Shown here: in pieces, positions 1 through 64,000 of the stretch
Numbering within the stretch: the first letter of the stretch is position 1
How the letters are laid out: every line of letters starts with the position of its first letter
Source of the DNA: Acinetobacter sp. WCHA45
Lineage (GTDB): Bacteria; Pseudomonadota; Gammaproteobacteria; Pseudomonadales; Moraxellaceae
Length of the DNA stretch: 64,000 nt
NCBI RefSeq assembly: GCF_002165255.2
Contig: NZ_CP028560.1
Location: forward strand, 124,001 to 188,000
Reading direction: 5' to 3'
Made by a program: the position numbers and the translations under genes
Notes under the pieces: model-generated
Told to the model about the DNA's origin: nothing
What the model saw: the letters and a program-made list of their open reading frames with translations, nothing else
The model's database searches: none

Positions 1-1
1 G

Positions 2-1066
2 CAAAAATTAAGATCAGCCACCCGCTGGGATCAGTTTGTTGCCATATTGATGTCCCAACTTTCTTGTCGGCAAAGCTTAAGAGACATTCAATCCAATCTC
101 GAATCCCAGCAGGAAAAGCTTTATCATCTTGGCGCGAAGAGAATTGCGCGAAGCACCTTAGCAAGACTCAACGAAGAACAGCCCGCCAGCCTGTATCAGC
201 AATTGTTCACACAGCTGCTTCAGCGCTGTGAAAACTCTAAAACTGCACATAAATTTAGATTCAAAAATCCGCTGTATTCACTAGATGCCAGTCATATTGA
301 TCTTTCACTGTCATTGTGCGCATGGGCAAAAGTGCATGAATCCAAAGCCAGTATTAAACTCAGTGTTGGCTTAAATCACAGCAATACCATTCCTGAATTT
401 GTAGCGCTTGGGGATGGTATTGAAAATGATATGGTGCAAGGCAGAGCATTTAAATTTCCTGCTGGCAGCATTATCGTCTTTGATAAAGGATATGTTGATT
501 ATCAATGGTTTGCTCAGTTGACACTTCAGAACGTCAGCTTTGTAACCCGGCTACGCCCAAAGACAGTTTATCAAGTTAAATCAAGCCGCAGCGTATTAGA
601 GACTAAAGGGATTATTGCGGATGAATGTATTGAATTGAGCAGTGCGCATGCCAAGAAAAGAGGCGCACCTGAATTATTAAGACGTATAGAGTTTTATGAT
701 ACAGATAAGAAAAGAACATTCGAATTTCTGAGCAACAACTTTCATCTGGCAGCATCCACCATTGCTGCAATTTATAAAGATCGCTGGAAGATTGAGTTAT
801 TCTTTAAAGCCATCAAGCAGAATTTAAAACTGAAGTCATTTCTAGGTCGAAGCCGCAATGCGATACAAACGCAAATATGGATTGCATTAATTGCCTATTT
901 GCTGGTGAACTTCGCTAAACACATGGCACAAGAAGGATGGAGTGTTCAGCGTTTACTGAGAATTATTCAGGTCAATTTATTTGAAAGGAAACTTTTAAGG
1001 TCACTCTTTGTGCCTGATAAAAAATGGCGAAAACAAGAAGAACCTCAATTGAGGTTCTTCTTGTGA
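2..1066 (+). CDS. IS4-family transposase, 5' end outside window
   Basis: DDE transposase of an IS4-family insertion sequence, which would cut and paste its own element. The frame is open from base 2 and the first ATG is at 47, so the true start probably lies before the window. Visible family marks are an Asp in LDASHID, a second in VFDKGYVDY, and near residue 245 the IS4 signature Y-x2-R-x3-E-x6-K (YKDRWKIELFFKAIKQ). The gene ends in a normal stop. The IS left end is not in the window. It lies next to a toxin-antitoxin pair on the other strand. I do not assign an IS name. Confidence 0.8.
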   Translation, partial: QKLRSATRWDQFVAILMSQLSCRQSLRDIQSNLESQQEKLYHLGAKRIARSTLARLNEEQPASLYQQLFTQLLQRCENSKTAHKFRFKNPLYSLDASHIDLSLSLCAWAKVHESKASIKLSVGLNHSNTIPEFVALGDGIENDMVQGRAFKFPAGSIIVFDKGYVDYQWFAQLTLQNVSFVTRLRPKTVYQVKSSRSVLETKGIIADECIELSSAHAKKRGAPELLRRIEFYDTDKKRTFEFLSNNFHLAASTIAAIYKDRWKIELFFKAIKQNLKLKSFLGRSRNAIQTQIWIALIAYLLVNFAKHMAQEGWSVQRLLRIIQVNLFERKLLRSLFVPDKKWRKQEEPQLRFFL

Positions 1067-1108
1067 TATTTGTGGGACAGCAGTGGCCTATAGCTCCCAT
1101 TTTTATTG

Positions 1109-1411
1109 TTAAACGTTGAATCCTATATGTTTTCCTGTTGGAAGCTCTACATCAATACGGAGCTTCCCACCCATTGCCTCAACATACTTTTTCATGGTTG
1201 AAATCTTAAGATCATTGCCACGATTTTCTATTGCTGAAAGCGATGGCTGTTTTATTCCCAAAGTTTCAGCAAGCTCTTTTTGAGAAATTTCGAGTTCTTC
1301 ACGAATAAGATGAAGCTGATTTTCTAGCAGTAATTCATCAGCCATTTTTTGAATACGGGCTTGGCTCTCTGGAGAGCGGCTAGCTAACAATTCTTGCAGA
1401 GTCTTAGCCAT
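1109..1411 (-). CDS. higA: HigA-type antitoxin, XRE helix-turn-helix
   Basis: Antitoxin of a type II toxin-antitoxin pair; it should bind the toxin encoded just upstream and repress the shared promoter. The 100-residue protein has an acidic N-terminal helix and an XRE helix-turn-helix at about residues 37-75 (SQKELAETLGIKQPSLSAIE). The toxin gene comes first and overlaps this one by 8 bp, the reversed gene order typical of HigBA systems. A palindrome upstream of the toxin start is a likely operator. Assignment to HigA rather than another XRE antitoxin rests on gene order and toxin type. Confidence 0.8.
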   Translation of the reverse strand: MAKTLQELLASRSPESQARIQKMADELLLENQLHLIREELEISQKELAETLGIKQPSLSAIENRGNDLKISTMKKYVEAMGGKLRIDVELPTGKHIGFNV

Positions 1412-1760
1412 TAGATTTATCTCCTAAAGTTGAAAGATGAAGTTCGTACTGCTGATCGGCAATATCTAACATCTCTTTATAAAAACGCTTTTTACCGCCT
1501 TTATCAGCAATACATAGAACAATAGCCTGTCGTAAGGGATCAAATGCGAAGAAAGCTCTTAAGGGTCTACCGCGATGTTGAACACGCAGTTCTTTCATAT
1601 TGGTAAATTTAGACTCATACACAGTATCTACTAAAGGACGGCCTAAACTCGGTACCTGCTGCTGTAGAACAACCAGGGCAGCTAGGACCTTCTCTTGTGT
1701 AGGTTCATCTTGCTGTTCAAGCCACTGATTAAATAGATCTGTCGTAATGACTGTCCACAT
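1404..1760 (-). CDS. higB: HigB/RelE-like toxin
   Basis: Small RelE/ParE-superfamily toxin, predicted to be a translation-dependent mRNA interferase of the HigB (Gp49-like) type. It is 118 residues, the usual length. Family marks are the motif KELRVQHRGRPLRAFFAFDP near the middle, followed by ADKGGKKRFYKEM with the basic cluster seen in HigB toxins. It is the first gene of a two-gene operon with the antitoxin and the two overlap by 8 bp. On a plasmid such a pair would act as an addiction module. The exact RNA target cannot be read from sequence. Confidence 0.8.
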   Translation of the reverse strand: MWTVITTDLFNQWLEQQDEPTQEKVLAALVVLQQQVPSLGRPLVDTVYESKFTNMKELRVQHRGRPLRAFFAFDPLRQAIVLCIADKGGKKRFYKEMLDIADQQYELHLSTLGDKSNG

Positions 1761-1769
1761 ACCACAACC

Positions 1770-1795
1770 AAAATATAGATTATAGTCTATATTTT
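1770..1795 (-). promoter_or_regulatory. Palindromic operator of the HigBA-type operon
   Basis: A 26-bp near-perfect palindrome (AAAATATAGA...TCTATATTTT) lies just upstream of the toxin start at 1760. Its position fits an autoregulatory operator bound by the antitoxin. Seen in sequence; function inferred. Confidence 0.5.
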
Positions 1796-1845
1796 AGGGG
1801 CATTATGTTTGTTTTGCAAATGAGAAAGGATAGGCAATAAAAAAC

Positions 1846-1869
1846 CCCGACATCCTGTCGGGATTTTTT
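1846..1869. terminator. Rho-independent terminator
   Basis: Inverted repeat CCCGACATCCTGTCGGG followed by a T run, with an A run on the other side, so it could work in both directions. Confidence 0.7.
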
Positions 1870-2181
1870 CGTATTTGGTATTAGGGTCAACTCCTGTCAT
1901 CCCTCGCGTCCTGTCGTTGATCTTCTTATTTTTATCTGGAACATCCTGTTCTCAATGAAGCCATGATATGCAATCTGGTGGTGTCTGCCTATTGGTGATT
2001 TTCTTGAAAGCCTGTACGCCAGAACGTACATGCAGATATCCTCAAATTATCCCAAGAATTGTCCGCAGAAAATGGGGATAAAAGTGGGTTATTGAGGCAT
2101 TGAGAAATCAGGAAAAACTGAAATTTTGAGCATTTTTTAACCTATTTTATTGGCAGAATATGACAAAGTTGCTTAAAAATC

Positions 2182-2212
2182 AGCCGACTTGTTTCGGAGT
2201 CGGCTTTTTACC
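2182..2212 (+). terminator. Rho-independent terminator
   Basis: Stem AGCCGACT / AGTCGGCT with loop TGTTTCGG, followed by a T run. Confidence 0.7.
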
Positions 2213-2314
2213 TATTTTTTAGTCATGACTATTTTTTTAAATAATTGAAAAACAATAACTTTTTATAATTCTTATATTTTTTTCTTTATTTTTCAATGGT
2301 ATAATACAATCTTT

Positions 2315-2346
2315 AAAGCCCCTTTTCTCCAATCGGGGCTTTTTTA
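2315..2346 (+). terminator. Rho-independent terminator
   Basis: Stem AAAGCCCC / GGGGCTTT followed by T residues, about 170 bp before the DUF262-like gene. Confidence 0.7.
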
Positions 2347-2515
2347 TGATTTATTACGTTCTCTAATCCCCCCATTTCTCTTAGGTCTCTTTTGTTAGCG
2401 CTGACTGGATATTGACGGTCATTTAATTCACAGCTTTAACCAAATCGAACTATATACATTTTCAAATTTCGTACTTGAGCGAAAGTAGGAAAGTGTTGCC
2501 TGGAGAGAATAAGAA

Positions 2516-4171
2516 ATGGGTTCTACACGACTATTGACCAATATTATTCAGCGTAAAGTCATGTTGCCAGAAGAAATGTCACCTTCAATGCAGCGTGACA
2601 ATTTTGAAGTGACACTGACTGATTTTGAAAAGCATCCAATCATCAAATGTTTATTTAAGGCGGATAACCAGCGTTCTACGGAATGTTGGAGCGTGCAAGA
2701 AATTGCAAACTTTATTGAGGATTGCACAGAAGATCAAAACATCAATTTATGCATTTTGTATTGGAAAGATATACACAGCAATATTTACATTATTGATGGA
2801 GCACATCGTCTTTCCTGTATCTATGCGTGGATCAATAGATATTTTGCGGATGAGCAAGTCCCTCAAGCACCTAATTTCAATGATCAACAAAAACAAGATA
2901 TTCGTTACCTCCGCAATTATTTAGGAGATCTTGCTGATTTTCAAAAAATTTGTACTGATGCCGAATTTGCAGAAAAAAAATCGAAATTAGGCGATATTAA
3001 AATCAGTTTCCGGCAGGTACTGGGGACCCCGGAAGATGCGCGACGGGTATTTCAATCGATTAACTCAGATACTAAACGTCTAGATAAATATGAGGAATAT
3101 CATCTCAGAAGTCGCGGTAGTGACGCGTATTATGCGATCTATGCCTGTTGTTATATCAATGACAATAAATCTAACTTGGAAGAGCTCCAATATACACGTT
3201 TAAATGAGCTGATTGAGTTAGGGGAGAGGATCCATCAGCTCCTTTTTTCGACCATTTTATTAGACAATGAAATGAGTCATGGCAAAAAAATTGGCCTGGT
3301 CAATGAGCTGATGAATATCATTGCGGGTGATCAGATTCATAATATTATGAGTCTGAATCAGGGGGAGCGCGTTGAAAACCTAATGTCGCATCTGTTGACC
3401 ATTCTTTGCAGAATAGCGACGCCTGTAAAAAATGCTGGGGTTCCGAGTTTGGGCTTACATCCATACTTATATTTTTATAAGGATCAGCGTTTTCAGATTA
3501 CTTCTTTTCTTGCATGGTTTTCAATTGTGTATGAAATTCATGAAAGCCGCATGCAGATTCATCATCGAAAGATTAGTTTCAAGGACTTCACCCGGGTACG
3601 CCGTAGTATTGAGTTCTTGATCGCCAATTTCCCCGTGGCGACCACCGAAACGGTCGGCAAGTTCGGCAGTGGTATCAAGGGCTATGATCGGCTACAAATT
3701 GTCTATAAAGCCTTTATTTGCTTAAGCTTGGAAATGGAGGTTGATTTTGATGATGAGGAATGCCTGAATACCTTTATTCTGTCCATGTCTAAGGCCTTCA
3801 AGTACATAAACTTTAACGAGTTTTATGTCGAAAGATTTTTGGGTGGTTATGATGATGCAGTCGTCAAGCATGTGGTGGGATATGTGGAGTCGATTAGTCC
3901 AATTTCTCGGTCAAAGCCCAAGGCCTTTTCGGCATTAACCAAGAGTCTGCTTAAGCACAATTTTCTGGTGGGTAATCATAACTTTTGCCTCATTTGTGAT
4001 GGATTGATCTATCTTGATTCTACTGAATCGGATCATCGGATTGCCAAAGCCGTAGGTGGGCAAGGTGTTCTAGAGAATGGTCTGCTGGTTCATCCCATCT
4101 GTAATAGAATGAAATCAGATCTGAGTCTGGAAGAGATTAGAGCGGATTTGTTTGGTGAATTACTGTATTAA
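2516..4171 (+). CDS. DUF262-like protein with C-terminal HNH motif; possible type IV restriction enzyme
   Basis: A 551-residue protein of uncertain function. Near residues 91-98 it has IIDGAHRLSCIY, which resembles the DG-x-x-R-L motif of DUF262/ParB-like nucleotide-binding domains. From about residue 490 it has a candidate HNH nuclease: CLICD, then ESDHR, then HPICNRMKSD (Cys pair, Asp-His, His, Asn). DUF262 plus an HNH-type nuclease is the architecture of GmrSD/BrxU-like modification-dependent restriction enzymes, which often accompany BREX islands. BREX begins 2.6 kb downstream, which fits that role. A decayed second copy of its 3' end lies at 6000-6110. The function is inferred from architecture and context only. 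Confidence 0.55.
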   Translation: MGSTRLLTNIIQRKVMLPEEMSPSMQRDNFEVTLTDFEKHPIIKCLFKADNQRSTECWSVQEIANFIEDCTEDQNINLCILYWKDIHSNIYIIDGAHRLSCIYAWINRYFADEQVPQAPNFNDQQKQDIRYLRNYLGDLADFQKICTDAEFAEKKSKLGDIKISFRQVLGTPEDARRVFQSINSDTKRLDKYEEYHLRSRGSDAYYAIYACCYINDNKSNLEELQYTRLNELIELGERIHQLLFSTILLDNEMSHGKKIGLVNELMNIIAGDQIHNIMSLNQGERVENLMSHLLTILCRIATPVKNAGVPSLGLHPYLYFYKDQRFQITSFLAWFSIVYEIHESRMQIHHRKISFKDFTRVRRSIEFLIANFPVATTETVGKFGSGIKGYDRLQIVYKAFICLSLEMEVDFDDEECLNTFILSMSKAFKYINFNEFYVERFLGGYDDAVVKHVVGYVESISPISRSKPKAFSALTKSLLKHNFLVGNHNFCLICDGLIYLDSTESDHRIAKAVGGQGVLENGLLVHPICNRMKSDLSLEEIRADLFGELLY

Positions 4172-4330
4172 TCAACAGAGCGATGAGCTCATTTTTGCAG
4201 ATGTATCAATGATTAATCACATGATTTAACTTTTGATACATTCAGCCAATGTGGTTATTTTTAATTCAGTCCAGAATCACAACCAGAAACTAGCTGTAGT
4301 TTCTGAATGACCGTCAAGGTCCTTAGTTTC

Positions 4331-4361
4331 GCCCATAGATTCCCTCTGTGGGCTTTTTTTT
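4331..4361 (+). terminator. Rho-independent terminator
   Basis: Stem GCCCATAG / CTGTGGGC followed by eight T residues, downstream of the DUF262-like gene. A related terminator follows the decayed copy at 6174. Confidence 0.7.
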
Positions 4362-4383
4362 GATCAAAAATTGTATAGATGCT

Positions 4384-4473
4384 CTAAAATAAACCTTTTA
4401 GCATTTCATAAGCAATTAGGATTAAGGCTGAGACCATCAGCACAACAAAAATGAGTTCCACTCTAGTTAACAT
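4384..4473 (-). CDS. Putative 29-residue single-span membrane peptide
   Basis: A very short reading frame (ATG at 4473, TAG at 4384) in an otherwise gene-free gap. The peptide starts MLTRVEL, continues with about 17 hydrophobic residues (IFVVLMVSALILIAYEM), and ends KGLF. That is a single transmembrane segment with charged ends, like known bacterial membrane microproteins. A weak purine-rich stretch (GGAACTAAG) precedes the ATG. No homology is claimed and expression is unproven. Confidence 0.3.
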   Translation of the reverse strand: MLTRVELIFVVLMVSALILIAYEMLKGLF

Positions 4474-4722
4474 CTTAGTTCCATTTACTTTTCACTTAAT
4501 TTATATAGCAGTTAACTCGTAGCATCAATGAAATAACATGACATGGAAAATAATCAAAAAGACAGAATTTGGATTTTGATCAGATCTGCATGTTTACATG
4601 CTTCTACAGCAGCTTTGAATGTTTCACTTAACCTTTAAACTTTTCTTAAAACTAAATATATTTACATATACATTCTAAAATTTGATAGAATTTATTAAAA
4701 CTTTAGATTCTAAGTGTAAATA

Positions 4723-5955
4723 ATGAGAAGCGCTAATATTCGACGTGATGGCTACTTAAAATTTCTGAATACATGGCAAGACCGTGATGTCATTAAAGTA
4801 CTTTCAGGTGTGCGTCGCTCTGGAAAATCCACCTTATTGGCGATGTTTCAACAAGACCTAAAAGCACAGGGTGTACAAGCCGAAAACATCATTGCCATCA
4901 ACTTCGAATTTATGGAATTTGAAGAACTCACCGATTACCGTAAACTACATGATTATGTATTGTCCAAAGTTGATAAAAGTAAAAAAAACTATGTTTTTTT
5001 AGATGAAATACAACATGTTACAAATTTTGAGAAAGTAGTCGACTCTTTATATGTTCGGGATTATATCGATTTATATATTACAGGCTCAAATGCATTCTTT
5101 CTAAGTGGAGAACTTGCGACTTTACTTACAGGACGCTATATAGAGCAACATGTTTTACCCCTTTCATTCCAAGAATTTAAACAGTGGCATATTGAAAATA
5201 ATCCGATCATCCAACAATTATCAAATCGTGATTTGTATGCCATGTATACGCGCAGTAGTTTCCCTTATACGCTTGCCATGACTAGCCAGCAGGAAACTTA
5301 TGATTACTTGCAAGCGGTCTATGCCAGTGTAATGTTTAAAGATGTTATTCCACGTTTGAATACTGCCGATATTAACTCTCTCGAGCGTGTCACAAGATAT
5401 TTGGCAAGCGTGACAGGCTCAGCTATTTCCATCAATAAAATTAAAAATACCTTTGTTTCAAGCGGGGTTAAAATCTCATTTGAAACAGTAAAACGCTATA
5501 TTCAGGGCTTACAGGACAGTTTGTTATTTTATAGTGCCGCACAATTTAAAGTACGCGGGCGTGAGTTATTACAATCCTCTGAAAAATACTATTTAGTTGA
5601 TGTCGGATTGCGCCGGATTATGTTGCCTGATGCTAATGCTGATCAAGGTCATATCTTAGAAAATGTGATTTATCTTGAGCTTGTCAGACGAGGTTATACG
5701 GTCTATGTAGGGCGGGTTGATGAATATGAAATTGATTTTGTTGCTGTCGATACTTTACAGAATTTAACTTATTATCAGGTGGCATTAGAAACGCTCAATG
5801 AGGAGACACTCAGCCGAGAGTTACGTCCATTACAGAAAATTTCTGATTCGTATCCCAAATATTTACTTACCTTAGACACGATAGGGGCTGAAGCAAATTA
5901 TAATGGTATTGTAAAAATGAGTGCTCTCGATTGGTTGCTATCTGAAAATAAGTAA
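4723..5955 (+). CDS. AAA_14 / DUF4143 family ATPase
   Basis: A 410-residue P-loop ATPase. The N-terminal AAA_14 domain has Walker A GVRRSGKST near residue 28 and Walker B YVFLDEIQHV near residue 88. A TGSNAFFLSGELATLLTGRY segment follows, typical of this family, and the C-terminal half matches the DUF4143 region with a PD-(D/E)xK-like stretch (YEIDFVAVD) near residue 340. Family members are common in bacteria and archaea and their role is mostly unknown. The gene lies between the DUF262-like gene and a decayed copy of that gene's 3' end, so it may have arrived with a duplication event. Confidence 0.75.
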   Translation: MRSANIRRDGYLKFLNTWQDRDVIKVLSGVRRSGKSTLLAMFQQDLKAQGVQAENIIAINFEFMEFEELTDYRKLHDYVLSKVDKSKKNYVFLDEIQHVTNFEKVVDSLYVRDYIDLYITGSNAFFLSGELATLLTGRYIEQHVLPLSFQEFKQWHIENNPIIQQLSNRDLYAMYTRSSFPYTLAMTSQQETYDYLQAVYASVMFKDVIPRLNTADINSLERVTRYLASVTGSAISINKIKNTFVSSGVKISFETVKRYIQGLQDSLLFYSAAQFKVRGRELLQSSEKYYLVDVGLRRIMLPDANADQGHILENVIYLELVRRGYTVYVGRVDEYEIDFVAVDTLQNLTYYQVALETLNEETLSRELRPLQKISDSYPKYLLTLDTIGAEANYNGIVKMSALDWLLSENK

Positions 5956-5999
5956 AGTTGAGGGTAGACATGAATACTCTTATTTATTGATTAAAACTC

Positions 6000-6110
6000 A
6001 AAGACTTTTCAGCATCATCCAAGAATGTATTCAAGCATAATTTCTGCTCCAATTGTGATGGATCGATTTACCTCGATTCGATTGAGTCAGATTATCATGA
6101 TTGAGCCAGA
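6000..6110 (+). pseudogene. Decayed duplicate of the HNH end of the DUF262-like gene
   Basis: This stretch aligns by eye with about 3925-4060, the HNH-coding end of the DUF262-like gene. Shared blocks include TTCAAGCATAATTT against TTAAGCACAATTTT, then TTGTGATGGAT, then GATTCNATTGAGTCAGATTATCAT against GATTCTACTGAATCGGATCATCG. The copy has a deletion of about 20 bp and a stop (TGA) right after the His codon. The downstream spacer and terminator (6150-6202) also resemble 4300-4361, so a larger unit was once duplicated. Confidence 0.65.
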
Positions 6111-6173
6111 GTCGCTTACTGAAAGTAGCGAGAATTGCGCTGGAGTTTCTGAAGGATATTAATTCCTTAGTTT

Positions 6174-6202
6174 GCCCATTCATCCATCTGGGCATTTTTT
6201 TT
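6174..6202 (+). terminator. Rho-independent terminator
   Basis: Stem GCCCATT...GGGC followed by a run of T residues. Sequence-related to the terminator at 4331-4361. Confidence 0.6.
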
Positions 6203-6226
6203 GATTAAAATACAATGCGGTTCTTG

Positions 6227-6556
6227 CTAAAAAATGACGGCACCCACCATAAAACACAATATTCCAAAAATAATCCAAGGCCAGATCTTTGTCTTCGGTT
6301 GTTCTAAATTCTGAGGATTATATTCCGTGTGTTCTAGCGATGTCGGTTGTGGAACACGGGTCTTTTTAGAGTAAGGTTGGTGTTTAGAGTAAGATAGTCC
6401 CGTACCTGGAATGCCGACACTGGTTCGCGTACCTTTTTTTCCAATATTTAGAGAAGCACCAGGTTTGCCAATGCTGGCACTGCTGATGCCTTTATGGGTC
6501 AGATTAATTTTAAAACCCGGGAATAATTTAATACTTTTACGAAATCTAAAACCCAT
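6227..6556 (-). CDS. DUF4236 domain protein
   Basis: A 109-residue protein whose first 55 residues match the DUF4236 pattern: MGFRFRKSIKLFPGFKINL followed by glycine-rich repeats (GKPGASLNIGKKGTRTSVGI, PGTGLSYS). The linker is polar and proline-rich, and the last 17 residues (IWPWIIFGILCFMVGAVIF) form one transmembrane helix. The domain has no known function. It is transcribed away from the BREX operon, whose control region lies directly upstream. Confidence 0.75.
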   Translation of the reverse strand: MGFRFRKSIKLFPGFKINLTHKGISSASIGKPGASLNIGKKGTRTSVGIPGTGLSYSKHQPYSKKTRVPQPTSLEHTEYNPQNLEQPKTKIWPWIIFGILCFMVGAVIF

Positions 6557-6691
6557 ATTGCTCTCATTCTAAAACTTAGCTCAATTCACGCGCTATACCA
6601 GGATCCATGATCTGCTAGAGATCGTACTTTGACGGCTATCATCAGGATACTAGTATATTTTTTATCTGGTGATTGCAATACTACCTTTAAA

Positions 6692-6714
6692 TACCGTCAA
6701 AAATCTTTACTGTA
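6692..6714 (+). promoter_or_regulatory. Candidate BrxR operator
   Basis: An imperfect inverted repeat, TACCGT-N11-ACTGTA, lies about 50 bp before the brxR start. A further TTTGACGG at about 6630 is inverted relative to CCGTCAAA here. BrxR proteins are WYL regulators that bind repeats in their own promoter region, so this is a reasonable operator candidate. Found by eye. Confidence 0.35.
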
Positions 6715-6764
6715 TATTTGCTGTAGGGTAATCTTAAAACTACTATTTATTGACTGATTGGTAT

Positions 6765-7631
6765 ATGACGACAGATAAGCATGAAGTCCTTCTCAGAATG
6801 AGAGCCATTGAACTCCTTGCATACTGGGAAGGTCGTTTGGTTACCAATCGTTTGATGAGCTGGTTTGGACTTAGTCGACAGCAGGCTTCTGCGGATATCA
6901 AGCGCTATAATACGCTGTATAACCCCGATGCCTTGATTCATGACCCCTCCGTCAAGGGTTATGTGCCTAAAGCCAGCTTCCAGCCTGTACTGACTACAGC
7001 GCATATCAATGAATATCTCAATATGCTCTCGGGCTTGGTCAGTGAATCGCATGCCCTGATTGCGATGCCAGAACCGAATCTTGCAGCAGTTCAATTACCT
7101 GATCGCAGTGTACGTCCTGAAGTGATTCGGGAAGTTTTGCGTGCCTGCCGAAACCAAAACACTTTAAAAATGATTTATGCCTCGATGCAGAATCCGCAGT
7201 GGCATGAACGCATCATTTCCCCACACACCCTGGTGTATACCGGTTTTCGCTGGCATGTCCGTGCCTATTGCCATCAGAGCAAGCAGTTTAAGGACTTTTT
7301 ACTCTCCAGAATTGATCGCACACCTGTTGTGGTGGCGATTGAGTCAGTAGACCCTGCTCAGGATCAGCAATGGCATGAAGAAATTGTACTGACGCTGATC
7401 CCTAATCCAAAATTGAATGAAGCTCAAAAAGCGCTGGTCGAAAAAGACTTCGGCATGCCTGATGGCAGATTACAGATTCCGGTGAAAAAAGCCTTGGCTC
7501 ACTACACCTTGCAGCGCTATCAGGCCGCGATCACGCTGGCTGAGGCGGAAGATGCCTTGAAATATACCTTAGTGTTACAAGGTTCAGATATCGAAAAGCT
7601 GTCGTCTTACCTGTTTGATCAAGCTTCATAG
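6765..7631 (+). CDS. brxR: BrxR, WYL-domain regulator of BREX
   Basis: Transcriptional regulator placed first in the BREX operon. It has an N-terminal winged helix-turn-helix (about residues 15-50, GRLVTNRLMSWFGLSRQQAS), a central WYL domain around residues 125-200 (MIYASMQNPQWHERIISPHT and FRWHVRAYCH), and a C-terminal domain. BrxR proteins have been described from Acinetobacter BREX islands as dimeric DNA binders. I chose the ATG at 6765; a TTG at 6750 in the same frame would add five residues, and neither has a clear ribosome site. The stop overlaps the ribosome site of brxA. Confidence 0.85.
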   Translation: MTTDKHEVLLRMRAIELLAYWEGRLVTNRLMSWFGLSRQQASADIKRYNTLYNPDALIHDPSVKGYVPKASFQPVLTTAHINEYLNMLSGLVSESHALIAMPEPNLAAVQLPDRSVRPEVIREVLRACRNQNTLKMIYASMQNPQWHERIISPHTLVYTGFRWHVRAYCHQSKQFKDFLLSRIDRTPVVVAIESVDPAQDQQWHEEIVLTLIPNPKLNEAQKALVEKDFGMPDGRLQIPVKKALAHYTLQRYQAAITLAEAEDALKYTLVLQGSDIEKLSSYLFDQAS

Positions 7632-7641
7632 GAGATTGGCT

Positions 7642-8253
7642 ATGTTAGAACAATTTCATTATGACAGTGACCTAATTGGTGGCTCACTGATGGTACGTGA
7701 AAGCCGGCTGATCGCGGATCTGTTATTACGAGAGGCGACTCCAGAACAATGGTATCAGGCAATTCAGGTTGACAATATTCTGCAAAAAAGAACGCCTGCT
7801 TCAGCTCAACGCAATGCCACCGCTATTCGTAAGCGTCTGGAGCGCTTGGAGCCTGATTTCTGGAAAGCACTACGTGATGGGGATGATGAGCTGGCGACCC
7901 AGGTGGCTTTTTGTGGCGCACTGGAACGCAACCTGTTGCTGCTTGAGTTTATGGAAACGGTGATGAGGGATGCCTATATCTCTCAGGCGCAATACTTGGA
8001 CAGTTATATCTGGTCAGATTTTTTGGATGAACGCTCACAACGTGATCCGGATATCTGTGATTGGAAAGAGTCCAGCAAGAAAAAAATGGGGCAGGTGGTG
8101 TTTCGCATGCTGGCAGAAGCCGGTTACTTAAAAAGTACCCGTAAGCTGGAGTTGCAGCGCGTGATCGTCAGAGCAGAGCTGCGTAGCCTGTTGGAAGAAC
8201 ATTATAAACAACGCATTAAAAGATCTATGGAAGTGTCGGTATGGACGCGTTAG
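7642..8253 (+). CDS. brxA: BrxA (DUF1819), BREX protein
   Basis: Small BREX core protein of the DUF1819 family, 203 residues with the ATG at 7642, which has a good GGAG ribosome site at 7631. An upstream in-frame start at 7615 lies inside brxR and is less likely. BrxA is an all-helical protein with weak DNA-binding activity that resembles the RNA polymerase-binding anti-terminator NusB; its role in BREX is not settled. It begins 10 bp after brxR and ends 16 bp before brxB, so the three are one transcription unit. Confidence 0.88.
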   Translation: MLEQFHYDSDLIGGSLMVRESRLIADLLLREATPEQWYQAIQVDNILQKRTPASAQRNATAIRKRLERLEPDFWKALRDGDDELATQVAFCGALERNLLLLEFMETVMRDAYISQAQYLDSYIWSDFLDERSQRDPDICDWKESSKKKMGQVVFRMLAEAGYLKSTRKLELQRVIVRAELRSLLEEHYKQRIKRSMEVSVWTR

Positions 8254-8269
8254 TTGTAGAGGGGCAGCA

Positions 8270-8845
8270 ATGAGTCAAACAATACATGAGCGTCTGAACC
8301 AGATTCCAGAGCGAATTCTTTCCACTGAGTTTCTCACTGGACAAGGATTGGGCAATGAAATTGGCTTCTGGATTTTTGATTATGCACCTGAAGATGAGTT
8401 GAAGGTGCGCGAATATCTGCATTTTCTAGACGGGATGCTGGAGAAAAAACACAGTCAGCTGAAGGTGGTGAATATCAACCTGCTGCAAGCCGTGGTGGAT
8501 TATCTGGCTGAGCGTAACTTCATCGATAAAGCCATTCAAATGCAAAAAGCCAAAGGCGATGAAGCGCTGCTCAAAGCCTTAAAGGGCCCACTGCATATGG
8601 ATAAGTTCGCGCCCTATCTGGTGAGTAAATATGCCACCAATGCGCAAGATATTGTGTTGATGACTGGGGTAGGGTCGGTTTGGCCACTGTTACGTGCCCA
8701 TCACTTATTGAATAGTTTGCATTCGTTACTGGGACATAAGCCAGTGGTGCTGTTTTATCCAGGCTATTACGACGGTCAAGCTATGAGTTTATTTGGAAAG
8801 ATTCCAAGCAACAATTACTACAGAGCATTCAGATTAGTGCCTTAA
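8270..8845 (+). CDS. brxB: BrxB (DUF1788), BREX protein
   Basis: BREX core protein of the DUF1788 family, 191 residues, the usual length. Recognisable segments are the start (MSQTIHERLNQIPERIL), DIVLMTGVGSVWPLLRAHHL near residue 130, and the end PVVLFYPGYYDGQAMSLFG. The family is needed for BREX activity, but its biochemical role is unknown. A GAGGGGC ribosome site precedes the ATG. It sits between brxA and brxC in the standard type I order. Confidence 0.88.
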   Translation: MSQTIHERLNQIPERILSTEFLTGQGLGNEIGFWIFDYAPEDELKVREYLHFLDGMLEKKHSQLKVVNINLLQAVVDYLAERNFIDKAIQMQKAKGDEALLKALKGPLHMDKFAPYLVSKYATNAQDIVLMTGVGSVWPLLRAHHLLNSLHSLLGHKPVVLFYPGYYDGQAMSLFGKIPSNNYYRAFRLVP

Positions 8846-8886
8846 ACACGGCAAATAGAAATAAGAATTCGGGGGAATGGATTGAG

Positions 8887-11800
8887 ATGAACATTAAAGA
8901 ACTTTTTTACAAGCCATTAGATCGTGCGATAAACGGGGTGGTCAAGGCAGATCAGAATGACAATACCACGGTATATCAGGAACTCGATGAATACGTGGTC
9001 ACCAATGAGCTGGAAAAGCATTTTCGGGACTTTTTCCAGTCTTATGGTACAGACCTAAGCGATCCTTCGATTGCCAACCGAGTCGGTGTGTGGATTTCAG
9101 GCTTCTTTGGTTCAGGTAAATCACACTTCCTGAAAACCTTGTCGTATATTCTGGCCAATAAAGTGGTACGCGATGCGGAAGGTAACGAACGCAGTGCTGC
9201 AGAATTCTTTGATGAAACTAAAATCCGCGATGCATTTATCCGTGCCGATATTGGCAAGGCCGTTAGCCATCATGCCGATGTCATCCTGTTTAACATCGAC
9301 AGTAAAGCCAGTTCCAATGACGATGGCAATCCGATCCTGAATGTGTTTTTACGTGTGTTTAACGAGTATCAGGGTTTTAGTGCTGACCATCCACATATTG
9401 CCCATATGGAACGTCACCTGAGCCAGAAAGGTGTCTATGAACGCTTTAAACAGGCGTTTGAGGAATCCAGCGGCATGTCCTGGCTAGAAGAACGTGACGG
9501 CTATCAGTTCTATCAGGATGATGTCGAAACCGCAATTTCCCAAGCCCTCAACTTATCAGCAGAAGCTGCGCATAAATGGTTTGAGGATTCTGAGCAGACC
9601 TTTAGTGTTTCGGTGGAAAACTTCTGTCAGTGGGTGAAAGAATACCTGGACAGCAAAGGACCCCAGCAACGCATGTTGTTCTTGGTCGATGAAGTGGGGC
9701 AGTTTATTGGCAGCGATACCCGCTTGATGCTGACACTGCAAACCATTACTGAAAACTTGGGTACGATCTGTAAAGGCCGCGCTTGGATTATCGTCACCTC
9801 GCAGGCAGACATCGATGCTGTTTTAGGTGAGATGTCTTCTTCCAAAGCCAATGACTTCTCCAAGATTGCTGGACGTTTTAAAACCCGTTTATCACTGTCC
9901 AGTTCCAATACCGATGAAGTCATCCAGAAACGTTTATTACGTAAAACCCCGGAAGCTGAAGCACTGCTCAGATCAGTGTTTGAGCAAAAGGGCGATATCT
10001 TAAAAAACCAGATCACCTTTGACCGTTCAGGCCCAACACTCAAGAACTATGAGGGTCCAGACAGCTTTATCCATAACTATCCTTTTGCGCCGTACCATTT
10101 CCAGCTGGTGCAGAAAGTTTTTGAAGAAATCCGTAAGGTCGGTGCGACCGGTGCACACCTGGCCTATGGTGAACGGTCCATGTTGGATGCGTTCCAGATG
10201 GCCGCGAATGCGATTGCTACAGATGAAGTCGGTGCCCTGGTTCCTTTCCACCGCTTCTATACTTCAGTGGAAGGATTTCTGGATACAGCAGTGAAGCGTA
10301 CCATCGACCAGGCAGGGCAAAATAAAACCCTGGATGGTTTTGATGTGCAGATGCTGCGTACCCTGTTCATGATCCGCTATGTCGATATCATCAAAGGTAC
10401 GCTGGATAACCTGGTGACTTTGTCGATTGAGAAAATTGATGAAGATAAGCTGGCATTGCGCAAGCGGATTGAAGAGAGCCTGCAGCGTCTGGAAAAAGAG
10501 AGCCTGATTACGAGGAATGGCGATGAGTTCCTGTTCCTGACTAATGAAGAACGCGATATCACCCGTAAAATTAAAGCCACAGACTTAGCGGCTTCAGAAG
10601 AAAATAAAGAGTTAGCTAATCTAATCTTTAAAGATTTACTGCGCGATCAGAACAAATACCGCCATCAAGCCAACAAGATGGACTATCAGATTGGTCGTTT
10701 TCTGGATGGTCATAGCCTGGATGGCAAGTATGAGAGCGATTTGAAAGTTGAAATCATTTCTCCGCTGGATACGGAATACAACCTCTACACAGAAGCTTTC
10801 TGCATTGGTAAGAGCGCCGAGGCCGAAGGGCAGGTGCTATTTAAACTGGCAGACGATAAACAGTTCTTTAATGAACTGCGCACCTGGCTGAAAACCAATA
10901 AATTCATCCGCTTAAATGATGATGGCACTCAGTCCGATATCACCCGTATCCTGGCAGACCGTGGCCGTGAGAACCAGGAGCGAAAAAAACGCCTGCGTGC
11001 CCGGGTCGAAGAAATGTTGCTGGACGCGGAAAGTTATGCCTTGGGTCAACATTTACAACTTTCATCTTCAAGTCCAACCACCAAGCTGGATGAGGCTTGT
11101 CGTTATTTGCTGGAAAACACTTATACCAAACTGAGCTATCTGCAAGTCTATCAGCAGGATGCCTGGCGTGAACTGAACGCCGTCTTGACTGTCGATGATA
11201 TGGCGCAGCTCGGATTGTCTCTGGATGGCGGGCAGAGTAATCCGAAAGCCCTACAGGAAGTAGAGCAGTACATTGCACTACGGGCCACTGGTACAGAGCG
11301 TATTCTGGTCTCAGATGTGATAGATCGTTTTGTCAAACGCCCTTATGGCTGGCCAGATACCGAGATTTTACTGTTGGTGGGTCAGCTGGCTGCGATGGGG
11401 TGGATTTCTCTGCAGTTAAATGGCGGCAGCTTACAGTTAAAAGATGCCTTTGAGCCTTTACAAAACAGCCGCCGTCGCCGTGATGTGTCGATCATTAAAA
11501 AACGCCAGACTGATGATCAGGTGTTGAAACAGGCACGCCAACTCACCCAAGACCTATTCTCGGCTATGGGACCAGCGACAGAAAAAGAGCTGTTTGAATT
11601 CTATACCCAACATTTTAAAAACTGGTTAGCCAACTTTAAGTCGTATCAGAGTAAAACTGATGTTGGGCAGTTCCCGGGCAAGAAAGTGATTGAAAAGTCG
11701 ATTCTGACTTTGGAACGTCTGCTGGCCAATAGCGACAGCTTTGATTTCTTTAAGGCCGTGGTTGAGAACAAGGACGACTATCTGGATCTGGAAGAAGACT

Positions 11801-12567
11801 ACCGTGATATTCATGAGTTCTTCAGCAATCAGATGCCAAGCTGGCAGCAACTGCAGCAGGCTCTACGTCATTTTGAGAAAAATAAACAGGCATTGGGCAG
11901 TGATGAGGTGGCAAAGAAAGCCCTCTCTGAATTACATCGTATATCCACCCTTGAATCGCCCTACGGCCTGTTAAATAAAATCGCTGATTTGGTTCGCACC
12001 GTGGAAAGTGTCAATCAACGCTTACTAACTGAAAAACGCAGTCAGGCGCTAGAGCAGCTGGATGACAAGATCAAACAGCTGGAAGCTGAAATCAAGAACA
12101 GCGGCATTGCTACAGCTGAGCTGAGTAACAAGCTACTGCGTCCGCTGCAATTGCTCAAAGCGGATATTGAAGTGGAAAGCAGCCTGTCCACCATCTATAT
12201 GCTGCAAACCCAAACCGCCGTCGAGCGTTTTGATGAAGCCTTGTATGAGTTGGAAAGCGAAGTTCAGACTGAAATTCAACGTCAGGCCAAAGCGGCACAA
12301 CTGGCTCAGAGCAAAGCAGAGAGTGTAACCAACACTGCAACCACCTCCAGCCCAGTTACATCAACACCTGCTGCGAGTCCGGTACAGCCTGCGACAGCCG
12401 TAGTGCCACCGAAACCTGTTGTCGAAGTCGATGTCGCCAGCATTTACAGCAAAAGCTCCAGCAGTGTCTATCTGGAAACAGAAGAATCAGTGGATCAGTT
12501 TGTAGACGCACTCAAAGCTGAATTGAAAAAAATCGTGAGTGATAAAAAGCGTGTGCGTATCCGCTAA
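8887..12567 (+). CDS. brxC: BrxC, large BREX ATPase
   Basis: A 1226-residue P-loop ATPase (DUF499-type), one of the essential type I BREX proteins. Walker A is GFFGSGKSHF near residue 75 and a Walker B-like LFLVDEVGQF lies near residue 265. The C-terminal third is rich in predicted helix and coiled coil (around residues 1030-1130), followed by a low-complexity Ala/Thr/Pro/Ser linker near residue 1160. It is placed 41 bp after brxB and 46 bp before pglX. Its ATPase is thought to act with PglX and PglZ in host methylation and phage exclusion. Confidence 0.92.
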   Translation: MNIKELFYKPLDRAINGVVKADQNDNTTVYQELDEYVVTNELEKHFRDFFQSYGTDLSDPSIANRVGVWISGFFGSGKSHFLKTLSYILANKVVRDAEGNERSAAEFFDETKIRDAFIRADIGKAVSHHADVILFNIDSKASSNDDGNPILNVFLRVFNEYQGFSADHPHIAHMERHLSQKGVYERFKQAFEESSGMSWLEERDGYQFYQDDVETAISQALNLSAEAAHKWFEDSEQTFSVSVENFCQWVKEYLDSKGPQQRMLFLVDEVGQFIGSDTRLMLTLQTITENLGTICKGRAWIIVTSQADIDAVLGEMSSSKANDFSKIAGRFKTRLSLSSSNTDEVIQKRLLRKTPEAEALLRSVFEQKGDILKNQITFDRSGPTLKNYEGPDSFIHNYPFAPYHFQLVQKVFEEIRKVGATGAHLAYGERSMLDAFQMAANAIATDEVGALVPFHRFYTSVEGFLDTAVKRTIDQAGQNKTLDGFDVQMLRTLFMIRYVDIIKGTLDNLVTLSIEKIDEDKLALRKRIEESLQRLEKESLITRNGDEFLFLTNEERDITRKIKATDLAASEENKELANLIFKDLLRDQNKYRHQANKMDYQIGRFLDGHSLDGKYESDLKVEIISPLDTEYNLYTEAFCIGKSAEAEGQVLFKLADDKQFFNELRTWLKTNKFIRLNDDGTQSDITRILADRGRENQERKKRLRARVEEMLLDAESYALGQHLQLSSSSPTTKLDEACRYLLENTYTKLSYLQVYQQDAWRELNAVLTVDDMAQLGLSLDGGQSNPKALQEVEQYIALRATGTERILVSDVIDRFVKRPYGWPDTEILLLVGQLAAMGWISLQLNGGSLQLKDAFEPLQNSRRRRDVSIIKKRQTDDQVLKQARQLTQDLFSAMGPATEKELFEFYTQHFKNWLANFKSYQSKTDVGQFPGKKVIEKSILTLERLLANSDSFDFFKAVVENKDDYLDLEEDYRDIHEFFSNQMPSWQQLQQALRHFEKNKQALGSDEVAKKALSELHRISTLESPYGLLNKIADLVRTVESVNQRLLTEKRSQALEQLDDKIKQLEAEIKNSGIATAELSNKLLRPLQLLKADIEVESSLSTIYMLQTQTAVERFDEALYELESEVQTEIQRQAKAAQLAQSKAESVTNTATTSSPVTSTPAASPVQPATAVVPPKPVVEVDVASIYSKSSSSVYLETEESVDQFVDALKAELKKIVSDKKRVRIR

Positions 12568-12613
12568 CTCGGGTTAGGGATATCGGCATCAGTCATTAAT
12601 TAAAGGTTTAAAG

Positions 12614-15600
12614 ATGAATACCAGTCATATTAAAAAATACGCACCGCAAGCACGAAATGATTTTATCGCAGCGATGCGCAAGCAAGCCGCCAAATATGGC
12701 ATCACCGCAGACAGCATTTTACCGGCTGAACAGAAAGGCGACTTGCTGCTGATTGGCGATCAGGTTTTTCCGCTATCAGTCATGAAACCACGTGACAAGC
12801 TGATCAAACGCATTCAAACCAGCAGTTTTGAGCAGACGATTGATTATATCGCTTATAGTTGGTTTAACCGTCTCTGTGCCATTCGCTATATGGAATGCAA
12901 AGGCTTACTAGATCATGGTCGCCGTGTACTCAGCAGTGCAGATGGCAGTGCAGGCTTGCCGCAGATTCTGGAAGAATGTCTGGATATTGACCTACCAGGT
13001 TTAGATGCCAGTCGTGTGGCCGAACTCAAACTGGATGGCAATAAAGACGAAGAACTCTATCGTGAATTGTTACTGGCGCAGTGTCATGCGTTGAATCAGG
13101 TGATGCCACTCCTGTTTGAACAGGTGTCTGATGAATCTGAACTACTATTACCTGATAATTTGACCAAAACCGATTCTTTGATTCGTGATCTGGTCAGCAG
13201 CATTCCAGAAGAAGACTGGTCGGATGTGCAGATTATTGGCTGGCTGTATCAGTTCTATATTTCTGAAAAGAAAGACCAGGTGATTGGTAAAGTCGTCAAG
13301 AGTGAAGATATCCCTGCCGCGACACAATTATTCACTCCAAACTGGATTGTAAAATATCTGGTACAGAATAGTGTTGGTCGTTTATGGCTGATGGCACAGC
13401 CTGATAGTACGCTGGCCAGTGAATGGGAATACTATATTCAGCCAGCGGAACAAACTGATGAAGTCAATGCCCAGTTAAAACAGCTGATTAATGTCCGTAT
13501 CAGTGAAGATGGCGATACCTTAAACCCTGAAAGTATTAGTGTGCTGGATCCGGCCTGTGGTTCGGGGCATATTCTGGTGGAAGCTTATGACTGCTTAAAA
13601 GCGATTTATTTAGAACGTGGTTACCGCAGTCGTGATATTCCACGTTTGATTCTGGAAAATAACCTGTACGGCATTGATATTGATACTCGTGCGGCACAGT
13701 TGGCGAGTTTTGCGCTGTTGATGAAAGCACGTGAGGATGACCGCCGTTTATTTAGCAATCCACCAAAGCTGAATATCATTGCGTTACAGGATAGTCAGCC
13801 AGAACGTTTAGATGCATTCAGTCAGGATCTGGCAAGTACTGATATTGCACAGACAGATTTAAAGGAACTGTTGGACCTATTTGAACATGCTTCAACCTTT
13901 GGTTCTTTAATTCAAATCCCTGAAGCATTTGCGAAGAAACTACCTGATTTAGAAAGCAAGCTGAATAAAGCATTAGAATCAGGCGATATTTTTTCGCAGC
14001 AGTCAGCCCAAGAACTGTTACCTTTAGTAAAGCAAGCCAAGTTATTGGCCAAACAATATGATGCCGTGATCGCTAACCCGCCATATATGGGGGGGAATGG
14101 TATGAATATAGTACTTAAAGACTTTACCAAAAAGAAATTTCCAGACAGCAAGTCAGACCTATTTGCCATGTTTATTGAGCGTGGCTTTGTATGGAGTAAG
14201 GACAGTGGCTTTAACAGTATGGTGACCATGCAAAGCTGGATGTTTCTATCTTCTTATCAAGCGATGCGTGAAAAAGTCCTTGCAGATAGAACTATTCAAA
14301 CAATGGCGCATTTGGGTGCAAGAGCATTTCCTGAAATCACAGGTGAAGTAGTACAGACAACCGCTTTTGTGATGCAAGGTAAACATCTAAACGGATTTAA
14401 ACCAGTATTTTTCCGTCTTGTAGATACTGAGCAGGATCAAAAAGAGATTGAATTAAAATCAGGGCTAAATCGCTTTGATTCGACTGTTCAAGATGATTTT
14501 AAAAAAATACCGGGTAGCCCTTTGGCTTATTGGGTAAATAATAATTTCATTGATATCTTTTCAACATGCAATAAATTATTAGAGAATTATCCGAACATTT
14601 CAAAAGGAATCTTTACAGGTGATAACAACCGTTTTTTAAGGTTTTGGTTTGAAGTTTCTAATAATGTATTAGGTTGGAAAAAATACTCTAAAGGTGGCAA
14701 AAGAAGAAAGTGGTACGGAAATACAGAGCATGTCTTAAATTGGAAAGATAACGGTAATGAGTTGAAATCCTTTTCAGGTTCTGGTTTAGGTGCTAGTAAG
14801 TACTATGGTAGAGAACATTTAACATGGTCCGGCCTTACTGGTGGAGATATTTCATTCAGATATGAGAAAGCAGATATATGGTTTGATGATGTTTCACCGT
14901 CTATTATTTTAGATGAAAAAAATAATTATCTACTAGGTTTACTTAATTCTAAACCTATTCAATATATTTTAGATATGCTTAATCCAACACTTCATTATCA
15001 AATAGGTGATATTAAGAAAATCCCATATATAGAACGTGATAAGGAGATGGTTACTAAATTAGCTGATGAATTGGTGGGTTATGCTAAAGTTGATTGGGAT
15101 TCCTACGAAACATCATGGGACTTTACTCAAAACCCAGTTATCCGTACGGGGCAGCCAAACTTAGAACTAGCCTTTAACACATGGCAACAGCAAAATGCTG
15201 ATGCCGTCGCTGAAATGAAACGTCTGGAAGAAGAAAACAACAAACTGTTTATTGATGCTTATGGTTTACAGGATGAACTCACACCAGAGGTTCCTGATGA
15301 ACAGATCACTTTAACTCGTGCCGACCGTGAAAAAGACAGCCAGCGTTTAGTCTCTTATGCTATTGGTTGCATGATGGGACGTTATAGCTTGGACGAACCA
15401 GGTCTGATCTATGCCCATGCAGGCAATCAAGACTTTGGTGCCAGCCGTTATCAAAAATTCCCAGCCGATGCTGACGGTATTATTCCATTGACCGAAATGC
15501 ACTGGTTTGAAGATGATGCTACACATCGTATTCGAGAGTTCTTAACTGCGGTTTGGGGTAAAGACACGCTGGATGCCAATATGCAGTGGCTTGCAGAAAG

Positions 15601-16072
15601 CTTGGATAAAAAAGCCAACGAAACTGCTGAAGATACGATTCGCCGTTACCTAGCGAGTAAGTTCTATAAAGACCACATGCAAACCTATAAAAAGCGCCCG
15701 ATTTACTGGTTATTTAGCAGTGGTAAACAGGGGGCTTTCCAGGCGTTGGTGTACTTGCACCGCTATAACGAAAGCACCTTGGCACGTATGCGTACCGAAT
15801 ATGTCATGCCACTGATTTCAAAAATGGCGGCTATGGTTAATTCTTTGCAAAGTGAAATCGAAAACAGTGATTCAGCTGCTGAAATCAAACGCAAAGAGAA
15901 AGAGCTACAAAACTTGCATAAGCAACAGGCTGAGCTGAGTACTTTTGAAGAAAAACTACGTCATTATGCCGATCAGCGTATTGCACTGGATCTGGATGAT
16001 GGGGTGAAAGTGAACTATGGTAGGTTTGGGGACTTGTTGGCTGAAGTTAAAGCAGTGACGGGGGAGAAATAA
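12614..16072 (+). CDS. pglX: PglX, BREX adenine-specific DNA methyltransferase
   Basis: A 1152-residue N6-adenine methyltransferase that marks host DNA in BREX. The AdoMet motif DPACGSG is at residues 312-318 and the catalytic NPPY at 488-491. The target recognition region follows (about residues 620-840), and a helical C-terminal part includes a coiled coil near residue 1085. Two oddities stand out. A run of seven G lies at 14089-14095, directly after NPPY, where slippage would switch the gene off. The bases from about 14510 to 15110 are clearly more AT-rich than the flanks, suggesting an exchanged recognition domain. The frame is intact here. Confidence 0.93.
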   Translation: MNTSHIKKYAPQARNDFIAAMRKQAAKYGITADSILPAEQKGDLLLIGDQVFPLSVMKPRDKLIKRIQTSSFEQTIDYIAYSWFNRLCAIRYMECKGLLDHGRRVLSSADGSAGLPQILEECLDIDLPGLDASRVAELKLDGNKDEELYRELLLAQCHALNQVMPLLFEQVSDESELLLPDNLTKTDSLIRDLVSSIPEEDWSDVQIIGWLYQFYISEKKDQVIGKVVKSEDIPAATQLFTPNWIVKYLVQNSVGRLWLMAQPDSTLASEWEYYIQPAEQTDEVNAQLKQLINVRISEDGDTLNPESISVLDPACGSGHILVEAYDCLKAIYLERGYRSRDIPRLILENNLYGIDIDTRAAQLASFALLMKAREDDRRLFSNPPKLNIIALQDSQPERLDAFSQDLASTDIAQTDLKELLDLFEHASTFGSLIQIPEAFAKKLPDLESKLNKALESGDIFSQQSAQELLPLVKQAKLLAKQYDAVIANPPYMGGNGMNIVLKDFTKKKFPDSKSDLFAMFIERGFVWSKDSGFNSMVTMQSWMFLSSYQAMREKVLADRTIQTMAHLGARAFPEITGEVVQTTAFVMQGKHLNGFKPVFFRLVDTEQDQKEIELKSGLNRFDSTVQDDFKKIPGSPLAYWVNNNFIDIFSTCNKLLENYPNISKGIFTGDNNRFLRFWFEVSNNVLGWKKYSKGGKRRKWYGNTEHVLNWKDNGNELKSFSGSGLGASKYYGREHLTWSGLTGGDISFRYEKADIWFDDVSPSIILDEKNNYLLGLLNSKPIQYILDMLNPTLHYQIGDIKKIPYIERDKEMVTKLADELVGYAKVDWDSYETSWDFTQNPVIRTGQPNLELAFNTWQQQNADAVAEMKRLEEENNKLFIDAYGLQDELTPEVPDEQITLTRADREKDSQRLVSYAIGCMMGRYSLDEPGLIYAHAGNQDFGASRYQKFPADADGIIPLTEMHWFEDDATHRIREFLTAVWGKDTLDANMQWLAESLDKKANETAEDTIRRYLASKFYKDHMQTYKKRPIYWLFSSGKQGAFQALVYLHRYNESTLARMRTEYVMPLISKMAAMVNSLQSEIENSDSAAEIKRKEKELQNLHKQQAELSTFEEKLRHYADQRIALDLDDGVKVNYGRFGDLLAEVKAVTGEK

Positions 16073-16115
16073 TGAATAGCTTTTCTTCCACACTAGATCA
16101 TGCAGAGGTGGTTGC

Positions 16116-18740
16116 ATGAACTTAAGTCAACTTCAACAAGGCCTGGAACAAGCCTTTTATACTGAACAGCATCGAATTGTCTTTTGGTACGATGCAGAAC
16201 AGTCATTTACTGAAGAAATCAAAGCCCTAGAGCTAAATGATGTCCAGATTCTGAATATGGCAGAAGAATCCAGCCTTGCGATTAAGCTTAAACTGGAACT
16301 TGAGGATCAGCAGGGCAAATACTTGCTGTATTTTCCAAGTCCTGAGCCTGAAACTGAAAAAGACTGGTTACTGGACATCAAGCTCTATTCACGCATCTTC
16401 TATGCCGATCGTTTCTCGATTATTTTCAATGAGCTGGGTTTACAGCAGCAGAGTCTAAGAGAACATCTGGCCAAACGTGAAGAATTCCTTAAAGCCAAAG
16501 CCCGTCTGAGCACCTTAAAACGTTATATCCAGCCTGATGCAGATGCACAGGATCTAGATATGGCCATGATTGCAGCTGTGGTCAAGGCTGACAGTGCCGA
16601 ACTCATGCATATCGTTCTGGCGCTAGCAGATGAAATGGTACAGCAGAATCTGGATCTGGAAGTCAATCCAGACTCCTTTGCTGAGCTGGAAAAATTCCAA
16701 CTGGTGCCAGCTTTGGTCACCGCATTACAGGCGGAAATTGGTTATCCAGCATCGGTTGAAGAATTGAATGGGGAAGTACCATTCAAGCTCGGTACGTTCT
16801 TTATCCGTTTGATGACTACAGGTTTCTGTGAAAGCTTGGGCGATATACCGCTATGGGCTCAAGAACTGGTAATGTCTTCTGTCAGCTCCCGTGCAACAGC
16901 CAGAGCCTTTTTGTCGCGCTGGAGAGACAGTTCCAAATACTACCCAACCTTCGATACACTCTCCCAGACCGTGGCAAATGCACTGCGGATCCAGGAGAAG
17001 GTCGGGGCCTTTGATCTGGAGCAGCTGCTGGATGTCATGACTTTTGAAGTGATTGAACAAAAGATCATTGTCGATCTGGCCAGCCAGATCCCTGCAGCAA
17101 CCAAAGCTGAACTGGAACATTTCAGAACGATTATTTCTACCCGTCTGGATGGCTATTGGGCTTCCAAACATAAGGATGATGCAACACGCCGTAAATACCG
17201 TACCGTCTATACAGCGTTGCAGGCAGCGATTGAGCTGTTCAGTCTGCGACTACAGTTTGATGCCGGTTTCTATTTCGACTCCAGCGAAGCCTTGTATAAA
17301 GCCTATGAACAGGAGCTGTATCGCTTTGATATGGCCTATCGTCATTACAGTGCAGCTTCTCAACGCGCTCATGTCGATATCCTGAAAAAACTCGATGAAG
17401 AAGTCGAAAATTGCTATTCCTACTGGTTTATTGACCACTTGGCACGCAACTGGGGCGAGCGTGTAGAAGCTGAGCAACGCTTGAATGTTTGGAAAATGAC
17501 GGATATCCCAAATCAGCAGAATTTCTATGATACCCATGTCAGACCCTTGCTGAATTCTGCAACGAAACGCCGTATTGTGGTGATCATCAGTGATGCTTTT
17601 CGCTATGAAGCTGCGGTAGAGCTGCGTGATCGTATCAATGAAAAGCGATATTCTGAAGCGACATTGTCTTCACAGCTGGGCGTTGTCCCAAGTTACACCA
17701 CACTTGGCATGGCCTCGTTGTTGCCGCATCAGACTTTGGAGTACAAAGAGGCCGCAGGTGATGATGTTTTAGTAGATGGGCAGTCCAGCAAAGGGACTGC
17801 AGCACGATCCAAAATTCTGGCTGCCTATAATGGATTGGCGGTTACCGCTGAAACGGTAAAAGGTTGGTCGCGTGATGAAGGCCGTGAAGCACTTAAAGAC
17901 CATGATTTGATTTACGTTTATCACAACGTGATTGATGCACGCGGTGACAGTGCCTCGACAGAATCAGAAACCTTTATGGCGGTGGAACATGCCATTGAAG
18001 AGCTGACTGAACTTAGCCGCAAAATCTTGATGCATTTCAATATTTCTACCCTGTTGATCACAGCCGACCATGGCTTCTTGTTCCAGCAAAGTAAACTGGA
18101 ATCTGCTGATCGTTCAAGCTTGACTGAAAAACCTGCCAATACATTGAAAAGCAAAAAACGCTATGTGATTGGGCATGGTTTACCAGAGAGCAAGGAAGCA
18201 TGGAAAGGCTCAACCCAAGCTACGGCAGGCACACGATCTGCGACTGATTTCTGGATTCCAAAAGGGGCGAACCGCTTCCATTTTGTAGGAGGCTCACGTT
18301 TCGTGCATGGTGGCATCATGCCTCAGGAAATCGTAGTGCCTGTACTAACGGTAAAACAGCTGCGTGGTGAAAAGGCTGGACAACGAACCAAGCGTAAAGT
18401 TGAGGTTATTTCTACCAAATCCACGCTGAAGATGGTCAATAACATCCAGAAGTTTGATTTGATGCAAACTGAAGCTGTCAGTGAGCTGGTCATGCCAGTG
18501 ACTTTATCCATTGCCATTTATGATGGGGATCTCAAAGTTTCCAGTGAAGAAACTCTGACCTTTGATAGCAGTACCGACTCTGTTGCAGAACGGGTAAAAC
18601 AGGTCAGGCTGTCATTGTCCGGTACTGATTTTGACCGTAAGAAAGATTACTTCCTGGTACTGAAGGACAAAGACCTGAATATCGAGATGCAACGCTATAA
18701 GGTCACCATTGATTTGGCATTTACCGATGACTTCTTCTAA
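16116..18740 (+). CDS. pglZ: PglZ, alkaline-phosphatase-fold BREX protein
   Basis: An 874-residue BREX core protein. The C-terminal half has the alkaline phosphatase superfamily fold: VVIISDAFRYEAAVEL near residue 488 carries the metal-site Asp, and LLITADHGFLFQ near residue 645 carries the Asp-His pair. The final domain from about residue 770 is beta-rich. PglZ proteins are metal-dependent hydrolases or nucleases and are the signature protein of BREX. The ATG at 16116 follows an AGAGGTGG ribosome site. It lies 43 bp after pglX and 29 bp before brxL. Confidence 0.92.
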   Translation: MNLSQLQQGLEQAFYTEQHRIVFWYDAEQSFTEEIKALELNDVQILNMAEESSLAIKLKLELEDQQGKYLLYFPSPEPETEKDWLLDIKLYSRIFYADRFSIIFNELGLQQQSLREHLAKREEFLKAKARLSTLKRYIQPDADAQDLDMAMIAAVVKADSAELMHIVLALADEMVQQNLDLEVNPDSFAELEKFQLVPALVTALQAEIGYPASVEELNGEVPFKLGTFFIRLMTTGFCESLGDIPLWAQELVMSSVSSRATARAFLSRWRDSSKYYPTFDTLSQTVANALRIQEKVGAFDLEQLLDVMTFEVIEQKIIVDLASQIPAATKAELEHFRTIISTRLDGYWASKHKDDATRRKYRTVYTALQAAIELFSLRLQFDAGFYFDSSEALYKAYEQELYRFDMAYRHYSAASQRAHVDILKKLDEEVENCYSYWFIDHLARNWGERVEAEQRLNVWKMTDIPNQQNFYDTHVRPLLNSATKRRIVVIISDAFRYEAAVELRDRINEKRYSEATLSSQLGVVPSYTTLGMASLLPHQTLEYKEAAGDDVLVDGQSSKGTAARSKILAAYNGLAVTAETVKGWSRDEGREALKDHDLIYVYHNVIDARGDSASTESETFMAVEHAIEELTELSRKILMHFNISTLLITADHGFLFQQSKLESADRSSLTEKPANTLKSKKRYVIGHGLPESKEAWKGSTQATAGTRSATDFWIPKGANRFHFVGGSRFVHGGIMPQEIVVPVLTVKQLRGEKAGQRTKRKVEVISTKSTLKMVNNIQKFDLMQTEAVSELVMPVTLSIAIYDGDLKVSSEETLTFDSSTDSVAERVKQVRLSLSGTDFDRKKDYFLVLKDKDLNIEMQRYKVTIDLAFTDDFF

Positions 18741-18769
18741 TAACGAATTAACGATAGAGCGTAGCCTAC

Positions 18770-20809
18770 ATGGAATCTGCTAACGATAAAGAACTGGATC
18801 AGCTGCTGAATGAACACTTTGCTGGGCGGGTGGTACGTAAGGATCTAACCAAACTGATCAAAGAAGGGGCCAATGTCCCGGTCTATGTACTCGAATACCT
18901 GCTAGGGATGTACTGTGCTTCGGATGATCCAGAGATCATTGAACAGGGACTACGTAACGTAAAGACCGTACTGGCTGAGAACTACGTCCGACCGGATGAA
19001 GCCGAGAAGGTGAAATCCCTGGTCCGTGAACGGGGCAGTTATAAGGTCATTGATCGGGTGACTGTAAAGCTGAATGAGCGTAAAGACAAATACGAAGCAT
19101 CATTTAGTAATCTGGGCATCAAAGATGCCGAAATCTCGGCAGGCATCGTCAAAGAGTATGAAAAATTACTTGTTGGTGGTATCTGGGTCATTGCTACGCT
19201 CAGTTACTATTTTGAAGAAGGACAAACCAATTCTCCATTTGGGGTGAGTTTACTCAAGCCGATTCAAATGCCGAATATGAATATGGATGAACTTTTCAGT
19301 GGCAGAGCAGCATTAAGCACTGATCAGTGGCGCGAGAGTTTAATCCGTTCGATCGGCATGGAACCGGCTTCGTTAAAAGAGGACGTGCAATGGCACCTAT
19401 TAGCGCGTATGGTTCCGTTCGTTGAAAATAACTATAACGTCTGTGAACTTGGACCACGCGGTACCGGGAAAAGCCATATTTACAAAGAGTGTTCACCGAA
19501 TAGTATTCTAGTTTCAGGTGGGCAAACCACTGTCGCCAATCTGTTCTATAACATGAGTAGCCGCCGTATTGGTCTGGTGGGGTTGTGGGATGTGGTGGCC
19601 TTTGATGAAGTTGCCGGTATTTCCTTTAAGGACAAAGATGGCGTTCAGATCATGAAAGACTACATGGCCTCAGGATCTTTTGCCCGTGGTCGTGAACAGA
19701 TGGAAGCCTCTGCTTCGATGGTTTTTGTGGGTAATATTAACCAAAGTGTTGAATCCTTGGTGAAGACTAGCCACTTATTGGCTCCTTTTCCTGAAGCAAT
19801 GATCGATTCAGCATTCTTTGATCGCTTTCATGCCTATATCCCGGGTTGGGAAATTCCAAAAATGCGTCCGGAATTCTTTACTAACCGTTATGGTCTAATC
19901 GTTGATTATCTGGCTGAATTCTTCCGGGAAATGCGTAAGCGTAGTTTTGCGGATGCCATTGAGAAGTACTTCAAGCTAGGGAATAACCTGAATCAGCGCG
20001 ATGTGATTGCCGTTCGCAAGACGGTTTCTGGATTGATGAAGCTGCTCTACCCACATGGTCAATTTAACAAAGAAGATGTACGGCAATGCCTGGAATATGC
20101 ACTGCAGGTGCGCCGTCGGGTCAAAGAACAGCTGAAGAAAATTGGTGGTATGGAATTCTATGATGTTCATTTCAGCTACATTGATAATGAGACGCTCGAA
20201 GAACATTTTGTATCAGTCAAAGAGCAGGGTGGTGGCGGACTGATTCCCGAAGGTCCAGCCAAGCCAGGTTTCTTATATACCATCGGGCTCAGTAATAAAG
20301 GCATGCCGGGGTTATACCGGTTAGAACTTCAAGTGACCAAAGGTTCAGGAAAATTGGCGACATCAGGCTTATGGAATTCAAGCAGTGCCAAGGAGCAGGT
20401 CAAGATCGCATTTGACTACTTCAAGGCCAATGCATCCAGAATATCGGGTGGCAGTAAGGTGTTGGAACATGACTTCCACTTACATGTGGTTGAATTACAG
20501 AATACCGGACCGCTCAGCCATCTTGCCTTACCAAGTTTAGTGGCTTTCGCTTCTGGCCTGTTAGGACGATCGGTACAGAGTCAGATGGTGGTACTGGGTG
20601 ATATGAGCTTGGGTGGCTCTGTGACTCCGGTGGAAAGTATTGCCGAATGTCTGCAAGTTGCTTTTGATGCTGGTGCCAAGAAGGTTGCTTTGCCAATGAG
20701 TAGTGCGGCAGATATCCCAACGATTCCTGTGGAACTGTTTACCAAGTTCCAGACCAGCTTTTATGCAGATCCGGTGGATGCTGTGTTTAAGGGGCTAGGG
20801 GTGGATTAA
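18770..20809 (+). CDS. brxL: BrxL, Lon-like AAA+ BREX protein
   Basis: A 679-residue protein closing the type I BREX operon. An N-terminal DNA-binding part is followed by an AAA+ domain with Walker A GPRGTGKSH near residue 228 and Walker B VVAFDEVAG near residue 280. The C-terminal domain (about 580-679) looks like the Lon protease domain (VLGDMSLGGSVTPVESI), but where Lon has its catalytic Ser in GPSAG this protein reads GPLSH, and the Lys of GGLKEK is absent (ESIAEC). It is therefore probably not a protease, which agrees with reports that BrxL forms DNA-binding rings. Its end faces the convergent CBASS operon. Confidence 0.92.
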   Translation: MESANDKELDQLLNEHFAGRVVRKDLTKLIKEGANVPVYVLEYLLGMYCASDDPEIIEQGLRNVKTVLAENYVRPDEAEKVKSLVRERGSYKVIDRVTVKLNERKDKYEASFSNLGIKDAEISAGIVKEYEKLLVGGIWVIATLSYYFEEGQTNSPFGVSLLKPIQMPNMNMDELFSGRAALSTDQWRESLIRSIGMEPASLKEDVQWHLLARMVPFVENNYNVCELGPRGTGKSHIYKECSPNSILVSGGQTTVANLFYNMSSRRIGLVGLWDVVAFDEVAGISFKDKDGVQIMKDYMASGSFARGREQMEASASMVFVGNINQSVESLVKTSHLLAPFPEAMIDSAFFDRFHAYIPGWEIPKMRPEFFTNRYGLIVDYLAEFFREMRKRSFADAIEKYFKLGNNLNQRDVIAVRKTVSGLMKLLYPHGQFNKEDVRQCLEYALQVRRRVKEQLKKIGGMEFYDVHFSYIDNETLEEHFVSVKEQGGGGLIPEGPAKPGFLYTIGLSNKGMPGLYRLELQVTKGSGKLATSGLWNSSSAKEQVKIAFDYFKANASRISGGSKVLEHDFHLHVVELQNTGPLSHLALPSLVAFASGLLGRSVQSQMVVLGDMSLGGSVTPVESIAECLQVAFDAGAKKVALPMSSAADIPTIPVELFTKFQTSFYADPVDAVFKGLGVD

Positions 20810-20928
20810 TTTCATATCTGTCTGGAAGAGTTACAGTAGATTGTTTTAAATTCAGTTTCTCAAGTTAAACACCATGTTGTAAAAGCATAATACTGCCTCT
20901 TTTAAAGAGCTAGTATTTTAGGGGGGGA

Positions 20929-21321
20929 TTACCCTGTAGAATCATTTTTACCATCACTTTCCGAAGTACAAATTGCTTCCAAATAAAACTGATTTCCGTC
21001 TGGGCATGTGACCAAGAAATCTGGGCGTTTAGCTGAATCATTTGCTAATTCCGGGTGAGGAGACAGTGTAAAATTTTGATTTATTAAATATTGATGTAGC
21101 AGAAGTTCAAAAGTAGTTGAAGTAAATTGTCTCGGATCGCCTGATTTTAAACGAGCTATTATTTCGGGTTGCTCGATTACAGGATAATTATTCAAACATT
21201 GCTCTAAAAGTGATCGCATGTGCTGGGCTTTTGGCCAAGCACAACGATCTAAGAAATCAAATTCTGACTCATTTGCCTGAATAATATCGTGATTTGTACG
21301 AATAAAATTTTGGAATAACAT
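20929..21321 (-). pseudogene. Truncated nuclease-like gene after nucC
   Basis: A 130-residue frame whose ATG (21321) falls one base after the nucC stop, so translation is probably coupled. The last third carries RPDFLVTCPDGNQFYLEA, a PD-(D/E)xK-like core of the kind D...E-x-A. The product stops soon after in an unrelated-looking tail (SESDGKNDSTG), so the C-terminal part seems to have been lost. The break falls close to the junction with the BREX segment, at a run of seven G (20921-20927). A full-length relative would be expected to be a nuclease, but I cannot name the family. Confidence 0.5.
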
Positions 21322-21322
21322 A

Positions 21323-22051
21323 CTAATCTGATAACCATTCGGCATATGCATTCACATCGATCATTGGCACAGTACCGCTAAACTGCAACATTGAAATAAG
21401 CTGGAATAGAAACGCAGTTGCTGGTTTTCTTTCTGATACAAATGTATAAGCTTTACTAGTAGAATCCCAAATAAAGTGTCCGTGTGCTGCTACACATCCG
21501 ATATCTATATGATCTATCTCTGTGCTTCCATCCCCTAAAGCGTTCCTTAATGGTTCACCATCACATGGTGACCAATCACTTTCTAGCGTTAGAATTCCAC
21601 CTAAGATAGGAATTAATGGTTTTGCTGGATAAGTTCCCTTAGCATAAGGTATTGGTAAGCTGGTGCGATGCAACGCTCTTACTGAAGCTATTTTTTGTCG
21701 AGCATATGCAACATGTGAAGCATTAATTGTTTGTTTTGCTTCGAAAACAGCATAAACACTTTCAGCTGGGATGATTGTTTGTCCTTCATATTTGAAAATG
21801 AAAGGAGAATACTGTCTATCATAAACTACGATATCAATTTGCTCACTGAAAATGCCATTACTATCTACAATGAAAGCTTTATCCGCAGAGTAGCGTTGCG
21901 GAAGATAAGTATTAAGCATCTCAAGCCATACTGACTCACTAGCATCACCTTTTGTTCCAGGATGGGAAAATGATTGTCGTGCAATTTCAAGGCGAAGTTG
22001 GATATCTTTATGGAAATTACTAAATAATGTTGATAACGACCACTCACTCAT
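21323..22051 (-). CDS. nucC: NucC, cyclic-trinucleotide-activated DNase (CBASS effector)
   Basis: Effector nuclease of type III CBASS. In studied homologues it binds cyclic tri-AMP, assembles from trimers to hexamers, and degrades DNA, killing the infected cell. The 242-residue sequence closely follows the E. coli NucC pattern from its start (MSEWSLSTLF). The restriction-fold active site is intact: Asp73 in QIDIVVYD, then Glu104 and Lys106 in VFEAKQ, with the same spacing as the known enzyme. The start overlaps the end of the TRIP13-like gene by 4 bp (ATGA). Confidence 0.93.
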   Translation of the reverse strand: MSEWSLSTLFSNFHKDIQLRLEIARQSFSHPGTKGDASESVWLEMLNTYLPQRYSADKAFIVDSNGIFSEQIDIVVYDRQYSPFIFKYEGQTIIPAESVYAVFEAKQTINASHVAYARQKIASVRALHRTSLPIPYAKGTYPAKPLIPILGGILTLESDWSPCDGEPLRNALGDGSTEIDHIDIGCVAAHGHFIWDSTSKAYTFVSERKPATAFLFQLISMLQFSGTVPMIDVNAYAEWLSD

Positions 22052-22989
22052 ATTTTTCTCTCTTCAAATGGTGGCGTTGGATTCATTTGATTAGTGATTT
22101 CCAATGCTCGTTCAAACTTAACGCTATGCGCTGGATAGGCATCAAGAACAATTGTTGGGAGAAGTCGCTGAGTTAAATCGGAAAAAGTAAAACCACAACT
22201 ATCTGCTTTCTCGCCTGTTGCGGCCACAAAGTGATTAATTTCATCATCATTAAAACCTAGAGCCTGAAGAGATTTACTGAGAACAGCATAACGTTGTATT
22301 TCATTAGGTCGTTCAAAAGTTAGAATATCTGCTGCTCTGCGTTTAACCGCGGGATCAAGTGCTCCAATCCGATTTGTACACATAATAACGGCAGCTGGCA
22401 ATTGACCATTAGCAATTCGATCAATACCCCGTATAAATGCGTTAACTCCTGCACGGTCTTCATGATGCATTTGAGCTGATTCTCGAGATTGGGCAAGAGC
22501 ATCTGCTTCATCTACTAAAAGAATGACAGCTCCACGTGCTGTACCGTCTGCATTTTTAAGTCTAGTGGCGGCTTCTACTGTATAGTCAAATGCGGCTGAT
22601 AAAAGTTGAGTCATTTCTCCAACACGACCTTGTCCTCTACTTGATAAACTAAGAGGATACAAGGTGATATCAATATTGTCCTGTCGTGCAACAGCATCAC
22701 CGATAGTTTCCGCGAGTTCTGTTTTTCCTGAACCAACATCTCCTGCTAATACCACAAGTGGTGGACGACGAAGTACATACTTCAATAAATCTTCAGCATC
22801 AGGATGGAATTGTTGTGCCCAAGTTCTTAAACCTGAAGGGTTAACTAGAAGGCTAAGTATCTTAGTAAGACGAGCTTTTTGATCATCAAGCCCAACCAGT
22901 TTTGCTAATCTTTCTTGAGGCTCGAAATCTGGGAAATTAAGTCTTTTCTCGAAAAGTTGATCAAGTGATGGTGTATTATGTGAAGTCAT
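22048..22989 (-). CDS. cap6: TRIP13/Pch2-like AAA+ ATPase of CBASS
   Basis: A 313-residue AAA+ remodeler. In type III CBASS the TRIP13-like protein unfolds the activated HORMA protein and so resets the system. Walker A is GDVGSGKTEL near residue 83, the family-typical SSRGQGRVGEMTQLL follows, Walker B is VILLVDEADAL near residue 150, and CTNR is the sensor segment near residue 204. It overlaps the HORMA gene by 4 bp and nucC by 4 bp, so the genes are translationally coupled. Confidence 0.88.
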   Translation of the reverse strand: MTSHNTPSLDQLFEKRLNFPDFEPQERLAKLVGLDDQKARLTKILSLLVNPSGLRTWAQQFHPDAEDLLKYVLRRPPLVVLAGDVGSGKTELAETIGDAVARQDNIDITLYPLSLSSRGQGRVGEMTQLLSAAFDYTVEAATRLKNADGTARGAVILLVDEADALAQSRESAQMHHEDRAGVNAFIRGIDRIANGQLPAAVIMCTNRIGALDPAVKRRAADILTFERPNEIQRYAVLSKSLQALGFNDDEINHFVAATGEKADSCGFTFSDLTQRLLPTIVLDAYPAHSVKFERALEITNQMNPTPPFEERKI

Positions 22990-23501
22990 TTATTGCTCCT
23001 TACGCTTGCTCTACTCAATGCTTTCCCTCCAGCTGAGTAATTTTTATCAGTTTCCAAATATCCGTTTACTGTTGGTTCTTGAGCACCAGTACGCTGATAT
23101 GGCATCCGTGCTTCAAAAGCATCTTTTTGGGCTTGGTTGAGGGCATTCCATGTAGATGAATAAGTATGGTAATTATAGAATGATGCTCCTGAAGTATCGG
23201 CCCCTGGCCTTACGCGACCAGGGTCATCATCAGTAGCTCCCGTTCCAGAAAGATCAAGTGCCGTGTATCTCAGCGTGGGTTCAATCCATTGATCGTTGCG
23301 TTTAAATCCCAAAGTGAGAGTACCAAAATAGCCGGCCTTTAGAAGCTCAATCACTTCTGTTTCAATATTTGCAATATGATCGTCTGTAGGTCGCTCATAA
23401 AATCGTTGCATACGCTTCAAGTCTGCCGCAACCTTTGCTGCCATATGACGTGCATGAGTAACAGTAAAAGTCGTTGACTCGGTGCTAGTAAAGCTAGACA
23501 T
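22986..23501 (-). CDS. cap7: Bacterial HORMA-domain protein of CBASS
   Basis: A 171-residue HORMA protein, the sensor and activator partner of the CD-NTase. N-terminal helices (THARHMAAKVAADLKRMQRF), the segment IETEVIELLKAGYFGTLTLG, and a C-terminal safety-belt-like tail (GYLETDKNYSAGGKALSR) match the bacterial HORMA pattern. In studied systems HORMA binds a peptide signal, closes, and activates the cyclase. It begins 7 bp after the cdnC stop. The identification rests on pattern and on position between cdnC and the TRIP13-like gene. Confidence 0.82.
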   Translation of the reverse strand: MSSFTSTESTTFTVTHARHMAAKVAADLKRMQRFYERPTDDHIANIETEVIELLKAGYFGTLTLGFKRNDQWIEPTLRYTALDLSGTGATDDDPGRVRPGADTSGASFYNYHTYSSTWNALNQAQKDAFEARMPYQRTGAQEPTVNGYLETDKNYSAGGKALSRASVRSNK

Positions 23502-23508
23502 ATTTCAT

Positions 23509-24474
23509 TTACCCCTGGAATGATGCACCAAAAACTTTTTGCCAGTAGTACACAGTCTCTTGCTTGGTCGGTGCGGATAAAGCTGCGTCAATAGCATCAC
23601 CTGCATCAAGTGCAGCCTCGTAAATTGCGCTAGCATTGGAGTCTGTATACAACTGACTGACATTGTTAGAAGCGTTCACAGGATCAATGATTTGAACACG
23701 AGTATTAAAGTTTTCAACCGTAGATGCTGGATAATAATCAGTAAATAAAACCTTTTCTTTGAGGTCAGTCTTTGCAAGATAGGTGAAAAAATGCTGAAGA
23801 GCTTCAGGATAGTCGGCTAATGACAAGCCTCGATCACACAAGTGTGCGAGTATCAACTCTATCATGAATGATTTAAATCTGAACCCTTCATTAGCAGCTT
23901 TCATTCGGGCTGCCCAAAATTTTATTAATCGAACTACTTGAGAAAAATGTTCAGGCTGAGCTTGTTTACGTTTCCTTATAAATTCAAGATGATAAGGAAT
24001 ATTCGTCATCAGAAATGAACCGTTGTCTTGGCTTACTAAATTCCCATACCAATTCGGATTTCCATCATACAATATTGGTACTACATCAACATCCAATCCA
24101 GAACCACGAAAAGAAACCGTTACACAGAAAGTTTTTGGCTGAACCTGATCTGGAGAAAAGTTTGGGAATGCTTTACGCAACCGCTCTGCAAGATACTCCA
24201 TGAGTGTATTTACATCACGTGGTGCATCAGCCCCACTGATATAACATGCCACATCAATGTCGTTAAGAGAGCGTAGTGCCGTACCTTTAGCTAGACTTCC
24301 AGCCAACATCATTTTTTTGAGAGTGAAATCTGGATGTTCACTTAAATAATTCTCAAGTCTATCGCGCAGACGTTTTGCTTGTGCTCGAAATTCATTTGCT
24401 TTTTCTTTTGGTAGATTGACCCTTTCTTGAGCAAAACGGGCAATATCTTGATGACTTACGTGTTCTCGGGTCAT
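23509..24474 (-). CDS. cdnC: CdnC, CD-NTase cyclic oligonucleotide synthase
   Basis: First gene of the CBASS operon; it makes a cyclic nucleotide signal, cyclic tri-AMP in known CdnC enzymes. The polymerase-beta-type core is intact: GSLAKGT at 59-65, Asp72 and Asp74 in SLNDIDVACY, and a third acidic site in GLDVDVVPIL at 127-136. At 321 residues it has the expected length and ends in the family-typical YYWQKVFGASFQG. I chose the ATG at 24474 because the protein then starts MTREHVSHQDIARFA like known CdnC; a start at 24510 would add 12 residues. Confidence 0.92.
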   Translation of the reverse strand: MTREHVSHQDIARFAQERVNLPKEKANEFRAQAKRLRDRLENYLSEHPDFTLKKMMLAGSLAKGTALRSLNDIDVACYISGADAPRDVNTLMEYLAERLRKAFPNFSPDQVQPKTFCVTVSFRGSGLDVDVVPILYDGNPNWYGNLVSQDNGSFLMTNIPYHLEFIRKRKQAQPEHFSQVVRLIKFWAARMKAANEGFRFKSFMIELILAHLCDRGLSLADYPEALQHFFTYLAKTDLKEKVLFTDYYPASTVENFNTRVQIIDPVNASNNVSQLYTDSNASAIYEAALDAGDAIDAALSAPTKQETVYYWQKVFGASFQG

Positions 24475-24510
24475 GGGTATTTTCCATAAGTTACATATCA
24501 AAATCGACAT

Positions 24511-24761
24511 GATATAAAACTATTTTTTTAATTTATGTTGAAAAACTAATCAACTGTTTTATGACGAATTAGATTGAATAATGAGCTTTCAGCTTTAAGG
24601 CTTTTTTTAGGACGGTTAAAAGCTACTAGGTAATTATATAAATGGAGTCTGGGTGAGTTAGCTTGCCGCCAAGTTCTATCGACTATTTTTAGTCGCTGGC
24701 TCACGTAAATCGTCATTTGATACACTTCGATGCCTTGCGAATGTATTAATAGTAACTGCAG
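24511..24761. other. Upstream region of the CBASS operon
   Basis: No gene is seen between cdnC and the IS3-family remnant. The part just upstream of cdnC is AT-rich and presumably contains the operon promoter; no clear repressor site was found by eye. Confidence 0.35.
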
Positions 24762-25560
24762 TGAACCGTACCGGGTTTGTCGGAGACTTTTTATTTAAGT
24801 TAAGCCACCTGACCTAACGGGTTAATCTTATCATAGTACATTGCTTCAAACTCAAAAGGCGACACATAACCCAGTGCACTGTGTACACGCTTTTTATTGA
24901 ACCAATCTACCCAGTTTAGTGTCGCAAGTTGTACATCTGCTAAACCTTGCCAATCTGCTTTTAAATATTCAATCACCTCTGTTTTGTATAAGCCATTCAC
25001 CGTTTCAGCCAAAGCATTATCGTATGAATCACCAGTTGTACCGACTGATGCTCGTAAATTTGCTGCTTCTAAACGATTGGTATAGCGAATCGAAAGATAT
25101 TGCACACCCCTGTCGGAATGATGAATCACATTCTTTGGCATGCCTCGATCGTGCAATGCTTGCTCCAATGCATCGAGCACCATATCTGTATTCATCCGTG
25201 TAGATACTTTCCATCCAACAATTGCTCGTGAGAACACATCAATAACAAATGCGGTATATACCCAGCCTGAATGAGTTTGAATATAGGTAAAGTCACCCAC
25301 CCATAGTTGGTTTGGATGATCAGCATTAAAATTACGTTTCACTAAATCATCTGCCCGTTTTTGGTCATCTCGGTTACGGGTGGTTTGTTTATTCTTACCA
25401 CGCCAAACACCTTGTATACCTAGCTTTTGCATCAATCGAGCAACTGTACAACGTGCAATAACATAACCCTCACGTTTCAATTTTTGCCAAACTTTACGTA
25501 CACCATATCGACCTTAACTTTCTTTCCAAATACGTTTCATTTGCTCTGCATGATTATAAA
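24762..25560 (-). pseudogene. Remnant of an IS3-family element with broken orfB
   Basis: A dead insertion sequence. The frame (24800 to about 25558) encodes most of an IS3-family OrfB integrase domain with DFTYIQT, HHSDRGVQY and an ending segment NWVDWFNKKRVHSALG. An in-frame TAA at 25514-25516 interrupts it between KES and GRYGVRKVW, and sequence homologous to the 5' part (orfA) is missing. A terminal repeat-like end (TGAACCGTACCGGGTTTGTC) starts at 24762. Just upstream of the CBASS operon, it marks past transposition at the edge of the defence island. Confidence 0.8.
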
Positions 25561-25564
25561 GACT

Positions 25565-25595
25565 AAAAAATAGAGCCTAATGGCTCTATTTTTTT
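25565..25595. terminator. Rho-independent terminator
   Basis: Inverted repeat AAAAAATAGAGCC / GGCTCTATTTTTT around TAAT, able to act in both directions. Confidence 0.65.
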
Positions 25596-25800
25596 GATTT
25601 CGTGAAATTAATGAAATTTGTAACAATCTCGAAATATGTGCCAAAAATCTCACATCAATTGTCTTTCAGCGCTGTCATTTAGCGAAAGTTCTTGTAGAAC
25701 ACCATTTAATTTTATTTTAGAAATCCAAATTTAAATGACACCTGTCATGTCGTTCAACGGTCGTTATTGGGTTTTGAATCATATAATTTATTATTGATAG

Positions 25801-25830
25801 TAAAAAAGGCTGCGAATTGCAGCCTTTTCA
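25801..25830. terminator. Rho-independent terminator
   Basis: Stem AAAAAGGCTGC / GCAGCCTTTT. Confidence 0.6.
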
Positions 25831-25845
25831 TTTGGTCGTCTATGA

Positions 25846-25880
25846 CAACTTATGTGTCGTTCTTTGCCAACTTATGTGTC
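25846..25880. repeat. Pair of direct 13-bp repeats
   Basis: CAACTTATGTGTC occurs at 25846-25858 and again at 25868-25880, 22 bp apart start to start. Closely spaced copies of this kind are common at transposon ends that bind several transposase subunits. No transposase is visible beside them, so this may be an orphan end. Confidence 0.35.
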
Positions 25881-26077
25881 ACGTGACGGCAAGAGTCACT
25901 TATCGTATTTTATAAGCTTTAATGTATCTTTAAAGTATACCCTAAAGTTACAATCTGAAAGTTCATGAAATTATGTATCATTTAAATGATTTTTAATCAT
26001 ACGTAACATGTAACTTTAGTGTTAAAGAATTATAATTTACGAAATTATTCATTTTTATCCAATTGGGGCGTGAAAAA

Positions 26078-26644
26078 GTGAAAGGCCAAAAAGTAGGGTA
26101 TGTCCGGGTAAGTTCTGTCGAGCAAAACACTGGACGTCAACTTGAAGGAATTGAGGTCGACCGGATTTTTGTTGACCGTGCTTCAGGTAAAAATACTGAC
26201 CGACCTAAATTTCAGGAAATGTTGAACTATGTCCGGGAAGGGGACAGGGTGATTGTACATTCAATGGATCGTTTTGCGCGAAGCCTAAAAGATTTGGTCA
26301 CTGAAGTAGATAAACTGGTCAAACGAGGGATCGCCATCCAGTTTGTAAAAGAAAATATTACTTTTACAGCCGAATCCACCCCGATGGATAATTTGATGCT
26401 TCAAATGATGGGTGCTTTTGCACAGTTCGAACGTGAGATCATTTTAGAGCGGCAAAAGGAAGGAATAAAACTCGCCTCTGCTCAGGGGAAGTACAAAGGT
26501 CGGGTGCATAAACTAAAGCCTGACCAAGCTGAAGCTTTACGACAAGCATGGAAGGAGGGGAAGTATCCATCGAAAATGGCATTAGGGAAAGCTTTTGGGA
26601 TTAGTCGTCAGGCGGTATACCGATATTTACAAGTTAGTGAATAG
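26078..26644 (+). CDS. Serine recombinase of the resolvase/invertase family
   Basis: A 188-residue small serine recombinase. The catalytic Ser is in GYVRVSSVEQN near residue 11, the conserved HSMDRFARSLKDL lies near residue 65, and GAFAQFEREIILERQKEGI is the long helix near residue 120. The C-terminal helix-turn-helix ends in GKAFGISRQAVYRYL. On plasmids such enzymes resolve multimers or invert DNA. The GTG at 26078 gives the usual N-terminus (MKGQKVGYVRVSS); a TTG at 26063 would add five residues. A terminator follows at 26733. Confidence 0.85.
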   Translation: MKGQKVGYVRVSSVEQNTGRQLEGIEVDRIFVDRASGKNTDRPKFQEMLNYVREGDRVIVHSMDRFARSLKDLVTEVDKLVKRGIAIQFVKENITFTAESTPMDNLMLQMMGAFAQFEREIILERQKEGIKLASAQGKYKGRVHKLKPDQAEALRQAWKEGKYPSKMALGKAFGISRQAVYRYLQVSE

Positions 26645-26732
26645 CTTATTGGGATTAGCAACTAAATTTAGTTTAACTTATAAAAATCATGAAACACTGT
26701 TCGAATTTTAAGCGTGGAACATGAATAATCAA

Positions 26733-26775
26733 TAAAAAGCCGCTCTGGTGCCCTATATTCCAGAACGGCTTGCTT
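26733..26775 (+). terminator. Terminator after the recombinase gene
   Basis: Stem AAGCCGCTCTGG / CCAGAACGGCTT separated by a 12-base loop. Confidence 0.55.
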
Positions 26776-26812
26776 TAATATAATGATATTTAAAGAGAAA
26801 TATCAAGCTGTT

Positions 26813-27643
26813 TGTTATTCCTAAGTAGAAATGTCCTACCTAATAACCAAATAGAAATGTCCTATATGGACAATTCCAAGTCAAGCACAGGATTTAGATT
26901 TCGTTCTTTGATTGCTATTTTCTGTGCACGTCTGCTTGGCATCTTTTGAGAACGATTGCGTTTGTTTTGTTGTTCCAGTTCTTCATGCTGTTGTTGGATA
27001 TGATTCAGAACAGCACCCAACCGTTTATTCTCAACAATCTCTCGCTGATTCAGCTGACTTAATTTATCGAAGAGGCTGTAATTGATCTTTCGGCCATCAT
27101 GCATGAGGGCTACAGTACCATCCGGGTATTCCAGGAACTCAAGATACTTACCGATCAACCTTTGATTTTCTTCGGTGTTTTCCAGGAGATATACGCATTT
27201 ATCATAAGTAATCGTCAGGCTATTCGTGACTCTGCGGGGTTCACGCCAAGTAAAAATATCATCTAATTCTTCGGCTGTTTCAGTGATAGGCCGATGTAGA
27301 TCCTTAGGATTAAAAGCCATCTTGGCGAACTTCTGATTGAACTGCTCAATGAAGCAGGGTAGCCAGGCATTAGCTTGCTCAATCGAGCTGATACCTTCCA
27401 GACGCATCTCCTTGATCAGACGGTCCTGAAGGGTTCTGTTGGCACGTTCCACACGGCCTTTGGCCTGTGGTGAATTGGCGAAGATGATATCGATATTCAG
27501 GGTACTGAGTACGCGTCCAAACTGGGTAATCTTGGTGTCTTTCTTGCTGCTTTGATTCACCCTGAAGACTGAATGTTTGTCGCTGTAAAATGCCAACGGC
27601 TTACCATGCTGCTCAACATACAAGCGTGTTGAAATCATATAAT
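26813..27643 (-). mobile_element. ISNCY-family (IS1202 group, ISAjo2-like) copy A, left part
   Basis: Left 831 bp of an insertion sequence whose right part is at 38285-38935; together they make 1482 bp, exactly the length of the intact copies at 42652 and 49186. It starts TGTTATTCCTAAGTAGAAAT. The 5 bp before it (CTGTT, 26808-26812) equal the 5 bp after the right part (38936-38940), so both parts are one insertion. The split point is duplicated as TAAT by the IS3-bounded composite transposon. Naming as ISAjo2-like is from memory of the family. Confidence 0.85.
26862..27638 (-). pseudogene. ISNCY transposase, 3' part (split copy A)
   Basis: Encodes the C-terminal 258 residues of the 457-residue transposase found whole in the other two copies, from MISTRLYVEQHGKPL to the end. 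It carries most of the DDE integrase core (YSDKHSVFRV, then RVERANRTLQDRL). The N-terminal part is at 38285-38876, on the far side of the composite transposon, so no intact enzyme is made from this copy. Confidence 0.88.
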
Positions 27644-27704
27644 AGAGGTGGTTCCACTTGTTTGAACAACTAAAAGCGTATTTATAAGTGATATTCCGCT
27701 CTAG

Positions 27705-28421
27705 TTAAGCCACCTTGTTTTGTTGGGGTAGCTGATCATAGTAAAACTCATTTGGTGTCATTTTGTCTAGACTCGAATGAGGTCGTTTCAGATTATAAAA
27801 CTCAAAATATGCACTCAATTGCTTTTTCGCATCTGTGACACTGCTATAAGCTTTGAGATACACCTCTTCATATTTAACGCTCCGCCATAATCGTTCAACC
27901 ATCACATTATCTACCCATCGACCTTTACCATCCATACTGATTTGAATGCCATTTGATTTCAATACATCAATAAATGCATCACTGGTGAACTGACTGCCTT
28001 GGTCTGTATTCAATATTTCAGGTGATCCATATTTTTCAATCGCTTCATTTAAAGCCGAAATACAAAAATCCACCTCCATACTAATCGATACCCTATGCGC
28101 AAGTACCTTGCGGCTATGCCAATCAATCACAGCACATAAATAAACAAAGCCTTTTGCCATAGGGATATACGTTATATCAGTAGACCACACTTGATTACTG
28201 CGCTGAATAGCCAATCCTTTGAGCAGATATGGATATTTACGGTGAGCTTGATTAGCCTGGCTTAAATTTGGTTTGCAATATAACGCCTGAATACCCATTT
28301 TCTTCATTAAAGTACGTGTATGACGTCGTCCTATATGATGCCCTTGACGATTCAACAAATCACGCATCATACGACTGCCTGCAAAAGGATATTGCATATG
28401 TAATTCATCAATACATCGCAT
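27705..28421 (-). CDS. IS3-family transposase OrfB (integrase domain)
   Basis: Catalytic subunit of the IS3-family element. The DDE core is visible: WSTDITYIPM, then LNTDQGSQFTS, and near the end MVERLWRSVKYEEVY. The ending segment FEFYNLKRPHSSLDKMTPNEF is typical. The first ATG gives 238 residues, but the functional protein is probably an OrfAB fusion made by frameshift from the upstream OrfA. The frame is intact here and cut short in the right-hand copy. Confidence 0.85.
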   Translation of the reverse strand: MRCIDELHMQYPFAGSRMMRDLLNRQGHHIGRRHTRTLMKKMGIQALYCKPNLSQANQAHRKYPYLLKGLAIQRSNQVWSTDITYIPMAKGFVYLCAVIDWHSRKVLAHRVSISMEVDFCISALNEAIEKYGSPEILNTDQGSQFTSDAFIDVLKSNGIQISMDGKGRWVDNVMVERLWRSVKYEEVYLKAYSSVTDAKKQLSAYFEFYNLKRPHSSLDKMTPNEFYYDQLPQQNKVA

Positions 28422-28531
28422 CAGCTTCAGATCTGATGAGCTAACAGGTTTTGGGCGATAATAATAACAACCACGAGAGACTTTCAGTAACTTAGCTTGT
28501 TTAGATACTGAAATCTGAAGTGAGTGATCGA

Positions 28532-28849
28532 TTAACTTTTGTGGTTGAAGCGGCCCAGTTTCTTCAACACACCTTCTAAAAAATCAATTTCTAATGCCTG
28601 CTCACCGATTTTTGCATGTAACTTTTTAAGATCAATGGGAGGTTCTGATGGAGCTTTTGATTGATCGAAAGCTTGTGAGGAAGCTGAGATCAATTGATTT
28701 TTCCAGTCAATAATTTGGTTTTGATGAACATCAAACTCAGAACTCAATTCAGCAAGTGTTTTTTCTGCTTTGATCGCAGCAAGTGCTACCTTAGCCTTAA
28801 AGTCGTTTGAATGATTTCTTCTTGGTCTACGTGCCATAAAATACTCCAT
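28532..28849 (-). CDS. IS3-family transposase OrfA (helix-turn-helix)
   Basis: A 105-residue DNA-binding subunit. The first residues (MARRPRRNHSNDFKAKVALA from the second ATG at 28837) and the helix-turn-helix (TLAELSSEFDVHQNQIIDW) match IS3-family OrfA. A leucine-zipper-like helix (LHAKIGEQALEIDFLEGVL) follows. An identical copy occurs at 37887-38204. Confidence 0.85.
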   Translation of the reverse strand: MEYFMARRPRRNHSNDFKAKVALAAIKAEKTLAELSSEFDVHQNQIIDWKNQLISASSQAFDQSKAPSEPPIDLKKLHAKIGEQALEIDFLEGVLKKLGRFNHKS

Positions 28850-28925
28850 ATATTGATGTTTATAACATCATTTGAGGAGCAGAGTATCACTTATAGGAGT
28901 TGTTCAAATTTCCGGATCCATCTCT

Positions 28926-29270
28926 AATGTTTGTAGTCTTTTGTAGTGCATCCAATAGTCAAATAAATAATTGTGAAACCATGAAGACACATATCACATT
29001 GATATTTATATAAAAATATTATTTGTGATTGGAGGTGATTTTTTTAATTCTATTGATTATTGTGACTCACTACGGAGTTAATTGTCTTTAAGTATTTGTT
29101 TTTAATTGTTTTATTCTTTTAATTATTTTTATTTGATTAGGTGTTGACCTTACCATAATTGGAAAGAATAGAGTTGCTACATCAAGGGTAATGATGTACC
29201 TGATATGAAAGAATAACTTCCGAGCTTATTACCCATTATTTTTTCATAATTGTAGTAAGAGGATAACTCC
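28926..29270. other. Upstream region of the copper genes
   Basis: AT-rich stretch between the left IS3 copy and the DUF305 gene. It holds the CueR-type promoter at 29144-29173 and no gene. Confidence 0.5.
29147..29167 (+). promoter_or_regulatory. CueR-type copper promoter 1 (DUF305 gene)
   Basis: A MerR-type dyad (ACCTTACCATAATTGGAAAGA) lies between TTGACC at 29144-29149 and TAGAGT, with the 19-bp spacer that marks MerR/CueR-activated promoters. It is about 100 bp upstream of the DUF305 gene. Two related sites occur at 30399 and 33859. Confidence 0.75.
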
Positions 29271-29951
29271 ATGAAACACTTTGTTCCAATGTTAATGATC
29301 GGTGCGATTGTATTTAGTGCGGGGTGTTCCTCTTCTGACGCTCCAAAGGAAAATTCAATGAGTGAGAATAAACATGAAAGCCATTCAATGCACCATGATA
29401 TGAATGGTTCAGCTAAAACAGATAATCCATCTACAAATGCCTATATGGAAGTAAATACTCGTATGCACAGCGGAATGGGTATTGATTTCACGGGAAATGC
29501 AGATACTGACTTTATGTTGGGTATGATTCCTCACCATCAGGGTGCGGTTGATATGGCAAAAGTAGTTCTTCAATACGGTTCTGATCCAGAAGTGCGTCAG
29601 CTTGCCGAGAACGTTATCTCTGCCCAAGAGTCAGAAATCAAGATGATGAATGAATGGTTGGCAAAAAACAAAAATCATTCTGGCAGCAAAAATGAAGATA
29701 GCCCATCAACTCAAGCATATATTAAGATCAATGATGAAATGCACGCAGATATGATGGTTCCATTTACAGGAAATGCTGATGTTGATTTCATGAGAGGCAT
29801 GATCCCCCATCATCAAGGTGCAATTGATATGGCAAAAGTAGTTCTTCAATATGGTTCTGATCCAGAAGTACGCCAGCTTGCTGAAGATGTTATCTCTGCC
29901 CAGGAATCAGAAATCAAGATGATGAATGAATGGTTAAGTAAACATAAGTAG
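29271..29951 (+). CDS. DUF305 lipoprotein with two tandem domains
   Basis: A 226-residue secreted lipoprotein: the N-terminus [19 protein letters not shown] ends in a lipobox Cys. It holds two DUF305 domains (about residues 58-128 and 146-225), each with MIPHHQGA and a [12 protein letters not shown] end. His- and Met-rich segments ([10 protein letters not shown]) suggest copper binding. The DNA of the two domains is nearly identical over about 170 bp, so the duplication is recent. The CueR-type promoter upstream indicates copper induction. DUF305 proteins are often found with copper resistance genes, but no activity is established. Confidence 0.82.
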
Positions 29952-29980
29952 ATACTTCTCTATTCGATATTCTTTTAAAT

Positions 29981-30005
29981 GAGGGGCTTTTTAAAGCCCC
30001 TTGTT
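29981..30005 (+). terminator. Rho-independent terminator
   Basis: Stem GGGGCTTT / AAAGCCCC followed by TTGTTTT, between the DUF305 and ferredoxin genes. Confidence 0.65.
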
Positions 30006-30041
30006 TTATCTATAAATTTGATGAATTGAGGATTATGTTAT

Positions 30042-30380
30042 ATGCCAAAAATTATAGTTATTCCGCATGAAAAGATTTGTCCAGAGGGTGCGGAACTTGA
30101 AATTGAAAGCGGAAGTAATTTATGTCGAAGTTTATTGGATCATGGCATTCCCATAGAACATGCCTGCGATTTATCAGGTGCATGTACAACATGCCATGTT
30201 GTTCTGAAAAAAGGGTTCGACAGTTTAGAAGAAATGGATGATGTAGAGGCGGACTTACTGGATCGTGCCTGGGGGCTTACGGCCCAATCAAGACTATCTT
30301 GCCAGGTTAAGGTCCAAGATGAAAACTTGGAGGTAGAAATACCTAAGTACACAGTCAATTATATATCTGAGGGACATTAA
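30042..30380 (+). CDS. fdx: 2Fe-2S ferredoxin of the ISC type
   Basis: A 112-residue adrenodoxin-like ferredoxin, the type that delivers electrons for iron-sulfur cluster assembly by IscS/IscU. The four cluster cysteines are present: the C-x5-C-x2-C set in HACDLSGACTTCHVV, then the last in SRLSCQVKV. Other family marks are ICPEGAELEIESGSNL and LDRAWGLTAQSRLSC. It stands alone between copper genes, without the isc operon. Copper attacks iron-sulfur clusters, so a spare ferredoxin could support repair under copper stress; that role is an inference. Confidence 0.85.
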   Translation: MPKIIVIPHEKICPEGAELEIESGSNLCRSLLDHGIPIEHACDLSGACTTCHVVLKKGFDSLEEMDDVEADLLDRAWGLTAQSRLSCQVKVQDENLEVEIPKYTVNYISEGH

Positions 30381-30398
30381 TTTTACTTTTAATGCTTG

Positions 30399-30419
30399 AC
30401 CTTACAATTATGGCAAGGT
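30399..30419 (+). promoter_or_regulatory. CueR-type copper promoter 2 (CopZ-like gene)
   Basis: Dyad ACCTTACAATTATGGCAAGGT between TTGACC at 30396-30401 and TATATT, spacer 19 bp. It lies about 40 bp upstream of the CopZ-like start. Confidence 0.85.
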
Positions 30420-30460
30420 TTATATTAAACACATCCTGAATAGTAATAGTGGAGTTAAAT

Positions 30461-30649
30461 ATGGAATTTCATGTTGAAGATATGACTTGTGGTGGCTGTG
30501 CCCGTGGTGTAACCAGAGCAATTCAAGCAATAGATGCCAATGCAAAGGTCATCACCGAACCACCCAATCGTAGTGTAAAAGTTGAAACAACTGCAACACA
30601 GCAGCAAATCGTTGAGGCTTTAACCGAGGCTGGTTTTCCTCCTCGTTAA
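30461..30649 (+). CDS. CopZ-like copper chaperone (HMA domain)
   Basis: A 62-residue protein made of one heavy-metal-associated domain. The metal-binding motif MTCGGCA is at residues 8-14. Its likely role is to carry copper(I) in the cytoplasm to the CopA exporter. The ATG at 30461 has a GGAG ribosome site at 30451; an in-frame GTG at 30449 is less likely. A CueR-type promoter sits directly upstream and a terminator follows at 30666, so it is a single-gene unit. Confidence 0.85.
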   Translation: MEFHVEDMTCGGCARGVTRAIQAIDANAKVITEPPNRSVKVETTATQQQIVEALTEAGFPPR

Positions 30650-30665
30650 AAACGGACGAAATGAT

Positions 30666-30695
30666 AAAGCGACTCTCTATTGAGTCGCTTTTTTG
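30666..30695 (+). terminator. Rho-independent terminator
   Basis: Stem AAGCGACTC / GAGTCGCTT followed by TTTT. Confidence 0.7.
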
Positions 30696-30817
30696 TGGGC
30701 AATGAATTATAAGCTCAATATTTAGGAATGTTTGTGATGTTAAATTAGCAGTTATTTGACAATGTAAGTATCTAAAAGAAATGACATATTTTAGTTCATA
30801 GTTATAAATATAAAAAA

Positions 30818-30853
30818 TAGGGAGAAGTAAAATTAATTTTACTTCTCCCTATA
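30818..30853. terminator. Strong hairpin terminator after cueR
   Basis: Perfect 18-bp inverted repeat (ATAGGGAGAAGTAAAATT and its complement). It lies just past the cueR stop and ends the copA-cueR operon. Confidence 0.7.
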
Positions 30854-30861
30854 TCCTATTG

Positions 30862-31320
30862 CTATTTCTTTCGGGTTAAAGGTGAAACGGAAAGCAGGTC
30901 GTTATGATGGTGAACGTCCTTTATTTCATTGTGAGGTTCTTGCAAGCCTTCAAGAATCGGACAGTCGGGTCTATTATCACCAGCACAACAGTCGATTAAG
31001 TCCTTGAGAGTATTCGCCATTTGCTGTAGGTCATTGATACGTTCTTCCAGCTTTTCAATATGACCCTGAGCCAGGCGTTTGACATCAGCACTCTGTCTAC
31101 TGCGGTTATTCCATAAATCGAGTAGGTCTGATATTTCCGCTACTGAAAAACCGAGTTCACGACTTCGTTTGATAAACTTTAAACGTTCAACATCATTTAC
31201 TGAGTAAGAGCGATATCCTGCATTATTACGTCCAGCAGCGGGAATCAGGCCAATCTGCTCGTAATAACGAATCATCTTGGCGGTAACTCCTGAAGCTTTA
31301 GAGACTTTACCAATGTTCAT
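30862..31320 (-). CDS. cueR: CueR-type copper-responsive MerR regulator
   Basis: A 152-residue MerR-family activator. The N-terminal helix-turn-helix is MNIGKVSKASGVTAKMIRYY, a long dimer helix follows, and the metal loop CCAGDNRPDC near residue 112 carries the two cysteines expected for copper(I) sensing. A longer frame to 31425 overlaps copA, so I use the ATG at 31320, which has an AGGAGG ribosome site. It is 10 bp after copA and probably in the same transcript. The three matching dyads at 29147, 30399 and 33859 are its likely targets. Confidence 0.88.
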   Translation of the reverse strand: MNIGKVSKASGVTAKMIRYYEQIGLIPAAGRNNAGYRSYSVNDVERLKFIKRSRELGFSVAEISDLLDLWNNRSRQSADVKRLAQGHIEKLEERINDLQQMANTLKDLIDCCAGDNRPDCPILEGLQEPHNEIKDVHHHNDLLSVSPLTRKK

Positions 31321-31330
31321 CATATCCTCC

Positions 31331-33817
31331 TTAGCCTTGACTGACGGATGGTGACTGGAATCGACGTAAACGTAATGCATTACCGAGTACAAATACACTG
31401 GACAAAGCCATTGCACCTGCTGCAAAGATTGGGGACATCAGTATTCCATAGGCTGGGTACAATATACCAGCAGCAACAGGAATCAACATGGTGTTATAGG
31501 CAAATGCCCAGAATAAGTTCTGATGAATATTACCAATCGTTGCTTTGGACAAGGCAATCGCATTGGCAACACCTTGTAAGTTCCCTGACATTAACACGAC
31601 ATCGGCAGATTCAATTGCAACATCTGTACCTGTACCAATCGCAAGTCCCACATCAGCTTCAGCCAAAGCTGGCGCATCGTTAATACCATCACCCACAAAA
31701 GCGATATGGCCATATTTTGCTTTCAGCTCTTTAACCGCACTAACTTTACCCTCTGGTAAAACTTCAGCAATCACTTCATCAATACCCAATTGTTTGGCAA
31801 TCGCTTGAGCAGTACGAACATTGTCACCAGTAACCATTGCCACCTTAAGCCCTAATTGGTGTAGAGCCTTAATCGCTGCTGGCGTTGTGGATTTGATTGG
31901 GTCGGCAACTGCAATAATTCCTGCTAGTTCGCCATCGACAGCAACATAAAGAGGGGATTTACCCTCATCACCAAGACGCTGAGCTGTAACAGCAAATGGA
32001 GCAACATCAATACCAAGTTGAACCATATAACGGTCTGCACCAATATTGATTTTTTCATTACCATTGATGGTTGCATAGACACCCATACCAGTGACTGAAT
32101 CAAAGGTATCGACTTTAGGTAGAGCTAGGTTTTCACTTTTTGCCGCATCAACAATTGCTTTAGCAATCGGATGTTCAGAACGGGATTCGACAGCCGCAAC
32201 CATGCCTAGAACATAATCACGCTCAAACAATTGGGTTACTTCAAAGTCAGTCAGCACAGGATGACCCTCTGTCAACGTCCCTGTTTTATCAACTGCAACA
32301 ACTTTAGCATCTTTTAATAGTTGTAAGGCTTCACCTTTACGGAACAACACTCCTAACTCTGCACCACGACCTGTACCCACCATAATTGAGGTTGGTGTCG
32401 CTAATCCCATTGCACACGGGCAGGCAATGATCAGCACTGCCACAGCATTAACCAACGCAAAGGTTAAGGCTGGTGATGGACCAAAAATAAGCCAGACTAG
32501 GAATGTAAGTACTGCGGCAATCATCACCGCAGGGACAAACCATAAGGTAACTTTATCCACCACAGCTTGAATCGGCATTTTAGAACCCTGTGCTTGCTCA
32601 ACCAAACGAATGATTTGAGCCAGCATAGTTTCGCCACCCACCGCCACAGCGGTAAAGGTCAACGTGCCATTCTGGTTAATGGTGCCGCCTACCACATCAC
32701 TGCCGATGCCTTTCTCAACAGGGATTGGTTCACCCGTAATCATGGATTCATCAACAAAACTTTTTCCATCAGTGACTTGACCATCGACAGGGATTCTTTC
32801 ACCTGGTTTCACAATGATAATGTCATCTGCAACCACTTGGTCTAGTGCAATATCTACCATTTGGCCATCGCGTAAAACATGGGCAGTTTTGGCCTGTAAG
32901 CTGACTAAACGCTGGATTGCTTCAGATGTTCGCCCTTTGGCTTTTGCTTCAAGAAAACGACCCAGTAAGATTAATGCCACAATCACCGCAGCAGCTTCGT
33001 AATATACATTTACCGTTCCTGTGGGAAGGATGTTGGGTATGAATGTGGCAACAATAGAAAATAGGTAAGCTGCTAATGTACCAACCGCAACCAGCGAGTT
33101 CATATCAGGTGCTAAACGGAGTAATGCAGGCAAACCTTTTAGATAGAATCTTCGTCCTGGAATAACTAAAACCAACGTGGTCAGGATGAATTGTAAATAC
33201 CAGCTATTCTGCATCCCAATAGTTTGATCAATCAGTTGATGAACACCAGGGATAAGGTGAGATCCCATTTCCAAAATAAATACAGGCAAAGCCAATAGGG
33301 TTGCAAGAATCAAATCACGCTTAAGTTCAGCACGTTCTTGATCTTTTTTCTCAAGCAGCTCTGTCTGGTCAGGAATAGAAGCTTGAATTTCTGTGGCATC
33401 GTAACCAGCTTTATCAATTGCGGTAATCAAGTCATCGACATTTGCTGAACCACTGACCGTTGCACGCTCAGTCGCAAGATTGACATTGGCCTCTTTTACA
33501 CCTGCAACGGCTTTAAGGGCTTTTTCGACACGACCTACACAACTAGCACAGGTCATGCCTTTAATTGATAATTCAATATTATTTGCGGGCACGTCATAAC
33601 CTGATTGTTCAATGGCATGAACCAGTACCTGACGATCCACAGGCTGATCAAGTACAATATCTGCACGTTCTGTCGCTAGATTGACCGAGGCAGACTGTAC
33701 ACCATCAACTTTTTTGAGTGCTGTTTCAACACGCCCAACACAGCTGGCACATGTCATCCCTTCAATTTTTAATGTAACTTTCATATTATTAGAAAGCTTA
33801 TCTGTTGCCTTTCCCAT
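31331..33817 (-). CDS. copA: CopA, copper-exporting P1B ATPase
   Basis: An 828-residue inner-membrane pump for copper(I). Two N-terminal HMA domains each carry GMTCASC (about residues 19-25 and 85-91). The family-defining CPC is in [12 protein letters not shown], the phosphorylated Asp in DKTGTLTEG, the HP motif in SEHPIAKA, and the hinge in [14 protein letters not shown]. Eight transmembrane helices fit the layout. The start at 33817 is chosen; a later ATG at 33784 would remove 11 residues. The CueR-type promoter at 33859 drives it and cueR follows. Confidence 0.93.
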
Positions 33818-33858
33818 AAGATATACCTATAGTGCTTACCCAATTATTAAGAGCATAA

Positions 33859-33879
33859 ACCTTGCCATTATGGGAAGGT
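33859..33879 (-). promoter_or_regulatory. CueR-type copper promoter 3 (copA-cueR)
   Basis: The most symmetric of the three dyads: ACCTTGCCATTATGGGAAGGT. On the minus strand TTGACC and TATGCT stand 19 bp apart around it. It is about 40 bp before the copA start. Confidence 0.88.
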
Positions 33880-33937
33880 CAAGGGTAGAATATGTAAACA
33901 TATATATTTTCTAAATAATAGGAATTTAAGTATTAGT

Positions 33938-34252
33938 ATGAATTTTAATAATCACCCGATACCATTATCTCAAGATGAGATTATGTCTTTAGCTGAAACA
34001 TTTCGGCTATTAGGTGATGCTTCACGACTTAAAATTCTACTTTTTTGTATGCGGGGGCCTAGTTCAGTAGGTGAAATCAGTGATGCTCTTGATTTATCCC
34101 AATCTTTAGTCAGTCATAATCTTCGTTTATTGCGTTCAGCTCGTTTAGTCAAAGGCGAAAGACAATCTAAACAAGTATTTTATGAGATTGATGATTTACA
34201 TGTTAGTCAGGTTTTATTAGATATGGCAAGTCATATTAGTGAGGAGCACTAA
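33938..34252 (+). CDS. ArsR/SmtB-family metal-responsive repressor
   Basis: A 104-residue winged-helix repressor. The recognition region is SVGEISDALDLSQSLVSHNL. The C-terminal helix has D-x-H-x10-H-x2-E (in DDLHVSQVLLDMASHISEEH), the zinc site of the SmtB/CzrA group; the N-terminal Cys site of CadC/ArsR is absent. Zinc or a similar divalent metal is therefore the likely signal. It is divergent from copA. A palindrome before the CDF exporter gene (37240) has the form of an operator for this family, which suggests that exporter is its target. Confidence 0.82.
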   Translation: MNFNNHPIPLSQDEIMSLAETFRLLGDASRLKILLFCMRGPSSVGEISDALDLSQSLVSHNLRLLRSARLVKGERQSKQVFYEIDDLHVSQVLLDMASHISEEH

Positions 34253-34476
34253 TTTATAGTAGTACGTAATGTATTGCAAAAATATCTAAATTAAATAACT
34301 TTAAGGGGAAAGAGGGTTATAGGAATTCTTTATTTTTATTACTCTAAACAAGAAATATATCATGCATTTATTTAAGTTATCAGTATCATCTACAAAAAGT
34401 TAAGATCAAGGGCATATAATTAAGAAATGTCTAGCTATATGCCTTGATATCTATTTGAGGAAAGTGCTATCTGTTT
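34253..34476. other. Gap between the ArsR and TPR genes
   Basis: AT-rich sequence between two convergent genes. I see no gene and no strong hairpin. Confidence 0.4.
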
Positions 34477-36165
34477 TTAACAGCAACTTGTAGTGTTATC
34501 TTCAAATGCACTTAATCGGCAGAAACAGGATGCTTCAATATTAATATCAGCCGAGGCAAGTGCTATATCACGTTGCAGCGAAATATCTCGAGCTTCTTTC
34601 TCTAGACCTAGTTTTGCTAAACACTCATAAAGTCCATGAAGACTCCATACATTGTTAGGGCGAATTCGGCGACGTCCAAGGTCACCTTCTAGCCCCAGTT
34701 CAATCCGATATTCTTGGGCTGCTACTTCAAAGTTTCCTTGTTCCATATTAAGTGCGCAGAATGCATGCCGAACTGGTTGTAACCAAGCTGGAGGATCACA
34801 ATAAGGAAGAGCATCTTCTAATTTAATGCCTTCTCGCAAGATTGCGAATGCTTCTTTCGTATTACCTTTACGATACTCAATTTCGCCATGAATCATTTTG
34901 GCAGCAATTTTTAAAGCTTCGACCTCTTTAACAGGTATAGAGTTAAAGCGCTCTTCTGATACATTAGCTACTGCTTTTATAAAAGACTCTCTTTCTTTTT
35001 CGGCCTCTTTAACTCTTCTTAATGAAGCAAATGCTATGCCTTTTGCGTAGTGAATCATTGCGGTTGTGGAACTATATAGACCTTTATCTTTAGGTAGCTC
35101 AAGTTTCAGAATATCTTCCCACATGCCAAATCTAATCATAACATGTGGTAGTGTTGTGCAATGGCTTTCAGTTAAATTAGCCATTGGCGGTGTAGTGATA
35201 TGTAGTACTTCGGGTGTTAAAATGTCATTGATACGATGAGCCATAAATAACGCTTCCTGTGATTTACCTGCCATCATTGCACCATAAGCACCTACCATTA
35301 AATTATGAACGCGATACAAGATATTCCAACCACCTGGATTCTTTTCTCTAGAAAAATATCTTTCATCGGCTGCGATTGCATCAAGATTAGAATAAACCAC
35401 TCGACGCCAATCTCCGCATGCATTATCAATATGTGTGGACATATGGGCTAAATGTGACCCATCAGGTGATAAATTACGAAGGTTATCAGCAGCTGGCAAT
35501 GCAACTTCAGGATAAGGTGACATTTCCATTAAATGTATATAGAGATGATTAATTACAGGATGACGATTTGCCCCAGGTTTAGTGAAAGCAACTTCAAGCA
35601 CGTTTCTAGCTTCAACTGTACCTAAACCTATGGCTTCACCGGTATCTAAATCCCACAATTTACGAGGGCTCAAGCACATGAGTGCATCTGCAAACATTGC
35701 AGCTGCATCAAGATCATTAGAATATTTTTCATAAAATGATCTCATAGCTTGAGCATATGCAAAATTCAGCTCATGAAAGTCTTGTTCATCTATAGTCACG
35801 TGTTTTGGAAAGCGTGGAGCAAGGGCATCAATTAAATCTTTCTCAAATTGTGTCGCATTATGAGTCGCTGCTAACTTTGCTTGTTCCATAATTTCATTAA
35901 TATATGGAATGGTATTCTGTAAGTCTGAAGGATCAAATAAATGCCAAGCTTTATTGTAATTTGGACCAGATGCAAAGGCGATGCCCCAATAAGCCATTGC
36001 GCATTTTGCATCATGTTCTAGAGCTTTCTTAAAACAATTTATGGCTTCACTCGGATTGAAACAATATGTCCATAATAAGCCACGATCAAACCAAAGTTGA
36101 GTATCAGGAGATGACGTAGTTATTTGACGCTGGTAATCTCCTAAATTGTAGTATTTATCAGACAT
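34477..36165 (-). CDS. TPR-repeat protein of unknown function
   Basis: A 562-residue soluble protein with tetratricopeptide-type helical repeats: WFDRGLLWTYCFNPSEAINC and CAMAYWGIAFA near the start, and others near residues 420 and 480. It has no signal peptide and ends SAFEDNTTSCC, a Cys pair that could bind metal. The ATG at 36165 has an AGGAGA ribosome site; a longer frame to 36234 overlaps the exporter gene. It follows the CDF exporter by 40 bp on the same strand, so the two probably form an operon. Function unknown; scaffold or metal-stress roles are guesses. Confidence 0.7.
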   Translation of the reverse strand: MSDKYYNLGDYQRQITTSSPDTQLWFDRGLLWTYCFNPSEAINCFKKALEHDAKCAMAYWGIAFASGPNYNKAWHLFDPSDLQNTIPYINEIMEQAKLAATHNATQFEKDLIDALAPRFPKHVTIDEQDFHELNFAYAQAMRSFYEKYSNDLDAAAMFADALMCLSPRKLWDLDTGEAIGLGTVEARNVLEVAFTKPGANRHPVINHLYIHLMEMSPYPEVALPAADNLRNLSPDGSHLAHMSTHIDNACGDWRRVVYSNLDAIAADERYFSREKNPGGWNILYRVHNLMVGAYGAMMAGKSQEALFMAHRINDILTPEVLHITTPPMANLTESHCTTLPHVMIRFGMWEDILKLELPKDKGLYSSTTAMIHYAKGIAFASLRRVKEAEKERESFIKAVANVSEERFNSIPVKEVEALKIAAKMIHGEIEYRKGNTKEAFAILREGIKLEDALPYCDPPAWLQPVRHAFCALNMEQGNFEVAAQEYRIELGLEGDLGRRRIRPNNVWSLHGLYECLAKLGLEKEARDISLQRDIALASADINIEASCFCRLSAFEDNTTSCC

Positions 36166-36205
36166 TAAAGTCTCCTCATCAGTGAATAACAATAAAGATT
36201 TAAGG

Positions 36206-37210
36206 TTAGTGATTATGTCCAGCGTGTGGATCAATTTGAGTTGGGTTTTCTAAGCTACAAGTACTATTGCCTTGCCAATCAATGGCTATAGTTGGATGTT
36301 CAATAGAAAATTTGGATTTTAGCTCATTCTCAATGTTGAGAGTTAATGTCGCGAGGTCAACTCCATCTTTGGGTTTGACATGCAACGTTGCCATAGATCT
36401 ACCTGATGTAATCATCCAAATATGTATATGGGTAATTTTTTCAATACCACTTACATTTTTCAAAAGATATTCAGTGATCTCTTGGGCATTAGCATTCTCA
36501 GGAGCACCCTCAAGTAAAATATGAAGAGTACGTTTAAATAAAGACCATGCGCTGCGTAGTACAAGTAAAGAAACTAGAACAGATAAAATTGGATCGATAG
36601 GAGTCCAGCCTGTGTACCAAATCACTATGGCAGCAATAATTGCTCCAACAGAGCCGAGTAAATCGCCCATTACATGGAGAATAGCTCCTTTAACATTGAC
36701 ATGTTCTGTATCGCCTCTTGTTAAGTACCATAAAACAAATAAGTTAACGAGCATACCTATAATAGCAACGATAAACATCGGTCCTGCCATGACAGGTTGA
36801 GGTGATTGAAAGCGTTCAATAGCCTCATAAATAATCCATCCAACGATTGCGAATAATGTAAGAGAATTCATTAAGCCAGCAATAACTTCGAATCGCATGT
36901 ATCCAAATGTTTTTGAATTATCTGCAATGCGGCGACCGAAACGAAAGGCAGCATAAGCTAAACCTAAGGCAACGGCATCTGTAAGCATATGCCCTGCATC
37001 AGCCAGAAGTGCGAGTGAACCAGAGATGATTCCTCCAGTGGCTTCTACAAGCATGAACCCGAAAATGATAAAAAACGAAATCAGAATTTTTCTTTCGTTT
37101 CCGTTACTCACATCAGGAACATGTGAATGATCATGACCTTCATGCGAATGATCATGACCTTCATGCGAATGATCATGACATTTATGATTGTGATCGCGTT
37201 GATTACTCAT
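36206..37210 (-). CDS. czcD: Cation diffusion facilitator (CzcD/ZitB-like) metal exporter
   Basis: A 334-residue inner-membrane exporter that swaps a divalent metal, most likely zinc, for protons. The N-terminus is His-rich with three HEGHDHSH-type repeats, and the C-terminus ends DPHAGHNH. Six transmembrane helices are visible. The metal site appears as LLADAGHMLTDA in helix II and its partner HVMGDLLGS in helix V (H-x3-D). The C-terminal cytoplasmic domain (about 210-300) contains THIHIWMITSG. The operator-like palindrome at 37240 lies 30 bp before the start. Confidence 0.88.
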   Translation of the reverse strand: MSNQRDHNHKCHDHSHEGHDHSHEGHDHSHVPDVSNGNERKILISFFIIFGFMLVEATGGIISGSLALLADAGHMLTDAVALGLAYAAFRFGRRIADNSKTFGYMRFEVIAGLMNSLTLFAIVGWIIYEAIERFQSPQPVMAGPMFIVAIIGMLVNLFVLWYLTRGDTEHVNVKGAILHVMGDLLGSVGAIIAAIVIWYTGWTPIDPILSVLVSLLVLRSAWSLFKRTLHILLEGAPENANAQEITEYLLKNVSGIEKITHIHIWMITSGRSMATLHVKPKDGVDLATLTLNIENELKSKFSIEHPTIAIDWQGNSTCSLENPTQIDPHAGHNH

Positions 37211-37239
37211 GTATAAAAACCTAACATGTATATATTTTT

Positions 37240-37263
37240 ACATATGAATATATGTTCATATGT
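37240..37263 (-). promoter_or_regulatory. ArsR/SmtB-type operator of the CDF gene
   Basis: Palindrome ACATATGAATATATGTTCATATGT, containing the TGAA-N6-TTCA core of ArsR/SmtB-family operators. A similar half site (ATATGTTCATTTG) lies near 37532, next to the truncated IS. Confidence 0.6.
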
Positions 37264-37562
37264 AAAAATTGTCAAATTTAATTTATTAATTTTAATATAA
37301 TCAATGGCATGTGCCATTTTTGAGCTAATAGGGAATCAAATTTTCTAAAGTAATACTGTTTTTACTTATTCTAAGAGAAATTTCTACTTAGGATAAAATG
37401 AATAATTTGACAGTCTAATACTGGAGGGATATTGCATGAATTTAATTTCCATAGACGGAGGTATGTTTTATAAAGCTGAAAAAACGGACTATTAAACTTA
37501 TAGAAATTCACTTTTTAATAATTCATATAAATATATGTTCATTTGTATAATCTATTCAGATC
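37264..37562. other. AT-rich gap before the truncated IS3 copy
   Basis: No gene larger than about 20 codons. It holds a second partial ArsR-type half site near 37532. Confidence 0.4.
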
Positions 37563-37776
37563 ACCCCAATCCTTTGAGCAGATATGGATATTTACGGTGA
37601 GCTTGATTAGCCTGGCTTAAATTTGGTTTGCAATATAACGCCTGAATACCCATTTTCTTCATTAAAGTACGTGTATGACGTCGTCCTATATGATGCCCTT
37701 GACGATTCAACAAATCACGCATCATACGACTGCCTGCAAAAGGATATTGCATATGTAATTCATCAATACATCGCAT
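37563..37776 (-). pseudogene. IS3-family orfB, N-terminal fragment
   Basis: Encodes only the first 70 or so residues of OrfB (MRCIDELHMQYPFAGSRMM to YLLKGL) before the truncation; the DDE core is missing. Matches 28209-28421. Confidence 0.85.
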
Positions 37777-37886
37777 CAGCTTCAGATCTGATGAGCTAAC
37801 AGGTTTTGGGCGATAATAATAACAACCACGAGAGACTTTCAGTAACTTAGCTTGTTTAGATACTGAAATCTGAAGTGAGTGATCGA

Positions 37887-38204
37887 TTAACTTTTGTGGT
37901 TGAAGCGGCCCAGTTTCTTCAACACACCTTCTAAAAAATCAATTTCTAATGCCTGCTCACCGATTTTTGCATGTAACTTTTTAAGATCAATGGGAGGTTC
38001 TGATGGAGCTTTTGATTGATCGAAAGCTTGTGAGGAAGCTGAGATCAATTGATTTTTCCAGTCAATAATTTGGTTTTGATGAACATCAAACTCAGAACTC
38101 AATTCAGCAAGTGTTTTTTCTGCTTTGATCGCAGCAAGTGCTACCTTAGCCTTAAAGTCGTTTGAATGATTTCTTCTTGGTCTACGTGCCATAAAATACT
38201 CCAT
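37887..38204 (-). CDS. IS3-family transposase OrfA, second copy
   Basis: Same 105-residue helix-turn-helix subunit as at 28532-28849. Without a functional orfB beside it, it could act only in trans or as an inhibitor. Confidence 0.82.
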   Translation of the reverse strand: MEYFMARRPRRNHSNDFKAKVALAAIKAEKTLAELSSEFDVHQNQIIDWKNQLISASSQAFDQSKAPSEPPIDLKKLHAKIGEQALEIDFLEGVLKKLGRFNHKS

Positions 38205-38280
38205 ATATTGATGTTTATAACATCATTTGAGGAGCAGAGTATCACTTATAGGAGTTGTTCAAATTTCCGGATCCATCTCT

Positions 38281-38935
38281 TAATCAAAGGCTGATTCTGA
38301 TTCACAGAAGCGTAAATGCTGCAATTTTCCTGTAGCATCATCGATAAACACCAGCAGACAGCATTTAGCAGCGCGTCCTTCAAACCAGTCATGATATGAG
38401 CCATCAATTTGGATCAGTTCACCAAAGCAATCCCGGTTGTAACGAGGCTGATACGGGCGTTTCAGGCGCTTGGATCGAGGAATCCATAAGTCAGCTGCAA
38501 TCATCCAGGAACGCAGGGTTTCTACTGAAAGATCGAATCCATGTACGGTGGTGAGCTTTTCATGCGCTAAAGTGGGTCCGAAACCATGGAGTTGGTCAGA
38601 AACAATATTGAGGCACTTGAGTCTGAGTTCTTCAGGAAGTTTGGAATTGCTGATTTGGCCACGACCGGCATGGGCTAATGCAGCGGGACCTTGAGCTTTG
38701 TATTTCTGCAGTAAGCGTCTGATCTGACGTTCTGAAATATGAAGTAGCTGAGCAGCCTGGGATTGAGTTATGCGTTGATCACAGATTTCTTGCAAGACCG
38801 ACAATCGTTTAAGTTCTTTATCCGACATAGACACCAACATATCAAACCGTCCGCTAACGAAATTGCAAAAGTGCATATTCTAAAAGCGGACATTTTTACT
38901 TTGGAGAAACCGGACATTTCTATTTTGGAGTTACA
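38281..38935 (-). mobile_element. ISNCY-family copy A, right part
   Basis: Right part of the split ISNCY element; bases 38281-38284 are the TAAT target duplication of the composite transposon. It ends TTTTGGAGTTACA, followed by the 5-bp duplication CTGTT and directly by a pdif site at 38941. Confidence 0.85.
38285..38876 (-). pseudogene. ISNCY transposase, 5' part (split copy A)
   Basis: Encodes the N-terminal 197 residues of the 457-residue transposase: helix-turn-helix (ITQSQAAQLLHISERQIRRL), a second DNA-binding region, and the first catalytic Asp in LIQIDGSYHDWFEG. The rest is at 26862-27638. Confidence 0.86.
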
Positions 38936-38940
38936 CTGTT

Positions 38941-38968
38941 ACTTCACATAAGAAATTTTATGTTAAAT
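38941..38968 (+). other. pdif site (XerC/XerD recombination site) 1
   Basis: 28-bp site ACTTCACATAA-GAAATT-TTATGTTAAAT: XerC-type arm, 6-bp spacer, XerD-type arm. Orientation C-to-D on the plus strand. It forms the left border of the mph(E)-msr(E) module; the inverse site is at 41919. Confidence 0.88.
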
Positions 38969-38979
38969 GATTGTTAGAA

Positions 38980-39004
38980 ATGCCCCTTGATCGAGGCATT
39001 TTCT
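38980..39004 (-). terminator. Hairpin near the end of the mph(E) module
   Basis: Short stem AATGCC / GGCATT around CCTTGATCGA with flanking A and T runs. It is the first hairpin past the mph(E) stop in the direction of transcription, about 75 bp away. Confidence 0.45.
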
Positions 39005-39079
39005 ATAAAGAATACTAAAAACTAATTAAAGCCAACCAAGTTTCAAAACAAGGCAGTTCTCAGCAATCATATTTTTAAA

Positions 39080-39964
39080 TTATATAACTCCCAACTGAGC
39101 TTTTGCTCCAACGATAAGGCTTTCATTTTGAGTTTCTAAGGCAAATAAACCATACATCAAAGGAGAGGCCGCTGCTCTTTCTAAAGTCTGTTCATATAGT
39201 TTATTCCAAACTTTACCCCCTAGTTTTTCATACTCGATGATTAGAGTTTTGAGGCTTTCTTCTCCAAACAAAGTTACATGCCCAGCAAAATCAATCGCTG
39301 GGTCATCTATATGGGCTGTTGACCAATCAATAACGCCTGAAACAGCTCCATCCTTTGAAGCTAGTACATGCCCAGCATATAAATCGCCATGTATAAATTG
39401 GGTGAAATCTGCCCATAGAACATCATTATCCAACCATTTTCTGTAGCGGGTTTCCAATTGCTCACTTATACCAATTTCAGATTTTACTAACTGCAAATTG
39501 TTTGCTATTTCAGGTCTTAAATCTGAAGGTTTCATAATTTTCAAATCATTTTCCCGAACTTCTTTTTCAGGAATACTATGGATTTCAAATAAGGTTTTTG
39601 CCAAAGATGTTATGTATTTCGGGCTATCTTTGTCCATATTCCAAATTATTTCATAGGTTTCAGCATCCAAATTTAAAACAGGATTATCTTTAAGTATGGG
39701 ATAAGCCACTAATTCTGTAGATGAAATTCTCCAATCAGGAACCTCTACAGAAAGATGTTTTTTTACCAATTCTAAAATGCGTTTTTCTTTCTTGATTTGT
39801 TCCCTCATGCCATCACGACGAGGAATACGCAGCAACCATTGTTGCCCCTTTGTATCAAGAGCAAAAACGACCTTAAAATCAATGCCCATTTCATTGAAAT
39901 TCATTTTGTCCGTAAGCAACAAGCCGTGTGCTTCAGCAAGTGATTGAATATCTTGAATTGTCAT
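39080..39964 (-). CDS. mph(E): Mph(E), macrolide 2'-phosphotransferase
   Basis: A 294-residue kinase that inactivates macrolides by phosphorylating the 2'-hydroxyl of the desosamine sugar. The kinase-like catalytic loop is FIHGDLYAGHVL near residue 190 and the metal-binding Asp is in GVIDWSTAHIDDPAIDF. Length and sequence match Mph(E) as known from Acinetobacter plasmids. It starts 55 bp after msr(E) and is probably co-transcribed with it. Confidence 0.95.
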   Translation of the reverse strand: MTIQDIQSLAEAHGLLLTDKMNFNEMGIDFKVVFALDTKGQQWLLRIPRRDGMREQIKKEKRILELVKKHLSVEVPDWRISSTELVAYPILKDNPVLNLDAETYEIIWNMDKDSPKYITSLAKTLFEIHSIPEKEVRENDLKIMKPSDLRPEIANNLQLVKSEIGISEQLETRYRKWLDNDVLWADFTQFIHGDLYAGHVLASKDGAVSGVIDWSTAHIDDPAIDFAGHVTLFGEESLKTLIIEYEKLGGKVWNKLYEQTLERAAASPLMYGLFALETQNESLIVGAKAQLGVI

Positions 39965-40019
39965 TTTTAATTTCCTTTAAAGAGTTCAATAATTAATGTT
40001 CGGATTAGATTGGCTATCA

Positions 40020-41495
40020 TTAACAATCTCTCTCAAAAGTCTTGATGATTTTGTGGTCTTTGATCTCGTAGATAATGTCAGCAATATTATCGACCAATTG
40101 CTTGTCATGAGATACGAAGATAATAGTTCCTGCATAGGACTTCATCATTGTTTCTAATGCGGCAATACTTTTTAGGTCAAGATAGTTTCCTGGTTCATCC
40201 ATAAGCAAAATATTATATTTTCCTAAAAGCATTTTGGATAAAAGCAGTTTGATGATTTCACCTCCCGATAAGTCGGATAAGTTTTTTTGAATATCATTCG
40301 CTCCGATCCCCATTGAAGCCAATACTGCACGAATTTCCGCAACTGTGTACTCGCACTCTTCCTGCATAAAGGAGAGCACAGATTTATGCGTGTTAAATTT
40401 ATATCCTGTTTGTGTAAAGTAGCCAATTTCAGCTTTTGGAGATATGGTTAATCCATCAGCACGTTCTGATATCATTTTTAACAAGGACGTTTTCCCTGTT
40501 CCATTCGATCCAGTTATAGCGACTTTAGCGCCAAGCGGTATTATAAAGTTAGCGTCATCAAAGATAGTACGGCTACCAAATTTTAAGCTCAGACCATCTG
40601 CCGTAATCGGGAACTTATTGTGCAGTTCTAGGGCTGAACTTTGACGAAAACGAATAGAACGCAAATGCTCTGGTGCTTGAATATCTTCTAATGCAGCCAA
40701 ACGCTTTTCCATACTCTTAGCTGCCTGATACAGTTTTCTTTGCTTGGTGCCAGTCATTTTTGCATGCCCAAGTCGTCCAGCACTTTCGGTAGAGTTTTTG
40801 GATTTTTCTCCTTTTTTCTTATTGTCTAATCGATTAGCTTGCTGGCGTTTTTCTTGCACAGCAGATTCTAATCGCTCCCGTTCCTTCATCATCAGCTCAT
40901 ATTCTACGGCTTGGTGTTGTCGCTCTTCTTCTTTTTGACGCAAGTAATCCGAGTAACCACCCCAATATTCCGTAATTTTACCGTCTTTTAACTCCCATAT
41001 CTTGTCTACAACCATATCAAGAAAATATCGGTCATGACTGATAACAAGTAATGCTCCATCAAATGCTTTAAGTTGACCAATAAGTAGATCTATTCCATTG
41101 AGATCAAGGTGGCTGGTTGGTTCATCCGCTAGAATGCCATGTACTTGTTGGGAAAATGCGGCAGCAATTTTTGCACGAGTTTCCTCTCCGCCACTCATTG
41201 TGTCGTTTTGTACATTGGAAACACCAAGGCGAGATAACATTGCCCGGTCTTCGACCGTTTCTATTTCGATTCCGCCCAGTTGGCTGATATGTGCAAAATC
41301 ACCAAAACGCTGTAATGTCGCTTCGGCTAAAACAATTTCGCCATTAAGTACTTTGAGTAAACTACTCTTTCCTGCTCCGTTATCACCCACAAGACCAATA
41401 CGGTCATAAGAGTGAATTTCCAATTCATCAATATCCAAAACATCACGCCCAGCATAATCCAAGCGTATGTTTCTCGCTTTAATAATTAAACTCAT
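40020..41495 (-). CDS. msr(E): Msr(E), ABC-F ribosomal protection protein
   Basis: A 491-residue ABC-F protein that displaces macrolides and related drugs from the ribosome; it is not a transporter and has no membrane segments. Two ATP-binding cassettes are present: Walker [10 protein letters not shown] near residue 37 and GSNGTGKTS near residue 330, with signatures [10 protein letters not shown] and [10 protein letters not shown]. The charged linker between them (about 180-280) reaches the drug site. It is the first gene of the msr(E)-mph(E) pair. The leader upstream contains a hairpin and short peptides that suggest attenuation. Confidence 0.95.
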
Positions 41496-41546
41496 TTTTA
41501 TTTACTCCTGTTTAGCTCTTGAAATTTTTTATGCAGCAAACAGGAT

Positions 41547-41570
41547 TTAGGTGAAAACAAAAGCTAGCAT
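41547..41570 (-). CDS. Possible leader peptide MLAFVFT of msr(E)
   Basis: A 7-codon reading frame with a strong ribosome site (GGGAGG, 9 bases before the ATG), 51 bp upstream of msr(E). Short peptides in front of macrolide resistance genes often stall ribosomes to switch on expression. A second frame (MLLVHSFQL, 41635-41664) lies upstream of the hairpin but lacks a ribosome site. Function is inferred. Confidence 0.35.
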   Translation of the reverse strand: MLAFVFT

Positions 41571-41584
41571 CACAGTGTCCTCCC

Positions 41585-41623
41585 AAAAAAAAAGCTATTC
41601 ATCCACAGGGTGGACAAATAGCT
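41585..41623 (-). terminator. Attenuator-like terminator in the msr(E) leader
   Basis: On the minus strand the stem AGCTATT...TCCAC / GTGGA...AATAGCT is followed by a run of eight or more U. It is in the long leader, ahead of msr(E), so it would stop transcription unless relieved. Confidence 0.65.
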
Positions 41624-41918
41624 AGTCAATTAAGTTATAACTGGAAACTATGCACTAAAAGCATACTTATAAATTAAGCATACTTTTACTTTATATATCC
41701 GCATATATTCTTAAAGACACAACAAAAGCCCACCATTATAAAATAGTGTCACTATGCAAATAGTTGTGTCTTAACGAATGCGGATAGAATGCATAAACTT
41801 ACCTAAAAAATAAAATTCAGTTTTATGATAACTTTACTGTTAAAAGAAGTCTAGACAACCTTGTTTTATGCTTGGATATAAGGCTTATTTTAAAATAATA
41901 GTAGTGAAGATTTTCTAA
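41624..41918. other. Leader and promoter region of msr(E)
   Basis: About 300 bp without a gene between the attenuator hairpin and the pdif at 41919. AT-rich, with the 9-codon frame at 41635-41664. The msr(E) promoter must be here or in the leader. Confidence 0.4.
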
Positions 41919-41946
41919 AATTAACATAATACACCTTATACGAATA
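41919..41946 (-). other. pdif site 2
   Basis: AATTAACATAA-TACACC-TTATACGAATA, i.e. a D-to-C site on the plus strand. Together with site 1 it flanks the msr(E)-mph(E) module in inverse orientation, the arrangement described for pdif modules. Confidence 0.88.
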
Positions 41947-41980
41947 AAAAAATGGGAGCCTTAAGCTCCCATTTTTTAAG
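41947..41980 (-). terminator. Terminator of the toxin-antitoxin operon
   Basis: Perfect stem AATGGGAGC / GCTCCCATT with A and T runs, just past the antitoxin stop. Confidence 0.7.
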
Positions 41981-41988
41981 TAATTTTT

Positions 41989-42261
41989 TCAAATAAGGCT
42001 TGGGTGAGCATCTAAAATTCGAATCAATGTAGCTGCTGGTCCAGTTGGATAGCGTCGTCCCTGTTCCCAATTTTGCAGGGTACGGGGGCTAATATGTAGA
42101 CGTGCAGCAAATTCATTTTGGCTCAAGCCAGTTTTTTCACGTACTTCTTTAATATCAGGCAATTCGAGTTCTGTAACTCGGCTTGCTTTAACTTCTTTAC
42201 GTTTGATAGCTCCAGCTTCTTTGATTGAAGCAACCAAGTCATCAAATAAGTTGTTATCCAT
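41989..42261 (-). CDS. HTH antitoxin of a HigBA-like pair
   Basis: A 90-residue helix-turn-helix antitoxin. The DNA-binding region is VREKTGLSQNEFAARLHISP followed by RTLQNWEQGRRYPTGPA, the NadS/HigA-type pattern. It overlaps the toxin gene upstream by 8 bp. The pair lies between two inversely oriented pdif sites, like other toxin-antitoxin modules on Acinetobacter plasmids. Confidence 0.83.
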   Translation of the reverse strand: MDNNLFDDLVASIKEAGAIKRKEVKASRVTELELPDIKEVREKTGLSQNEFAARLHISPRTLQNWEQGRRYPTGPAATLIRILDAHPSLI

Positions 42262-42574
42262 GAAATTGCTCCTTCACGAGTTGGTGCAGAATGGCGGTTT
42301 CCTTATCTGTTAAATTATCTTTTACTGATTTTGGATAAGCCACTAAGAAAAAGATCTGATCATCCTCGGTGACCCAATAATAAATCACCCGTATCCCACC
42401 ACTTTTCCCTTTGTTACCTTGAGCACAACGTACTTTGCGAATACCACCGCCATTCTTGATTAGGTCACCTCTATCAGGCTGTACCAAAAGATCTTGCTGA
42501 AGTTGACGATATTCCTCATCAGATACAAGGTCTTTAATTTGCTTGGTAAAGATGCTGGTTTCAATAAATAACAT
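42254..42574 (-). CDS. RelE/HigB-type toxin
   Basis: A 106-residue toxin from the ATG at 42574 (MLFIETSIFTKQIKDL); an upstream ATG at 42592 would add six residues. Family marks are the middle KNGGGIRKVRCAQGNKGKSG, then GIRVIYYW and FLVAYPKSVKDNLT, the arrangement of RelE-superfamily mRNA interferases. The antitoxin is encoded directly downstream. It would help retain the plasmid. Confidence 0.83.
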   Translation of the reverse strand: MLFIETSIFTKQIKDLVSDEEYRQLQQDLLVQPDRGDLIKNGGGIRKVRCAQGNKGKSGGIRVIYYWVTEDDQIFFLVAYPKSVKDNLTDKETAILHQLVKEQFHG

Positions 42575-42651
42575 GGACTCTTTATACGTCAATGGCGTAT
42601 TTGAATTTTAGCAGTTTCCATAACAAAAAACGAGAGCTGGTAGATCTCTCT

Positions 42652-44133
42652 TGTTATTCCTAAGTAGAAATGTCCTACCTAATAACCAAATAGAAATGTC
42701 CTATATGGACAATTCCAAGTCAAGCACAGGATTTAGATTTCGTTCTTTGATTGCTATTTTCTGTGCACGTCTGCTTGGCATCTTTTGAGAACGATTGCGT
42801 TTGTTTTGTTGTTCCAGTTCTTCATGCTGTTGTTGGATATGATTCAGAACAGCACCCAACCGTTTATTCTCAACAATCTCTCGCTGATTCAGCTGACTTA
42901 ATTTATCGAAGAGGCTGTAATTGATCTTTCGGCCATCATGCATGAGGGCTACAGTACCATCCGGGTATTCCAGGAACTCAAGATACTTACCGATCAACCT
43001 TTGATTTTCTTCGGTGTTTTCCAGGAGATATACGCATTTATCATAAGTAATCGTCAGGCTATTCGTGACTCTGCGGGGTTCACGCCAAGTAAAAATATCA
43101 TCTAATTCTTCGGCTGTTTCAGTGATAGGCCGATGTAGATCCTTAGGATTAAAAGCCATCTTGGCGAACTTCTGATTGAACTGCTCAATGAAGCAGGGTA
43201 GCCAGGCATTAGCTTGCTCAATCGAGCTGATACCTTCCAGACGCATCTCCTTGATCAGACGGTCCTGAAGGGTTCTGTTGGCACGTTCCACACGGCCTTT
43301 GGCCTGTGGTGAATTGGCGAAGATGATATCGATATTCAGGGTACTGAGTACGCGTCCAAACTGGGTAATCTTGGTGTCTTTCTTGCTGCTTTGATTCACC
43401 CTGAAGACTGAATGTTTGTCGCTGTAAAATGCCAACGGCTTACCATGCTGCTCAACATACAAGCGTGTTGAAATCATATAATCAAAGGCTGATTCTGATT
43501 CACAGAAGCGTAAATGCTGCAATTTTCCTGTAGCATCATCGATAAACACCAGCAGACAGCATTTAGCAGCGCGTCCTTCAAACCAGTCATGATATGAGCC
43601 ATCAATTTGGATCAGTTCACCAAAGCAATCCCGGTTGTAACGAGGCTGATACGGGCGTTTCAGGCGCTTGGATCGAGGAATCCATAAGTCAGCTGCAATC
43701 ATCCAGGAACGCAGGGTTTCTACTGAAAGATCGAATCCATGTACGGTGGTGAGCTTTTCATGCGCTAAAGTGGGTCCGAAACCATGGAGTTGGTCAGAAA
43801 CAATATTGAGGCACTTGAGTCTGAGTTCTTCAGGAAGTTTGGAATTGCTGATTTGGCCACGACCGGCATGGGCTAATGCAGCGGGACCTTGAGCTTTGTA
43901 TTTCTGCAGTAAGCGTCTGATCTGACGTTCTGAAATATGAAGTAGCTGAGCAGCCTGGGATTGAGTTATGCGTTGATCACAGATTTCTTGCAAGACCGAC
44001 AATCGTTTAAGTTCTTTATCCGACATAGACACCAACATATCAAACCGTCCGCTAACGAAATTGCAAAAGTGCATATTCTAAAAGCGGACATTTTTACTTT
44101 GGAGAAACCGGACATTTCTATTTTGGAGTTACA
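42652..44133 (-). mobile_element. ISNCY-family (IS1202 group, ISAjo2-like) copy B
   Basis: Complete 1482-bp element. Ends are TGTTATTCCTAAGTAGAAAT and (inverted) TGTAACTCCAAAATAGAAAT, with further internal repeats of AGAAATGTCC at each end. A 6-bp target duplication CTCTCT flanks it (42646-42651 and 44134-44139). The right end is 6 bp from the XerC arm of the pdif at 44140. Confidence 0.9.
42701..44074 (-). CDS. ISNCY-family transposase, copy B
   Basis: A 457-residue transposase. The N-terminal helix-turn-helix (ITQSQAAQLLHISERQIRRL near residue 37) is followed by a DDE integrase core with Asp in LIQIDGSYHDW near residue 160, Asp in YSDKHSVF near residue 219, and Glu in KGRVERANRTL near residue 262. 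Identical to the copy at 49235. A start 15 codons later (MSDKELKRLS) is possible. Confidence 0.9.
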   Translation of the reverse strand: MHFCNFVSGRFDMLVSMSDKELKRLSVLQEICDQRITQSQAAQLLHISERQIRRLLQKYKAQGPAALAHAGRGQISNSKLPEELRLKCLNIVSDQLHGFGPTLAHEKLTTVHGFDLSVETLRSWMIAADLWIPRSKRLKRPYQPRYNRDCFGELIQIDGSYHDWFEGRAAKCCLLVFIDDATGKLQHLRFCESESAFDYMISTRLYVEQHGKPLAFYSDKHSVFRVNQSSKKDTKITQFGRVLSTLNIDIIFANSPQAKGRVERANRTLQDRLIKEMRLEGISSIEQANAWLPCFIEQFNQKFAKMAFNPKDLHRPITETAEELDDIFTWREPRRVTNSLTITYDKCVYLLENTEENQRLIGKYLEFLEYPDGTVALMHDGRKINYSLFDKLSQLNQREIVENKRLGAVLNHIQQQHEELEQQNKRNRSQKMPSRRAQKIAIKERNLNPVLDLELSI

Positions 44134-44139
44134 CTCTCT

Positions 44140-44167
44140 GTTTCGCATAACAGCCATTATGTTAAAT
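44140..44167 (+). other. pdif site 3
   Basis: GTTTCGCATAA-CAGCCA-TTATGTTAAAT, orientation C-to-D. The lysE stop codon (minus strand, 44164-44162) lies inside its XerD arm. Confidence 0.88.
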
Positions 44168-44665
44168 AGCATGCAATATTGGATACCATACTGAAATAAG
44201 TAAAACAGTACCTAATACTCGATTAAAGAGCACCATATGATGAGCTGTAGAAAGTATTTTTTTTGTGATTTTTCCTAAATAAGCCCAAATAAATAAACAA
44301 GGTAGAGAAATCAGCATAAAGATGAATGAAAATAGAATGAGTGACTGATAGTAGTTAGCTAGTTGTGCTGTATAAACAGTAATAACAGCAATAGCCATCA
44401 ACCAGCTTTTAGGGTTGATAAACTGTAAAAAGAAGCCTGTAAAAAAACCATTTTTCTTATTTTGATTTTGGATTTTAGATTCTAGATCAGGTCTATAATT
44501 AAAAATTTTCCATCCAATATAGCTTAACCAAATGCCGCCAGTGAAACTTAATATTAATTGAATCTTGGGGTATTCATTGAGTGTTGTACCAATTCCAAGT
44601 CCTGTAATTAAGACTAATGATGCAGCACCAATACTTCCACCGAAGATTAAGCCTAATGTTTTTTT

Positions 44666-45845
44666 CTTTGTACACGACAAAAAAAGATAACTCATTGAAA
44701 TAATGGCATAATACTTGTTTTCTGACGACGAATATGATGACACATTTCAATGAGTTACATCTCATCTTAAACAAATATCTAAAGTGGAACAAGTCACATG
44801 CAAAATGTTTTACACTGATTATGCTTGCATTAATTGTAAAACAGACATGTAATCTTTCTTCTGCATCTAAAGCCTTACCCATCAAGTGCTTACCACAATC
44901 ATTTTATCGACGTATACAACGCTTCTTTGCAGATCAGTATTTCGATTATCGTCAAATTTCTCAGTTAATTTTCAATATATTTTCATTCGATAAAGTCCAA
45001 TTAACTTTGGATAGAACCAACTGGAAATGGGGAAAACGAGATATCAATATCTTGATGTTAGCCATCGTCTATCGTGGAATAGCGATACCTATTGTTTGGA
45101 CATTGCTCAATAAACGTGGCAATTCAGATACAAAAGAGCGTATTGCTTTGATTCAACGCTTTATCTCCATTTTTGGTAAAGATCGTATTGTGAATGTGTT
45201 CGCAGACAGAGAATTTATCGGTGAGAAATGGTTTACATGGTTAATTGAAAATGACATTCACTTCTGTATACGTGTTAAAAAAACTTTATTGTGACCAATC
45301 ACTTAGCCAAGAATCATAAAATTAGTGATTTATTTCGTCATCTTCAAGTTGGTCAAACAGAATGTCGTAAACGACGTATTTGGGTTGGTCGAGTGAAACT
45401 GTATATTAGTGCGCTACGATTAGAAGATGGAGAACTTTTACTTGTTGTTTCTCCTATGTTTAATGCTTCTGCTATTCGTGATTATGCATTACGCTGGGAA
45501 ATCGAAACCTTATTTAGTTGTCTCAAAGGACGTGGATTCAATCTTGAAAATACTCGTTTAACAGACCCTAGACGAGTTAAGAAATTGATAGCAGTGCTAG
45601 CTATCGGTTTCTGTTGGTGCTATTTAACAGGTGAATGGCAACATGATCGAAAAAAAGCGATAAAAATAAAGAAGCATGGACGACTTTCAATAAGTTTATT
45701 TCGCTACGGTTTGGACTATGTTCAAATGGTTATTCTACGTTTGATTGGTTTTGGAAAAAAAGAAGAATTTAAGAAAGTGCTCGCAATTTTAAGAAAGAAA
45801 AAGCCTGATAGAACAAGGGCCCTATGAAATTTGTCGTGTACAGAG
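44666..45845 (+). mobile_element. ISAba1-like element (IS4 family)
   Basis: 1180 bp, the length of ISAba1. Terminal repeats are CTTTGTACACGACAAA and (inverted) CTCTGTACACGACAAA. It is flanked by a perfect 9-bp duplication TGTTTTTTT (44657-44665 and 45846-45854). The proteins resemble those of ISAba1 but with many substitutions, so this is a relative rather than ISAba1 itself. Confidence 0.9.
44737..45827 (+). CDS. ISAba1-like transposase, two frames
   Basis: Two overlapping frames, 44737-45294 and 45291-45827, as in ISAba1. A run of A residues (GTTAAAAAAACTTT, near 45273-45286) precedes the first stop and is the likely frameshift site. The first part has catalytic Asp residues in LTLDRTNWKWG and NVFADREF, the second the Y-x2-R-x3-E signature in YALRWEIETLFSCLKGRG. 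Full activity needs the fused product. Confidence 0.85.
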
Positions 45846-46005
45846 TGTTTTTTTAATACTAAATTGATGACTTGTACTAAGAATAAGGAAATTGGTTGGT
45901 CCAGGAGTAATTGATGCAACAAAAGAAAAGGCACAAAAAGCTAAAATCGTTTCCAAAATAAAATCCAAAAATTAATAAACTATTTGGCTAGTTTGATAAA
46001 TATCT

Positions 46006-46833
46006 TCAAGATATATCTAGAACATTTGTGCACGCTTTTTGATATTGATTCAATGTTATGCCATAACAACGTTTAAACCATCGACCTAGATGACTTTGAT
46101 CAGAAAAACAAAGATATGAAGCAACAGTTGTTGCTGATAATCCTTTTCTTAACAATTCTTTTGCCTTATTTAAACGGAGTTGGATCAGATATTGATGTGG
46201 AGAACAGTTAAAGTTTTTTTTAAATACACGGTTAATATAAAAACGATCTGTTTTCACCAATGTTGAGAGTGTTTGTAAGTCTAAATCATGAAAGAGACTT
46301 TCATGTAAAATTTCTTTTAGCTTTAATGCAATATTAGGTAATGTCTGGATAGACTTTTCACGTTTATATAAAATTTTTTTATTTACTAAGTTTTCTAATA
46401 AAAGATCTAAATACGTATCTTTCATCAATTGAGATTCATTGTTATTCAATATATTGTAGGTTGAAAGTATCAAATGTGAAAGTTGAGGATCAGAACGTAG
46501 GGTTGATTCGATAGCAAGTTCGATAGGCTCATTAAATATTCCTTCATAGCTTTTTTTTAACCATGCTGGATCTAAATGCATCATTTTATAAGTGAAGCCG
46601 AGAGGATCTGGTGCATTACCATCATGAACTTCTTCAGGTTCAAGCATGAAAGTTTGACCTTGATAGCTATCAATAATTTTTTTTCTACAATTGAATTGTT
46701 GATGTCCTAACTCTGTTACCCCTATAAGATAACTTGAGTGTAGATGAGGATCGTATGCAAAGCCTTTGAAGTGGGCATGAATTAGTTCTATACCTGTAGA
46801 CTTATCCTGTGTGACATTGACCCAATTGCTCAT
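46006..46833 (-). CDS. araC1: AraC-family transcriptional regulator
   Basis: A 275-residue regulator with an N-terminal cupin-like sensing domain (GHQQFNCRKKII, EPEEVHDGNAPDP) and a C-terminal double helix-turn-helix: TLSTLVKTDRFYINRVFKK near residue 195 and SYLCFSDQSHLGRWFKRCYG near residue 245. It lies upstream of lysE on the same strand and probably controls it. The araC-lysE pair is a regular neighbour of blaOXA-58 on Acinetobacter plasmids. Confidence 0.87.
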   Translation of the reverse strand: MSNWVNVTQDKSTGIELIHAHFKGFAYDPHLHSSYLIGVTELGHQQFNCRKKIIDSYQGQTFMLEPEEVHDGNAPDPLGFTYKMMHLDPAWLKKSYEGIFNEPIELAIESTLRSDPQLSHLILSTYNILNNNESQLMKDTYLDLLLENLVNKKILYKREKSIQTLPNIALKLKEILHESLFHDLDLQTLSTLVKTDRFYINRVFKKNFNCSPHQYLIQLRLNKAKELLRKGLSATTVASYLCFSDQSHLGRWFKRCYGITLNQYQKACTNVLDIS

Positions 46834-46895
46834 ATTTACTTAATTAGTCCTAATGGATTTAGCTTATCAAAAATTATCTAATGAAGAAATTCTAA

Positions 46896-46923
46896 AATTA
46901 ACATAATACACCTTATACAAAAT
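46896..46923 (-). other. pdif site 4
   Basis: AATTAACATAA-TACACC-TTATACAAAAT, orientation D-to-C on the plus strand. The first 22 bases match site 2. It borders the araC-lysE module on one side and the OXA-58 module on the other. Confidence 0.85.
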
Positions 46924-46955
46924 GCCCTTGTAAGCCCTTAATCAAGGGCATTTTT
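46924..46955. terminator. Hairpin terminator
   Basis: AATGCCCTTG (46921-46930) pairs with CAAGGGCATT around AGCCCTTAAT, followed by T residues. Confidence 0.55.
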
Positions 46956-46962
46956 AGTCTCT

Positions 46963-46979
46963 ACTTAACATAAAATTTT
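46963..46979 (-). other. Half pdif site cut by ISAba3
   Basis: ACTTAACATAA followed by the 6-bp spacer AATTTT; where the XerC arm should start, ISAba3 begins. The XerC arm is not found at the other end of that ISAba3. Confidence 0.6.
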
Positions 46980-47713
46980 GGTGGTGCTTCAAAAAGTATG
47001 CTGCCTTTAAATGAAGCCATTATTGATGTAAAAGAAAAGAAGGCTAAATCAAAAGCTTTAAAATGGTTTTCAAGCTTTTTTGAAAAATTACAGCTTCTTC
47101 TGAAACTACGCCTAATTCTATGCCTTATTTTGCAATTATTGCCTTCAATACCTACAGTAAAAAATTTACCAATACTTTGCTTACCATTTTTAAAAGCAGT
47201 GATGAAACTGTCCCAATGATCACTTGCAATTCGGGTGTAGTGAATATCTAATTGTTTAAGCTTTGTCTTCAATTGTTAGACTGTAGCTAAATCTCGTTTA
47301 CCCCAAACATAAGCAACAATTTCACCTGTTTCTCGATGATAGGCGTAAATAAGCCATTGTTTATTCTTTTTATTTCCAACAAAATTCCAGAACTCATCTA
47401 CTTCGAGAGATTCATAATGACTTTGCTGAGGCTGAATTTCATAGGTTGATTCAGTTAAAGTACGTAAAACTTTACCGATACTGATGCGCTCAACTTCAGC
47501 AATATCTCGTATACCGCTGCCTCTGACCATCAACTGTAATATTTTACGAGTAATACCTGACTTACATCCTAGATAGCTCAGTGCATGATCACCAATAAAC
47601 TGACGTTTACAGTCTTTGCACTGATAGTTTTGTTTCCCATCTACTTTGATACCATTTTTCTTTATACTATCACTGAGGCAGGTTGGACATTTGATTGCTA
47701 GAGTTATTTGCAT
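46980..47713 (-). pseudogene. ISAba3 transposase gene with in-frame stop
   Basis: The frame starts at 47713 with zinc-finger motifs (CPTCLSDSIKKNG, QCKDCKRQF) and a helix-turn-helix (GIRDIAEVERISIGKVLRTL), then enters the catalytic domain (LEVDEFWNF, then VWGKRDLATV). A TAA at 47278-47276 interrupts it; beyond the stop the same frame continues with QLKTKLKQLDIHYTRIASDH and NGKQSIGKF, the rest of an IS1-type transposase. No frame change is needed, so this is a nonsense codon unless read through. Confidence 0.7.
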
Positions 47714-47774
47714 TTCTCTATTTTATCAAAATCCAATCGGCTTTTTCTTCAGCATACTTTTTGAAACACTACCA
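46980..47774 (-). mobile_element. ISAba3 (IS1 family), copy 1
   Basis: 795-bp element with terminal repeats GGTGGTGCTTCAAAAAGTAT and (inverted) GGTAGTGTTTCAAAAAGTAT. It lies 29 bp from the blaOXA-58 stop, on the downstream side of the gene. ISAba3 on both sides of blaOXA-58 is the classical arrangement. Flanks are AT-rich and no clear target duplication is seen. Confidence 0.85.
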
Positions 47775-47803
47775 AAAATAGATTAACCTCAAACTTCTAA
47801 TTC

Positions 47804-49093
<1,290 letters not shown>

Positions 49094-49175
49094 TTGTTCA
49101 AAAGTCATATTTTACCTCGGAGAAACCGGACATTTTTATTGGTGAGAATATAGACACTTTAAATGGGTTCTAACA
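49094..49175 (-). mobile_element. Remnant end of a diverged ISNCY-like element
   Basis: About 80 bp resembling the right end of the ISNCY copies: it shares GGAGAAACCGGACATTT and the preceding AAAAG...CATATTTTAC, but then diverges and ends GGGTTCTAACA. It is the leftover of a related but different element that had inserted beside the same pdif before copy C did, and it truncates ISAba3. Confidence 0.6.
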
Positions 49176-49185
49176 CTCTCTGTGG

Positions 49186-50667
49186 TGTTATTCCTAAGTA
49201 GAAATGTCCTACCTAATAACCAAATAGAAATGTCCTATATGGACAATTCCAAGTCAAGCACAGGATTTAGATTTCGTTCTTTGATTGCTATTTTCTGTGC
49301 ACGTCTGCTTGGCATCTTTTGAGAACGATTGCGTTTGTTTTGTTGTTCCAGTTCTTCATGCTGTTGTTGGATATGATTCAGAACAGCACCCAACCGTTTA
49401 TTCTCAACAATCTCTCGCTGATTCAGCTGACTTAATTTATCGAAGAGGCTGTAATTGATCTTTCGGCCATCATGCATGAGGGCTACAGTACCATCCGGGT
49501 ATTCCAGGAACTCAAGATACTTACCGATCAACCTTTGATTTTCTTCGGTGTTTTCCAGGAGATATACGCATTTATCATAAGTAATCGTCAGGCTATTCGT
49601 GACTCTGCGGGGTTCACGCCAAGTAAAAATATCATCTAATTCTTCGGCTGTTTCAGTGATAGGCCGATGTAGATCCTTAGGATTAAAAGCCATCTTGGCG
49701 AACTTCTGATTGAACTGCTCAATGAAGCAGGGTAGCCAGGCATTAGCTTGCTCAATCGAGCTGATACCTTCCAGACGCATCTCCTTGATCAGACGGTCCT
49801 GAAGGGTTCTGTTGGCACGTTCCACACGGCCTTTGGCCTGTGGTGAATTGGCGAAGATGATATCGATATTCAGGGTACTGAGTACGCGTCCAAACTGGGT
49901 AATCTTGGTGTCTTTCTTGCTGCTTTGATTCACCCTGAAGACTGAATGTTTGTCGCTGTAAAATGCCAACGGCTTACCATGCTGCTCAACATACAAGCGT
50001 GTTGAAATCATATAATCAAAGGCTGATTCTGATTCACAGAAGCGTAAATGCTGCAATTTTCCTGTAGCATCATCGATAAACACCAGCAGACAGCATTTAG
50101 CAGCGCGTCCTTCAAACCAGTCATGATATGAGCCATCAATTTGGATCAGTTCACCAAAGCAATCCCGGTTGTAACGAGGCTGATACGGGCGTTTCAGGCG
50201 CTTGGATCGAGGAATCCATAAGTCAGCTGCAATCATCCAGGAACGCAGGGTTTCTACTGAAAGATCGAATCCATGTACGGTGGTGAGCTTTTCATGCGCT
50301 AAAGTGGGTCCGAAACCATGGAGTTGGTCAGAAACAATATTGAGGCACTTGAGTCTGAGTTCTTCAGGAAGTTTGGAATTGCTGATTTGGCCACGACCGG
50401 CATGGGCTAATGCAGCGGGACCTTGAGCTTTGTATTTCTGCAGTAAGCGTCTGATCTGACGTTCTGAAATATGAAGTAGCTGAGCAGCCTGGGATTGAGT
50501 TATGCGTTGATCACAGATTTCTTGCAAGACCGACAATCGTTTAAGTTCTTTATCCGACATAGACACCAACATATCAAACCGTCCGCTAACGAAATTGCAA
50601 AAGTGCATATTCTAAAAGCGGACATTTTTACTTTGGAGAAACCGGACATTTCTATTTTGGAGTTACA
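49186..50667 (-). mobile_element. ISNCY-family (IS1202 group, ISAjo2-like) copy C
   Basis: Complete 1482-bp copy, identical to copy B as far as I compared. Target duplication is 5 bp, TGTGG (49181-49185 and 50668-50672). The right end is 5 bp from the XerC arm of the pdif at 50673. Confidence 0.9.
49235..50608 (-). CDS. ISNCY-family transposase, copy C
   Basis: Same 457-residue helix-turn-helix plus DDE transposase as in copy B, with all motifs intact. With two intact genes in the window the element can be considered active or recently active. Confidence 0.9.
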   Translation of the reverse strand: MHFCNFVSGRFDMLVSMSDKELKRLSVLQEICDQRITQSQAAQLLHISERQIRRLLQKYKAQGPAALAHAGRGQISNSKLPEELRLKCLNIVSDQLHGFGPTLAHEKLTTVHGFDLSVETLRSWMIAADLWIPRSKRLKRPYQPRYNRDCFGELIQIDGSYHDWFEGRAAKCCLLVFIDDATGKLQHLRFCESESAFDYMISTRLYVEQHGKPLAFYSDKHSVFRVNQSSKKDTKITQFGRVLSTLNIDIIFANSPQAKGRVERANRTLQDRLIKEMRLEGISSIEQANAWLPCFIEQFNQKFAKMAFNPKDLHRPITETAEELDDIFTWREPRRVTNSLTITYDKCVYLLENTEENQRLIGKYLEFLEYPDGTVALMHDGRKINYSLFDKLSQLNQREIVENKRLGAVLNHIQQQHEELEQQNKRNRSQKMPSRRAQKIAIKERNLNPVLDLELSI

Positions 50668-50672
50668 TGTGG

Positions 50673-50700
50673 ATTTCGTATAAGAGATTTTATGTTAAAT
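50673..50700 (+). other. pdif site 5
   Basis: ATTTCGTATAA-GAGATT-TTATGTTAAAT, the most canonical of the sites, orientation C-to-D. It closes the OXA-58 module and opens the Abi/GIY-YIG segment. Confidence 0.9.
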
Positions 50701-50722
50701 AGATTTATTTAGTTTTAAATAA

Positions 50723-50757
50723 AGAAAAGCCCACCAAAGGTGGGCTTTTCAAATTTT
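50723..50757 (+). terminator. Rho-independent terminator
   Basis: Stem GAAAAGCCCACC / GGTGGGCTTTTC around AAA, followed by a T run. It isolates the downstream operon from read-through. Confidence 0.75.
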
Positions 50758-50878
50758 TTGTCTATAACGAAGGATCACTAGAACTTAATAAATTACTGAT
50801 TTATTAAGGGAAGACGATCACAACAGACTCTCTATCTATTAGTATATACCAATATTTAATGAATGCAAAATTAGTTTA

Positions 50879-51835
50879 ATGAAAGAATTAGCATCAACTT
50901 TAACGTCATTCACACCATTTTTAACAAGTGTGAGATTAGCTCCTTACCAATTAACTTTTGATATAACTAATGATCATGAGCTAATGGGGGCATATTTATG
51001 GAGTCAACAGGGAGCAAGTGCCCTATACCCACTTTTTCATTTTGTAGAAATCTTCATAAGAAATGCGATTGATAAAGAGGCTAAACGAAGATTCGGAGAA
51101 TTTTGGTGGGATAAAATTAGCTATAATAACACTCAACATGCTTGTAAATGTTTCATTGAAAATATTGATAATGCTAAAGAAAAACTAGAAAGAGATTGGC
51201 GAAAAGCTGAGAAAAAGCGGCAAGGATTGAAGAGAGGAGAACGTTTGATTGATCCATGCCCTGAATTTTCTCATGATCAAATTATTGCTGCTACAGAGTT
51301 TTCAACATGGACATTTATATTAACTAATGGGTTCATGAAACCTAAGTATTTGACCGATACTAATAAAGAGTACTTATGGCCACAATCTCTAGGTAAAGTA
51401 TTCAAACATTTTAATACTTTAGATTCCTCTCCGCATAAAGCTCTAAAGATTTTGCATGATAATTTAACGGATATTCGTAACTATAGAAATAGGGTTTTTC
51501 ATCATGAGCCTATTTGGATTAAAGGTGATACTCAAAAACTAAATTCAATAAGAGCAATTGAAACTATTCGTCATAAAATCAATAAGATGGAAGAATTTAT
51601 TAAAGTAATAAATTCAAATATTTATCAGAATTTATATGAAACTAATATTTTTAATAATGCTCGAAGGGTATGTTCAAAACAAGAATTAGAAATTTATCAA
51701 GGAAAGGCTAAGACCAATGTTCTGAAAGATGGGGAGGATGTGATTCTACAAAGATCTATAATTACCACAGCTCAATTGGAAACAATATGTATTGATATTG
51801 GAAATCAGCTATTTAGTTTTTCAAGAATGTTTTGA
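50879..51835 (+). CDS. Abi_2-like protein with HEPN-type motif
   Basis: A 318-residue protein resembling Abi_2 (AbiD/F-type) abortive infection proteins. Typical segments are LYPLFHFVEIFIRNAIDKEA near residue 58 and FSTWTFILTNGFMKPKYL near residue 142. The motif RNYRNRVFHHEPIW near residue 203 contains R-x4-H, the signature of HEPN-type ribonucleases. It would be a phage-triggered RNase toxin if the family prediction holds. It is first in a run of four same-strand genes. No clear ribosome site precedes the ATG. Confidence 0.65.
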   Translation: MKELASTLTSFTPFLTSVRLAPYQLTFDITNDHELMGAYLWSQQGASALYPLFHFVEIFIRNAIDKEAKRRFGEFWWDKISYNNTQHACKCFIENIDNAKEKLERDWRKAEKKRQGLKRGERLIDPCPEFSHDQIIAATEFSTWTFILTNGFMKPKYLTDTNKEYLWPQSLGKVFKHFNTLDSSPHKALKILHDNLTDIRNYRNRVFHHEPIWIKGDTQKLNSIRAIETIRHKINKMEEFIKVINSNIYQNLYETNIFNNARRVCSKQELEIYQGKAKTNVLKDGEDVILQRSIITTAQLETICIDIGNQLFSFSRMF

Positions 51836-51897
51836 CCAAAATTCCCAGAAAAATTATCTAAAATTAATATCTTTTTATAAAATAGAAGGAAAAGTTT

Positions 51898-52302
51898 ATG
51901 CCTAATACTGAAAGAGGTTATGTTTATATCCTTAGAGATAGACTGAACAATAATGAAATTAAGGTAGGGCTATCGAAGGACCCAATTAGTCGTATAAAAC
52001 AACTGCACAATACCTCTACGGCTCTTCCAATGTACTTATATTACGTATGGGAAGTACAAGATATGAGATATGCAGAAAAAATTGCTCATGACTCTCTAAG
52101 TGATCATAGAATCAATAATCGTAGAGAATTCTTTGAAATCCTAACAATACCTGACTGTATATCACTAAATATTAGTGAATATGAGCGGTATAACTACGAT
52201 GCTAGTTGTATGTATTTAGATGCTTTAATTAATGCGATAGAAGATAATTTTTCAATGATGCAAATAGCTTTTAGACCATGCTATGAGCTACTCCAAGACT
52301 AA
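51898..52302 (+). CDS. GIY-YIG (T5orf172/Mug113-type) protein
   Basis: A 134-residue single-domain protein. YVYILRDRLNNNEIKVGLSK matches the GIY-YIG start of the T5orf172/Mug113 type (Y-V-Y-I-L ... K-V-G-L), followed by DPISRIKQLHNTS and the conserved AEKIAHDSLSDHRI...REFFEI with the candidate catalytic Glu. Members are putative nucleases. An AGGAAAAG ribosome site precedes the ATG. The 3' end overlaps the next gene by 20 bp. Confidence 0.78.
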   Translation: MPNTERGYVYILRDRLNNNEIKVGLSKDPISRIKQLHNTSTALPMYLYYVWEVQDMRYAEKIAHDSLSDHRINNRREFFEILTIPDCISLNISEYERYNYDASCMYLDALINAIEDNFSMMQIAFRPCYELLQD

Positions 52303-52627
52303 TTTTTGGGAACATCTAATGCATTTACCAAGCAAATCTTTCCAGAATATTCGTTTACTTCAAACACTGATTAAGTACTCAGACTCTAATGGTAATATCG
52401 ATACTAAAAACAATGAAATGTGGAAAGATTTAAACAAAATTTTTCCTAATACGAATTTACTTGATCGGAGGTTATATGAGTTAGATAGGGAAGGAATTAT
52501 TTATTATGAGGAGATAGGAGAAGATGGCTTTGCACCAATTGTTTTAGCTGGGATAAAAGACGAAACGCATTTATTTTTAACACAACTTATTGAAAAAACT
52601 GAAATTGAAGTAATCAACATAGAATAA
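52283..52627 (+). CDS. Hypothetical protein in the Abi/GIY-YIG operon
   Basis: A 114-residue protein I do not recognise. The predicted fold is helical with a winged-helix-like stretch (DLNKIFPNTNLLDRRLYELD, then REGIIYYEEIGEDG), which could be a DNA-binding domain. It overlaps the GIY-YIG gene by 20 bp and is followed directly by the next ATG, so it is translationally coupled on both sides. Confidence 0.55.
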   Translation: MSYSKTNFWEHLMHLPSKSFQNIRLLQTLIKYSDSNGNIDTKNNEMWKDLNKIFPNTNLLDRRLYELDREGIIYYEEIGEDGFAPIVLAGIKDETHLFLTQLIEKTEIEVINIE

Positions 52628-52832
52628 ATGATCAAAGACTTGTTAACTTTTGATCCAGAATTATTAACACAGAATATTGAAAAAGCCCAAAAAGATTTAA
52701 ATCATGCGAAAAATCAAGCATTAAGTAATGAAATTTTAAAGCCAATCCTCAAGCCAATTGAGCAAATTGAAAATCAATTCAAAAGTGTAGCTGCTGTCAG
52801 TAAAATTTATGATGACGTTTATAAGAATATTA
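52628..52832 (+). pseudogene. Hypothetical gene cut by the IS66 element
   Basis: The ATG follows the previous stop without a gap. Native sequence runs for about 68 codons (MIKDLLTFDPELLTQNIEKA ... DVYKNIS) and then enters the IS66 end at 52833; the frame continues 11 codons in the IS and stops at 52867. The native C-terminus is lost. No known family recognised; the remaining part is helical. Confidence 0.55.
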
Positions 52833-52863
52833 GTAAGCGTCCGCTGAATCCCATACCTATTTT

Positions 52864-55800
52864 TTAATTCGATTTAGGTTTCCAGCAGTGCGGCAGCAAT
52901 TCTTCAATTTGGGTCACTTTGTGTGTCGGTAACCTTTTCAGCACATCACTTAAATAGGCATACGGATCCAAGCCATTCAGCTTTGCTGACTGGATTAAAG
53001 TCATGATGTTTGCCGCTCGCTGACCACTGCGCAGCGAACCTGCAAACAGCCAGTTCTTGCGTCCCAACGCCCAGGGACGCATCTGATTGTCGGGTAGTCA
53101 GACGCAGTTACCTACGTCCAACCCCCTAAGAACCGTGCATGCGAGTTTCCCAGCACACGGCTCAAGCCTCTGCTAAGGCGCCATTCGGCACCCGGTTATA
53201 CATCGTTGACATTGGCAAACTGAACACTCCTCGGACAATACAGATGGTAAATCTCAAGATTAGCAACAGCATCCGTTCCACCATGACTTAGCTTCACAAT
53301 ATGACGGCTGTGCCATGGTGTATCTTTGGTGACTGGTTTAAGACAGGCGCAGCAGCGACCACCTTGTTTTAGCCACACCCGATACAGCTTGGCTCGCCCC
53401 TTTGCGGAGACCAGCATTCTTTTACCCCATCGGGATTCGAAGTACTCATCCCATGCGGGGTCATGAGGGTTAGCAGCAGCCTTGATCTTGATATGTCGCA
53501 CAATTGGCGTGTCCGAGGCAGACACTAATGTGTATTGTCGCTTCCGACCATCAGCGGACTGTTCATCACATGAGAACACCCATCGACGCGCTCCTTGTAC
53601 TTTGAAATACCGATCTTTGACCCATCGGAGTGTCTTGCGAGGGTGGCGACGTACAGCCCATCGCCAGAGCATTTCCCACACTGCGTTGTCTACCTGGTTG
53701 AAAACCTTCTTGGCAACGACATGACTATGATAGTTGGCCCAACCCCTTAGAATCGGGTTGAGCAAACCGATCAAAGTGGCCTGTCGTGTCGCTTTGTTTG
53801 CATTGATTAATGCTCGCAGCTTGTCAAGATGAGCGCTGATGTTTGCCTTTGACGGCTTGATCAGTAGCTTGCCGTTGTACTTACGTACGTTCCAGCCAAG
53901 AAAATCGAACCCGTTCCCTATGTGCGTGATTTTGGTCTTTTCCTGAGAGAGCACGAGACCGCGCTCCGCCAGAAATTCAACCACGGCAGGGCGAACTTCA
54001 TTTTCGAGCCACTCTTTAGAATACCCCGTGATGATGAAATCATCCGCATACCGTACCAGTTGCAGCTTTTTGCCTGTCCATTTGGCGTTAGGGAACCTCT
54101 TCGCCAGCATCGTTTCCAGTCCGTCCAAGGTCATGTTGGCCAACACCGGGGAGATAATACCTCCTTGCGGTGTTCCGGAAAGACTGGGAAACAGCTTGCT
54201 TTGGTAGACGTAACCGGCTTTGAGCCATTTCCGTAGAATCACCTTGTCCATTGGGAGGTTGGCGATCATCCAGTCATGGCTGATATTGTCGAAACAGCCT
54301 TGAATGTCACCCTCTAGCACCCACTCCGCACTTACTTTTCTTGACAGCACACCAAAGCACTGTGCTGCAGCATCCGCGGTTGAGCGTTGTGGTCTGAATC
54401 CATAAGAGTTCCGATCAGCGGTGGTCTCCGCGATGGGTTCCAAAGCCAGCAGATGGAGCGCCTGCATGGCCCGGCATTTCATCGTGGGTATCCCGAGAGG
54501 TCTCATCTTGCCATTTTTCTTCGGAATAAGGACTCTCCGAAGCGGAAGGGGCGTGTAACCTCGCCTCTTCAACGACATCATCGCACCGGTCTTGGCCTTG
54601 GGTGTATTCCAAGTCACCTTGTCGACCCCAGCCGTGTTTTTGCCTTTGTTTTCAGACACTCGTTTTACGGCCAATGCTTTGCCACTAAACGAGTGAGTCA
54701 GCAGCCATTGCAGAGCTTTCGCCTTGTTATACCTGCCGTCTTGTACCGCCTTCACAATACGCGCTTGCAGCCCTCTGACATGACGCTGTACAGCAATCCA
54801 ATCGATGCTGTCCCACGATGTGCTGGAAGGCGCACACGCTGATACTGCTGCGTTCATTTGCTCTCCCTCCATTAAAAGGGTTCTACACACTCTCTTGTGA
54901 TGAGAGACCATAAGGACGTCAGCCCGCTTTCGCGTGAGGTAATGTTTCAACCTCTATCCAACCCATTACAGACTGGCATTCGCTTTTTCCTCGTTCCTTC
55001 GCCCGCATCACCATGGGCAGTTTTTGCAAACTGCTTTCCCAATGGGGGTAATACGGGATTTCCACGTTCCGCTTACTGAAGTACATCGGCTTAGGTGCCT
55101 GCTATCGACCGGGAGGCGTATGGGTCACGAATGCGTAGTAGAAAGACGCGATTCCCACCTCCATTACCGTTTTGGTTCGAGCGTATTAGCCATTTCCGCT
55201 CGTTCAATTTAACGATCGTTGCGCAGATTCACATGTGTTCACCATACCGATTATCTAGCCCTTGTCCGGCTATGGCTGCCAGAAGAGTACGCCTCTCACG
55301 ATTGATACCCCGCACCTTACGGTGCCTCGTTACATTGTCGAAGGCGCTCTTTATTCAGCCTTCTAGATTCACCCGGTGACACGGGTGGTTCCCGCAGGGG
55401 GAACAACTTCATTAAGCGACTTCGTGTCGCACCTCTACCCAATTGTTGCATATCGGTAGATTGCCATCATCCAGATAGCGGCTTAAAGCTGGCCAACGCT
55501 TCAGAGTGTAATTGATGGCCTTGGCGGTGGGAGAACTCGATGGCACTGTCAGATGATGTTGGTTGAGCCATTCATATAGTTGTTGCATCACTGGTTGACT
55601 ATGCTGTTGTCGGTATTCGCGGCGGTCTTCCGCTGTACCATCGGTCTTTTTCCTGAGCTCTGCTTCTATCGCATACAGTTTCTGAATCAGCACTAATGCC
55701 TGTTCAGCGACCTGACTTTTCCCAGTTACATGCAGTTCATGGAATTTACGACGTGCATGCGCCATGCAGCCCACCTCAATGACATCGCCTGATTTAAAGC

Positions 55801-56791
55801 GTGCTTTATAACCACTGTAATCATCACAGACTAGATAGCCCTGCCAGCCTTTCAAGAACTCTTCAGCATGCTGGCCTGAACGACTATCCTGAAAGTCATA
55901 GATCACCGCCTGAACTGGATTGTACTGTGTAGTGGCATAGGCCCAGACATAACCTTTCTTCGGTTTTTTATTATTCTCACCCATCCGCATGATGGTGACC
56001 GGTGTTTCATCTGCATGCAGCACCTGCTGTTGTAGTACCACCTCTTTTAAGGCATTGGCCAGAGGTTCCAGTTCTACACCGCAGCGACCTATCCAGTCAG
56101 ATAAAGTTGATCTAGAAAGTTCGATTCCCGCCCGCTGATAGATCAGACATTGACGGTACAGCGGCAAATGATCGGCATACTTCGATACCAGCACATGGCT
56201 GAGCAATTCAGGTGAAGCAATGCCTTTATCAATCACATAGGCGGGCATCGCTTGCTGAGTCAGAGTGTCACACTGATCACAGACCCATTTACCACGCACA
56301 TGCTGTTCCTTATAGAACTGTGCCGGTCTGAAATGCAGTTTTTCACTGACATCTTCGCCGATACGACGGAGTTGGCAGCCACAAGCACATTGGGTTGATG
56401 CAGGTTCATGCTCAATACGGATGGTGTGTAGATGATCTGGCAGTGGTCGACGTTTAGGTTTGTTGACTGTTGCTTTGTGTGTCGCTGCATTGGTTTTATC
56501 TGCATTTAGCCGTTCCAGTTCTAGATCAACCGCGGCAATATCTTCTTCAACCGCTTCATCCCACAGATGGATTTGTTTTGCCGTTAAGTGTTCATTCTTT
56601 TGGGCGAATTTGTGCTTTTTAAACAGCGCCAGTTCATGCTCGTATTTTTGATTGAGAATAGAAAGATGTTGAACTTTGGCATCCAATTGTTGGTTTGATT
56701 GTGCTAGAGACTGATGCTGCAGCGCCAACTGCCTGGTGAATTCCAGCAGTTGTTCATGGGTCAGTTGGCTTAAGTCAGGCAGCGTATTCAT
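52864..56791 (-). CDS. tnpC: IS66 transposase TnpC in two exons
   Basis: DDE transposase of IS66. Exon 1 (56791-55433, 453 codons) holds the N-terminal coiled coil (LALQHQSLAQSNQQLDAKV), a zinc-binding CACGCQLRR and CDQC region, and catalytic segments VLHADETPVTIM and VCDDYSGYK. Exon 2 (53088-52864, 74 codons plus stop) resumes NQMRPWALGRKNWLFAGS, the conserved C-terminal region. The intron separates VE and NQ, and joining the exons restores one 527-residue frame. Without splicing, translation reads VRHEVA from the intron and stops at 55412. Confidence 0.85.
53089..55432 (-). ncRNA. Group II intron (self-splicing RNA with retroelement gene)
   Basis: A 2344-bp mobile group II intron inserted in tnpC. 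The 5' end reads GTGCGAC (family consensus GTGYG) and the 3' end reads CTACCCGAC. Domain V is clear at 53163-53130 on the minus strand: GAGCCGTGTGCTGGGAAACT then CGCATGCACGGTTC, with GAAA tetraloop. Domain VI follows before the 3' exon. It encodes its own reverse transcriptase-maturase. Confidence 0.92.
53196..54857 (-). CDS. ltrA: Group II intron reverse transcriptase / maturase (LtrA-like)
   Basis: A 553-residue intron-encoded protein that helps splicing and copies the intron into new DNA sites. Reverse transcriptase blocks are visible: LIPKKNGKMRPLGIPTMKCR, GDIQGCFDNISHDW, GTPQGGIISPVLAN and the active-site YADD in LVRYADDFIITG. A maturase domain (GWANYHSHVVAKKVFNQVD) and a C-terminal HNH endonuclease (CCACLKPVTKD...SRHIVKLSHGGTD) follow. 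The ATG at 54857 has a GGAGGGAG ribosome site; longer frames to 54950 lack one. Confidence 0.93.
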   Translation of the reverse strand: MNAAVSACAPSSTSWDSIDWIAVQRHVRGLQARIVKAVQDGRYNKAKALQWLLTHSFSGKALAVKRVSENKGKNTAGVDKVTWNTPKAKTGAMMSLKRRGYTPLPLRRVLIPKKNGKMRPLGIPTMKCRAMQALHLLALEPIAETTADRNSYGFRPQRSTADAAAQCFGVLSRKVSAEWVLEGDIQGCFDNISHDWMIANLPMDKVILRKWLKAGYVYQSKLFPSLSGTPQGGIISPVLANMTLDGLETMLAKRFPNAKWTGKKLQLVRYADDFIITGYSKEWLENEVRPAVVEFLAERGLVLSQEKTKITHIGNGFDFLGWNVRKYNGKLLIKPSKANISAHLDKLRALINANKATRQATLIGLLNPILRGWANYHSHVVAKKVFNQVDNAVWEMLWRWAVRRHPRKTLRWVKDRYFKVQGARRWVFSCDEQSADGRKRQYTLVSASDTPIVRHIKIKAAANPHDPAWDEYFESRWGKRMLVSAKGRAKLYRVWLKQGGRCCACLKPVTKDTPWHSRHIVKLSHGGTDAVANLEIYHLYCPRSVQFANVNDV

Positions 56792-56865
56792 GACCGCAGT
56801 ATGCCTGAGGTCATGACGCAGAGGAAATAGAACGTTTGGAGAATAGCAGAATGGAACAGCCTGGT

Positions 56866-57201
56866 TTAAAGCATCGTCACCACCTGCTGTCGTCCAATGC
56901 GCTGCCAGGGCAAACCTTGGATTAATGCCTGTAACTGTTCCGGGCTGAGGGCCACGGTTTCACCTTGGTGAACTTGAGCCCAGTGAAATTTGCCCTGTTC
57001 CAGCCGCCGGGCACACAGCCAGATGCCCAATCCATCATGTACCAGCACTTTCATGCGATGGCCACGTTTATTACAGAACAGGTAAGTACAATGCGGTTTG
57101 ATGTAGCCAAAGGCTCTCACCACCTGAGCCATGACAGTATCCATCCCTGCTCGCATATCCAGAGGTTGGGTAGAAAGCCAGATTTCATCGATACGGATCA
57201 T
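56866..57201 (-). CDS. tnpB: IS66 accessory protein TnpB
   Basis: A 111-residue IS66 Orf2 protein needed for transposition. Pattern: MIRIDEIWLSTQPLDMRAGM, then CNKRGHRMKVLVHDGLGIWL and ARRLEQGKFHW. I use the ATG at 57201, which overlaps the tnpA stop (ATGA); a longer frame to 57255 runs into tnpA. Confidence 0.9.
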   Translation of the reverse strand: MIRIDEIWLSTQPLDMRAGMDTVMAQVVRAFGYIKPHCTYLFCNKRGHRMKVLVHDGLGIWLCARRLEQGKFHWAQVHQGETVALSPEQLQALIQGLPWQRIGRQQVVTML

Positions 57202-57581
57202 GTTGCCAGCACCTTGAGTAATTCTGCCAAGGCAGGTATTTCTGATACTTGCCATTTCAAGCCAATTTCTGCTTTTGAGTGGGGTAAAGTAATTTGAACT
57301 TTTAACATGTCAGTAGGAGTAGGATCTAATGGTGCAGAGCAAGATAAGGCAATAAATGCAGGTTTATTCGGTAGTGGTGAGCGATCATTCCCTGGCTTAG
57401 CATCAATTAAGCGAATCCATTTGGATACAAGATTTGTATTCAATCCATGTTGCAAAGCGACCGAAGCAATTGAAACGTCCGGTGCTTTACAAGCCTGAAC
57501 GATCTGCTGTTTAAATTCAGCACTGTATGTTCTTCGTTTTTTCGCAAGAGATGCGATGGATGTCTGATTATTTGTAGTCAT
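57198..57581 (-). CDS. tnpA: IS66 transposase accessory TnpA
   Basis: A 127-residue helix-turn-helix protein of IS66: RRTYSAEFKQQIVQACKAPD then VSIASVALQHGLNTNLVSKW near residues 17-55. It is the first gene of the IS66 operon and overlaps tnpB by 4 bp. Confidence 0.88.
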   Translation of the reverse strand: MTTNNQTSIASLAKKRRTYSAEFKQQIVQACKAPDVSIASVALQHGLNTNLVSKWIRLIDAKPGNDRSPLPNKPAFIALSCSAPLDPTPTDMLKVQITLPHSKAEIGLKWQVSEIPALAELLKVLAT

Positions 57582-57667
57582 AAATTTAAGTCCCCACTTG
57601 TTTCTAAGTGGGGACTAAATTAAGGCTTATAGGATGAATTCAGAAGGTGTGTTCAGCGGACGCTTAC

Positions 57668-57945
57668 GTTTATTTAGAAAAAATAATTTAACTTGATGCA
57701 ATATAAAAAAATCTAATTTGCAAACAAGACGTATTGAGTAAAAATATAAGTAATTGAATATTAATGATAAAATATGTGAGGGTATGGCAGATTAGTAAGA
57801 AAACTATAATATTTGTGTTCAGATATTAGAAATTAAAAATAAAATAATTATAAAAATCAAAGGCTTATTTTTTTTACTCTATTTAGGAAACTCCGGAATT
57901 AAGTCGACCACTTACCCAAGTTACGCCTTAAATTTGGCTCAATTA
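57668..57945. other. AT-rich gap between IS66 and IS6 material
   Basis: Nothing recognisable; very AT-rich. It may be what remains of the region that once followed the Abi/GIY-YIG operon. Confidence 0.35.
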
Positions 57946-57983
57946 GGGGCGCTTTGCATTTCAAATCTTTGTGCAACAAAGCC
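57946..57983. mobile_element. Orphan IS6-family (IS1006-like) end
   Basis: GGGGCGCTTTGCATTTCAAA then TCTTTGTGCAACAAAGCC, ending in the inverse of GGCTTTGTTGCACAAAGA, a terminal repeat of IS6-family elements. The rest of that element is missing. It differs from the repeat of the complete IS6 copy at 58371. Confidence 0.6.
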
Positions 57984-57986
57984 AAT

Positions 57987-58370
57987 TTAAACTAATTCTA
58001 ACTGTTCGGCTTCTTCTGTAACTTCAATATCTTCAGCAGCAGAATTTTCAAATTCATCATTTAACCAACGCTGTAATAAACTACGCATTCTTGAGCTTGG
58101 TACATAAATATTGATTGGGTTACCTTCACGAATAGCAGAACGCCATATCCATTGGACCATCTCAGATAGAGCGAATACATCTTCCTTAACAGGGAATCCC
58201 TTCATAGCTGAAGCTTTAACAACCATTGGATTTGGATATAGGTTCATCAAGTAAGCTAAGTTGGTTTTGTCTTTGTATTCGTTAGTTGCCTTTGTATTGA
58301 AGGCTAACCATTCTTCTTTATAGCGTGATCCAGCAATTGCTGAATGTGCTTCTTTAAATGAAGTCCAAAG
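57987..58370 (-). pseudogene. 5'-truncated gene of unknown function
   Basis: About 127 codons of a larger gene whose 5' part was removed at the IS6 insertion at 58371; the apparent first residues (MVICNSA) come from the IS end. Native sequence runs WTSFKEAHSAIAGSRYKEEW to a Glu-rich tail (ENSAAEDIEVTEEAEQLELV). The segment ALSEMVQWIWRSAIREG followed by IYVPSSRMRSLLQRWL looks like the end of a large replication or helicase-type protein, but I do not recognise the family. Confidence 0.5.
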
Positions 58371-59188
58371 GGCACTGTTGCAAATAACCACGAATGGTAA
58401 GCTGAAGACTGTTTTAGCTAAAGGTGCAGCATATGAATCCTTTCCATGGTCGGCATTTTCAGGGCGAAATCATTCTTTGGGCTGTGCGCTGGTATTGTAA
58501 ATATGGCATTAGCTATCGTGAACTGCAGGAAATGCTCGCTGAACGTGGAGTGAATGTTGATCACACCACAATTTATCGCTGGGTTCAGCGTTATGCTCCA
58601 GAAATGGAAAAACGTTTACGTTGGTATTGGCGTAATCCTACAGATCGACATTTATGGCATCTGGATGAAACTTACGTAAAAGTGAATGGCAAATGGGCAT
58701 ATCTATACCGTGCAGTTGACCAACGTGGCCATACTCTTGATTTCTATCTTTCTGCTAGACGAAATACCCATTCAGCTTATTGTTTTCTTGGTAAGATTTT
58801 GAATCATGTCAAAAAATGGCAGATTCCACGAGTCATAAACACTGATAAGGCTCATACCTATGGCCGTGCTTTGTCGCGACTAAAACAGGAAGGAAAGTGT
58901 CCTGAAGACCTGGACCATCGACAGATTAAATACAAGAATAACGTGATTGAATGTGATCATGGCAAGCTCAAACGGATCATCAAGGCTACGTTGGGATTCA
59001 AGTCTATGAAAACGGCTTATGCCACAATTAAAGGAATTGAGGTTATGCGTGCTCTACGCAAAGGACAAGCTTCATTATTTTATAACGGTAATATTCTAGG
59101 AGAAGTTTGGCTAGTAAATAGAGTTTTCGGTCTCTAAGCTTTTTTGAAGGGAAAATCATTGACTCAGATCCCTATTTGCAACAGTGCC
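58371..59188 (+). mobile_element. IS6-family element (IS1008/IS1006-like)
   Basis: 818 bp with terminal repeats GGCACTGTTGCAAATA at 58371 and its complement ending at 59188. One intact transposase gene. IS6 elements move by cointegration, which explains the truncated gene on the left and the foreign mercury segment on the right. No matching 8-bp target duplication was seen. Confidence 0.88.
58433..59137 (+). CDS. IS6-family transposase
   Basis: A 234-residue DDE transposase: MNPFHGRHFQGEIILWAVRW at the start, helix-turn-helix in ISYRELQEMLAERGVNVDHT, catalytic Asp in WHLDETYVKV, Asp in NTDKAHTY, and Glu in NNVIECDHGKLKR. The ATG at 58433 gives the normal length. Confidence 0.92.
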   Translation: MNPFHGRHFQGEIILWAVRWYCKYGISYRELQEMLAERGVNVDHTTIYRWVQRYAPEMEKRLRWYWRNPTDRHLWHLDETYVKVNGKWAYLYRAVDQRGHTLDFYLSARRNTHSAYCFLGKILNHVKKWQIPRVINTDKAHTYGRALSRLKQEGKCPEDLDHRQIKYKNNVIECDHGKLKRIIKATLGFKSMKTAYATIKGIEVMRALRKGQASLFYNGNILGEVWLVNRVFGL

Positions 59189-59226
59189 GTCAAAACAGCA
59201 AGTATGCAGTCTTGACCAGGCATCTA

Positions 59227-59264
59227 GGGGTCGTCTCAGAATTCGGAAAATAAAGCACGCTAAG
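59227..59264. repeat. 38-bp terminal repeat of a Tn21-subgroup mercury transposon
   Basis: GGGGTCGTCTCAGAATTCGG followed by AAAATAAAGCACGCTAAG, a 38-bp end of the Tn21/Tn501 group. It overlaps the merR stop. No partner repeat or tnpA/tnpR is visible before the window ends. Confidence 0.85.
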
Positions 59265-59715
59265 GCGTAGTCACCCCGTGACTCCCCCGCGCCGATGCAG
59301 CGAGCTTCGTTCCGTCTTGCAGTGACGCAATCAGCGGGCAGGAAACGTTCCCTTTCCGCGCATGGCAGGCGCACACCAGTTCAGACAGCACGGCCTCCAT
59401 GCGTGCCAAGTCGGCCATCTTCTCGCGCACATCCTTGAGCTTGTGCTCGGCCAGGCCGCTGGCTTCCTCGCAATGGGTGCCATCCTCCAGCCGCAGTAGC
59501 TCGGCGATTTCGTCCAGGCTAAAGCCCAGCCGCTGGGCCGATTTCACGAACCGCACTCGTGTTACATCCGCCTCGCCATAGCGGCGAATGCTGCCATAGG
59601 GCTTGTCTGGCTCCGGCAGCAGGCCCTTGCGCTGGTAGAACCGGATGGTCTCCACATTGACCCCGGCCGCCTTGGCAAAAACGCCAATGGTCAGATTCTC
59701 AAAATTAATTTGCAT
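59260..59715 (-). CDS. merR: MerR, mercury-responsive regulator
   Basis: A 151-residue MerR that represses the mer promoter without mercury and activates it by untwisting DNA when Hg(II) binds. The helix-turn-helix is [20 protein letters not shown]. The three Hg-binding cysteines are in [17 protein letters not shown] and NVSCPLIA. It is divergent from merT, with the shared operator at 59721. Strongly GC-rich like the rest of the mer segment. Confidence 0.95.
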
Positions 59716-59720
59716 ATCGC

Positions 59721-59751
59721 TTGACTCCGTACATAACTACGGAAGTAAGCT
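59721..59751 (+). promoter_or_regulatory. mer operator-promoter
   Basis: TTGACT and TAAGCT (-35 and -10 of PmerT) are 19 bp apart and enclose the dyad CCGTACATAACTACGG, the MerR site. Confidence 0.92.
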
Positions 59752-59786
59752 TAAGCTATCCAAACCAAATTTGAAAGGACAAGCGT

Positions 59787-60137
59787 ATGTCTGAACCACA
59801 AAACGGGCGCGGCGCGCTCTTCGCCGGTGGGCTGGCCGCCATTCTTGCGTCGGCCTGCTGCCTGGGGCCGCTGGTTTTGATCGCCTTGGGGTTCAGCGGG
59901 GCATGGATCGGCAACCTGACGGTATTGGAGCCGTATCGGCCGATCTTCATCGGCGCGGCGCTGGTTGCACTGTTCTTTGCCTGGCGGCGCATCGTCCGAC
60001 CGACCGCAGCCTGCAAGCCGGGCGAGGTGTGCGCGATTCCGCAAGTGCGCACCACCTACAAGCTCATTTTCTGGTTCGTCGCCGTGTTGGTCTTGGTCGC
60101 GCTTGGTTTTCCCTACGTCATGCCATTTTTCTACTAA
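59787..60137 (+). CDS. merT: MerT, mercuric ion transporter
   Basis: A 116-residue inner-membrane protein with three transmembrane segments that takes Hg(II) from MerP into the cell. The Cys pair of the first helix is in ASACCLGPLVL, the cytoplasmic pair in ACKPGEVCAI. First gene of the mer operon. Confidence 0.95.
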   Translation: MSEPQNGRGALFAGGLAAILASACCLGPLVLIALGFSGAWIGNLTVLEPYRPIFIGAALVALFFAWRRIVRPTAACKPGEVCAIPQVRTTYKLIFWFVAVLVLVALGFPYVMPFFY

Positions 60138-60150
60138 TCAGGAGTTCATC

Positions 60151-60426
60151 ATGAAAAAGCTGTTTGCCTCCCTCGCTCTCGCCGCTTTCGTTGCCCCCGT
60201 GTTCGCCGCCACTCAGACCGTCACGCTGTCCGTGCCTGGCATGACCTGCGCCTCTTGCCCGATCACTGTCAAGCACGCGCTTTCCAAGGTTGAGGGCGTG
60301 AGCAAGACCGACGTAAGTTTCGACAAGCGCCAGGCCGTCGTCACCTTCGACGATGCCAAGACCAACGTCCAGAAGTTGACCAAGGCGACCGAGGACGCGG
60401 GCTATCCGTCCAGCCTCAAACGCTGA
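60151..60426 (+). CDS. merP: MerP, periplasmic mercury-binding protein
   Basis: A 91-residue protein with a cleavable signal peptide (MKKLFASLALAAFVAPVFA) and one HMA domain whose Cys pair is GMTCASC. It binds Hg(II) in the periplasm and hands it to MerT. The ATG at 60151 has a GGAG ribosome site; the frame is open further upstream but only within merT. Confidence 0.95.
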   Translation: MKKLFASLALAAFVAPVFAATQTVTLSVPGMTCASCPITVKHALSKVEGVSKTDVSFDKRQAVVTFDDAKTNVQKLTKATEDAGYPSSLKR

Positions 60427-60453
60427 TCCGTTAACCGAACTCGGGAGCGACAC

Positions 60454-62603
<2,150 letters not shown>

Positions 62604-62620
62604 GGAAAAGGAGGTGTTCA

Positions 62621-62986
62621 ATGAGCGCCTACACAGTGTCCCGGCTGGCCCTTGATGCCGGGGTGAGCGTGCATATCGTGCGCGACTACCTGCTGCGCGG
62701 ATTGCTACGGCCGGTCGCGTGCACCACGGGCGGCTACGGCTTGTTCGATGACACCGCGTTGCAACGGCTGCGCTTTGTACGGGCTGCCTTCGAAGCGGGT
62801 ATCGGCCTGGACGCACTGGCGCGGCTGTGCCGGGCGCTGGATGCTGCGGACGGTGACGGTGCGTCTGCGCAGCTTGCCGTGTTGCGGCAACTCGTCGAGC
62901 GTCGGCGCGAGGCCCTGGCCAGCCTCGAAATGCAACTGGCCGCCATGCCAACCGAACCGGCACAGCACGCGGAGAGTCTGCCATGA
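62621..62986 (+). CDS. merD: MerD, secondary mer regulator
   Basis: A 121-residue MerR-like protein that helps turn the operon down. The helix-turn-helix is [20 protein letters not shown]; the Hg-binding cysteines of MerR are absent. The ATG at 62621 follows GGAGG. It overlaps merE by 4 bp. Confidence 0.93.
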
Positions 62987-63219
62987 ACAGCCCAGAGCAC
63001 TTGCCGTCTGAGACGCACAAACCGATCACCGGCTACTTGTGGGGCGCGCTGGCCGTGCTCACCTGTCCCTGCCATTTGCCGATTCTCGCCATTGTGCTAG
63101 CCGGCACGACGGCCGGCGCGTTCATCGGGGAGCACTGGGGTATTGCAGCCCTCACGCTGACCGGCTTGTTTGTCCTGTCTGTGACGCGGCTGCTGCGGGC
63201 CTTCAAGGGAAGATCATGA
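62983..63219 (+). CDS. merE: MerE, mercury transport protein
   Basis: A 78-residue protein with two transmembrane segments and the Cys pair in [16 protein letters not shown]. It takes up mercury, including organic forms in some systems. It overlaps the merD stop (ATGA). Confidence 0.93.
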
Positions 63220-63284
63220 CCGCTTCCCAGCCAGCCGAGAGTGGGCAGCTTTGAGCTTCGCTACCAATCTGGAGGAGTACCACC

Positions 63285-63497
63285 ATGAACGCAAACGCCC
63301 CGAACACTGCCAGTTGCACCACCTGCTGCGTATGCTGCAAAGAAATTCCGCTCGATGCCGCCTTCACCCCGGAAGGCGCGGAATACGTCGAACATTTCTG
63401 CGGGCTGGATTGCTATGAACGCTTCCAGGCACGCGCCAAGGCCGCGACAGAATCTGACATTGCGCCTGTCCCTGGCGGTTCGCAGCCGTCAGATTGA
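63285..63497 (+). CDS. DUF3330 small Cys-rich protein at the end of mer
   Basis: A 70-residue protein with [12 protein letters not shown] near the start and [10 protein letters not shown] near the middle, the pattern of the DUF3330 family, likely a small zinc- or mercury-binding fold. A GGAGG ribosome site precedes it. It is 65 bp after merE and shares its GC-rich composition. Function unknown. Confidence 0.8.
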
Positions 63498-63571
63498 AGC
63501 ATGGTCTATTAATACATTTATTATTAGATCACTCTGCTAAAAATTTTAGTTAGACCACCTAAGCAATTTAA
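63498..63571. other. Junction from GC-rich mer DNA to AT-rich backbone
   Basis: Base composition changes sharply right after the DUF3330 stop; this is the right edge of the acquired mercury segment. No 38-bp repeat is seen here. Confidence 0.6.
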
Positions 63572-63631
63572 GTTTAATAAGTTTAATAAGTTTAATAAGT
63601 TTAATAAGTTTAATAAGTTTAATAAGTTTAA
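63572..63631. repeat. 9-bp tandem repeat (GTTTAATAA), 6.7 copies
   Basis: Six perfect copies of GTTTAATAA followed by GTTTAA, no spacers. Could be an iteron-like or protein-binding array, or a simple slippage repeat. No replication gene is visible within the window. Confidence 0.9.
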
Positions 63632-64000
63632 CTGCTATAAAGTGGTATTGTTCACTAGTACACTCATTTATGAAGGATTAAAGGTAACCATCCGATAAAG
63701 CACCCAACACATCCCTCGCTTCAGTAGCTTTGCAGTAAGTACTAAATTCAAATCCCGTATGTAGATATATTCGCCTTTTGGATGGAGAACAAGCTCTGCA
63801 CCACCAAAGCCCACATTTATTACATTGCCTTACCCTGCAACGTTTAATCCATCCATTACAGCAATACTACCCGTTCACATTACTTTATCTCGGCTGATAA
63901 TCAGCGTAGTAACTTTAGCCAATCTCGCTGCAATTTCCATGTCAGGAATTTGTCCACTTATTCCAATGATGATGAGAACTGCAGCATTGACTTAGATCGC
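63632..64000 (-). other. Possible decayed gene
   Basis: No intact gene. On the minus strand a frame reads protein-like segments (IIIGISGQIPDMEIAARLAK, then AELVLHPKGEYIYIRDLNL) separated by stops near 63872 and 63833. This looks like a degraded coding sequence; I do not recognise it. Confidence 0.3.

Follow-up and report, generated by a model that had tools for sequence, protein, structure and literature searches.

Three insertion sequences (ISs) in a 64,000-nucleotide stretch of Acinetobacter sp. WCHA45 (hereafter, the window) lie next to the XerC arms of pdif sites, all in one orientation. This arrangement raises the question of whether the element recognizes the Xer site or the Xer complex, as a first-pass annotation had proposed, or whether the adjacency is due to chance or to the copying of a single IS-pdif unit.

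ISAba71 copies in the window

The IS is 99.8% identical over 1482 bp (threshold, >95%) to sequence in NZ_KY617771, the source plasmid of ISAba71 (PMC10132070), and on this basis the three copies are assigned to ISAba71, in the ISAjo2 group of the IS1202 family. The features used to recognize this group (a length of 1481-1482 bp, TGT/ACA outer bases and a 24-26 bp imperfect terminal inverted repeat [TIR]) are present in the element, which spans 1482 bp and has 20 of 24 matching TIR positions. Its 457-aa transposase matches profile NF033594 (492 bits) and presents the catalytic residues D158, D219 and E263 followed by Q270, in agreement with the 441-457 aa, the DDE triad and the glutamine seven residues after the glutamate that characterize the group. 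The insertion geometry is also that of the group, with a 5- or 6-bp duplication, 5-6 bp to the XerC arm and the transposase-start end facing the arm. A second internal repeat near each end, likewise a group feature, could be a putative transposase-binding repeat; the candidates, identified by eye, are TAGAAATGTCCTA, present twice at the distal end, and a GGACATTT repeat at the Xer-facing end. A scan for ORFs of at least 80 aa detected one long reading frame and no second one, and specificity must therefore reside in the transposase together with the host Xer site or complex.

Exact matches to the end motifs placed the left ends at 26813, 42652 and 49186 and the right ends at 38935, 44133 and 50667, all on one strand, and the right ends, the pdif positions and the duplications agree at every coordinate with the first-pass annotation. 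The distance from the transposase-start end to the XerC arm is 5, 6 and 5 bp for copies A, B and C, and the three pdif sites, identified by pattern matching, all read C to D away from the IS.

Copy B (42652-44133, minus strand; transposase ORF 42701-44074, minus strand, 457 aa) is intact, flanked by the duplication CTCTCT (42646-42651 distal, 44134-44139 on the Xer side) and followed by pdif B, GTTTCGCATAA CAGCCA TTATGTTAAAT (44140-44167, plus strand), with no mismatches to the consensus used. Copy C (49186-50667, minus strand; transposase ORF 49235-50608, minus strand, 457 aa), also intact, is identical to copy B over all 1482 bp; its duplication is TGTGG (49181-49185 distal, 50668-50672 on the Xer side) and pdif C, ATTTCGTATAA GAGATT TTATGTTAAAT (50673-50700, plus strand), again has no mismatches. 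Opposed pdif sites (D/C, minus strand, by pattern match) at 41919-41946 and, with one mismatch, at 46896-46923 close the C-type modules holding copies B and C, respectively. Ten bp outside copy C lies a relic (49123-49175) of an ISAba32-like element of the second subgroup, consisting of its last 53 bp at the Xer-facing side, with 92% identity to positions 1429-1481 of the second-subgroup query.

Copy A goes back to a single insertion, subsequently interrupted by a metal-resistance region with ISAba14 at its borders. Its distal piece (element positions 1-831, at 26813-27643) and its Xer-facing piece (positions 828-1482, at 38281-38935), both on the minus strand, which is the transposase strand, and each with its end motif, are identical to their counterparts in copy B. 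The duplication CTGTT encloses the whole (26808-26812 distal, 38936-38940 on the Xer side) and is followed by pdif A, ACTTCACATAA GAAATT TTATGTTAAAT (38941-38968, plus strand), with one mismatch. Between the two pieces lie an ISAba14-type IS3-family element (27644-28925, minus strand; rve and HTH_Tnp_1 matches; frames 27705-28421 and 28532-28849, minus strand), named after the annotated record NZ_CP135155, and a segment (28926-38280) made up of a metal/copper region (28926-37564) and a second, incomplete ISAba14 whose IS3 end lies at 38269-38280. The metal/copper region presents Pfam matches to P-type ATPase, cation efflux and DUF305 and is found at 100% in NZ_CP135155. A 4-bp repeat, TAAT (27640-27643 and 38281-38284), flanks the insert.

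Insertion beside Xer sites in the host genome and the genus

The 3,092,259-bp host genome contains 28 dif-like sites with at most two mismatches (reversed-pattern control, none), a density at which a random insertion would acquire a spacing of 5-6 bp in the right orientation with a probability of about 9e-6. Six of the seven Xer-facing ISAba71-like ends in this genome present that spacing, including one at the chromosomal dif. In another of these six, which spans the ends of a 6132-bp contig, the duplication CCTGG matches on both sides, so this contig is probably a circle. Ends of the control element ISAba14 were found 3-9 bp from a dif-like site in 0 of 60 cases. Taken with the dif density, this control rejects chance as the cause of pdif adjacency.

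The survey that the first-pass annotation had suggested, in which a majority of insertions away from dif-like sites would have counted against targeting, covered 175 Acinetobacter genomes, with about two candidates scored per genome and part of the matches listed being fetched. The 232 raw Xer-facing ends reduced to 173 distinct by context and, after setting aside 11 at contig ends and two lacking the ACA end (13 in all), to 160 evaluable ends. Among the matches listed, 120 of these 160 lie 3-7 bp from the XerC arm of a site with at most three mismatches, and about 142 lie at a dif once stacked elements are counted, the reverse of that outcome. No XerD arm neighbored any of the 160 Xer-facing ends and neither arm was found near any of 118 distal ends among the matches listed, leaving no case of the XerD side or the reverse orientation as an alternative target; the end adjoining the start of the transposase is the one turned toward the XerC arm in all dif-adjacent cases found. 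Window, host genome, genus survey and control IS all support independent, uniformly oriented hits at Xer sites.

Among the matches listed, duplication length equals spacing in all 58 elements with an exact 5- or 6-bp duplication; in the ISAba71-like subgroup 28 of these are at 5 and seven at 6, and the other subgroup contributes 23, all at 5. No exact duplication was observed for 30 of the 89 dif-adjacent elements whose distal flank could be read among the matches listed, which we read as later rearrangement. About 18 of the 160 listed ends lie at neither a recognizable dif nor a stack, and at least three of them (L050, L133 and L078) have perfect 5-bp duplications at sites not or only remotely dif-like. 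The presence of ISAjo2 in lpxA and mlaD (PMC7827689) and, in one case, at a distance of 27 bp from a C/D site (PMC12907356) also counts against strict dif targeting. Outside the genus, two of four relatives examined lie 5 bp from an XerC arm, with the end judged by eye, and no dif is seen at the other two.

Stacked elements and possible exclusion

At 29 of the 89 dif-adjacent elements among the matches listed, relatives are stacked at one dif, and in 19 of these the junction equals the duplication. A stack required 16 of 22 bases to match a known element end; a looser motif gave 31 of 89 and 22, respectively. Among the 21 automatic stack calls, L074 and L028 are not ordinary stacks, and three loci called automatically as having none (L068, L189 and L009) are stacks by eye. 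Junction patterns yielded 61 hits over four junction types (19, 19, 20 and 3), which the 16-of-22 rule applied on both sides reduced to 42 (3, 19, 18 and 2), rejecting 16 of the 19 in the first class, and removal of repeated contexts to 38; sorting by eye kept 40. Some stacked loci were judged from their flanking letters. The stacked pairs L063 and L192 may represent block transposition. Separately, a near-precise loss of the IS was observed in NZ_CP140709.

Stacked neighbors belong to different subgroups at 33 of the 38 junctions and to the same subgroup at five, with repeats removed and among the matches listed. This bias suggests subgroup-specific exclusion, but loss of same-type tandems is about as good an explanation. 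Direct repeats of 1.5 kb are unstable when arranged in tandem, and same-subgroup stacks could be rare because tandem copies collapse by homologous recombination, or because sequential invasion by the two subgroups favored cross pairs, an account to which we give an even chance. As collapse predicts, junctions whose outer element is at least about 500 bp long comprise 11 cross and no same-subgroup pairs. The bias persists, however, among outer relics shorter than about 400 bp, which offer little homology (22 cross versus 5 same; Fisher 0.002, a rough value given that the genomes are related), although collapse could account for these too if truncation came after stacking.

The exclusion reading, which we put forward tentatively and consider rather unlikely, is that an ISAjo2-group end beside the XerC arm bars its own subgroup while the other subgroup can still insert there, giving an alternating queue with the youngest element nearest dif. 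The transposase would probably bind its own resident end and thereby cover the landing zone. In target immunity of the Tn7 or Mu type, a resident element lowers nearby insertion of its own kind; if true, exclusion here would amount to a minimal form of transposition immunity that requires a single protein, with neither a TnsC- nor a MuB-like partner, and that is local and specific to the end.

Recognition at the XerC arm and its significance

An exact duplication, where there is one, accounts for every base between the element and the arm, which puts one strand joint at the arm's outer boundary and the second 5 nt (in some cases 6) farther away. In stacked relatives the far side consists of another element's end, so the target requirement lies on the Xer side alone. 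These observations very probably reflect a transposase that inserts ISAba71 at the outer boundary of the XerC arm in dif-like sites; docking on XerC and repeated use of the site are the parts we infer. The single DDE transposase would act beside the arm, with XerC bound to that arm as the reference point that docks it in one orientation. Insertion would leave the pdif intact and hence usable again, and later elements would enter between the resident and the arm, pushing the older one outward.

Recognition of the arm DNA itself, with no role for the XerC protein, would yield an identical insertion pattern, and one insertion (L020, duplication GATTG) adjoins a perfect XerC arm that is not followed at the usual distance by a proper XerD arm. 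Against this reading, which we regard as unlikely, the outer bases of the arm differ among targeted sites, the arms beside the two dif-adjacent relatives outside the genus are different ones (TATGCGCATAA and ATTCCGCATAA) with an unchanged 5-bp spacing, and at two loci (L127 and L201) the C arm is degenerate but the D arm good, suggesting that the Xer complex, and not the arm alone, can serve. That the three pairs in the window are one unit copied by Xer recombination or plasmid rearrangement, as their identical IS sequences and the module mobility attributed to pdif sites in Acinetobacter plasmids (PMC10132070) might suggest, is refuted to the point of being negligible by three different duplications, each matched on both sides of its element, by the differing spacers (GAAATT, CAGCCA and GAGATT), by 500-bp flanks that align only at the pdif sites (26-29 bp, right) and in one 18-bp left-flank match (E 0.004), and by the separate duplication, ATAATA, of the chromosomal-dif copy. 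Since the flanks share essentially the pdif alone, the insertions are independent, as the first-pass annotation had concluded.

Insertion next to a fixed target with a constant orientation recalls Tn7 and its TnsB protein, and TGT/ACA ends and putative internal binding sites are further features in common with ISAba71. The target of Tn7 is attTn7, whereas that of ISAba71 is the Xer site. With its one long ORF, ISAba71 lacks the TnsABC plus TnsD/E set that defines Tn7-type elements; the absence of TnsA, TnsC and TnsD genes is also noted in PMC10132070, where the ISAjo2-group transposase is modeled on TnsB and described as having a TnsB-like fold.

Xer-site targeting has already been published for ISAba71 itself (Harmer, Pong and Hall 2023, PMC10132070), and the similar reports for IS1202-group elements mentioned in the first-pass annotation indeed concern the same element and geometry. 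The ISAba71/ISAjo2 elements described there are alike in length (1482 bp), TIR (20/24), TGT...ACA ends and 5-bp duplication (5 or 6 in ISAjo2), lie 5 bp from the XerC arm in the same orientation and also use the chromosomal dif, and an interaction with XerC is suggested as well. Other members of the group, ISAso1, ISAso2 and relatives, lie beside XerC ends of pdif sites in GR13 plasmids with 5-bp duplications, and the term "dif site hunters" is used for such elements (Moran et al. 2022, PMC9455709). The available text of PMC10132070 covers three examples of each IS, with more for ISAba71, compared with the genus-wide counts given here, and does not report such counts, the equality of duplication and spacing with its subgroup difference, or stacking.

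Through Xer-site targeting, insertion sequences become connected with dif modules, which carry resistance genes in Acinetobacter. ISAba71-type elements mark pdif sites, equip modules with direct repeats on which recombination can act and extend to the chromosomal dif. To this picture, our analysis adds a quantified rule, in which the joint has a constant position at the XerC-arm edge and the duplication equals the spacing, and a stacking pattern. A study by Siguier, Rousseau, Cornet and Chandler from 2023 (Plasmid 127:102696) reportedly deals, by its title, with an IS1202-family subclass targeting XerCD sites, and may overlap the stacking result. Together, the rule and the stacking make both a contact between transposase and XerC and immunity conferred by a one-protein IS testable.

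ISAba71 copies and their target sites in the window

The window covers positions 124001-188000 of a 190-kb contig, part of a 3.09-Mb genome, and a 1482-bp element is found in the window as two intact copies (B and C) and one split copy (A), with exact left ends at 26813 (A), 42652 (B) and 49186 (C) and exact right ends at 38935, 44133 and 50667. In a profile search, its 457-aa transposase matched NF033594 (ISNCY family transposase) with 492 bits (cut-off 250); residues D158, D219, E263 and Q270 are present, and the terminal repeats match at 20 of 24 positions. The excerpted text of PMC10132070 gives the same residues and terminal repeats for ISAba71, as well as NZ_KY617771 as the plasmid behind its naming, to which a search of a plasmid collection returned 99.8% identity.

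The first-pass annotation had reported that each right end is followed by a target duplication and directly by the XerC arm of a plasmid-borne Xer site (pdif), and had taken the three sites to be independent hits. All coordinates were confirmed in the sequence, with CTGTT leading from 38935 to the pdif at 38941 (copy A), CTCTCT from 44133 to 44140 (copy B) and TGTGG from 50667 to 50673 (copy C), and matching duplications border the respective left ends. When the 500-bp flanks of the three copies are compared, they match solely at the pdif sites plus one 18-bp stretch; the copies are thus independent hits and not duplicates of a single IS-pdif unit. Each of copies B and C lies in a C-type module closed by an opposed pdif site (41919 for B, 46896 for C), which is what insertion always on the C side would produce. 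Next to copies A and C, pdif modules carry mphE/msrE-type macrolide phosphotransferase and ABC-F genes (39080-41495) and a class D beta-lactamase gene (47804-48745), of OXA-58 type by its annotated relatives.

Copy A (26813-38935) consists of element positions 1-831 and 828-1482. Between these pieces lie an ISAba14-type element, which has a TAAT repeat of 4 bp, a metal-resistance (metal/copper) region and a partial second ISAba14. Since the pieces share the outer duplication CTGTT and are parted by an ISAba14-bounded region, copy A was originally one insertion and was split afterwards. In A. pittii AR3676, plasmid NZ_CP135153 has an intact ISAba71 whose left flank is that of copy A and whose right flank is that of copy C; the 19.7-kb circular record NZ_CP135155, which lacks copy B, carries the metal region together with the stretch from mphE to OXA-58. 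This arrangement fits recombination between ISAba71 copies, in an order of events that we infer. At about position 3001 of NZ_CP140709.1 (locus L261), copy B's left flank runs into the pdif of copy C with no IS in between, and this junction falls two bases short of the duplication. Recombination and then near-precise loss of the element could account for it.

Adjacency to Xer sites in the host genome and across Acinetobacter

The host genome contains 28 dif-like sites (at most two mismatches), and the reversed dif pattern, used as a control, returned none in the same genome. The probability that a random insertion would show a spacing of 5-6 bp in the right orientation is about 9e-6. A spacing of 5 or 6 bp is seen for six of the seven ISAba71-like Xer-facing ends (those next to the transposase start) in this genome, including the end at the chromosomal dif; the seventh, of a truncated element, has no dif nearby. 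Counted among the six is an identical ISAba71 on a 6132-bp contig (C3), in which both the flanking duplication CCTGG and the spacing to pdif read across the contig ends. The presence of CCTGG on both sides of the element indicates that this contig is probably a circle.

ISAba71-like DNA was matched in 107 of 175 Acinetobacter genomes and a second-subgroup query in 106 of 175, counts that include many short or cross-subgroup matches. The latter query, 1481 bp long with a transposase of 444 aa and a DNA identity of about 75%, appears ISAba32-like in size and identity. As the first-pass annotation had proposed, insertions were collected genus-wide and their distance and orientation measured, with 226 loci providing 232 Xer-facing ends, 173 of them distinct and 160 evaluable. 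Among the evaluable ends, 120 lie 3-7 bp from an XerC arm (site with at most three mismatches) and none adjoins an XerD arm; none of 118 readable distal ends lies near either arm. About 22 further ends are stacked on a relative, and 18, sorted by eye, were assigned neither to a recognisable dif nor to a stack. These 18 comprise a locus with the C arm only (L020), two with a degenerate C arm (L127, L201), pairs whose Xer-facing ends oppose each other at a distance of 5 bp, with no intervening dif (L028/L200, L072), exact duplications at a site non-dif-like or remotely so (L050, L133, L078) and the remainder without dif or stack (L033, L035, L006, L116, L089, L097, L205, L208, L074). In L020 a perfect XerC arm adjoins the insertion, and other sequence, abnormally spaced, stands in place of the XerD half, perhaps from an element integrated at dif.

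For the control element ISAba14, none of 60 ends (30 loci) lies 3-9 bp from a dif-like site, and two such sites occur within 150 bp. The survey, this control and the host genome agree in supporting the reading that the element targets Xer sites. Outside the genus, five relatives exceeded the family cut-off; among the four with DNA examined, L227 and L228 lie 5 bp from an XerC arm (ends by eye), and no XerC arm was seen at L231 and L232.

Of the dif-adjacent elements, 89 have a distal flank that could be read. An exact 5- or 6-base duplication was present in 58 of these, and its length equalled the spacing in all 58; 30 showed no duplication, and one had a 3-base match, taken as chance. This constant equality places one joint invariably at the XerC arm's outer edge. 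Among cases at spacing 5 or 6, spacing 6 was observed in 15 of 56 ISAba71-like elements versus 1 of 59 of the second subgroup (Fisher 7e-5, a rough value because the genomes are related), so the other joint shifts by a single base, chiefly within one subgroup.

The IS1202-group reports mentioned in the first-pass annotation do exist. The excerpts of PMC10132070 cover this element's spacing, orientation, duplication and chromosomal dif use, and propose contact with XerC; they list duplications of 5 and 6 for ISAjo2, but do not draw the duplication-equals-spacing rule. Those of PMC9455709 name the group 'dif site hunters', and those of PMC12907356 describe two ISAjo2 copies, at spacings of 5 and 27 bp. 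The observation of three copies beside XerC arms is confirmed, its interpretation as Xer-site targeting is supported, and the phenomenon is already published.

Stacking of elements at one dif site

In 29 of the 89 dif-adjacent elements, a relative's end (matching at 16 or more of 22 bases) lies 3-10 bp outside the distal end. The younger element's duplication makes up all or part of the intervening bases in 19 of them but not in 10; in 17 of the 19 the gap is 5-6 bp, yielding the order older element, 5 bp, younger element, 5 bp, XerC arm. In the window, a relic comprising 53 bp of a second-subgroup (ISAba32-like) end (49123-49185 region) lies 10 bp outside copy C, and the gap reads CTCTC+TGTGG. 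The same relic recurs elsewhere on the plasmid, at contig positions 48014-48066, exactly 5 bp (CTCTC) from another pdif. Many outer relics next to a younger element are short: those at L320, L326, L327, L328, L302, L354 and L355 measure only about 20-33 bp, close to the length of a single terminal repeat. In the stacked pairs of L063 and L192, the bases flanking the pair on its outer and inner sides are nearly the same and the junction between differs, as if the pairs had moved as one block or undergone gene conversion.

Junction-pattern scans of the 175 genomes returned 61 hits, and in 42 of these both sides were true element ends, the neighbours being of the same subgroup in 3 and 2 cases and of different subgroups in 19 and 18. 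Without repeated contexts, the counts (same, different, different, same) were 3, 17, 16 and 2 (Fisher 1e-5). Two readings fit this bias: a resident end keeps out its own subgroup, or recombination removes same-type tandem copies. Long outer elements gave 0, 5, 6 and 0 (Fisher 0.002). The bias persisted among outer relics that were shorter than about 400 bp or so small that they gave no DNA match (3, 12, 10 and 2; Fisher 0.002), which leans toward exclusion over recombinational loss, without deciding between them.

Among the papers listed in literature searches, none pointed to stacking or exclusion, which Siguier et al. 2023 could describe, and five terms for these elements were all absent from PMC11705084 (NAR 2025), on Xer in A. 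baumannii. Of these results, only the stacking bias may be new.
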